Shown here in pieces: positions 1-64,000 of a stretch of DNA of 64,000 bases (positions are counted from its first letter, which is position 1; each line of letters opens with the position of its first letter). The stretch spans positions 4,600,381 through 4,664,380 of the forward strand of contig OZ025887.1 in assembly GCA_964019415.1 (NCBI GenBank), read 5' to 3'. A program made the position numbers and the translations under genes. Under the pieces are notes generated by a model, which was not told the origin of the DNA, did no database searches, and saw nothing but the letters and a program-made list of their open reading frames with translations. This stretch comes from Ianthella basta. Lineage: Eukaryota > Porifera > Demospongiae > Verongiida > Ianthellidae.

Positions 1-199
1 CCCTCGCAGAAACTATCACCAACAACCACCTTACGGATGTAACGCCTAGCTCGTTCGAACAGTGATGTATCTTCACCAAACATAGTCGCCTGCACATCGC
101 AGCAACAGAGCGTCGAGTCCCGCGTGAGTGCATCCCTCTTCGAAGCCCCTCCACCGCTCTTCTGGGGCGAGCTACACACCTGACGGAAAAGTGGAACAG
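1..199. other. Unassigned sequence left of the 205-bp repeats
   Basis: No open frame, RNA gene or repeat is recognisable here. The first readable relative of the 205-bp repeat begins near 200. Confidence 0.4.
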
Positions 200-1164
200 T
201 GACCTGACGTCTGTAAAGCAATAGTCTTCCTCCTGCGCGTATATGCCTAAGAAATGGGACAGTTACTTTCTCTACCGGAAAGCCCCGATCCAGGTGCATC
301 AGCGGATAGGAAAAACCTTGCGTACTGACCCTCCACTGAGCTAGTCTGCCTCTGCTGGTAAGTTAACAGCCTGGCGGATGTAAGATGTGTGACGCCGTGC
401 AACAGTAACCTGACGTATGTAAAGCAATTGTCCTTCTCCCTCACGTATGCCTAAGAAACGGGGCAGTTGTTTTCTCTGCCACAAAGCCTTGGTCCAGGTG
501 CATCAGTGGGTAGACGGATCTAACTGCGCTGGCCCTCCACCGAGCTAGTCTGCCGCTACTGGTAAATTAACAGCCTGACGCCTGTAAGATGTGATATGGC
601 AGTGCAACATTAACCTGGCGTATGTAAAGCAATTGTCCTTCTCCCTCACGTATGCCTAAGAAATGGGGCAGTTGTTTTCTCTGCCACAAAGCCTTGGTCC
701 AGGTGCATCAGTGGGTAGGCGGATCTAACTGCGCTGACCCTCCACCGAGCTAGTCTGCCGCTGCTGGTAAATTAACAGCCTGACGCCTGTAAGATGTGTG
801 ATGGCAGTGCAACATTAACCTGGCGTAGGTAAAGCAATTGTCTTGCTTCCGTGCGCATGCCTAAGGATTGGGATGGTCAACTTCTCTGACAGAAAGCCCC
901 GATCCAGATGCATTAGCGGATAGGTGAATCAACTGCGCTGACCCTCCACTGGGCTAGTCTGCCTCTGGCTGTAAATTAACAGCCTGACGGATGTAAAATG
1001 CGTAATGGCGTGCAACAGTAACCTGACGTATGTAAAGCAATTGCCCTTCTTCCTCACGCATGCCTAAGAAATGGGGCAGTTGCTTTCTCTGCCGGAAAGA
1101 CCCGATCCAGGTGCATCAGCGGGTAGGATCTACACAACATTCATTGCACCAGTACAAGTGTAGC
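200..1164. repeat. ~205-bp tandem repeat, about five copies
   Basis: The landmark GCCTAAGAAATGGGGCAG or a close variant recurs near 244, 448, 653, 858 and 1060, giving a period of 202-205 bp. A second landmark, GTAAATTAACAGCCTGACG, recurs near 358, 564, 768 and 970. Copies differ by scattered substitutions, so this is a moderately diverged satellite. The array resumes beyond the retrotransposon at about 3,701, which shows that the retrotransposon landed inside it. No coding role is apparent; the short frames are broken in most copies. Confidence 0.85.
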
Positions 1165-1326
1165 TGGAAATGCACCATCATCATCATCATCATCATCATC
1201 ATTCATAACGGCAATGTCTCCTCTGCAGGAGGTAGCCTAATGTACAATGGATAACATAGTATATGTCTGGAAATAGTAATGTTCTATAGTCAAAGTTCTA
1301 ATGGATTACTTAAAATTATCAGTCCA

Positions 1327-3330
1327 TCACTTCCTTGGTCTTCCTCTCGGTCTCTTTCCCGTCATTTCTTCTTCATATACTTGCTTCACCAATCGATCCC
1401 CATCCATCTCCTCCACTTTCACCTTCCACCTTCTTTGCTTCTCCTTCACAATGTCCAACACTGCTTCCTGTCCAAGAGATCTCCTCACCGCTTCATTTCT
1501 CACCCTGTCCATCCTTGTCACACCCTCCACTCTTCTTAGGAACATCATTTCACATGCCTGTATCTTACTCTCGTGTCTCTTCTGCATAGTCCATGTCTCA
1601 CAGCCATAGGTGAGTGTGGGCACTACCATAGCATTGAACACCCTCAGCTTAGTTTTCTTCAGTAGCTCTCTTCTCTCCAGCACCTCCTTTCTCATTGCTC
1701 CTACCACTTTTGCTGCTGCCCCAACCCTCTGTTCAATTTCTTCATCACACCTCCCATCTGCACTGATCATTGCTCCTAGGTACTTCAGCTTCTTAACATC
1801 TTCAATATCTTCACCCTCAATGCTCAATTTACATTCCTCTTCTGTCCTGCTTACCACCATCACTTTCGTTTTTCGCCAATGCATCTTCATTCCCCATTTC
1901 TCCATCACTTTCTTCATCTCATCCAAGTTTCTCTGCATGTCGTCCTTCTTCTCAGTCACCATCACCACATCATCTGCAAATAGTAGCATCTGTACGTTGG
2001 TAGCTGTTAGCTGCACCCCGCCCTGTAGGTTCTCTTTCACTTCTCTTATTATTCCATCCATGAACACATTAAATAACCATGGTGACATCACACACCCCTG
2101 CCTCACTCCCTGGGTAATGGGGAACCATCCTGACATTTTCCCACTAGCACGGACACATGCTTGGCTCCCTAGGTACATGGACTTGATTGCTGTCATTAGA
2201 CCTCCCTGAATTCCATAGCGCTCCAGCACCTGCCATAACCTGACTCTACAGACCTTATCGTATGCTTTCTCCAGATCTATGCACGCTATCACCATCTGTT
2301 TGTTCTTCTCAAGCACTTTCTCGCTTAGTTGCCTGATTGTAAAGATTTGATCTACACAACTTCTTCCTCGCCTAAAGGCCCCTTGCACTTCCAATACCTT
2401 ACTTTCCGTTTTGCTTCTCACTCGGCTGTCCAGGATTCGTGCATACACTTTGCTGGGTATACTGAGCAGGCTTATCCCTCTGTAGTTGCTACACACCATC
2501 TTACTGCCCTTCTTGTGCAGTGGTACAATAACCGCTTTCTTCCAATCATTCGCCACTTCTCCCTTTGCCCATGCTACCTCTATGACTCTGTGTAACCACT
2601 CAGCTGCCACCATGCCTCCTGCTTTCAGCATTTCCGCATCAATTCCACATACACCTGAAGCCTTTCCACTCTTCAACTTTGCTATGGCTTCCACAACTTC
2701 CTCAATACCAATGCTGTCCTCTTCATACATTGGGCATAAACCTGCAGCTTTCTTTGGGCTCTCCTCTTCCTGCCCCCCCTGTAGTAACTCTGAGAAGTAC
2801 TCCTTCCATCTCTCCATGACCCCATCTTCCTCACCAATCACTTGACCATTGCCATCACAAATCTTATCCACCTCTTGACTGCCTCTCTTAGGTGCCCTCA
2901 CTCTCCTCCAGAACCTGCGTTGGTTGTTCTGAAAGTCACTCTGCAGAGACCTGCCCAGCTCCATCCATTCTTCATTCTGTGCTATTCTCACTACTCTCTT
3001 GGCTTCCTTCTTTGCCCGATGGTACTCATCCTTAGCTTCTGATGTCTTTCGTTGCAACCACATCATGTATGCCACCTTCTTCTTCCTTACTGCTTCCTTC
3101 ACTTCCTCATTCCACCATCTCGTTCTCTTCCTCTGTCCATTGTGTCGTCTCACCCCACACACTTCCACAGCTGTGCTCAATATTCCTTCCTTAAATTCTG
3201 CCCACACCTCTTCACTGCTCTCCTCCCTGTGGCTTACTCTCTGACCTCTGATGCTCATTTTCTGCTTCAACCTCATCTCAAACTTCAACCTTATACACCT
3301 ATCTTTCAACCTATCTGTTCTGATCCTCAC
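1327..3330 (-). pseudogene. LINE reverse transcriptase ORF
   Basis: About 667 codons of reverse transcriptase from a non-LTR element. Visible landmarks are the NYRGISLL fingers motif, the GRSCVDQIF and DLEKAYDKV palm motifs, TQGVRQGCVMSPWLFN, and the catalytic FADD (LLFADDVV). The extreme C-terminus is basic, ending RPRGRPRK. The upstream endonuclease lies in a different frame and the two overlap by a few bases at 3,327-3,330, where family members normally read straight through, so a one-base frameshift has split the polyprotein. This copy is therefore probably dead, although the RT frame itself is uninterrupted. Confidence 0.85.
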
Positions 3331-3686
3331 ACTCTCCTCAACCTTTCTGTGTCTTCCCCCCTGTTCATTTTACTGATCTTCAACAGAACTAGATGGTGAT
3401 CGCTCCCTATCTCCGCACCCCTAACCACTCTAACATCTTTTACCCTCACTCGATCGCCCTTTCTCACCAGAAAGTAGTCTATGATGCTCCTCAGCTCTCT
3501 GCCTGGGCACACCCACGTATACTTGTGTATCTCCCTGTGTTGGTACCATGAATTTGCAACCAGCATCTCATTTACTGCACAAAACCTCAACAGTTGCTCC
3601 CCACTTTCATTTCTTACTGCTTCACCATGCCTGCCAATCACACTGCCCCACACTTCAGAGTCTTTGCCCACTCTTGCATTTAGAAA
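3327..3686 (-). pseudogene. LINE endonuclease fragment, 5'-truncated
   Basis: The C-terminal part of an exonuclease-endonuclease-phosphatase (APE-like) domain. The motifs NARVGK, SVIGRHGE, YTWVCPG, SIIDYFLV and the terminal SDHHLV are readable in order. The N-terminal catalytic half is missing because the insertion is truncated. The final residues run to a stop that overlaps the RT start, which indicates the frameshift between the two domains. Codons upstream of 3,686 belong to the target duplication and satellite, not to the element. Confidence 0.8.
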
Positions 3687-3700
3687 TGGAAATGCACCAT

Positions 3701-4491
3701 GTATACTATATAACAAACGCTAGTGGGTGGTGATAGGATAAGGTAATGGTCAGTAACTATCAGTGGGTAGGTAAAACTATATATGCGCGCTGACATGCCA
3801 CTGGTTAGCCTGGTTCAAATGGTGAATTAACAGCCTGGCGGGTGTATTACGTGTGATGGTCTCCAAGTACAACAGTAACCTTGCGTATGTAACACAATTG
3901 GCCTGGTTAGGTGCATCAGTGGATAGGCGAATCTATCTGTGCCTATCCACCATTGGGTTAGCCTGGCTCTGCTGGTAAATTAACAACCTGAAGGATGTAT
4001 GGTATATTCACACAGCCGTGTGCAAAGTGCAGTCGTGTGAATGTAGATGGATCTGCTACTGTGAATACTAGAAGTAGCACATCCAGCCCAGTCAAGGATC
4101 TCTGGTTGAGTAGTGCATGTGTGATGCATGGCCACACTGGAGGAAACGCATCCAACCTGTAACATACTGGAGGCTGGATCTCTGGCTGGGGCTGGGTGGT
4201 AATAGTGTGTGATCCATGGATGGATGGATGGATGTGCTGATGTGGCACACTTCAGGAATCACATCTAGCTAACCTAGACTGGGATTCAGTGTGTATATGT
4301 ATATGATTCTCGGTAGGTGGATGCACAGTCCTGACATAATGGAAGTAGTTCAGCCAACTGAGGCTTGGGCAACGAATGGGCTTGCCGTCTTTAGCTAAAC
4401 AGGGATCTCTGGCTGGGTATCAGCCGGTAGATGAAACAATCTGCGCCAACCCTCCACTGGGTTAGCCTGGCTCAAGCTGTGAATTAACAAC
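3701..4491. repeat. Continuation of the ~205-bp repeat, degenerate
   Basis: The same landmarks as in the left array return in diverged form: GTGAATTAACAGCCTGGCGG near 3,821, GTAAATTAACAACCTGAAGG near 3,974 and GTGAATTAACAACCTGATGC near 4,480. Spacing is irregular here (about 150 bp and 500 bp), so copies have been deleted or invaded by other sequence. Confidence 0.7.
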
Positions 4492-4507
4492 CTGATGCAT
4501 GTATGAT

Positions 4508-4655
4508 TGAAGTGAGGGCTTCTCAGCTGGCTCAGGCATCAGAAAGGGGTTGGTTCCCTAATACCAGCTTCACAACAGGGTTGAAAACCTTGCCGACGTT
4601 TCGACCAGATGCTCTGGTCTTCTTCAGGGCGCCCTATTAGAGAACCAACCCCTTT
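4508..4655 (-). mobile_element. Small insertion with hammerhead ribozyme, Penelope-like origin suspected
   Basis: A ~148-bp insertion in the 205-bp repeat, flanked by an exact 16-bp direct repeat CTGATGCATGTATGAT (4492-4507 and 4656-4671). The insertion is largely a hairpin: a 21-base inverted repeat pairs 4537-4557 with 4642-4662, the outer bases of the right arm falling in the direct repeat. Its centre holds a hammerhead core on the minus strand (separate entry). Penelope-like retroelements are known to carry hammerhead motifs and to leave variable-length target duplications, so I infer a short Penelope-like derivative. No reverse transcriptase is present. Confidence 0.65.
4595..4627 (-). 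ncRNA. Hammerhead self-cleaving ribozyme core (type I-like)
   Basis: On the minus strand the core reads CTGAAGA (4627-4621), then a perfect 7-bp stem II GACCAGA/TCTGGTC (4619-4613 with 4609-4603, three-base loop), then GAAAC (4602-4598) and GTC (4597-4595). This matches the conserved CUGANGA - stem II - GAAA - UH layout. Stem III is almost absent, as in retroelement hammerheads. Stem I is formed by GCC/GGC beside the core, CTAATA/TATTAG further out, and the 21-base inverted repeat outside that. Predicted cleavage follows C4595. Activity is inferred, not shown. Confidence 0.7.
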
Positions 4656-4671
4656 CTGATGCATGTATGAT

Positions 4672-5960
4672 GTCTAGCATGCCTGTCTCACCTATTCTGA
4701 TTGCACCTTCTCATGCATGCATGGCGCAGTGGTATGTTCAACCTCTCTGGCTCCAAGCTCTTGTCCAGATGCACCAGCAACTGGGCCCAGCATCATCCAG
4801 CATGTTGATTAGCACCTGGGCAAAATACACTAAACAGCCAACAGCATGCATGGCATGGCATAGATCCATATTCATGTGTGAATGTAAGTGGATGTGGTAG
4901 CGATGCACTGGAGGAAACACATTCAACCCAGTCTGGGATATCTGGGTGAGTGTGCATGTGATCTAGGATCAAGTGTGAATATAGATGAATGTGGTGGAGA
5001 GGAATCACATCCATCCTAGGCTACAGTCTCTGGCATGGTAAGTGGGTGTAATCTTGGATTAAATGTGAGAAGAAAAGAATGAGCTAGTGTAACATACTAG
5101 AGGAACACATCCATCCTAGGCTAGCAGGGATCTCTGGCTTGGTATTGGGTTTGTATCCATGGTCAAATAGGAATGTATCTGGTTGTGTTGTTGTGATATT
5201 TATAAAGGAGGGAACACATGCATCTGAGGCTGGGTTCTCTGGCTAGATTGTGCGTGTGATGATAGGATCAAGCGTGAATGTGGAGGGATTTAATGCATCT
5301 GAACCTAGGATGCGAACTCATGCTGAACTGCCTGTGTGATCTATGGTCATGTGTGTATGTATATAAAGGGGCTGCTGGACATGCTGGAGGCACCAAATCC
5401 AAATTATGTTGGGACCTCCATCTGATCTATGGTCAAATATGAATGTAGATGGTTGTGCTGCTGTGACATTTATAAAGGAGGAAGCACATCCAGCACAGGT
5501 TTGGATGTCTGGCTGGTTTGTCATCTGATCTAGGATGAAGTGTGGAATTTGATGGATGTGCTGGTAATGAAGGGAACACACACCTCTCAGGCTGGAGTCT
5601 CCAGCTGGGTTGTGTTTGTAATCTTGGATCATGCAAGTGTGAATATTGAGGGATGTGCAGTTTGACACGCCAGATTTAACATATGTATCAAAGCTGCGTT
5701 TGGTCTGGATTGTGTCAATGAGATCCATGATCATGTGTGTTTGGTGGGTGTGCTCCTGTATCTATCTTGTCACTTGATCCTAGATCACATGCATGCATTG
5801 TATAGCCAGGTTTGGCAGCTTAGGATAGATGCACTTCCATCCGTATGTGACAGTAGCACCATGGATCACACCAGAACATCACCAGAAATCTCAACATACG
5901 TAACTTCATTGGATGTGATACCTAAAGTATATCATAATATCACAACAACACATCCATCCA
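4672..5960. repeat. Degenerate ~90-110-bp interspersed tandem repeats
   Basis: The phrases GATCTCTGGCTGGGT, GTGAATGTAGATGGATGTG, GGAACACATCCAGCCTAGGCT and TGATCTAGGATCAAGTGTGAATG recur with variation, for example near 4,938, 5,030, 5,128, 5,238, 5,510 and 5,602. Spacing is roughly 90-110 bp. The earlier part of the series begins near 4,010, overlapping the end of the 205-bp repeat. No gene is visible. Confidence 0.55.
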
Positions 5961-6018
5961 CATCTGGCATGTGGTGAGCAGCTTAAAAATAGTTAGTTGT
6001 GCATAATTATGTGCATGT

Positions 6019-6021
<3 letters not shown>

Positions 6022-6069
<48 letters not shown>
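6022..6069. repeat. (GT)n microsatellite
   Basis: An uninterrupted GT run immediately upstream of the retroelement fragment. Confidence 0.95.
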
Positions 6070-6510
6070 GTGCTCAAGGTCATCTTTGACTTTTCCAAGC
6101 ACAACCTGACATCAGGAATGCAAGTCATAGCTGACCTACCAGGCCAGCAGTACACGTTCCCCCAAGACATTGCTCCCACGGACCTGCGCCTGGACATGGT
6201 TATCTGGGGAACTTCAGCCATCTACCTGGTAGAGCTGACGGTGCCTTTTGAGACCAACATTGCAGACGCTGCAGAGAGGAAGGTCCATCGGTACCGGGAC
6301 CTTGCAGCTGCCTGTGCTTGTTCCCGCCACACATCTATCATCACTCTCGAGGTCAGGTCGAGAGGCTTCCTGAGCACAGTGGGCTTTCAGCAGCTCTTCA
6401 AACTGCTACAAGCCAAAGCCAAAGACCGACAGAACTTCGAGATTGACATAATTAAGCATGTGGTTGCATCGTCCTACGACATCTGGTGTAAACGGAACTG
6501 GTGTAGTTAA
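6070..6510 (+). pseudogene. Retroelement-derived C-terminal fragment, restriction-like nuclease type
   Basis: About 147 codons open to a TAA stop at 6510, beginning directly after a GT microsatellite with no credible start. The arrangement LRLDMVIW - YLVELTVPFE - (N)xxxAxxRKxxRY resembles the PD-(D/E)XK-like C-terminal domain seen in polyproteins of several invertebrate retroelements, here with Asp at the first acidic position and Glu in the VEL strand, and a downstream ITLEVRSRGF strand. It ends KRNWCS. No reverse transcriptase lies upstream in this window, so it is a truncated remnant; domestication cannot be excluded. Confidence 0.5.
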
Positions 6511-6753
6511 GTTTGTATGATACTTTTTTTTTCTTTCCTCTTGAACTCTGCTGCATGTTTGTTTAAGCTTTTGTAACTCCTGTACATAGTTAGCCTCTGG
6601 TGTCTTAACCATACTGTGCAAGTTCATCGTCAGAACTTTCCTTTTTTGGCAGTGTTAAGCTCACCTTAATGTCACTTTTCTGTTGTATGCATGCTCTTTG
6701 ACCAGTCTTTAGCACTGGTGTTTTCAATAATAATGATTGGTGACATTGAAAAA

Positions 6754-6813
<60 letters not shown>

Positions 6814-8100
6814 ATGTGCATGTTTGTGAATCAATGTAGCAGTGAGTTTGTAGCCCCAGAGTATATTAACATATATATTTGGGGCCATAATCCAAGCTTC
6901 TACTGAGGAAGTTCCTTTTGTTGGTTTTAGGTTACCTAGAATTACTTTCCATGCAGCAAATTGCAATCAAAACACCAGTGCATGTGAGAAATTCACCAGA
7001 GCTGGCACAATTCCACCATATAGCTACATATAGGTGCACTTGATTGGTTGAAACATGCTATGAATATACTATCAACACTATTTTGCTTCCATGTGAGGGC
7101 AGCAGGTTAGGAGCAGTAGCTATCTTAACTTGGTTCAGTACAACTGCAATTTGACATGGCTAAAATGTTGTAAGGGACTGCATGATGAACATTTCCATGG
7201 TCCAGCAACCATTCCACTACACCGTCTTGATCTGTCTAGCTGTGTACGTACACCCTGGGGGTGCTACAAGGACTAGGAGGGCACAGGCTCATGATGATGA
7301 CCACATGGGCACGTACAACTCACTTTGCTTTGGATTATTCACTTTAGTACTTTGTGGCTGGCTGTGCTGCTCCTGACTTGTTGAAGTAGAAGTTTCAATT
7401 ATGTTTGCACCAGCAATGCATTCATGTGTCAAACTCCCTGTTTTGTACACAACTCCCTGACCAGTGTGCATTGTATGGTACAATGTCACAATAATTATAT
7501 TGGCACAAGTATGAGCAATGAATGCCGAAACCTGTCCAGACATGCTTTTGGATTAACAGTCCAGACTAGATCAGAGGCTATAACATGGACCATGGAGCCA
7601 TGGGGGTGTCTAACTCATACTTGTGATGCATTCCTTCTCTATCACCTGTGTGCATCTTAGAACAACAACTCCTTTGCTTGTAAACCTTCTGCAATGAAAG
7701 TCTTCAATGATACGTGCGTACACACACTACAGATGTCAACACTACTACTTTGATCCTACAATGAAATATGTAATAGTTAAATGCCGCCCAAGAGGTTCTG
7801 CAGGATTTAGAATCATTGTTTAGATGCATGTTACCATGGCAACGGGATCTATATACAAATAACATGACTGCCAAAATTAATCAGTCCCTGACAGTTTACA
7901 GCTAGAGAAGTGTGAATTCTACACACTGCGTCTAAGTCTAAAATGATATTCACTGCACTCCATGCAGAAAGAAATACACTGCTTAAAAAACTGTACACGA
8001 TACCAAGTACATAACATGGCTGTCATGCATTGATGGGGGGGACACCACGAAAATGGGACATTGCAAAGGAGGAAATAAATTTAGCAGCAGCAATAAGTGT
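6511..8100. other. No recognisable gene
   Basis: Apart from a GT run at 6,757-6,811 I see only short unsupported frames. None has a recognisable motif or a splice pattern linking it to a neighbour. Confidence 0.5.
6757..6811. repeat. (GT)n microsatellite
   Basis: A GT run of about 55 bp in non-genic sequence. Confidence 0.95.
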
Positions 8101-8121
8101 GTCCTGCTTTACAGTTGAACA

Positions 8122-8454
8122 TCATGAAGAGGATAACTTGTGAAAATGTTCTCTCTGCAGATTATCCTTTAGCTCCACAAAGCTATCTCTGCTCAGTGCT
8201 GTAAGGAGGATGGACCACGTGTACTCCTCTGTCCCAGTGTGCTGATATCCTCTCAGCCAACAGCTGAGCATGTCTCGACATGCCCCCTCATCATCAGTGG
8301 AGTGATTCTTGGCATTCACTCCACTGACACAGGCCCTCTACTCCCAACTTGAGGGCCACCCGCTGCCAGTTAGCAGCAACTGCTGTCACAACCACCTCTT
8401 CTATATCTTTTATGTCTGGGATGGATAAGATATCAATCAATGAGGGCACAGGCA
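8122..8454 (-). pseudogene. Death-domain exon at the 3' end of the Roco-type remnant
   Basis: A probable acceptor (CATTTTCAG) precedes 8,454. The first frame reads PSLIDIL...VVVTAVAANWQRVALKLGVE and the second frame continues HSTDDEGACRDMLSCWLRGY...WSILLTAL. Together these match the Trp-Leu pattern of a Death domain, a protein-interaction fold. They lie in different frames that switch near 8,330. The stop is at 8,122. Its position downstream of the kinase on the same strand suggests one original gene. Confidence 0.6.
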
Positions 8455-8669
8455 CCTGAAAATGGAGAGGATGGAGACAAAAGTGACCAGACGAGAGTGA
8501 GACAATGTACATAGAAAGGCGTCAGGAAAAGAACTCAGCATTTGGCAACTTATGAATAGATGTATTGTTATCCCATGATTAACTATCTTGAAAGCCAGCA
8601 GTAGCCTATATACTGCAAAGAACTGTAATTCATACACAACATGTGCTATGATACCGCACCTTGCAAGTT

Positions 8670-9235
8670 AACTGATGATTGAGCCTGGCTCAGTTCAGCT
8701 GAGGTCTGAGGCTGGCTTGGTGCAGATGAGGACAGAGGCTAGTTTGATTTAGCTATTGATTAAGATTGCCCCAGTTTTGTTGACGACTGAGGATGGCTCA
8801 AGTCAGCCAACATCTGAGGCTGGCTATATAGATCCAGATGTCAACAGAGCCTGGATAGTTTCAGCCAACAACTGAGGCTGGTTTGGTTCAACTAATGACT
8901 GCGGTTGGCTCAGTCCAGCCAAAAACTGAGGCTGACTAGGTTCATCCTAGGTCTGAGGATGGCTTAGCCCAGCTTATAACTGAGGATGGCTCAGTTCAGC
9001 TGATGAATGATGTTGGCTTAGTGTAGATAATGACTGAGACTGGCTTGGTCCAGCTAAAAACTGTGGCTGGTTTAGTTCAGTCAACATCTGAGGCTGGATC
9101 AGTCCAGCCAATGCTAGGTTCAGTTGATATCTGAGTCTGGCTCTGCCCAGCTAACAACAGAAGCTGGTTTGGTTCAGTCGATGACTGCAGTTGTCTTGGC
9201 CCAACTAATTGAAGTTGGCTCAGTTCAGCTGATGC
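8670..9235 (-). repeat. Degenerate ~30-bp minisatellite, tail of the Roco-type gene
   Basis: GGCTGGCTTGGTTCAGCT and ACTGAGGCTGG phrases recur about every 30 bp. On the minus strand the unit reads roughly as a ten-residue SQPQLSAEL-like repeat, in phase with the kinase frame at the right end. Stops now interrupt it here. It continues at 9,445-9,700 on the far side of the MITE. Confidence 0.65.
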
Positions 9236-9444
9236 ACTGAGGGTAGTTTATTTAGCGATAGCACAGCCCCTGGAGATAACAAACAAATCAATCTATGTCC
9301 AAGACATTTCAATCCGTAGATCTTCTTCAACTGGTGTAAAACTGAGGATGAACTGAAGATCTATGGATCAAAATTTCCTGGACATAGATTGATTTGTTCG
9401 TGATCTCCAGTGGCTGTGCTATCGCTAAATAAACTACCCTCAGT
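9236..9444. mobile_element. Palindromic MITE
   Basis: A ~209-bp near-perfect hairpin. The left arm 9,236-9,326 pairs with the right arm 9,355-9,444, starting ACTGAGGGTAG and ending CTACCCTCAGT, with a ~28-bp loop. Only a few mismatches are visible in ~90 bp. It interrupts the ~30-bp minisatellite, so it is a later insertion. The immediate flanks are CA on the left and AC on the right; a two-base TA-type duplication is possible but not demonstrated. It has no coding capacity. Confidence 0.8.
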
Positions 9445-9700
9445 ACACTCTACGCAGCAATGAGCCTTTACCATGCACGGTAACTGAGCTCGAGGTTGGT
9501 ACAGCACTTCAGCTGATAACTGAGGCCGGCTTGGCTTAGCTAACAACTGAGGTTGAATCAGCTCAGCTGATGACTTAGGCTGCCTCAATTATGATGACGA
9601 TTGTGGTTTGCTTGGTTCAGATGATGATTAGGTTGGTTCAGTTCAGCTGTTGACTGGTGCTGGCTTGGTGCAGATGATGACTGAGGATGATTTGACCTAT
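9445..9700 (-). repeat. Degenerate ~30-bp minisatellite, proximal part
   Basis: Continuation of the minisatellite between the MITE and the kinase domain. On the minus strand it encodes proline-, glutamine- and serine-rich segments such as RPQLSAEV and SSAELIQPQLLAK, so this tail was once coding. Confidence 0.65.
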
Positions 9701-11003
9701 CTCATCTGTTGTTGGGTGATCAATAGGGCTGTGCTTCCAGCACCTCTTTATCAGACCAGTCAGAAAGTGAACACCAGTGTGGGCAACTGGGAAGCACACA
9801 ATGCGAGGCCTCTTCCCTTGCTCAATGTACCTCGTAATATTAATAGCCTTGATATCATAATATGGATTGTGCCTTGTAAGTACCTGATACAGGACCATGG
9901 CATATGAGAAGAAGTCAGCTTTGAAATTATATATGGCATGGTTGCGATTTCCCTCCACATACGCAACCTCTGGAGCAATGAATCCTGGTGTGCCACGGGT
10001 ACCCTTCACACCAATTGGGACTGCCTGGGTAGTGCTACCAAAGGCAGCCAACTTGCAATTGACGATGTGGTCCATACCGAGAGACCACAGCAGAACATTA
10101 CCTGCCTCCAGCTCTCGGTAGATGAAAGAAAGACTATGAAGGAACCTGAGAGCAGATGCTATTTGGGAAAGAAGCTTGAACAGAACAACTCGAGATATGG
10201 AGACACTGTACTTAATGAGTGATCCATCCAGTGTGCCAAGAAGGGCCTCCTCCATGACTAGACATGGTAGGGTGATGGTTTCTCTGAAGCACTTGTGCTT
10301 CAATACGAAGCTGATTCAGAGCATCTAGGGGGTCACTTTTGTTCTGCGACTTAAATATCTTGACAGCCACAGATTATTTCTTGCAGCGACCATGGAAAAC
10401 TGTCCCAAAGCCACCTTGACCTAGCCGTCGGCTGTCATCTCTTTCAAACACAACCTCTGCCTCTTCTAGGAGAAAGCTTTTGTCAAAGTCTGTCAGCACT
10501 AGATCTGGAACTAGATCAACCAGTGAAACCTCATGACCCTTGGGGCAGGGGACACAGGCAGTGGAGTCTTTGATGTACTTCACCAGGCTCTCCTTGCTGA
10601 AGACATGAGGGTCTGGGCTACCTTCAGAAAGGCACTGGTAACACACACTTCTTTGTTCCAACCCATGCTCTGCAGCCTGCGGGCCAAGAAGGCCAGGGTA
10701 CCACTCCTCTACCAGGTTGGACACAAGGTCTATTAGCTGCCCATACACCTTGCAACCCTCACGGCCTGGGGTCACAACAATTTGCACACCATGCACTTCT
10801 GCAACACCATTCTTCTCCTCAAGGTCTTCAACAAGGAAGTAGCTACAGCTCAGGGTCACAATAATTGAAACCTGACCTCCAGTACTTGAAGACTGTATCA
10901 CCAGCCTTTATCACAGGTAGAGAGGCTGGCGCTGCTACTTTAGGCCAAGAAATTGATGGCTTCACTTCATCTCCTTGCTGCTCTGCATTTTCTGAAGTTG
11001 GCT

Positions 11004-11011
11004 CACCATCC
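11004..11011. repeat. Left copy of 8-bp target-site duplication
   Basis: CACCATCC lies four bases outside the conserved ATTTCCTCAT end of the left inverted repeat. The identical octamer sits at 43,486-43,493, at the same four-base distance outside the right inverted repeat. Confidence 0.65.
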
Positions 11012-11205
11012 AGTTATTTCCTCATATTGTAAGAATCACAAAATAGGCTGACTCAGCACTTTCTCCATAAACTATAATAGTATTATTATACGTACATAGG
11101 GTACATATACACGTACAGTACTACATGAAGCTACATGGAATAGTGCATCTGATTTACAGTGCATGAAGGTCTATGGTGCATGTGCCTGTGGTGCCCTTGG
11201 TGCCC
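11012..11205 (+). repeat. Left terminal inverted repeat
   Basis: Aligns in inverted orientation with 43,290-43,485. Shared blocks, in order, are ATTTCCTCAT, AAATAGGCTGACTCAGCAC, TCTCC, ACGTACAGTACTACATGAAG, TACATGGAATAGTGC, TCTGATTTACAGTGC and TGAAGGTCTATGGTGC. Identity is roughly 80 percent by eye, with small indels. The outermost four bases differ (AGTT versus GGAT). Confidence 0.85.
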
Positions 11206-11364
11206 TAGGTGTTTATGGCACCACAGACAACATGGGCACCACAGACACCACAGACACCATGGGCACCACAGACACCATGGGCACCACAGATACCATGGGC
11301 ACCCATCTTAGTGTTTGTTGTGAGCATGGTGTCTGTTGTGCCATAGTATAGTCATCATCTAGCA
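11206..11364. repeat. Short GGCACC-type minisatellite between TIR and array
   Basis: CACCACAGACACCATGGG-like units of about 15-18 bp repeat between 11,218 and 11,310. A related but shorter stretch with GGCACCATGGATACCAAGG lies inside the right arm near 43,290. Both therefore belong to the element's subterminal structure. Confidence 0.7.
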
Positions 11365-14300
11365 TAGTGTCCTAGGGGGATAGTAGTCACCATTCAGTAG
11401 TATCCTAAGGGGATAGTAGTCACCATTCAGTAGTGTCCTAGGGGATAGTAGTCACCATTTAGTAGTGTCCTAGGGGGATAGTAGACACTATTTAGTAGTG
11501 TCCTGGGGGGATAGTAGTCACCATTTAGTAGTGTCCTAGGGGGATAGTAGTCACCATTCAGTAGTGTCCTAGGGGGATAGTAGTCACCATTCAGTAGTGT
11601 CCTAGGGGGATAGTAGTCACCATTCAGTAGTGTCCTAGGGGGATAGTAGTCACCATTCAGTAGTGTCCTAGGGGGATAGTAGTCACCATTCAGTAGTGTC
11701 CTAGGGGGATAGTAGTCACCATTCAGTAGTGTCCTAGGGGGATAGTAGTCACCATTCAGTAGTATCCTAAGGGGATAGTAGTCACCATTCAGTAGTGTCC
11801 TAGGGGGATAGTAGACACTATTTAGTAGTGTCCTGGGGGGATAGTAGTCACCATTTAGTAGTGTCCTAGGGGGATAGTAGTCACCATTCAGTAGTGTCCT
11901 AGGGGGATAGTAGTCACCATTCAGTAGTGTCCTAGGGGGATAGTAGTCACCATTCAGTAGTGTCCTAGGGGGATAGTAGTCACCATTCAGTAGTGTCCTA
12001 GGGGGATAGTAGTCACCATTCAGTAGTGTCCTAGGGGGATAGTAGTCACCATTCAGTAGTGTCCTAGGGGGATAGTAGTCACCATTCAGTAGTGTCCTAG
12101 GGGGATAGTAGTCACCATTCAGTAGTGTCCTAGGGGGATAGTAGTCACCATTTAGTAGTGTCCTAGGGGGATAGTAGTCACCATGCATTTAGTAATGTCC
12201 TAGGGGGATAGTAGTCACCATTCAGTAGTGTCCTAGGGGGATAATAGTCACCATTTAGTAGTGTCCTAGGGGGATAGTAGTCACCACTTAGTAGTGTCCT
12301 AGGGGGATAGTAGTCACCATTCAGTAGTGTCCTAGGGGGATAGTAGTCACCACTTAGTAGTGTCCTAGGGGGATAGTAGTCACCACTTAGTAGTGTCCTA
12401 GGGGGATAGTAGTCACCACTTAGTAGTGTCCTAGGGGGATAGTAGTCACCATTTAGTAGTGTCCTAGGGGGATAGTAGTCACCACTTAGTAGTGTCCTAG
12501 GGGGATAGTAGTCACCATTTAGTAGTGTCCTAGGGGGATAGTAGTCACCACTTAGTAGTGTCCTAGGGGGATAGTAGTCACCACTTAGTAGTGTCCTAGG
12601 GGGATAGTAGTCACCACTTAGTAGTGTCCTAGGGGGATAGTAGTCACCACTTAGTAATGTCCTAGGGGGATAGTAGTCACCATTTAGTAGTGTCCTAGGG
12701 GGATAATAGTCACCATTTAGTAGTGTCCTAGGGGGATAGTAGTCACCACTTAGTAGTGTCCTAGGGGGATAGTAGTCACCATTCAGTAGTGTCCTAGGGG
12801 GATAGTAGTCACCACTTAGTAGTGTCCTAGGGGGATAGTAGTCACCATTCAGTAGTGTCCTAGGGGGATAGTAGTCACCACTTAGTAGTGTCCTAGGGGG
12901 ATAGTAGTCACCATTTAGTAGTGTCCTAGGGGGATAGTAGTCACCACTTAGTAGTGTCCTAGGGGGATAGTAGTCACCATTCAGTAGTGTCCTAGGGGGA
13001 TAGTAGTCACCACTTAGTAGTGTCCTAGGGGGATAGTAGTCACCATTTAGTAGTGTCCTAGGGGGATAGTAGTCACCACTTAGTAGTGTCCTAGGGGGAT
13101 AGTAGTCACCATTCAGTAGTGTCCTAGGGGGATAGTAGTCACCACTTAGTAGTGTCCTAGGGGGATAGTAGTCACCATTTAGTAGTGTCCTAGGGGGATA
13201 GTAGTCACCATTTAGTAGTGTCCTAGGGGGATAGTAGTCACCACTTAGTAGTGTCCTAGGGGGATAGTAGTCACCACTTAGTAGTGTCCTAGGGGGATAG
13301 TAGTCACCATTTAGTAGTGTCCTAGGGGGATAGTAGTCACCATTTAGTAGTGTCCTAGGGGGATAGTAGTCACCACTTAGTAGTGTCCTAGGGGGATAGT
13401 AGTCACCATTTAGTAGTGTCCTAGGGGGATAGTAGTCACCACTTAGTAGTGTCCTAGGGGGATAGTAGTCACCATTTAGTAGTGTCCTAGGGGGATAGTA
13501 GTCACCACTTAGTAGTGTCCTAGGGGGATAGTAGTCACCATTCAGTAGTGTCCTAGGGGGATAGTAGTCACCACTTAGTAGTGTCCTAGGGGGATAGTAG
13601 TCACCATTCAGTAGTGTCCTAGGGGGATAGTAGTCACCACTTAGTAGTGTCCTAGGGGGATAGTAGTCACCATTTAGTAGTGTCCTAGGGGGATAGTAGT
13701 CACCACTTAGTAGTGTCCTAGGGGGATAGTAGTCACCATTCAGTAGTGTCCTAGGGGGATAGTAGTCACCACTTAGTAGTGTCCTAGGGGGATAGTAGTC
13801 ACCATTTAGTAGTGTCCTAGGGGGATAGTAGTCACCACTTAGTAGTGTCCTAGGGGGATAGTAGTCACCATTCAGTAGTGTCCTAGGGGGATAGTAGTCA
13901 CCACTTAGTAGTGTCCTAGGGGGATAGTAGTCACCATTTAGTAGTGTCCTAGGGGGATAGTAGTCACCATTTAGTAGTGTCCTAGGGGGATAGTAGTCAC
14001 CAAGCATTTAGTAGTGTCCTAGGGGGATAGTAGTCACTAAGCATTTAGTAGTGTCCTAGGGGGATAGTAGTCACTAAGCATTTAGTAGTGTCCTAGGGGG
14101 ATAGTAGTCACCATTTAGTAGTGTCCTAGGGGGATAGTAGTCACCACTTAGTAGTGTCCTAGGGGGATAGTAGTCACCAAGCATTTAGTAGTGTCCTAGG
14201 GGGATAGTAGTCACTAAGCATTTAGTAGTGTCCTAGGGGGATAGTAGTCACCATTTAGTAGTGTCCTAGGGGGATAGTAGTCACCAAGCATTTAGTAGTG

Positions 14301-17300
14301 TCCTAGGGGGATAGTAGTCACTAAGCATTTAGTAGTGTCCTAGGGGGATAGTAGTCACCATTTAGTAGTGTCCTAGGGGGATAGTAGTCACCATTTAGTA
14401 GTGTCCTAGGGGGATAGTAGTCACCATTTAGTAGTGTCCTAGGGGGATAGTAGTCACCATTTAGTAGTGTCCTAGGGGGATAGTAGTCACCATTTAGTAG
14501 TGTCCTAGGGGGATAGTAGTCACCACTTAGTAGTGTCCTAGGGGGATAGTAGTCACCATTCAGTAGTGTCCTAGGGGGATAGTAGTCACCATTTAGTAGT
14601 GTCCTAGGGGGATAGTAGTCACCATTCAGTAGTGTCCTAGGGGGATAGTAGTCACCATTCAGTAGTGTCCTAGGGGGATAGTAGTCACCATTCAGTAGTG
14701 TCCTAGGGGGATAGTAGTCACCATTCAGTAGTGTCCTAGGGGGATAGTAGTCACCATTCAGTAGTGTCCTAGGGGGATAGTAGTCACCATTCAGTAGTGT
14801 CCTAGGGGGATAGTAGTCACCATTCAGTAGTGTCCTAGGGGGATAGTAGTCACCATTTAGTAGTGTCCTAGGGGGATAGTAGTCACCATGCATTTAGTAA
14901 TGTCCTAGGGGGATAGTAGTCACCATTCAGTAGTGTCCTAGGGGGATAGTAGTCACCATTTAGTAGTGTCCTAGGGGGATAATAGTCACCATTTAGTAGT
15001 GTCCTAGGGGGATAGTAGTCACCACTTAGTAGTGTCCTAGGGGGATAGTAGTCACCATTTAGTAGTGTCCTAGGGGGATAGTAGTCACCACTTAGTAGTG
15101 TCCTAGGGGGATAGTAGTCACCACTTAGTAGTGTCCTAGGGGGATAGTAGTCACCACTTAGTAGTGTCCTAGGGGGATAGTAGTCACCATTTAGTAGTGT
15201 CCTAGGGGGATAGTAGTCACCACTTAGTAGTGTCCTAGGGGGATAGTAGTCACCATTCAGTAGTGTCCTAGGGGGATAGTAGTCACCACTTAGTAGTGTC
15301 CTAAGGGGATAGTAGTCACCATTTAGTAGTGTCCTAGGGGGATAGTAGTCACCATTCAGTAGTGTCCTAGGGGGATAGTAGTCACCACTTAGTAGTGTCC
15401 TAGGGGGATAGTAGTCACCAAGCATTTAGTAGTGTCCTAGGGGGATAGTAGTCACTAAGCATTTAGTAGTGTCCTAGGGGGATAGTAGTCACCAAGCATT
15501 TAGTAGTGTCCTAGGGGGATAGTAGTCACCACTTAGTAGTGTCCTAGGGGGATAGTAGTCACCATTCAGTAGTGTCCTAGGGGGATAGTAGTCACCAAGC
15601 ATTTAGTAGTGTCCTAGGGGGATAGTAGTCACTAAGCATTTAGTAGTGTCCTAGGGGGATAGTAGTCACCATTTAGTAGTGTCCTAGGGGGATAGTAGTC
15701 ACCATTCAGTAGTGTCCTAGGGGGATAGTAGTCACCACTTAGTAGTGTCCTAGGGGGATAGTAGTCACCATTCAGTAGTGTCCTAGGGGGATAGTAGTCA
15801 CCACTTAGTAGTGTCCTAGGGGGATAGTAGTCACCACTTAGTAGTGTCCTAGGGGGATAGTAGTCACCACTTAGTAGTGTCCTAGGGGGATAGTAGTCAC
15901 CATTCAGTAGTATCCTAAGGGGATAGTAGTCACCATTCAGTAGTGTCCTAGGGGATAGTAGTCACCATTTAGTAGTGTCCTAGGGGGATAGTAGACACTA
16001 TTTAGTAGTGTCCTGGGGGGATAGTAGTCACCATTTAGTAGTGTCCTAGGGGGATAGTAGTCACCATTTAGTAGTGTCCTAGGGGGATAGTAGTCACCAT
16101 TCAGTAATGTCCTAGGGGGATAGTAGTCACCATTCAGTAGTGTCCTAGGGGGATAGTAGTCACCATTTAGTAGTGTCCTAGGGGGATAATAGTCACCATT
16201 TAGTAGTGTCCTAGGGGGATAGTAGTCACCATTTAGTAGTGTCCTAGGGGGATAGTAGTCACCACTTAGTAGTGTCCTAGGGGGATAGTAGTCACCATTC
16301 AGTAGTGTCCTAGGGGGATAGTAGTCACCACTTAGTAGTGTCCTAGGGGGATAGTAGTCACCATTTAGTAGTGTCCTAGGGGGATAGTAGTCACCACTTA
16401 GTAGTGTCCTAGGGGGATAGTAGTCACCATTCAGTAGTGTCCTAGGGGGATAGTAGTCACCATTTAGTAGTGTCCTAGGGGGATAGTAGTCACCATTTAG
16501 TAGTGTCCTAGGGGGATAGTAGTCACCACTTAGTAGTGTCCTAGGGGGATAGTAGTCACCACTTAGTAGTGTCCTAGGGGGATAGTAGTCACCATTTAGT
16601 AGTGTCCTAGGGAAATAGTAGTCACCATTTAGTAGTGTCCTAGGGGAATAGTAGTCACCAAGCATTTAGTAGTGTCCTAGGGGGATAGTAGTCACCATTT
16701 AGTAGTGTCCTAGGGGGATAGTAGTCACCAAGCATTTAGTAGTGTCCTAGGGGGATAGTAGTCACTAAGCATTTAGTAGTGTCCTAGGGGGATAGTAGTC
16801 ACTAAGCATTTAGTAGTGTCCTAGGGGGATAGTAGTCACCATTCAGTAGTGTCCTAGGGGGATAGTAGTCACCACTTAGTAGTGTCCTAGGGGGATAGTA
16901 GTCACCATGCATTTAGTAATGTCCTAGGGGGATAGTAGTCACCATTCAGTAGTGTCCTAGGGGGATAGTAGTCACCATTTAGTAGTGTCCTAGGGGGATA
17001 ATAGTCACCATTTAGTAGTGTCCTAGGGGGATAGTAGTCACCACTTAGTAGTGTCCTAGGGGGATAGTAGTCACCATTCAGTAGTGTCCTAGGGGGATAG
17101 TAGTCACCACTTAGTAGTGTCCTAGGGGGATAGTAGTCACCATTCAGTAGTGTCCTAGGGGGATAGTAGTCACCACTTAGTAGTGTCCTAGGGGGATAGT
17201 AGTCACCATTTAGTAGTGTCCTAGGGGGATAGTAGTCACCACTTAGTAGTGTCCTAGGGGGATAGTAGTCACCATTCAGTAGTGTCCTAGGGGGATAGTA

Positions 17301-20300
17301 GTCACCACTTAGTAGTGTCCTAGGGGGATAGTAGTCACCATTTAGTAGTGTCCTAGGGGGATAGTAGTCACCATTTAGTAGTGTCCTAGGGGGATAGTAG
17401 TCACCAAGCATTTAGTAGTGTCCTAGGGGGATAGTAGTCACTAAGCATTTAGTAGTGTCCTAGGGGGATAGTAGTCACTAAGCATTTAGTAGTGTCCTAG
17501 GGGGATAGTAGTCACCATTCAGTAGTGTCCTAGGGGGATAGTAGTCACCATTCAGTAGTGTCCTAGGGGGATAGTAGTCACCATTCAGTAGTGTCCTAGG
17601 GGGATAGTAGTCACCACTTAGTAGTGTCCTAGGGGGATAGTAGTCACCATTCAGTAGTGTCCTAGGGGGATAGTAGTCACCATTCAGTAGTGTCCTAGGG
17701 GGATAGTAGTCACCATTCAGTAGTGTCCTAGGGGGATAGTAGTCACCATTCAGTAGTGTCCTAGGGGGATAGTAGTCACCATTCAGTAGTGTCCTAGGGG
17801 GATAGTAGTCACCACTTAGTAGTGTCCTAGGGGGATAGTAGTCACCATTCAGTAGTGTCCTAGGGGGATAGTAGTCACCATTCAGTAGTGTCCTAGGGGG
17901 ATAGTAGTCACCATTCAGTAGTGTCCTAGGGGGATAGTAGTCACCATTCAGTAGTGTCCTAGGGGGATAGTAGTCACCATTCAGTAGTGTCCTAGGGGGA
18001 TAGTAGTCACCATTTAGTAGTGTCCTAGGGAGATAGTAGTCACCATTTAGTAGTGTCCTAGGGGGATAGTAGTCACCAAGCATTTAGTAGTGTCCTAGGG
18101 GGATAGTAGTCACTAAGCATTTAGTAGTGTCCTAGGGGGATAGTAGTCACTAAGCATTTAGTAGTGTCCTAGGGGGATAGTAGTCACCATTCAGTAGTGT
18201 CCTAGGGGGATAGTAGTCACCATTCAGTAGTGTCCTAGGGGGATAGTAGTCACCATTCAGTAGTGTCCTAGGGGGATAGTAGTCACCACTTAGTAGTGTC
18301 CTAGGGGGATAGTAGTCACCATTTAGTAGTGTCCTAGGGGGATAGTAGTCACCATTCAGTAGTGTCCTAGGGGGATAGTAGTCACCACTTAGTAGTGTCC
18401 TAGGGGGATAGTAGTCACCATTCAGTAGTGTCCTAGGGGGATAGTAGTCACCATTTAGTAGTGTCCTAGGGGGATAGTAGTCACCAAGCATTTAGTAGTG
18501 TCCTAGGGGGATAGTAGTCACTAAGCATTTAGTAGTGTCCTAGGGGGATAGTAGTCACCATTTAGTAGTGTCCTAGGGGGATAGTAGTCACCATTCAGTA
18601 GTGTCCTAGGGGGATAGTAGTCACCACTTAGTAGTGTCCTAGGGGGATAGTAGTCACCATTTAGTAGTGTCCTAGGGGGATAGTAGTCACCATTCAGTAG
18701 TGTCCTAGGGGGATGGTAGTCACCACTTAGTAGTGTCCTAGGGGGATAGTAGTCACCATTTAGTAGTGTCCTAGGGGGATAGTAGTCACCATTCAGTAGT
18801 GTCCTAGGGGGATAGTAGTCACCATTTAGTAGTGTCCTAGGGGGATAGTAGTCACCATTCAGTAGTGTCCTAGGGGGATAGTAGTCACCATTCAGTAGTG
18901 TCCTAGGGGGATAGTAGTCACCATTCAGTAGTGTCCTAGGGGGATAGTAGTCACCATTCAGTAGTGTCCTAGGGGGATAGTAGTCACCATTCAGTAGTGT
19001 CCTAGGGGGATAGTAGTCACCATTCAGTAGTGTCCTAGGGGGATAGTAGTCACCATTCAGTAGTGTCCTAGGGGGATAGTAGTCACCATTCAGTAGTGTC
19101 CTAGGGGGATAGTAGTCACCATTCAGTAGTGTCCTAGGGGGATAGTAGTCACCATTCAGTAGTGTCCTAGGGGGATAGTAGTCACCATTCAGTAGTGTCC
19201 TAGGGGGATAGTAGTCACCATTCAGTAGTGTCCTAGGGGGATAGTAGTCACCATTCAGTAGTGTCCTAGGGGGATAGTAGTCACCATTCAGTAGTGTCCT
19301 AGGGGGATAGTAGTCACCATTTAGTAGTGTCCTAGGGGGATAGTAGTCACCATTTAGTAGTGTCCTAGGGGGATAGTAGTCACCACTTAGTAGTGTCCTA
19401 GGGGGATAGTAGTCACCATTTAGTAGTGTCCTAGGGGGATAGTAGTCACCACTTAGTAGTGTCCTAGGGGGATAGTAGTCACCACTTAGTAGTGTCCTAG
19501 GGGGATAGTAGTCACCATTTAGTAGTGTCCTAGGGGGATAGTAGTCACCACTTAGTAGTGTCCTAGGGGGATAGTAGTCACCACTTAGTAGTGTCCTAGG
19601 GGGATAGTAGTCACCATTTAGTAGTGTCCTAGGGGGATAGTAGTCACCACTTAGTAGTGTCCTAGGGGGATAGTAGTCACCATTTAGTAGTGTCCTAGGG
19701 GGATAGTAGTCACCACTTAGTAGTGTCCTAGGGGGATAGTAGTCACCACTTAGTAGTGTCCTAGGGGGATAGTAGTCACCATTTAGTAGTGTCCTAGGGG
19801 GATAGTAGTCACCACTTAGTAGTGTCCTAGGGGGATAGTAGTCACCATTTAGTAGTGTCCTAGGGGGATAGTAGTCACCATTTAGTAGTGTCCTAGGGGG
19901 ATAGTAGTCACCACTTAGTAGTGTCCTAGGGGGATAGTAGTCACCATTTAGTAGTGTCCTAGGGGGATAGTAGTCACCATTTAGTAGTGTCCTAGGGGGA
20001 TAGTAGTCACCACTTAGTAGTGTCCTAGGGGGATAGTAGTCACCATTTAGTAGTGTCCTAGGGGGATAGTAGTCACCACTTAGTAGTGTCCTAGGGGGAT
20101 AGTAGTCACCATTCAGTAGTGTCCTAGGGGGATAGTAGTCACCACTTAGTAGTGTCCTAGGGGGATAGTAGTCACCATTTAGTAGTGTCCTAGGGGGATA
20201 GTAGTCACCACTTAGTAGTGTCCTAGGGGGATAGTAGTCACCATTCAGTAGTGTCCTAGGGGGATAGTAGTCACCACTTAGTAGTGTCCTAGGGGGATAG

Positions 20301-23300
20301 TAGTCACCATTTAGTAGTGTCCTAGGGGGATAGTAGTCACCACTTAGTAGTGTCCTAGGGGGATAGTAGTCACCACTTAGTAGTGTCCTAGGGGGATAGT
20401 AGTCACCATTTAGTAGTGTCCTAGGGGGATAGTAGTCACCACTTAGTAGTGTCCTAGGGGGATAGTAGTCACCATTTAGTAGTGTCCTAGGGGGATAGTA
20501 GTCACCACTTAGTAGTGTCCTAGGGGGATAGTAGTCACCACTTAGTAGTGTCCTAGGGGGATAGTAGTCACCATTTAGTAGTGTCCTAGGGGGATAGTAG
20601 TCACCACTTAGTAGTGTCCTAGGGGGATAGTAGTCACCATTTAGTAGTGTCCTAGGGGGATAGTAGTCACCATTTAGTAGTGTCCTAGGGGGATAGTAGT
20701 CACCACTTAGTAGTGTCCTAGGGGGATAGTAGTCACCATTTAGTAGTGTCCTAGGGGGATAGTAGTCACCATTTAGTAGTGTCCTAGGGGGATAGTAGTC
20801 ACCACTTAGTAGTGTCCTAGGGGGATAGTAGTCACCATTTAGTAGTGTCCTAGGGGGATAGTAGTCACCACTTAGTAGTGTCCTAGGGGGATAGTAGTCA
20901 CCATTCAGTAGTGTCCTAGGGGGATAGTAGTCACCACTTAGTAGTGTCCTAGGGGGATAGTAGTCACCATTTAGTAGTGTCCTAGGGGGATAGTAGTCAC
21001 CACTTAGTAGTGTCCTAGGGGGATAGTAGTCACCATTCAGTAGTGTCCTAGGGGGATAGTAGTCACCACTTAGTAGTGTCCTAGGGGGATAGTAGTCACC
21101 ATTTAGTAGTGTCCTAGGGGGATAGTAGTCACCATTTAGTAGTGTCCTAGGGGGATAGTAGTCACCAAGCATTTAGTAGTGTCCTAGGGGGATAGTAGTC
21201 ACTAAGCATTTAGTAGTGTCCTAGGGGGATAGTAGTCACTAAGCATTTAGTAGTGTCCTAGGGGGATAGTAGTCACCATTTAGTAGTGTCCTAGGGGGAT
21301 AGTAGTCACCACTTAGTAGTGTCCTAGGGGGATAGTAGTCACCAAGCATTTAGTAGTGTCCTAGGGGGATAGTAGTCACTAAGCATTTAGTAGTGTCCTA
21401 GGGGGATAGTAGTCACCATTTAGTAGTGTCCTAGGGGGATAGTAGTCACCATTTAGTAGTGTCTTAGGGGGATAATAGTCACCACTTAGTAGTGTCCTAG
21501 GGGGATAGTAGTCACCATTTAGTAGTGTCCTAGGGGGATAGTAGTCACCATTTAGTAGTGTCCTAGGGGGATAGTAGTCACCATTCAGTAGTGTCCTAGG
21601 GGGATAGTAGTCACCACTTAGTAGTGTCCTAAGGGGATAGTAGTCACCACTTAGTAGTGTCCTAGGGGGATAGTAGTCACCACTTAGTAGTGTCCTAGGG
21701 GGATAGTAGTCACCACTTAGTAGTGTCCTAGGGGGATAGTAGTCACCATTCAGTAGTGTCCTAGGGGGATAATAGTCACCATTTAGTAGTGTCCTAGGGG
21801 GATAGTAGTCACCATGCATTTAGTAATGTCCTAGGGGGATAGTAGTCACCATTCAGTAGTGTCCTAGGGGGATAGTAGTCACCATTTAGTAGTGTCCTAG
21901 GGGGATAGTAGTCACCACTTAGTAGTGTCCTAGGGGGATAGTAGTCACCATTTAGTAGTGTCCTAGGGGGATAGTAGTCACCACTTAGTAGTGTCCTAGG
22001 GGGATAGTAGTCACCATTCAGTAGTGTCCTAGGGGGATAGTAGTCACCACTTAGTAGTGTCCTAGGGGGATAGTAGTCACCATTTAGTAGTGTCCTAGGG
22101 GGATAGTAGTCACCACTTAGTAGTGTCCTAGGGGGATAGTAGTCACCATTTAGTAGTGTCCTAGGGGGATAGTAGTCACCATTTAGTAGTGTCCTAGGGG
22201 GATAGTAGTCACCATTCAGTAGTGTCCTAGGGGGATAGTAGTCACCATTCAGTAGTGTCCTAGGGGGATAGTAGTCACCATTCAGTAGTGTCCTAGGGGG
22301 ATAGTAGTCACCATTTAGTAGTGTCCTAGGGGGATAGTAGTCACCATGCATTTAGTAATGTCCTAGGGGGATAGTAGTCACCATTCAGTAGTGTCCTAGG
22401 GGGATAGTAGTCACCATTTAGTAGTGTCCTAGGGGGATAATAGTCACCATTTAGTAGTGTCCTAGGGGGATAGTAGTCACCACTTAGTAGTGTCCTAAGG
22501 GGATAGTAGTCACCACTTAGTAGTGTCCTAGGGGGATAGTAGTCACCACTTAGTAGTGTCCTAGGGGGATAGTAGTCACCACTTAGTAGTGTCCTAGGGG
22601 GATAGTAGTCACCATTTAGTAGTGTCCTAGGGGGATAATACTCACCATTTAGTAGTGTCCTAGGGGGATAGTAGTCACCACTTAGTAGTGTCCTAAGGGG
22701 ATAGTAGTCACCACTTAGTAGTGTCCTAGGGGGATAGTAGTCACCACTTAGTAGTGTCCTAGGGGGATAGTAGTCACCACTTAGTAGTGTCCTAGGGGGA
22801 TAGTAGTCACCATTTAGTAGTGTCCTAGGGGGATAGTAGTACCACTTAGTAGTGTCCTAGGGGGATAGTAGTCACCATTCAGTAGTGTCCTAGGGGGATA
22901 ATAGTCACCATTTAGTAGTGTCCTAGGGGGATAGTAGTCACCATGCATTTAGTAATGTCCTAGGGGGATAGTAGTCACCATTCAGTAGTGTCCTAGGGGG
23001 ATAATAGTCACCATTTAGTAGTGTCCTAGGGGGATAATAGTCACCATTTAGTAGTGTCCTAGGGGGATAGTAGTCACCACTTAGTAGTGTCCTAGGGGAA
23101 TAGTAGTCACCATTTAGTAGTGTCCTAGGGGGATAGTAGTCACCACTTAGTAGTGTCCTAGGGGGATAGTAGTCACCATTCAGTAGTGTCCTAGGGGGAT
23201 AGTAGTCACCACTTAGCAGTGTCCTAGGGGGATAGTAGTCACCATTTAGTAGTGTCCTAGGGGGATAGTAGTCACCACTTAGTAGTGTCCTAGGGGGATA

Positions 23301-26300
23301 GTAGTCACCATTTAGTAGTGTCCTAGGGGGATAGTAGTCACCACTTAGTAGTGTCCTAGGGGGATAGTAGTCACCATTTAGTAGTGTCCTAGGGGGATAG
23401 TAGTCACCACTTAGTAGTGTCCTAGGGGGATAGTAGTCACCACTTAGTAGTGTCCTAGGGGGATAGTAGTCACCATTCAGTAGTATCCTAAGGGGATAGT
23501 AGTCACCATTCAGTAGTGTCCTAGGGGATAGTAGTCACCATTCAGTAGTGTCCTAGGGGGATAGTAGTCACCATTTAGTAGTGTCCTAGGGGGATAGTAG
23601 TCACCATTTAGTAGTGTCCTAGGGGGATAGTAGTCACCACTTAGTAGTGTCCTAGGGGGATAGTAGTCACCATTCAGTAGTGTCCTAGGGGGATAGTAGT
23701 CACCACTTAGTAGTGTCCTAAGGGGATAGTAGTCACCATTTAGTAGTGTCCTAGGGGGATAGTAGTCACCATTCAGTAGTGTCCTAGGGGGATAGTAGTC
23801 ACCACTTAGTAGTGTCCTAGGGGGATAGTAGTCACCAAGCATTTAGTAGTGTCCTAGGGGGATAGTAGTCACTAAGCATTTAGTAGTGTCCTAGGGGGAT
23901 AGTAGTCACCAAGCATTTAGTAGTGTCCTAGGGGGATAGTTGTCACCACTTAGTAGTGTCCTAGGGGGATAGTAGTCACCATTCAGTAGTGTCCTAGGGG
24001 GATAGTAGTCACCAAGCATTTAGTAGTGTCCTAGGGGGATAGTAGTCACTAAGCATTTAGTAGTGTCCTAGGGGGATAGTAGTCACCATTTAGTAGTGTC
24101 CTAGGGGGATAGTAGTCACCATTCAGTAGTGTCCTAGGGGGATAGTAGTCACCACTTAGTAGTGTCCTAGGGGGATAGTAGTCACCATTCAGTAGTGTCC
24201 TAGGGGGATAGTAGTCACCACTTAGTAGTGTCCTAGGGGGATAGTAGTCACCACTTAGTAGTGTCCTAGGGGGATAGTAGTCACCACTTAGTAGTGTCCT
24301 AGGGGGATAGTAGTCACCATTCAGTAGTATCCTAAGGGGATAGTAGTCACCATTCAGTAGTGTCCTAGGGGATAGTAGTCACCATTTAGTAGTGTCCTAG
24401 GGGGATAGTAGACACTATTTAGTAGTGTCCTGGGGGGATAGTAGTCACCATTTAGTAGTGTCCTAGGGGGATAGTAGTCACCATTTAGTAGTGTCCTAGG
24501 GGGATAGTAGTCACCATTCAGTAATGTCCTAGGGGGATAGTAGTCACCATTCAGTAGTGTCCTAGGGGGATAGTAGTCACCATTTAGTAGTGTCCTAGGG
24601 GGATAATAGTCACCATTTAGTAGTGTCCTAGGGGGATAGTAGTCACCATTTAGTAGTGTCCTAGGGGGATAGTAGTCACCACTTAGTAGTGTCCTAGGGG
24701 GATAGTAGTCACCATTCAGTAGTGTCCTAGGGGGATAGTAGTCACCACTTAGTAGTGTCCTAGGGGGATAGTAGTCACCATTTAGTAGTGTCCTAGGGGG
24801 ATAGTAGTCACCACTTAGTAGTGTCCTAGGGGGATAGTAGTCACCATTCAGTAGTGTCCTAGGGGGATAGTAGTCACCATTTAGTAGTGTCCTAGGGGGA
24901 TAGTAGTCACCATTTAGTAGTGTCCTAGGGGGATAGTAGTCACCACTTAGTAGTGTCCTAGGGGGATAGTAGTCACCACTTAGTAGTGTCCTAGGGGGAT
25001 AGTAGTCACCATTTAGTAGTGTCCTAGGGAAATAGTAGTCACCATTTAGTAGTGTCCTAGGGGAATAGTAGTCACCAAGCATTTAGTAGTGTCCTAGGGG
25101 GATAGTAGTCACCATTTAGTAGTGTCCTAGGGGGATAGTAGTCACCAAGCATTTAGTAGTGTCCTAGGGGGATAGTAGTCACTAAGCATTTAGTAGTGTC
25201 CTAGGGGGATAGTAGTCACTAAGCATTTAGTAGTGTCCTAGGGGGATAGTAGTCACCATTCAGTAGTGTCCTAGGGGGATAGTAGTCACCACTTAGTAGT
25301 GTCCTAGGGGGATAGTAGTCACCATGCATTTAGTAATGTCCTAGGGGGATAGTAGTCACCATTCAGTAGTGTCCTAGGGGGATAGTAGTCACCATTTAGT
25401 AGTGTCCTAGGGGGATAATAGTCACCATTTAGTAGTGTCCTAGGGGGATAGTAGTCACCACTTAGTAGTGTCCTAGGGGGATAGTAGTCACCATTCAGTA
25501 GTGTCCTAGGGGGATAGTAGTCACCACTTAGTAGTGTCCTAGGGGGATAGTAGTCACCATTCAGTAGTGTCCTAGGGGGATAGTAGTCACCACTTAGTAG
25601 TGTCCTAGGGGGATAGTAGTCACCATTTAGTAGTGTCCTAGGGGGATAGTAGTCACCACTTAGTAGTGTCCTAGGGGGATAGTAGTCACCATTCAGTAGT
25701 GTCCTAGGGGGATAGTAGTCACCACTTAGTAGTGTCCTAGGGGGATAGTAGTCACCATTTAGTAGTGTCCTAGGGGGATAGTAGTCACCATTTAGTAGTG
25801 TCCTAGGGGGATAGTAGTCACCAAGCATTTAGTAGTGTCCTAGGGGGATAGTAGTCACTAAGCATTTAGTAGTGTCCTAGGGGGATAGTAGTCACTAAGC
25901 ATTTAGTAGTGTCCTAGGGGGATAGTAGTCACCATTCAGTAGTGTCCTAGGGGGATAGTAGTCACCATTCAGTAGTGTCCTAGGGGGATAGTAGTCACCA
26001 TTCAGTAGTGTCCTAGGGGGATAGTAGTCACCACTTAGTAGTGTCCTAGGGGGATAGTAGTCACCATTCAGTAGTGTCCTAGGGGGATAGTAGTCACCAT
26101 TCAGTAGTGTCCTAGGGGGATAGTAGTCACCATTCAGTAGTGTCCTAGGGGGATAGTAGTCACCATTCAGTAGTGTCCTAGGGGGATAGTAGTCACCATT
26201 CAGTAGTGTCCTAGGGGGATAGTAGTCACCACTTAGTAGTGTCCTAGGGGGATAGTAGTCACCATTCAGTAGTGTCCTAGGGGGATAGTAGTCACCATTC

Positions 26301-29300
26301 AGTAGTGTCCTAGGGGGATAGTAGTCACCATTCAGTAGTGTCCTAGGGGGATAGTAGTCACCATTCAGTAGTGTCCTAGGGGGATAGTAGTCACCATTCA
26401 GTAGTGTCCTAGGGGGATAGTAGTCACCATTTAGTAGTGTCCTAGGGAGATAGTAGTCACCATTTAGTAGTGTCCTAGGGGGATAGTAGTCACCAAGCAT
26501 TTAGTAGTGTCCTAGGGGGATAGTAGTCACTAAGCATTTAGTAGTGTCCTAGGGGGATAGTAGTCACTAAGCATTTAGTAGTGTCCTAGGGGGATAGTAG
26601 TCACCATTCAGTAGTGTCCTAGGGGGATAGTAGTCACCATTCAGTAGTGTCCTAGGGGGATAGTAGTCACCATTCAGTAGTGTCCTAGGGGGATAGTAGT
26701 CACCACTTAGTAGTGTCCTAGGGGGATAGTAGTCACCATTTAGTAGTGTCCTAGGGGGATAGTAGTCACCATTCAGTAGTGTCCTAGGGGGATAGTAGTC
26801 ACCACTTAGTAGTGTCCTAGGGGGATAGTAGTCACCATTCAGTAGTGTCCTAGGGGGATAGTAGTCACCATTTAGTAGTGTCCTAGGGGGATAGTAGTCA
26901 CCAAGCATTTAGTAGTGTCCTAGGGGGATAGTAGTCACTAAGCATTTAGTAGTGTCCTAGGGGGATAGTAGTCACCATTTAGTAGTGTCCTAGGGGGATA
27001 GTAGTCACCATTCAGTAGTGTCCTAGGGGGATAGTAGTCACCATTCAGTAGTGTCCTAGGGGGATAGTAGTCACCATTTAGTAGTGTCCTAGGGAGATAG
27101 TAGTCACCATTTAGTAGTGTCCTAGGGGGATAGTAGTCACCAAGCATTTAGTAGTGTCCTAGGGGGATAGTAGTCACTAAGCATTTAGTAGTGTCCTAGG
27201 GGGATAGTAGTCACTAAGCATTTAGTAGTGTCCTAGGGGGATAGTAGTCACCATTCAGTAGTGTCCTAGGGGGATAGTAGTCACCATTCAGTAGTGTCCT
27301 AGGGGGATAGTAGTCACCATTCAGTAGTGTCCTAGGGGGATAGTAGTCACCACTTAGTAGTGTCCTAGGGGGATAGTAGTCACCATTTAGTAGTGTCCTA
27401 GGGGGATAGTAGTCACCATTCAGTAGTGTCCTAGGGGGATAGTAGTCACCACTTAGTAGTGTCCTAGGGGGATAGTAGTCACCATTCAGTAGTGTCCTAG
27501 GGGGATAGTAGTCACCATTTAGTAGTGTCCTAGGGGGATAGTAGTCACCAAGCATTTAGTAGTGTCCTAGGGGGATAGTAGTCACTAAGCATTTAGTAGT
27601 GTCCTAGGGGGATAGTAGTCACCATTTAGTAGTGTCCTAGGGGGATAGTAGTCACCATTCAGTAGTGTCCTAGGGGGATAGTAGTCACCACTTAGTAGTG
27701 TCCTAGGGGGATAGTAGTCACCATTTAGTAGTGTCCTAGGGGGATAGTAGTCACCATTCAGTAGTGTCCTAGGGGGATGGTAGTCACCACTTAGTAGTGT
27801 CCTAGGGGGATAGTAGTCACCATTTAGTAGTGTCCTAGGGGGATAGTAGTCACCATTCAGTAGTGTCCTAGGGGGATAGTAGTCACCATTTAGTAGTGTC
27901 CTAGGGGGATAGTAGTCACCACTTAGTAGTGTCCTAGGGGGATAGTAGTCACCATTTAGTAGTGTCCTAGGGGGATAGTAGTCACCATTTAGTAGTGTCC
28001 TAGGGGGATAGTAGTCACCACTTAGTAGTGTCCTAGGGGGATAGTAGTCACCATTTAGTAGTGTCCTAGGGGGATAGTAGTCACCACTTAGTAGTGTCCT
28101 AGGGGGATAGTAGTCACCATTCAGTAGTGTCCTAGGGGGATAGTAGTCACCACTTAGTAGTGTCCTAGGGGGATAGTAGTCACCATTTAGTAGTGTCCTA
28201 GGGGGATAGTAGTCACCACTTAGTAGTGTCCTAGGGGGATAGTAGTCACCATTCAGTAGTGTCCTAGGGGGATAGTAGTCACCACTTAGTAGTGTCCTAG
28301 GGGGATAGTAGTCACCATTTAGTAGTGTCCTAGGGGGATAGTAGTCACCATTTAGTAGTGTCCTAGGGGGATAGTAGTCACCAAGCATTTAGTAGTGTCC
28401 TAGGGGGATAGTAGTCACTAAGCATTTAGTAGTGTCCTAGGGGGATAGTAGTCACTAAGCATTTAGTAGTGTCCTAGGGGGATAGTAGTCACCATTTAGT
28501 AGTGTCCTAGGGGGATAGTAGTCACCACTTAGTAGTGTCCTAGGGGGATAGTAGTCACCAAGCATTTAGTAGTGTCCTAGGGGGATAGTAGTCACTAAGC
28601 ATTTAGTAGTGTCCTAGGGGGATAGTAGTCACCATTTAGTAGTGTCCTAGGGGGATAGTAGTCACCATTTAGTAGTGTCCTAGGGGGATAATAGTCACCA
28701 CTTAGTAGTGTCCTAGGGGGATAGTAGTCACCATTTAGTAGTGTCCTAGGGGGATAGTAGTCACCATTTAGTAGTGTCCTAGGGGGATAGTAGTCACCAT
28801 TCAGTAGTGTCCTAGGGGGATAGTAGTCACCACTTAGTAGTGTCCTAAGGGGATAGTAGTCACCACTTAGTAGTGTCCTAGGGGGATAGTAGTCACCACT
28901 TAGTAGTGTCCTAGGGGGATAGTAGTCACCACTTAGTAGTGTCCTAGGGGGATAGTAGTCACCATTCAGTAGTGTCCTAGGGGGATAATAGTCACCATTT
29001 AGTAGTGTCCTAGGGGGATAGTAGTCACCATGCATTTAGTAATGTCCTAGGGGGATAGTAGTCACCATTCAGTAGTGTCCTAGGGGGATAGTAGTCACCA
29101 TTTAGTAGTGTCCTAGGGGGATAGTAGTCACCACTTAGTAGTGTCCTAGGGGGATAGTAGTCACCATTTAGTAGTGTCCTAGGGGGATAGTAGTCACCAC
29201 TTAGTAGTGTCCTAGGGGGATAGTAGTCACCATTCAGTAGTGTCCTAGGGGGATAGTAGTCACCACTTAGTAGTGTCCTAGGGGGATAGTAGTCACCATT

Positions 29301-32300
29301 TAGTAGTGTCCTAGGGGGATAGTAGTCACCACTTAGTAGTGTCCTAGGGGGATAGTAGTCACCATTTAGTAGTGTCCTAGGGGGATAGTAGTCACCATTT
29401 AGTAGTGTCCTAGGGGGATAGTAGTCACCATTCAGTAGTGTCCTAGGGGGATAGTAGTCACCATTCAGTAGTGTCCTAGGGGGATAGTAGTCACCATTCA
29501 GTAGTGTCCTAGGGGGATAGTAGTCACCATTTAGTAGTGTCCTAGGGGGATAGTAGTCACCATGCATTTAGTAATGTCCTAGGGGGATAGTAGTCACCAT
29601 TCAGTAGTGTCCTAGGGGGATAGTAGTCACCATTTAGTAGTGTCCTAGGGGGATAATAGTCACCATTTAGTAGTGTCCTAGGGGGATAGTAGTCACCACT
29701 TAGTAGTGTCCTAAGGGGATAGTAGTCACCACTTAGTAGTGTCCTAGGGGGATAGTAGTCACCACTTAGTAGTGTCCTAGGGGGATAGTAGTCACCACTT
29801 AGTAGTGTCCTAGGGGGATAGTAGTCACCATTTAGTAGTGTCCTAGGGGGATAATACTCACCATTTAGTAGTGTCCTAGGGGGATAGTAGTCACCACTTA
29901 GTAGTGTCCTAAGGGGATAGTAGTCACCACTTAGTAGTGTCCTAGGGGGATAGTAGTCACCACTTAGTAGTGTCCTAGGGGGATAGTAGTCACCACTTAG
30001 TAGTGTCCTAGGGGGATAGTAGTCACCATTTAGTAGTGTCCTAGGGGGATAGTAGTACCACTTAGTAGTGTCCTAGGGGGATAGTAGTCACCATTCAGTA
30101 GTGTCCTAGGGGGATAATAGTCACCATTTAGTAGTGTCCTAGGGGGATAGTAGTCACCATGCATTTAGTAATGTCCTAGGGGGATAGTAGTCACCATTCA
30201 GTAGTGTCCTAGGGGGATAATAGTCACCATTTAGTAGTGTCCTAGGGGGATAATAGTCACCATTTAGTAGTGTCCTAGGGGGATAGTAGTCACCACTTAG
30301 TAGTGTCCTAGGGGAATAGTAGTCACCATTTAGTAGTGTCCTAGGGGGATAGTAGTCACCACTTAGTAGTGTCCTAGGGGGATAGTAGTCACCATTCAGT
30401 AGTGTCCTAGGGGGATAGTAGTCACCACTTAGCAGTGTCCTAGGGGGATAGTAGTCACCATTTAGTAGTGTCCTAGGGGGATAGTAGTCACCACTTAGTA
30501 GTGTCCTAGGGGGATAGTAGTCACCATTTAGTAGTGTCCTAGGGGGATAGTAGTCACCACTTAGTAGTGTCCTAGGGGGATAGTAGTCACCATTTAGTAG
30601 TGTCCTAGGGGGATAGTAGTCACCACTTAGTAGTGTCCTAGGGGGATAGTAGTCACCACTTAGTAGTGTCCTAGGGGGATAGTAGTCACCATTCAGTAGT
30701 ATCCTAAGGGGATAGTAGTCACCATTCAGTAGTGTCCTAGGGGATAGTAGTCACCATTCAGTAGTGTCCTAGGGGGATAGTAGTCACCATTTAGTAGTGT
30801 CCTAGGGGGATAGTAGTCACCATTTAGTAGTGTCCTAGGGGGATAGTAGTCACCACTTAGTAGTGTCCTAGGGGGATAGTAGTCACCATTCAGTAGTGTC
30901 CTAGGGGGATAGTAGTCACCACTTAGTAGTGTCCTAAGGGGATAGTAGTCACCATTTAGTAGTGTCCTAGGGGGATAGTAGTCACCATTCAGTAGTGTCC
31001 TAGGGGGATAGTAGTCACCACTTAGTAGTGTCCTAGGGGGATAGTAGTCACCAAGCATTTAGTAGTGTCCTAGGGGGATAGTAGTCACTAAGCATTTAGT
31101 AGTGTCCTAGGGGGATAGTAGTCACCAAGCATTTAGTAGCGTCCTAGGGGGATAGTAGTCACCACTTAGTAGTGTCCTAGGGGGATAGTAGTCACCATTC
31201 AGTAGTGTCCTAGGGGGATAGTAGTCACCAAGCATTTAGTAGTGTCCTAGGGGGATAGTAGTCACTAAGCATTTAGTAGTGTCCTAGGGGGATAGTAGTC
31301 ACCATTTAGTAGTGTCCTAGGGGGATAGTAGTCACCATTCAGTAGTGTCCTAGGGGGATAGTAGTCACCACTTAGTAGTGTCCTAGGGGGATAGTAGTCA
31401 CCATTCAGTAGTGTCCTAGGGGGATAGTAGTCACCACTTAGTAGTGTCCTAGGGGGATAGTAGTCACCACTTAGTAGTGTCCTAGGGGGATAGTAGTCAC
31501 CACTTAGTAGTGTCCTAGGGGGATAGTAGTCACCATTCAGTAGTATCCTAAGGGGATAGTAGTCACCATTCAGTAGTGTCCTAGGGGATAGTAGTCACCA
31601 TTTAGTAGTGTCCTAGGGGGATAGTAGACACTATTTAGTAGTGTCCTGGGGGGATAGTAGTCACCATTTAGTAGTGTCCTAGGGGGATAGTAGTCACCAT
31701 TTAGTAGTGTCCTAGGGGGATAGTAGTCACCATTCAGTAATGTCCTAGGGGGATAGTAGTCACCATTCAGTAGTGTCCTAGGGGGATAGTAGTCACCATT
31801 TAGTAGTGTCCTAGGGGGATAATAGTCACCATTTAGTAGTGTCCTAGGGGGATAGTAGTCACCATTTAGTAGTGTCCTAGGGGGATAGTAGTCACCACTT
31901 AGTAGTGTCCTAGGGGGATAGTAGTCACCATTCAGTAGTGTCCTAGGGGGATAGTAGTCACCACTTAGTAGTGTCCTAGGGGGATAGTAGTCACCATTTA
32001 GTAGTGTCCTAGGGGGATAGTAGTCACCACTTAGTAGTGTCCTAGGGGGATAGTAGTCACCATTCAGTAGTGTCCTAGGGGGATAGTAGTCACCATTTAG
32101 TAGTGTCCTAGGGGGATAGTAGTCACCATTTAGTAGTGTCCTAGGGGGATAGTAGTCACCACTTAGTAGTGTCCTAGGGGGATAGTAGTCACCACTTAGT
32201 AGTGTCCTAGGGGGATAGTAGTCACCATTTAGTAGTGTCCTAGGGAAATAGTAGTCACCATTTAGTAGTGTCCTAGGGGAATAGTAGTCACCAAGCATTT

Positions 32301-35300
32301 AGTAGTGTCCTAGGGGGATAGTAGTCACCATTTAGTAGTGTCCTAGGGGGATAGTAGTCACCAAGCATTTAGTAGTGTCCTAGGGGGATAGTAGTCACTA
32401 AGCATTTAGTAGTGTCCTAGGGGGATAGTAGTCACTAAGCATTTAGTAGTGTCCTAGGGGGATAGTAGTCACCATTCAGTAGTGTCCTAGGGGGATAGTA
32501 GTCACCACTTAGTAGTGTCCTAGGGGGATAGTAGTCACCATGCATTTAGTAATGTCCTAGGGGGATAGTAGTCACCATTCAGTAGTGTCCTAGGGGGATA
32601 GTAGTCACCATTTAGTAGTGTCCTAGGGGGATAATAGTCACCATTTAGTAGTGTCCTAGGGGGATAGTAGTCACCACTTAGTAGTGTCCTAGGGGGATAG
32701 TAGTCACCATTCAGTAGTGTCCTAGGGGGATAGTAGTCACCACTTAGTAGTGTCCTAGGGGGATAGTAGTCACCATTCAGTAGTGTCCTAGGGGGATAGT
32801 AGTCACCACTTAGTAGTGTCCTAGGGGGATAGTAGTCACCATTTAGTAGTGTCCTAGGGGGATAGTAGTCACCACTTAGTAGTGTCCTAGGGGGATAGTA
32901 GTCACCATTCAGTAGTGTCCTAGGGGGATAGTAGTCACCACTTAGTAGTGTCCTAGGGGGATAGTAGTCACCATTTAGTAGTGTCCTAGGGGGATAGTAG
33001 TCACCATTTAGTAGTGTCCTAGGGGGATAGTAGTCACCAAGCATTTAGTAGTGTCCTAGGGGGATAGTAGTCACTAAGCATTTAGTAGTGTCCTAGGGGG
33101 ATAGTAGTCACTAAGCATTTAGTAGTGTCCTAGGGGGATAGTAGTCACCATTCAGTAGTGTCCTAGGGGGATAGTAGTCACCATTCAGTAGTGTCCTAGG
33201 GGGATAGTAGTCACCATTCAGTAGTGTCCTAGGGGGATAGTAGTCACCACTTAGTAGTGTCCTAGGGGGATAGTAGTCACCATTCAGTAGTGTCCTAGGG
33301 GGATAGTAGTCACCATTCAGTAGTGTCCTAGGGGGATAGTAGTCACCATTCAGTAGTGTCCTAGGGGGATAGTAGTCACCATTCAGTAGTGTCCTAGGGG
33401 GATAGTAGTCACCATTCAGTAGTGTCCTAGGGGGATAGTAGTCACCACTTAGTAGTGTCCTAGGGGGATAGTAGTCACCATTCAGTAGTGTCCTAGGGGG
33501 ATAGTAGTCACCATTCAGTAGTGTCCTAGGGGGATAGTAGTCACCATTCAGTAGTGTCCTAGGGGGATAGTAGTCACCATTCAGTAGTGTCCTAGGGGGA
33601 TAGTAGTCACCATTCAGTAGTGTCCTAGGGGGATAGTAGTCACCATTTAGTAGTGTCCTAGGGAGATAGTAGTCACCATTTAGTAGTGTCCTAGGGGGAT
33701 AGTAGTCACCAAGCATTTAGTAGTGTCCTAGGGGGATAGTAGTCACTAAGCATTTAGTAGTGTCCTAGGGGGATAGTAGTCACCATTCAGTAGTGTCCTA
33801 GGGGGATAGTAGTCACCATTCAGTAGTGTCCTAGGGGGATAGTAGTCACCATTCAGTAGTGTCCTAGGGGGATAGTAGTCACCACTTAGTAGTGTCCTAG
33901 GGGGATAGTAGTCACCATTTAGTAGTGTCCTAGGGGGATAGTAGTCACCATTCAGTAGTGTCCTAGGGGGATAGTAGTCACCACTTAGTAGTGTCCTAGG
34001 GGGATAGTAGTCACCATTCAGTAGTGTCCTAGGGGGATAGTAGTCACCATTTAGTAGTGTCCTAGGGGGATAGTAGTCACCAAGCATTTAGTAGTGTCCT
34101 AGGGGGATAGTAGTCACTAAGCATTTAGTAGTGTCCTAGGGGGATAGTAGTCACCATTTAGTAGTGTCCTAGGGGGATAGTAGTCACCATTCAGTAGTGT
34201 CCTAGGGGGATAGTAGTCACCACTTAGTAGTGTCCTAGGGGGATAGTAGTCACCATTTAGTAGTGTCCTAGGGGGATAGTAGTCACCATTCAGTAGTGTC
34301 CTAGGGGGATGGTAGTCACCACTTAGTAGTGTCCTAGGGGGATAGTAGTCACCATTTAGTAGTGTCCTAGGGGGATAGTAGTCACCATTCAGTAGTGTCC
34401 TAGGGGGATAGTAGTCACCATTTAGTAGTGTCCTAGGGGGATAGTAGTCACCATTCAGTAGTGTCCTAGGGGGATAGTAGTCACCATTCAGTAGTGTCCT
34501 AGGGGGATAGTAGTCACCATTCAGTAGTGTCCTAGGGGGATAGTAGTCACCATTCAGTAGTGTCCTAGGGGGATAGTAGTCACCATTCAGTAGTGTCCTA
34601 GGGGGATAGTAGTCACCATTCAGTAGTGTCCTAGGGGGATAGTAGTCACCATTCAGTAGTGTCCTAGGGGGATAGTAGTCACCATTCAGTAGTGTCCTAG
34701 GGGGATAGTAGTCACCATTCAGTAGTGTCCTAGGGGGATAGTAGTCACCATTCAGTAGTGTCCTAGGGGGATAGTAGTCACCATTCAGTAGTGTCCTAGG
34801 GGGATAGTAGTCACCATTCAGTAGTGTCCTAGGGGGATAGTAGTCACCATTCAGTAGTGTCCTAGGGGGATAGTAGTCACCATTCAGTAGTGTCCTAGGG
34901 GGATAGTAGTCACCATTCAGTAGTGTCCTAGGGGGATAGTAGTCACCATTCAGTAGTGTCCTAGGGGGATAGTAGTCACCATTCAGTAGTGTCCTAGGGG
35001 GATAGTAGTCACCATTCAGTAGTGTCCTAGGGGGATAGTAGTCACCATTCAGTAGTGTCCTAGGGGGATAGTAGTCACCATTCAGTAGTGTCCTAGGGGG
35101 ATAGTAGTCACCATTTAGTAGTGTCCTAGGGGGATAGTAGTCACCACTTAGTAGTGTCCTAGGGGGATAGTAGTCACCATTTAGTAGTGTCCTAGGGGGA
35201 TAGTAGTCACCACTTAGTAGTGTCCTAGGGGGATAGTAGTCACCACTTAGTAGTGTCCTAGGGGGATAGTAGTCACCATTTAGTAGTGTCCTAGGGGGAT

Positions 35301-38300
35301 AGTAGTCACCACTTAGTAGTGTCCTAGGGGGATAGTAGTCACCACTTAGTAGTGTCCTAGGGGGATAGTAGTCACCATTTAGTAGTGTCCTAGGGGGATA
35401 GTAGTCACCACTTAGTAGTGTCCTAGGGGGATAGTAGTCACCATTCAGTAGTGTCCTAGGGGGATAGTAGTCACCATTCAGTAGTGTCCTAGGGGGATAG
35501 TAGTCACCATTCAGTAGTGTCCTAGGGGGATAGTAGTCACCATTCAGTAGTGTCCTAGGGGGATAGTAGTCACCACTTAGTAGTGTCCTAGGGGGATAGT
35601 AGTCACCATTCAGTAGTGTCCTAGGGGGATAGTAGTCACCATTCAGTAGTGTCCTAGGGGGATAGTAGTCACCATTCAGTAGTGTCCTAGGGGGATAGTA
35701 GTCACCATTCAGTAGTGTCCTAGGGGGATAGTAGTCACCATTCAGTAGTGTCCTAGGGGGATAGTAGTCACCATTTAGTAGTGTCCTAGGGAGATAGTAG
35801 TCACCATTTAGTAGTGTCCTAGGGGGATAGTAGTCACCAAGCATTTAGTAGTGTCCTAGGGGGATAGTAGTCACTAAGCATTTAGTAGTGTCCTAGGGGG
35901 ATAGTAGTCACTAAGCATTTAGTAGTGTCCTAGGGGGATAGTAGTCACCATTCAGTAGTGTCCTAGGGGGATAGTAGTCACCATTCAGTAGTGTCCTAGG
36001 GGGATAGTAGTCACCATTCAGTAGTGTCCTAGGGGGATAGTAGTCACCACTTAGTAGTGTCCTAGGGGGATAGTAGTCACCATTTAGTAGTGTCCTAGGG
36101 GGATAGTAGTCACCATTCAGTAGTGTCCTAGGGGGATAGTAGTCACCACTTAGTAGTGTCCTAGGGGGATAGTAGTCACCATTCAGTAGTGTCCTAGGGG
36201 GATAGTAGTCACCATTTAGTAGTGTCCTAGGGGGATAGTAGTCACCAAGCATTTAGTAGTGTCCTAGGGGGATAGTAGTCACTAAGCATTTAGTAGTGTC
36301 CTAGGGGGATAGTAGTCACCATTTAGTAGTGTCCTAGGGGGACAGTAGTCACCATTCAGTAGTGTCCTAGGGGGATAGTAGTCACCACTTAGTAGTGTCC
36401 TAGGGGGATAGTAGTCACCATTTAGTAGTGTCCTAGGGGGATAGTAGTCACCATTCAGTAGTGTCCTAGGGGGATGGTAGTCACCACTTAGTAGTGTCCT
36501 AGGGGGATAGTAGTCACCATTTAGTAGTGTCCTAGGGGGATAGTAGTCACCATTCAGTAGTGTCCTAGGGGGATAGTAGTCACCATTTAGTAGTGTCCTA
36601 GGGGGATAGTAGTCACCATTCAGTAGTGTCCTAGGGGGATAGTAGTCACCATTCAGTAGTGTCCTAGGGGGATAGTAGTCACCATTCAGTAGTGTCCTAG
36701 GGGGATAGTAGTCACCATTCAGTAGTGTCCTAGGGGGATAGTAGTCACCATTCAGTAGTGTCCTAGGGGGATAGTAGTCACCATTCAGTAGTGTCCTAGG
36801 GGGATAGTAGTCACCATTCAGTAGTGTCCTAGGGGGATAGTAGTCACCATTCAGTAGTGTCCTAGGGGGATAGTAGTCACCATTCAGTAGTGTCCTAGGG
36901 GGATAGTAGTCACCATTCAGTAGTGTCCTAGGGGGATAGTAGTCACCATTCAGTAGTGTCCTAGGGGGATAGTAGTCACCATTCAGTAGTGTCCTAGGGG
37001 GATAGTAGTCACCATTCAGTAGTGTCCTAGGGGGATAGTAGTCACCATTCAGTAGTGTCCTAGGGGGATAGTAGTCACCATTTAGTAGTGTCCTAGGGGG
37101 ATAGTAGTCACCATTTAGTAGTGTCCTAGGGGGATAGTAGTCACCACTTAGTAGTGTCCTAGGGGGATAGTAGTCACCATTTAGTAGTGTCCTAGGGGGA
37201 TAGTAGTCACCACTTAGTAGTGTCCTAGGGGGATAGTAGTCACCACTTAGTAGTGTCCTAGGGGGATAGTAGTCACCATTTAGTAGTGTCCTAGGGGGAT
37301 AGTAGTCACCACTTAGTAGTGTCCTAGGGGGATAGTAGTCACCACTTAGTAGTGTCCTAGGGGGATAGTAGTCACCATTTAGTAGTGTCCTAGGGGGATA
37401 GTAGTCACCACTTAGTAGTGTCCTAGGGGGATAGTAGTCACCATTTAGTAGTGTCCTAGGGGGATAGTAGTCACCACTTAGTAGTGTCCTAGGGGGATAG
37501 TAGTCACCACTTAGTAGTGTCCTAGGGGGATAGTAGTCACCATTTAGTAGTGTCCTAGGGGGATAGTAGTCACCACTTAGTAGTGTCCTAGGGGGATAGT
37601 AGTCACCATTTAGTAGTGTCCTAGGGGGATAGTAGTCACCATTTAGTAGTGTCCTAGGGGGATAGTAGTCACCACTTAGTAGTGTCCTAGGGGGATAGTA
37701 GTCACCATTTAGTAGTGTCCTAGGGGGATAGTAGTCACCATTTAGTAGTGTCCTAGGGGGATAGTAGTCACCACTTAGTAGTGTCCTAGGGGGATAGTAG
37801 TCACCATTTAGTAGTGTCCTAGGGGGATAGTAGTCACCACTTAGTAGTGTCCTAGGGGGATAGTAGTCACCATTCAGTAGTGTCCTAGGGGGATAGTAGT
37901 CACCACTTAGTAGTGTCCTAGGGGGATAGTAGTCACCATTCAGTAGTGTCCTAGGGGGATAGTAGTCACCACTTAGTAGTGTCCTAGGGGGATAGTAGTC
38001 ACCATTTAGTAGTGTCCTAGGGGGATAGTAGTCACCACTTAGTAGTGTCCTAGGGGGATAGTAGTCACCACTTAGTAGTGTCCTAGGGGGATAGTAGTCA
38101 CCATTTAGTAGTGTCCTAGGGGGATAGTAGTCACCACTTAGTAGTGTCCTAGGGGGATAGTAGTCACCATTTAGTAGTGTCCTAGGGGGATAGTAGTCAC
38201 CACTTAGTAGTGTCCTAGGGGGATAGTAGTCACCACTTAGTAGTGTCCTAGGGGGATAGTAGTCACCATTTAGTAGTGTCCTAGGGGGATAGTAGTCACC

Positions 38301-41300
38301 ACTTAGTAGTGTCCTAGGGGGATAGTAGTCACCATTTAGTAGTGTCCTAGGGGGATAGTAGTCACCATTTAGTAGTGTCCTAGGGGGATAGTAGTCACCA
38401 CTTAGTAGTGTCCTAGGGGGATAGTAGTCACCATTTAGTAGTGTCCTAGGGGGATAGTAGTCACCATTTAGTAGTGTCCTAGGGGGATAGTAGTCACCAC
38501 TTAGTAGTGTCCTAGGGGGATAGTAGTCACCATTTAGTAGTGTCCTAGGGGGATAGTAGTCACCACTTAGTAGTGTCCTAGGGGGATAGTAGTCACCATT
38601 CAGTAGTGTCCTAGGGGGATAGTAGTCACCACTTAGTAGTGTCCTAGGGGGATAGTAGTCACCATTTAGTAGTGTCCTAGGGGGATAGTAGTCACCACTT
38701 AGTAGTGTCCTAGGGGGATAGTAGTCACCATTCAGTAGTGTCCTAGGGGGATAGTAGTCACCACTTAGTAGTGTCCTAGGGGGATAGTAGTCACCATTTA
38801 GTAGTGTCCTAGGGGGATAGTAGTCACCATTTAGTAGTGTCCTAGGGGGATAGTAGTCACCAAGCATTTAGTAGTGTCCTAGGGGGATAGTAGTCACTAA
38901 GCATTTAGTAGTGTCCTAGGGGGATAGTAGTCACTAAGCATTTAGTAGTGTCCTAGGGGGATAGTAGTCACCATTTAGTAGTGTCCTAGGGGGATAGTAG
39001 TCACCACTTAGTAGTGTCCTAGGGGGATAGTAGTCACCAAGCATTTAGTAGTGTCCTAGGGGGATAGTAGTCACTAAGCATTTAGTAGTGTCCTAGGGGG
39101 ATAGTAGTCACCATTTAGTAGTGTCCTAGGGGGATAGTAGTCACCATTTAGTAGTGTCCTAGGGGGATAATAGTCACCACTTAGTAGTGTCCTAGGGGGA
39201 TAGTAGTCACCATTTAGTAGTGTCCTAGGGGGATAGTAGTCACCATTTAGTAGTGTCCTAGGGGGATAGTAGTCACCATTCAGTAGTGTCCTAGGGGGAT
39301 AGTAGTCACCACTTAGTAGTGTCCTAAGGGGATAGTAGTCACCACTTAGTAGTGTCCTAGGGGGATAGTAGTCACCACTTAGTAGTGTCCTAGGGGGATA
39401 GTAGTCACCACTTAGTAGTGTCCTAGGGGGATAGTAGTCACCATTCAGTAGTGTCCTAGGGGGATAATAGTCACCATTTAGTAGTGTCCTAGGGGGATAG
39501 TAGTCACTATGCATTTAGTAATGTCCTAGGGGGATAGTAGTCACCATTCAGTAGTGTCCTAGGGGGATAGTAGTCACCATTTAGTAGTGTCCTAGGGGGA
39601 TAGTAGTCACCACTTAGTAGTGTCCTAGGGGGATAGTAGTCACCATTTAGTAGTGTCCTAGGGGGATAGTAGTCACCACTTAGTAGTGTCCTAGGGGGAT
39701 AGTAGTCACCATTCAGTAGTGTCCTAGGGGGATAGTAGTCACCACTTAGTAGTGTCCTAGGGGGATAGTAGTCACCATTTAGTAGTGTCCTAGGGGGATA
39801 GTAGTCACCACTTAGTAGTGTCCTAGGGGGATAGTAGTCACCATTTAGTAGTGTCCTAGGGGGATAGTAGTCACCATTTAGTAGTGTCCTAGGGGGATAG
39901 TAGTCACCATTCAGTAGTGTCCTAGGGGGATAGTAGTCACCATTCAGTAGTGTCCTAGGGGGATAGTAGTCACCATTCAGTAGTGTCCTAGGGGGATAAT
40001 AGTCACCATTTAGTAGTGTCCTAGGGGGATAGTAGTCACCATGCATTTAGTAATGTCCTAGGGGGATAGTAGTCACCATTCAGTAGTGTCCTAGGGGGAT
40101 AGTAGTCACCATTTAGTAGTGTCCTAGGGGGATAATACTCACCATTTAGTAGTGTCCTAGGGGGATAGTAGTCACCACTTAGTAGTGTCCTAAGGGGATA
40201 GTAGTCACCACTTAGTAGTGTCCTAGGGGGATAGTAGTCACCACTTAGTAGTGTCCTAGGGGGATAGTAGTCACCACTTAGTAGTGTCCTAGGGGGATAG
40301 TAGTCACCATTTAGTAGTGTCCTAGGGGGATAGTAGTACCACTTAGTAGTGTCCTAGGGGGATAGTAGTCACCATTCAGTAGTGTCCTAGGGGGATAATA
40401 GTCACCATTTAGTAGTGTCCTAGGGGGATAGTAGTCACCATGCATTTAGTAATGTCCTAGGGGGATAGTAGTCACCATTCAGTAGTGTCCTAGGGGGATA
40501 ATAGTCACCATTTAGTAGTGTCCTAGGGGGATAATAGTCACCATTTAGTAGTGTCCTAGGGGGATAGTAGTCACCACTTAGTAGTGTCCTAGGGGAATAG
40601 TAGTCACCATTTAGTAGTGTCCTAGGGGGATAGTAGTCACCACTTAGTAGTGTCCTAGGGGGATAGTAGTCACCATTCAGTAGTGTCCTAGGGGGATAGT
40701 AGTCACCACTTAGCAGTGTCCTAGGGGGATAGTAGTCACCATTTAGTAGTGTCCTAGGGGGATAGTAGTCACCACTTAGTAGTGTCCTAGGGGGATAGTA
40801 GTCACCATTTAGTAGTGTCCTAGGGGGATAGTAGTCACCACTTAGTAGTGTCCTAGGGGGATAGTAGTCACCACTTAGTAGTGTCCTAGGGGGATAGTAG
40901 TCACCATTTAGTAGTGTCCTAGGGGGATAGTAGTCACCACTTAGTAGTGTCCTAGGGGGATAGTAGTCACCATTCAGTAGTGTCCTAGGGGGATAGTAGT
41001 CACCACTTAGTAGTGTCCTAGGGGGATAGTAGTCACCATTTAGTGGTGTCCTAGGGGAATAGTAGTCACCACTTAGTAGTGTCCTAGGGGGATAGTAGTC
41101 ACCACTTAGTAGTGTCCTAGGGGGATAGTAGTCACCATTCAGTAGTGTCCTAGGGGGATAGTAGTCACCATTCAGTAGTGTCCTAGGGGATTAGTAGTCA
41201 CCATTCAGTAGTGTCCTAGGGGGATAGTAGTCACCATTCAGTAGTGTCCTAGGGGGATAGTAGTCACCACTTAGTAGTGTCCTAGGGGGATAGTAGTCAC

Positions 41301-43253
41301 CATTTAGTAGTGTCCTAGGGGGATAGTAGTCACCACTTAGTAGTGTCCTAGGGGAATAGTAGTCACCATTTAGTAGTGTCCTAGGGGGATAGTAGTCACC
41401 ACTTAGTAGTGTCCTAGGGGGATAGTAGTCACCATTCAGTAGTGTCCTAGGGGGATAGTAGTCACCACTTAGTAGTGTCCTAGGGGGATAGTAGTCACCA
41501 CTTAGTAGTGTCCTAGGGGGATAGTAGTCACCACTTAGTAGTGTCCTAGGGGAATAGTAGTCACCATTTAGTAGTGTCCTAGGGGGATAGTAGTCACCAC
41601 TTAGTAGTGTCCTAGGGGGATAGTAGTCACCATTTAGTAGTGTCCTAGGGGGATAGTAGTCACCACTTAGTAGTGTCCTAGGGGGATAGTAGTCACCATT
41701 CAGTAGTGTCCTAGGGGGATAGTAGTCACCACTTAGTAGTGTCCTAGGGGGATAGTAGTCACCATTTAGTGGTGTCCTAGGGGAATAGTAGTCACCACTT
41801 AGTAGTGTCCTAGGGGGATAGTAGTCACCACTTAGTAGTGTCCTAGGGGGATAGTAGTCACCATTCAGTAGTGTCCTAGGGGGATAGTAGTCACCATTCA
41901 GTAGTGTCCTAGGGGATTAGTAGTCACCATTCAGTAGTGTCCTAGGGGGATAGTAGTCACCATTCAGTAGTGTCCTAGGGGGATAGTAGTCACCACTTAG
42001 TAGTGTCCTAGGGGGATAGTAGTCACCACTTAGTAGTGTCCTAGGGGGATAGTAGTCACCACTTAGTAGTGTCCTAGGGGGATAGTAGTCACCATTTAGT
42101 AGTGTCCTAGGGGGATAGTAGTCACCACTTAGTAGTGTCCTAGGGGGATAGTAGTCACCATTTAGTAGTGTCCTAGGGGGATAGTAGTCACCACTTAGTA
42201 GTGTCCTAGGGGGATAGTAGTCACCATTCAGTAGTGTCCTAGGGGGATAGTAGTCACCACTTAGTAGTGTCCTAGGGGGATAGTAGTCACCACTTAGTAG
42301 TGTCCTAGGGGGATAGTAGTCACCACTTAGTAGTGTCCTAGGGGGATAGTAGTCACCATTTAGTAGTGTCCTAGGGGGATAGTAGTACCACTTAGTAGTG
42401 TCCTAGGGGGATAGTAGTCACCATTCAGTAGTGTCCTAGGGGGATAATAGTCACCATTTAGTAGTGTCCTAGGGGGATAGTAGTCACCATGCATTTAGTA
42501 ATGTCCTAGGGGGATAGTAGTCACCATTCAGTAGTGTCCTAGGGGGATAATAGTCACCATTTAGTAGTGTCCTAGGGGGATAATAGTCACCATTTAGTAG
42601 TGTCCTAGGGGGATAGTAGTCACCACTTAGTAGTGTCCTAGGGGAATAGTAGTCACCATTTAGTAGTGTCCTAGGGGGATAGTAGTCACCACTTAGTAGT
42701 GTCCTAGGGGGATAGTAGTCACCATTCAGTAGTGTCCTAGGGGGATAGTAGTCACCACTTAGTAGTGTCCTAGGGGGATAGTAGTCACCACTTAGTAGTG
42801 TCCTAGGGGGATAGTAGTCACCACTTAGTAGTGTCCTAGGGGGATAGTAGTCACCATTTAGTAGTGTCCTAGGGGGATAGTAGTCACCACTTAGTAGTGT
42901 CCTAGGGGGATAGTAGTCACCATTCAGTAGTGTCCTAGGGGGATAGTAGTCACCACTTAGTAGTGTCCTAGGGGGATAGTAGTCACCATTTAGTGGTGTC
43001 CTAGGGGAATAGTAGTCACCACTTAGTAGTGTCCTAGGGGGATAGTAGTCACCACTTAGTAGTGTCCTAGGGGGATAGTAGTCACCATTCAGTAGTGTCC
43101 TAGGGGGATAGTAGTCACCATTCAGTAGTGTCCTAGGGGGATAGTAGTCACCATTCAGTAGTGTCCTAGGGGGATAGTAGTCACCATTCAGTAGTGTCCT
43201 AGGGGAATAGTAGTCACCATGCATTTAGTAGTGTCCTAGGGTAATAGTGCCCT
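11365..43253. repeat. 33-bp satellite array, about 960 units, with higher-order structure
   Basis: The unit is 33 bp and, read on the minus strand, encodes GDYYPPRTLLN or GDYYPPRTLLS. Units fall into three main sequence types, distinguished by CATTTAG, CATTCAG or CACTTAG. Rare units are 37 bp (carrying AAGCATTTAG or ATGCATTTAG) or 32 bp. Marker blocks repeat over kilobases: a GTATCCTAAGG unit followed by GTAGACACTATTTAG recurs near 15,910, 24,327 and 31,543 (offsets 8,417 and 7,216 bp). Open frames up to 883 codons arise because 33 is divisible by three and one frame lacks stops; I do not regard them as genes. Confidence 0.95.
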
Positions 43254-43289
43254 ATAGACGCCTATTATGTAGCTAGACCAGATACACCA

Positions 43290-43485
43290 AGGGCACCATG
43301 GATACCAAGGATACCACAGGCACCATAGACCTTCAGCACTGTAAATCAGACGCACTATTCCATGTACCTTCATGTAGTACTGTACGTATTATATACCCTA
43401 TGTATAATACTACTATTTTACTTTACGGAGACAGTGCTGAGTCAGCCTATTTCGTGGTTCTAAATTTAATGATGAGGAAATATCC
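43290..43485 (-). repeat. Right terminal inverted repeat
   Basis: Inverted counterpart of 11,012-11,205. It ends ATGAGGAAAT at 43,481, then ATCC, then the octamer. Only 66 bp separate the end of this arm from the TIM21/COA1-like start codon, so the arm probably lies within that gene's promoter or 5' leader. Confidence 0.85.
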
Positions 43486-43493
43486 CACCATCC
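43486..43493. repeat. Right copy of 8-bp target-site duplication
   Basis: CACCATCC, identical to 11,004-11,011 and in the same orientation, four bases beyond the conserved end of the right inverted repeat. Confidence 0.65.
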
Positions 43494-43551
43494 CTATAAT
43501 AGGTGATAATAAGCTTGCAGTGGGGATTTCCCCATTAGACAACAATTCAAC

Positions 43552-45356
43552 ATGGCTGCCTATTGGAGAAGCATCAGTGGGTTTCTGAAGAAAGTGAAAG
43601 TCGGCGGGTTGCGACAAGCAGTAACTTCAAGAAGAACAAGTACCGTGAATTACACGGCTATAGTCGTTGGAGGTGAATGTAGCTATGGGAGATAGCATGA
43701 AGGTATACAGAGATTTGTGCAACAGAGCGATTGCCATGTCCTAGCTGTGTTGGTTATGTACGTGCGTCGCCTGTCACGGACTGGATCTGTAGAAATAGGC
43801 AGTACCCGTTGACGTCCTTCCCAAAAACAGTGTAGTTGTCCGCGAAGTGTGGACAGTGAGTCAGAATACTACCCATCTTATTTCTCGCTGGTTCCCTCTT
43901 TAGCTGCCACGGCTGGCTACCTCGGCTACAGAGGAGCGGTGAAAGTGAAGGAACATATTCAAAGGCAGAAAGTTGGTGAGAGACGGTTTGTTTGCAAAGT
44001 ACTGTCTTACTAGAGGCAGACCAAGAGGTTGTCCTGCATGCCAGAGGCAAACGCAAAGACTTTATTCTGCCACCACTACCATAACCAGTGTGTTGTATAT
44101 CTGCGCAGGCTACTTCCTGGGTGGATTCTCCACATGCCTCTTCCTGGCCAGTGGTTTGGTGCTGGTGAGACGCTTCTCTTTCCCCTCCCCTGATAAACTC
44201 CTGGAACGTGTGATGCCCATGCTGAGGGCCAACTCAGAAGTGAGGTCCATTCTAGGTGAGCAGTCACTGCCTGGCTACCTGACCCTGTCCACCAGTCAGA
44301 AGTGGCAAATAAAATGGCAGCAGCTGGACAGGGTTGGGTACAAGACTAGAGGAGTTGTGTCTTAGTACTCAGTTTTATAGGTTTTGTGAGCTGTGGGTCT
44401 GTGTTGCACAAGGACTGCTGAACATTGGTCTCTTGGAAGAGTACAATCACAGATTCAGACATTTACAGTGTAGCTGGCCGTGCGTGGAACTGTAGTATAC
44501 GGTCATAGCACCTGCTTGAAGAAGTTTGTCTGGCTAGGCTGCACCACTGGTAGTTCTCAGCTAACCTAAACATTTGGTAAAATCAAATATTAGGCTAGTG
44601 AACTCTGAGAGAACTGCCAGTGATCCTGATTGTATACAGACCATCCCGCGTCAGACCCTCTGCATTTACTTGCCCTATCATTCAGTGAACTGGCAGTAGG
44701 AGAGGGATGTGACCATTTCCCACTCTCTTGTCTATGTATATTTGTAGGCAGCAATTTGAAGCCAGGACTGTTCAAAGCATATGCTTATGTTGGTGGCTGG
44801 TCTGTCAAAAGCATGCAGGAAATAAGGAACGCTAAGGGACCATTCCTCAGCAGATTGAGCCCAGTCCTCCGACAGCCAAGTAAGTTCAACGTACACATTG
44901 CATATATACAGTTCTCTCTCCACCTCACCCTCCACTAACTCCACATCTATGTGTGCCATACAGCTGTGTATGTGTAAGGGAGTCATAGATATTTTAGGAT
45001 CTCATCACCAATGAGTCTTCAGATCTGCCGTAACATTGGTAATTTGCATGGTGGTCATTTACTGAGTATGTAGTGTTGACTGCAATGATGATGATCTAGC
45101 GTGCTAGACAGTTTGCTTATAAAAGAGATTCTCAGCTAGTCCCATGTGTTTGCTATATGATGTAGGAACTCTACAGCTGATGTTTCAGGTCAATGGCACT
45201 CATTCCTCAGCCATGGTCAGTCTAGAGGTGCTGAGACGAACATCTGAAGGATTAAAGTTCAAGTCACTGGCAATGGACTTTGCCAATGGAGAGAGACTGT
45301 TGTTAAAGGGAACTGTAGATGATGTGGTATTTAAAGGAGTCACACGACTTAGATAG
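43552..45356 (+). CDS. TIM21/COA1-like mitochondrial inner membrane protein, 5 exons
   Basis: Predicted 220-aa protein from exons 43552-43672, 43904-43975, 44109-44255, 44748-44879 and 45166-45356. All junctions are GT-AG, all introns are phase 1, and the coding length is divisible by three. The N-terminus is basic with few acids (MAAYWRSISGFLKKVK), fitting a mitochondrial presequence. Hydrophobic segments AIVVGGAATAGYLGY and YFLGGFSTCLFLASGLVLV follow. The soluble part has the TIM21-like pattern FPSPDKLLER...SEVRSILG, then a MFQVNGTHSSAMVSLEV strand and NGERLLLKG. TIM21 couples the inner-membrane import translocase to respiratory complexes, and COA1 assists cytochrome oxidase assembly; I cannot separate the two. 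The element TIR lies directly upstream. Confidence 0.65.
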
Positions 45357-45743
45357 GCTGCTTTTAATTGTAGCTCATACTGTTTTGTGTTTGTGTTCTT
45401 GAAGCAGTTGCCCTCTATTACACACTTGTACACTTGCAGCTGTAAACGACTGATTGCTGCAGAATGTACCCTTGTGCACAATAGTGCCGGCCAGACACGC
45501 TCACCTAAGCCTATGGGTCGTAGTACAGTTGCAGACCACTTTTGCGTGTATGTAGTGCTATGTATTGCTCAGCGCATTTGACCTCTGACAATGGCGGGAG
45601 TTTTTTGACGGTTTCGCGCCACTTGCACATGACTCTGAGCATGCGCATTTAGAATTTCTGCCATCCACGTGTCCGTACCTCGTGCGCGTGTCTGCATTGG
45701 AAACGGTCTCTTGGCCTGTAGTTTCGCAGGTATTGGATACAGA
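45357..45743 (+). promoter_or_regulatory. Intergenic region upstream of RACK1
   Basis: This 387-bp gap must hold the RACK1 promoter and leader. A TTTCGCAG acceptor-like site ends at 45,729, 14 bp before the ATG, so an intron in the 5' leader is possible. No TATA box is evident. Confidence 0.35.
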
Positions 45744-46682
45744 ATGGCTGAGCCAACGGAACAGCTTAAACTAAGGGGAGTGCTCAAGGGCCATAGTGGA
45801 TGGGTCACGCAAATTGCAACTACACCCGCCAAACCGGACACAATTCTATCGTCATCACGAGACAAAACCATCATCCTTTGGGAGCTAACCAAGGATCAGA
45901 CAAACTACGGGATCCCGAAGAAGAGATTATATGGCCACAATCACTTCGTGAACGACGTGGTCATATCCAGCGATGGACAGTTCGCCCTGTCCGGATCCTG
46001 GGACAACACACTTCGGCTGTGGGACCTGAGCACTGGCAGCACGACGAGACGGTTCGTCGGACACACCGGTGACGTCCTCAGCGTCGCTTTCTCTGCCGAC
46101 AACAGGCAGATCGTCTCCGCCTCGAGAGACAAGACTATCAAGCTGTGGAACACGCTTGGCATCTGCAAGTACACCATTCAGGAGGAGAACCACTCGGAGT
46201 GGATCTCTTGCGTGCGGTTCTCCCCCAACCAGCAGAACCCTGTCATTGTTTCGTGTGGTTGGGACAAGGTCGTCAAAGTGTGGAACCTCACCAACTGCAA
46301 GCTCAAAACAAACCACTACGGGCACAATGGCTACATCAACTGCCTCACAGTTTCCCCCGATGGGTCCCTCTGTGCATCTGGGGGTAAGGACGGCAACGCG
46401 ATGCTGTGGGACCTCAATGAGGGGAAGCACTTGTACACACTGAGTGGCGGAGAGATTATCAATGCTCTGGTCTTCAGCCCCAACCGATACTGGCTATGTG
46501 CCGCTGCTGGAGCCTCCATAAAGATATGGGATCTTGAGAGCAAGTCGCTCGTGGATGAAATCAAGCCGGAGACCAGCCAGGTTGTCAACTGCATGTCCCT
46601 GGCCTGGAGCAGTGATGGCCAGACCCTCTTCGCAGGCTACACAGACAATGATATCCGAGTGTATGATGTGGTTGCCTTGTAA
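45744..46682 (+). CDS. RACK1: RACK1, seven-WD40 ribosome-associated scaffold
   Basis: 312 aa starting [17 protein letters not shown], close to the usual ~317. Seven WD40 repeats form a beta-propeller. Repeats end in WEL, WDL, WNT, WNL, WDL, WDL and a final IRVYDV blade, with GH dipeptides before most blades ([24 protein letters not shown]). RACK1 binds the head of the 40S subunit and scaffolds protein kinase C and other signalling proteins. The frame is open 25 codons upstream, but the MAEPTEQ start matches the family. The coding region has no introns, which is unusual for an animal RACK1, yet the frame is intact and there is no poly-A tract or direct repeat marking a retrocopy. A signal ATTAAA lies at 46,743. 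Confidence 0.95.
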
Positions 46683-46742
46683 CTGAGAAATTAAGATTCT
46701 TCATTGTAATTTTTCTCAGTCCTTGTCATTCGTGCCTGGTTT

Positions 46743-46748
46743 ATTAAA
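46743..46748 (+). terminator. Polyadenylation signal ATTAAA for RACK1
   Basis: ATTAAA, 61 bp after the RACK1 stop codon. It is the common variant of the hexamer, and the next gene starts only 128 bp further on. Confidence 0.6.
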
Positions 46749-46875
46749 GTTGTGAAATTTCCCTAGCTGCTGTTCGATACGCGGTTTTTACGGGTGCTTG
46801 ATCCATGAACGTGCACGGCCTAGGCCATCAGACGATTGCGCAACTATTAGCTGACCACGTGGTGCAGTGTCCCAG

Positions 46876-57592
<10,717 letters not shown>

Positions 57593-58215
57593 ACTTTAAC
57601 ACATTTGATGTTTTGCTACAGTGATGCAGTGTTACCGTCTCATTCCATGTCATTGTACAGTATGTAGCCATTGTAACATCCAGTGATTCACCCAACTTCA
57701 TTGTGTGTGGTCACACTCGGTGTCTCCTGTTTTCAACAGTGGGTGTCAAGTGATGTCACATGATGTCATATGATTAGACCAATGAGCTTCTACAGCACAC
57801 ATAGTATGGTGCCATGTGATGTAATATGATGTCATGTATTGTGCTGCGCATGAAACAGAAACACTCTTTCTTTGCTTTATGGTCAATGATCTGTGTTGGC
57901 ACCACTGGATATCAAGAAAGCTAGTTACTTGGCTTGCCTTATGCAGCACTGCCTCCCCTTTCAACTTTCCAAGAAATGATGCAATAGTGTGTGAGAGTGT
58001 TTATGTGTGGGGGATGCGGAGTGGGTCACCGTGCAGAATGGAAAGCTTAGTGTACATTTTCAGAGTACACAGTGCACTTTCAAAATGGTCGCTAGACTTG
58101 GTCCTTCCCAAAATTGGGCATAGTGTCACTGTTGCTGTACACAGCTCTGGAGTTCACCAGTGTCAGAAACGAGGTATAGAGTGTTCTCCAATTTTGGAGC
58201 TTGTGTGTGTGTATC
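57593..58215 (+). other. Intergenic region with TGATGTCA-like cluster
   Basis: No gene is visible. Between 57,750 and 57,836 the phrases TGATGTCACATGATGTCAT and TGATGTAATATGATGTCAT repeat. These resemble bZIP-type sites and lie 380-470 bp upstream of the next start codon, so they could be promoter elements or a small local repeat. Confidence 0.35.
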
Positions 58216-60152
58216 ATGCCAGTTTCCAAGGTGACTGTTACCAAGGAGATAGCCACAGTGTGTCTATTCCTGTTTATATCCTTGGCACGGGAAGGCCTGT
58301 GTAAGGATCCCTGTCGCCGCTACCCTGAGCTTGAGGCTGCCCTGATCAATGGTAGCCATGGAGAAAGGAACATGGAAGGTATGCGTGCGGTGTTCTTCCC
58401 AGAGAGCTCTGCTCCACCTCTTCAAGTCATTGTTACTTATGCCATCAATGGGACCACCCAGACATGGAGCTGGTCTCTCAGTCTTGCGTATACCTTCTGC
58501 GGTGCGCGGTACCTGGCAGAGATGGGCATGGGGATACCTGTCATTAGTGTGCTGAAGATGGTGGAGGAGTCTCACCTTGCCACTCCTTTTGTCAAAGTGA
58601 GTAACCTCACTTTACAGTTGGACAATGCTCCGGACGATTTGAAGAAAAACGAACAGTGCCTTATGAAGATGACCTCCCTGGTATGTGTTCTGCACGGGGT
58701 ACTAGTTATGGCTAGGGACAATAGATATTAGTACTACCGGAAGTTGGTCATTAGTGATCAGGCAGCTGTGTAGTGCTGCCTACTACATGGTGAGTGCCAG
58801 CTTTGTGTGCATGTGTGCATGTTGTACTGCTTGCATCCTCCATTCCTCCCTCTCCCTCCTCCCCTCTCCCTCCCCCTCTCTCTCCCCTCCCCATCTCCCT
58901 CCCCTTCTCCTCTCCCTCTCCCTCCCCTCCCCTCCCCCTCCCCTCCCCTCCCCCTCTCCCTCTCCCTCTTCCTCTCTCTCCCTCCCTCCCTCCCTCCCTC
59001 CTTCCCCCTCTCCCTCTCCCTCTCCCTCCCCCTCTCCCCTCCCTCCCTCCCTCCCTTCCTCCCCCTCTCCCTCTCCCCTCCCTCCCTCTCTCCCTCCCTC
59101 CCTCTACACAGCTACACCAGTATGCGGTTCATGGTAGCAACACCACTCTTGTTCGAGTCGGTGGTGCTGTGTATGGATACCACTACGACACAGAGAGGGA
59201 GCTGGTGGGCTTTGAGGAATACACAAGAGATACATTCTACACCATCTTGACAGCTTACAGCGTCCTCCTCTCGTTTTTCCTCCTCCTGCTTCTTTACTAC
59301 TTCATCCGTGAATACAGTGTGGAGGCAAAGCAGATTGTTTGCGGAAAGGGGAATAAGGGGTACAGTCTCTTTTGGGGTGTCATTGCCTTCATGTTCATCT
59401 CCAACACGTGGCACACCGCCCTACAGCTCTCGCTATGGAGGCTCGGAAGTTCACACGTGTACTACGTGTTAAAGGACAAAACTGCCATCTTCCTTGGAGT
59501 GTGGTGGGGCATTCTTGCGCTGTGTCAGCTGCTTGCCGCCACTCTACTGCCCAAGGACACTTCCTTCCCCCTGCCCAGCATCATCTACCTCCCTGTTAGG
59601 GCCATGTGCTTCAGGGTGAAGAAGGAGACAGTGTGTTACATATGTCAGACGCTTGTTATGTGGTGTGTTCTGTACTTTGCACACATTCAAGGTGGTGCTT
59701 TGATGTTCACTGCAGCAGCCATTGTGGCTGACCCGGTCACATCTTCCACTTGGCTGACAGCAGCACTCTTCCTCAAGATTGCCGCTGTGGCACTCCTCAG
59801 CAGTTTCTTTGCTCTTGAGTGTGCATGGAGCCAAGACGAAAACGTGCGTGCCCCATTGCAAAAGTGTGCTGGAGAAGCGCTCCACCTCCTTTCCTGGAGC
59901 ACACCCTTCCTCGGTGTATTCTTCCTCATTGGCGGCCTCTCGGGCCTTACATTCATGGACAAGGAATCTCAGCCACCATATGTCTCAAGTATTGCATCCT
60001 TCCTCCTTGCTCCAACCATCCTGACCTTCCTCGGCTTGCTCTCCAAAGTGTTCATCAACAGGCTTTTCACCATGGCTACACCTGACAATGGGACTTTCCC
60101 TGATGGCAACCGTGGCTATGTACCCATTGGCAGTGATGACTTTGACACTTGA
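58216..60152 (+). CDS. Seven-transmembrane protein of unknown family, 2 exons
   Basis: Predicted 501 aa from exons 58216-58680 and 59112-60152, joined in phase 0 by a GT-AG intron. The N-terminus has a signal peptide-like stretch (ATVCLFLFISLA, residues ~13-24). The first ~195 residues have four N-glycosylation sequons (NGS, NGT, NLT, NTT) and several cysteines, fitting an extracellular domain. Seven hydrophobic segments follow at about 196-219, 239-259, 280-300, 328-348, 367-388, 416-436 and 448-470, then a ~30-residue hydrophilic tail ending DSDDFDT-like acids. I do not recognise the family; the topology resembles receptors such as GPR107/GPR180-type proteins, but no diagnostic motif supports that. 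Confidence 0.75.
58840..59106 (+). repeat. CT-rich minisatellite against the 3' splice site of the 7TM gene intron
   Basis: About 265 bp of CCCTCC/CCCTCT units occupying most of the intron 58,681-59,111 and ending 5 bp before the acceptor. Confidence 0.92.
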
Positions 60153-60461
60153 TATCAACTAAACATGAATTATTCTGAATTTTCCCAGCATTTTAATTGC
60201 TATCAACTTGTGCAAAAATTCATACATAACACAGCCATCTTTATCCATAATCACCATGGCAACAAGATATCCCACATGCACATGTATATCAACACATTAC
60301 ACTGTTATATTCAGAGTGGTGTCACTCATTACATGGTACAATTAATATATGTACGTACCACAGTTGCTGCCGAACACATTACAAACATACTGAAACATAC
60401 ATACACACACACACACACACACACGTAACAAATGATAGAATAGTATTGTAGTTACGTACAT

Positions 60462-60532
60462 ATTAAAGATTTATGAATGCCCTGTCCCGTTTGGTCGGCA
60501 TAAGACAGGCACTTCATATGAAATGCAATAAA
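60462..60532 (+). terminator. Candidate polyadenylation signals of the 7TM gene
   Basis: ATTAAA at 60,462-60,467 and AATAAA at 60,527-60,532, 310 and 375 bp beyond the stop codon. The second lies only 59 bp from the stop codon of the convergent NXF1-type gene, so the two 3' UTRs may overlap. Confidence 0.45.
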
Positions 60533-60590
60533 AATCTCTTGTCAACAAAAATGTGCAGCATGTGCTGAGGAAAGCATAGTCCACGGTTGA

Positions 60591-62289
<1,699 letters not shown>

Positions 62290-62330
62290 CTGGGGCAGAG
62301 GGACAGGGTGTGACCACCATAACACTGCAA

Positions 62331-62478
62331 TTTTGTGAATCACTCAGTCACTCCCACCCCTCACATCACACAGCCACACTCCCACCCCTCACATCACACA
62401 AACACACTCCCACCCCTCACATCACCAAACACACTCCCACCCTCACATCACACAGCCACACTCTCCCCTCACAGTCAC
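62331..62478. repeat. ~28-30-bp minisatellite in NXF1 intron
   Basis: CACTCCCACCCCTCACATCA followed by CACAGCCA or CACAAACA repeats four to five times. Confidence 0.85.
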
Positions 62479-62489
62479 TCCCACACCAC

Positions 62490-63339
62490 AAAGAGCACAC
62501 ATTAGCATTGTATGTGCACAGTATACTGAGTCTAGACCTGTCAATGAACCTCTGTGTAGTCATACCAGACATCTAAAACAGACCACCAAGGTGATATCTA
62601 TCTAGAGGGTAAGGTACATCCATCAAAGGTGAGTGATTGATTGATGCTAGGAGCCCATAGGGGAAACCCCCCCGGAGGCAGGGATCAAAAAGCACCACTA
62701 AAAGAAATCCATAATGTTAGCTTTCAATCTCAGATGTATGTGGAAGGAAACCATGATTTAAAATGGGATGCTGTGAGCACAAGGCCCCTGTCAGCCGCAC
62801 ACAAACCGTAGCGCTCATCAGGACATTGCACTGCATCTAGCAATGCGCCTTTCTATGACGTCTTAAAGGAATCTGCCCACCAACTACCAGCCATACATAG
62901 AACGGAGTAGAAACGTGAATACATTACTGAATTGTGTTTCCAGTGACGTTCAACTCCACACAATTTGTGGGACTTTCTCTTTTACGCTTGATGCTACAAC
63001 TATTTACTGGCTACAGAAAAAACTGTATACATGTAAGTTGCATTTTATTCGTTCAAGCACTTGCAAACGAACTGCAGTGGATACACAATTTTATAGTAAG
63101 TCTTTGAACACGATTGTACTTGACAATTACGTACATCTACACCAACAAATGCACACTGTAACAGTGGCAGATCCGGATATTACGGTAAGAAGGATATAGC
63201 AGGAGACAGGTGCAAGTGGCACACCTTCCAATGTGAGGGAGTGTAGTCAGTCATCAAAGAGACACCACCATTGAAGTTAGAGACGCCATGAGGTGGATTA
63301 ATTCACTGGAACAAATGCTGGCAGATTGTTTGTAGCTGG
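62490..63339. other. Presumed NXF1 intron, no exon seen
   Basis: I looked on the minus strand for NTF2-like domain exons and found none. A G/C-run segment near 62,648-62,690 (GGGGAAACCCCCCCGGAGG) is unexplained. The rest is AT-rich. Confidence 0.4.
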
Positions 63340-63960
63340 GACGAAATGCAGCAAAATTATTCACCAACTCATATCAGAGCCAAATTCATTCATCAATTCA
63401 TAGGCAAAAGAGGCCAAAATTATTCACTGACTCATCTCGGAGCCGAATTCATTCATCAATTCATTGGCAAAAGAGGCCAAAATTATTCACAGACTCATAT
63501 TGGAGCCAAATTCATTCATCAATTCATAGGCAAAAGAGGCCAAAATTATTCACTGACTCATCTCGGAGCCGAATTCATTCATCAATTCATAGGCAAAAGA
63601 GGCCAAAATTATTCACCAACTCATATCGGAGCCAAATTCATTCATCAATTCATAGGCAAAAGAGGCCAAAATTATTCACTGACTCATCTCAGAGCCAAAT
63701 TCATTCATCAATTCATAGGCAAAAGAGGCCAAAATTATTCACTGACTCATATCGGAGCCCAATTCATTCATTGATTCATAGGCAAAAGAGGCCAAAATTA
63801 TGCACTGACTCATATCGGAAGACAAATATATTCCTTGATTCATAGAAAGGAAACCTTCACTGGCCCACAGAGGGGCCATATGTTCACTCATTGAAGGGGC
63901 CAAAGAACATTCACTGACCTTCATACATTTGGGGCCACCTGTATTCATTGATCCATTGAA
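63340..63960. repeat. 63-bp minisatellite
   Basis: About seven good copies to 63,800, then decaying copies to the window edge. The unit contains CAAAATTATTCACTGACTCA, GGAGCC(A/G)AATTCATTCATCA and ATTCATAGGCAAAAGAGGC. The period is exactly 63 bp, so one plus-strand frame stays open (NYSLTHLGAEFIHQFIGKRGQ-like, 21 residues). There is no start context or second feature to support translation, and it probably lies within the NXF1 intron. Confidence 0.9.
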
Positions 63961-64000
63961 GAGTCACTAACCAATACTATAGGTCACTTCATTTGTTGAT

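Follow-up and report, generated by a model that had tools for sequence, protein, structure and literature searches.

A 33-bp satellite array of 32 kb in the genome of the sponge Ianthella basta lies between the terminal inverted repeats (TIRs) of an element that is bounded on both sides by the octamer CACCATCC (Table 1). The window, i.e., the whole stretch of 64,000 nucleotides analyzed here, corresponds to C20:4600381-4664380 in the contig naming of this report, and genome-wide searches covered an assembly of 209 Mb in 96 contigs. The arrangement is probably the product of three events: insertion of a TIR element at CACCATCC, growth of its units in place to about 955, and replacement of one flank at the edge of the target site duplication (TSD). 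A non-autonomous TIR DNA transposon with GGTTATTTCCTCAT-like termini, arms of ~190 bp and an 8-bp TSD would have inserted at the octamer, and the inserted copy would have brought, or soon gained, a few 33-bp units inside its arms. Expansion of these units would have included the duplication of several-kb blocks (with a spacing of ~7.2 kb dominant), which unequal exchange or replication slippage would be expected to produce, and one of the two flanks would have been replaced.

Table 1. Coordinates of features in the window and of other arrays of the 33-bp unit in the genome
Feature	Position	Strand	Remarks
Decayed 27-bp satellite relic	8672..9689	+	Tandem repeat search; stops ~9 bp before the kinase fragment
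Dispersed inverted-repeat element, approx. 240 bp	9233-9473		Within the 27-bp satellite relic
Roco/LRRK-type (COR-kinase) gene fragment, 1.3 kb	about 9698-11012	-	In two broken frames, with cuts at 9698 and the octamer
Left octamer CACCATCC	11004..11011	+	Target site that belongs to the kinase gene family; one copy each in L067 and L068
Left TIR arm	11012..11205	+	Outer end AGTTATTTCCTCAT, then subterminal GCTGACTCAGC; 84% to right arm; arm alignment
Short GCACCACAGACACC-type minisatellite inside left arm	11217..11303	+	TRF
33-bp satellite array	11349..43248	+	~955 units, period 33, 95% matches (Tandem Repeats Finder)
Right TIR arm	43290..43485	-	Outer end ...ATGAGGAAATATCC at 43485; arm match and alignment
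Right octamer CACCATCC	43486..43493	+	Abuts right TIR; then CTATAATAGG..., not kinase gene
Array	C7:7825205-7911845		Apparent 87 kb; ends read, interior known from matches only
Array	C9 from about 6826780 to beyond 6832200		
Array	C10:1837894-1838605		
Array	C18:5558983-5561714		
Array	C20:5194674-5195591		

Ends of the element and the flanking octamers

The left arm, used as a query, retrieves the right arm with 84% identity (E 6.7e-51), and the subterminal GCTGACTCAGC is common to both. Judged by eye, the like of the GCACCACAGACACC-type minisatellite of the left arm occurs inside the right arm and at relics on C8 and C12. The earlier note had described the satellite as lying between inverted repeats and an 8-bp direct repeat, which is confirmed here, and had placed the octamers four bases beyond the arms, which is not. 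The bases between ATTTCCTCAT and the octamer are AGTT on the left and GGAT on the right, read inward. When eight ends (the right end of the window and seven others) were aligned at their terminal ...CC in a register set by hand, the mean pairwise agreement, taken from per-column values, was 0.75 for the terminal 14 bases inside and only 0.28 for the adjoining 20 outside. Because the ends agree well inside and little outside, the four bases are the element's own terminus, and CACCATCC directly abuts both ends. The other genomic copies of the arm terminate in ...AACC, from which the terminal bases in the window differ slightly (...AACT on the left, ...ATCC on the right). The terminal inverted repeats are thus situated at the very ends of the element, as in a non-autonomous, MITE-like TIR transposon.

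That the octamers would hardly match by chance had been argued from their symmetric placement, and the window bears this out: random octamer pairs drawn from its flanks were identical in 510 of 2,000,000 draws (2.6e-4; 4^-8 = 1.5e-5), and neither CACCATCC nor its complement occurs elsewhere in the 31.5 kb of flanks. The sequences outside the two octamers differ, which rules out the alternative, raised in the earlier note, of a longer duplication that includes the octamer. There is good support for a TIR element with an 8-bp TSD.

The array and its relatives in the genome

Cutting the array by a unit motif gave 955 cut points and 954 units, close to the ~960 of the earlier note. Only 37 distinct unit sequences are present; 846 units are 33 bases long, 98 have 37 bases and 10 have 32. 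The unit motif on the opposite strand has no match within the array, which is in a single orientation. Unit diversity is very low and the array is very young. Recurring exact 400-mers span 87% of it, with 7216 bp as the commonest spacing, which points to late growth, partly by duplication of several-kb blocks. No match to the unit motif was found among prokaryote genomes or viral contigs, and none came from scanning the window for Rfam families and tRNAs or three frames to the right of the array for Pfam domains. Further tandem repeats in the window lie at 190-1126 and 63352-63845 (periods 205 and 63), and in the 63-bp repeat one frame is open over the full length and a second over most of it.

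Arm searches found other ends at C12:6840585, in a near-identical C6 copy, and at C21:5565151, C8:7137329, and C3:7703029. The AGTGCTGAGTCAGCNTATTTCGTG pattern, with up to three mismatches, has 20 matches in the genome, including the two arms of the window and a sister group on C14, C5, and C8, and the reversed control has none. Weak scores (profile E 1.3e-5 to 0.16) leave nine of the 20 as matches that may be due to chance; the arm profile was built from most of the ends that it later matched, so its scores for those ends are not independent evidence. Two arms framing an array occur in the window only. The other well-supported matches are single ends, except for a rearranged copy on C21 and a short one at C12:7580297, which has both arms and no units but is degraded, with unrecognizable outermost bases. 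The short copies expected by the earlier note are thus represented by this degraded one, and no TSD could be shown at any other family member. Sequences considered as TSD partners of the single ends were rejected, as none lies beside TIR-like sequence: an exact TTGGACCC at L044:1746 is part of a 15-base shared stretch with no TIR adjoining.

Elements of the hAT, P, and Merlin superfamilies have 8-bp-type TSDs; their termini are presumably unlike those of the present element. Mutator/MULE elements have a MULE transposase and usually a 9-bp TSD, against 8 bp here, and although MULE domains exist in the genome, they are not near the ends: none of the 13 MULE matches, nor the single KDZ match, lies within 100 kb of an element end. 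Among the 20 AGTGCTGAGTCAGCNTATTTCGTG places, the only inverted pair within 500 kb is that of the window, and no transposase domain was detected in the 66 frames scanned of 130 listed, from the surroundings of four relic ends and of four arrays. An autonomous partner with the same TIRs, for which the earlier note proposed a search, was not found among these places, frames, and MULE and KDZ matches.

Whether the 33-bp unit belongs to the family was examined in seven other stretches, namely C12/C6, C8, C21, C3, C14, C5, and the short C12 copy (the sister ends on C8 were left out). The C12 and C6 ends are counted once because their surroundings (L041, C12:6836000-6845900; L042, C6:7763500-7773400) are 99.98% identical over 9.9 kb, having been duplicated very recently or entered twice in the assembly. 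This end is 77% identical to the left arm and carries a 33-bp unit just inside the arm, in the same position and orientation as in the left arm of the window, with a score of 30 against a shuffle maximum of 18 (0/500 shuffles). At the remaining ends no unit rises above shuffles: as good a score was reached in 213/500 at C8, 53/500 at C21, and 266/500 at C3, in 442/500 and 493/500 at the sister ends on C14 and C5, and in 459/500 at the short copy C12:7580297. The C8 sequence had appeared by eye to be a plausible relic of the unit and was rejected on this count. A second satellite, 57 bp x 24 copies, is situated at L041:3046-4426, ~70 bp inside the unit of the C12/C6 TIR end.

Nearly the same unit forms at least five other arrays, on C7, C9, C10, C18, and at C20:5194674. 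Array counts are lower bounds, from 38 scored among 87 candidates and from those matches that were listed; a 79-base unit pattern has 1141 matches, and the C9 array is known from the first places of that search alone. The arm profile found no match at E up to 10 in the flanks read at these five arrays (left/right: C7 9.2/2.1 kb, C10 4.4/4.8 kb, C18 4.0/3.2 kb, C20:5.19 Mb 4.2/4.8 kb, and C9 0.9 kb/none, its right edge lying beyond the part read), and genome-wide arm searches listed no match at any of them. A TIR frame is, on this evidence, not the rule. The TIR-less arrays may have lost their ends by decay, which has been proposed for Xenopus miDNA4, or may have lacked them from the start. A 1.6-kb inverted repeat around the C10 array, ~1-2.3 kb outside it, was considered as a TIR pair and rejected: its gene-sized copies (L038 1856-3434 and 7402-9020, 81% identical) hold long frames and were interpreted as an inverted gene pair. 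At C20:5.19 Mb, an imperfect direct repeat, ACTCAAGGACCC...AATGCCAC (L040:4530-4568 and 5084-5118), bounds a block of 33-bp units, which looks as if it had been inserted.

These arrays give weight to the reverse order of events, in which 33-bp arrays would have spread by another route (e.g., re-insertion of circular DNA) and the TIR element, as a passenger, would have captured a piece that then grew. We regard this as a serious possibility, albeit not the favored one. The C7 array is larger than that of the window and may be older, given that its units agree less well (84-87% in the parts read, vs 95%); no unit is detectable in six of the seven other family stretches; and a review reports that capture of a pre-existing repeat was proposed for miDNA4 of Xenopus (PMC12628747). 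Against it stands the C12/C6 end, which is old and has the unit where the left arm of the window has it. The proposal that the element was the seed of the satellite draws on the same end, whereas the six stretches without a unit count against it; it is plausible and not proven.

Insertion site and flanks

The left flank of the element is a fragment of a Roco-type kinase gene. It matches Pkinase at 3.3e-19 and COR-B with 22.1 bits, under the cut-off of 27, and is 90% identical to C20:4297273-4298621. Roco-type kinase genes form a cluster at C20:3.93-4.36 Mb, ~0.25-0.7 Mb from the fragment. To obtain the empty site, both flanks of the window were joined at the octamer and used as a query. The right half matched itself only. 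The left half has seven related places, all on C20, three at 93-95% and four at 74-76% identity (one of these four ends 61 bases before the insertion site), and five of the seven were compared (L067 to L071). L067 and L068 run unbroken through the site (...GGCTCACCATCC continued by ACAGACTG...) with a single CACCATCC, and are unoccupied paralogous sites. L069 has CATCATCC at the insertion site, and the more distant L070 and L071 are likewise uninterrupted there. Together with the adjoining L072, L067 contains a frame of 1321 codons, which the domains found in the window's pieces assign to the Roco type.

Sequence beyond the right octamer does not continue the kinase gene, and no other part of the window contains the missing half. 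The 13 matches to this half genome-wide include no orphan that starts at the cut; partial ones start at query 218 (82%) and 229 (75%), and four more are short. The claim of a non-autonomous TIR insertion with an 8-bp duplication thus holds with regard to the ends, which abut the octamers, and to the unoccupied L067 and L068, but the event was more complicated than a simple insertion, as the left flank is not continued by the right one. These results indicate that an exchange of one flank took place precisely where the duplication ends. Either the kinase side would be the original target and its right half lost, or the right side would be original and the 1.3-kb kinase fragment a repair filler acquired via the shared octamer. 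In either case, the exactness would be explained by repair that used the octamer as microhomology. Two other routes were rejected: homologous exchange between two array-bearing elements, which would be expected to leave differing octamers, and a move of the kinase half to a nearby place, since it is not in the window and no orphan starting at the cut is among the 13 genomic matches.

The left cut of the kinase fragment is sharp as well, because eight paralogous matches also start at 9698-9699. Relatives of the 27-bp satellite next to it are found on C1, C7, C9, and C55. The neighborhood to the left of the array is broken more than once. Elsewhere in the window, a 680-codon open frame at 1327-3369 (-) contains a reverse transcriptase domain, and a RACK1 gene is present at 45639-46682. 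Among the 120 listed of 7167 matches to this gene, those with an organism name that score highest in identity are from Dysidea avara (81%) and Ephydatia muelleri (80%), in keeping with a sponge, and the highest identity of any is 97%.

The mixed flanks could in principle be older than the element, if it landed by chance at an existing junction between the kinase fragment and the right flank; both would then be original, simply the two sides of the pre-insertion site, with no later rearrangement. The equally abrupt left end of the fragment, beside the 27-bp satellite, would fit such a history. We consider it unlikely, as insertion within a few bases of the junction would be a rare coincidence, with a chance of about one in a thousand or less (estimated, not computed). 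A long and very uniform array, with flanks that are not neighbors in the paralogues, would fit an assembly artefact joining two loci via a collapsed or expanded satellite, but this is improbable, as a shared octamer is not expected of two unrelated insertions. Least probable of all is an origin by no transposition, with the ends of related repeats inverted by chance or foldback and the octamer a coincidence or repair microhomology, since the 8/8 match abutting both ends has a chance of 2.6e-4 or less and unoccupied paralogues exist, even though most other family members are single ends and none was found at the other arrays.

Known systems and the origin of the satellite

Helitrons are not known to have TIRs or TSDs, unlike the element in the window, which has both. 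The central repeats of Helitrons and Helentrons (e.g., oyster CgHINE) resemble it, in the sections of the literature drawn upon, as a mobile element with a central satellite-like array (PMC12628747, PMC9659126). That small TIR elements can carry an internal tandem repeat which grows into a satellite is an established idea in the same sections (PMC12628747, PMC9659126). A case in point is miDNA4, a MITE of Xenopus tropicalis with an internal tandem repeat that expands; its longer arrays are, as far as those sections go, believed to have lost the TIRs, a loss that would fit the TIR-less arrays here, but miDNA4 belongs to Tc1/mariner, whereas the present element has an 8-bp TSD (PMC12628747, PMC9659126).

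The closest of the published systems compared is Tetris/TIR-220 of Drosophila virilis. In the excerpts of its description available, Tetris is a non-autonomous TIR element with few complete copies and TSDs of 8-9 bp; no autonomous partner was found, a MITE relative has the same ends, and its tandem repeats grow into satellite arrays seen flanked by Tetris ends (PMC4079207). The likeness extends to the non-autonomous nature, the few complete copies, the TSD in the 8-bp range, the lack of a partner found, and the framed arrays. By the same excerpts, however, the Tetris repeats lie within the TIRs (foldback), in contrast to one single-orientation array between TIRs in the window; the Tetris unit is about 220 bp, vs 33 bp; and it shares a 37-bp stretch with the TIR, a unit-arm likeness that is not established here (PMC4079207). 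Mirrored repeats inside long arms, as in foldback elements of the Tetris, FB, and Galileo type, are absent from the window, given the lack of opposite-strand matches, and within its arms there is only a short ACC-rich repeat. Nothing on the 33-bp repeat or on TIR-framed satellites of sponges was found in the mostly open-access literature. To the known satellites framed by transposable elements, the element of the window adds a long, young array in a recognizable frame with one flank rearranged.

A further step, which is doubtful, is that the entire array-bearing element, arms and kilobases of satellite included, moves as one unit. If so, a transposase would disperse blocks of satellite, rather than single repeats, between gene neighborhoods, and the TIR-less arrays would be older landings with decayed ends. 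The rearranged flank would then be a trace of repair, in which the octamer at the end of the element, once paired with an identical octamer elsewhere, primes the copying of a gene fragment.

The beginnings of satellites are seldom visible because their frames decay. Here, a young array of ~955 units still lies in its frame of TIRs and TSD between ordinary genes, together with five arrays of the same unit in one genome for which no frame was found, and the direction of the link, from element to satellite or the reverse, is therefore testable across relatives. A second clue, on repair at transposon insertions, comes from the flank that was replaced precisely at the TSD.
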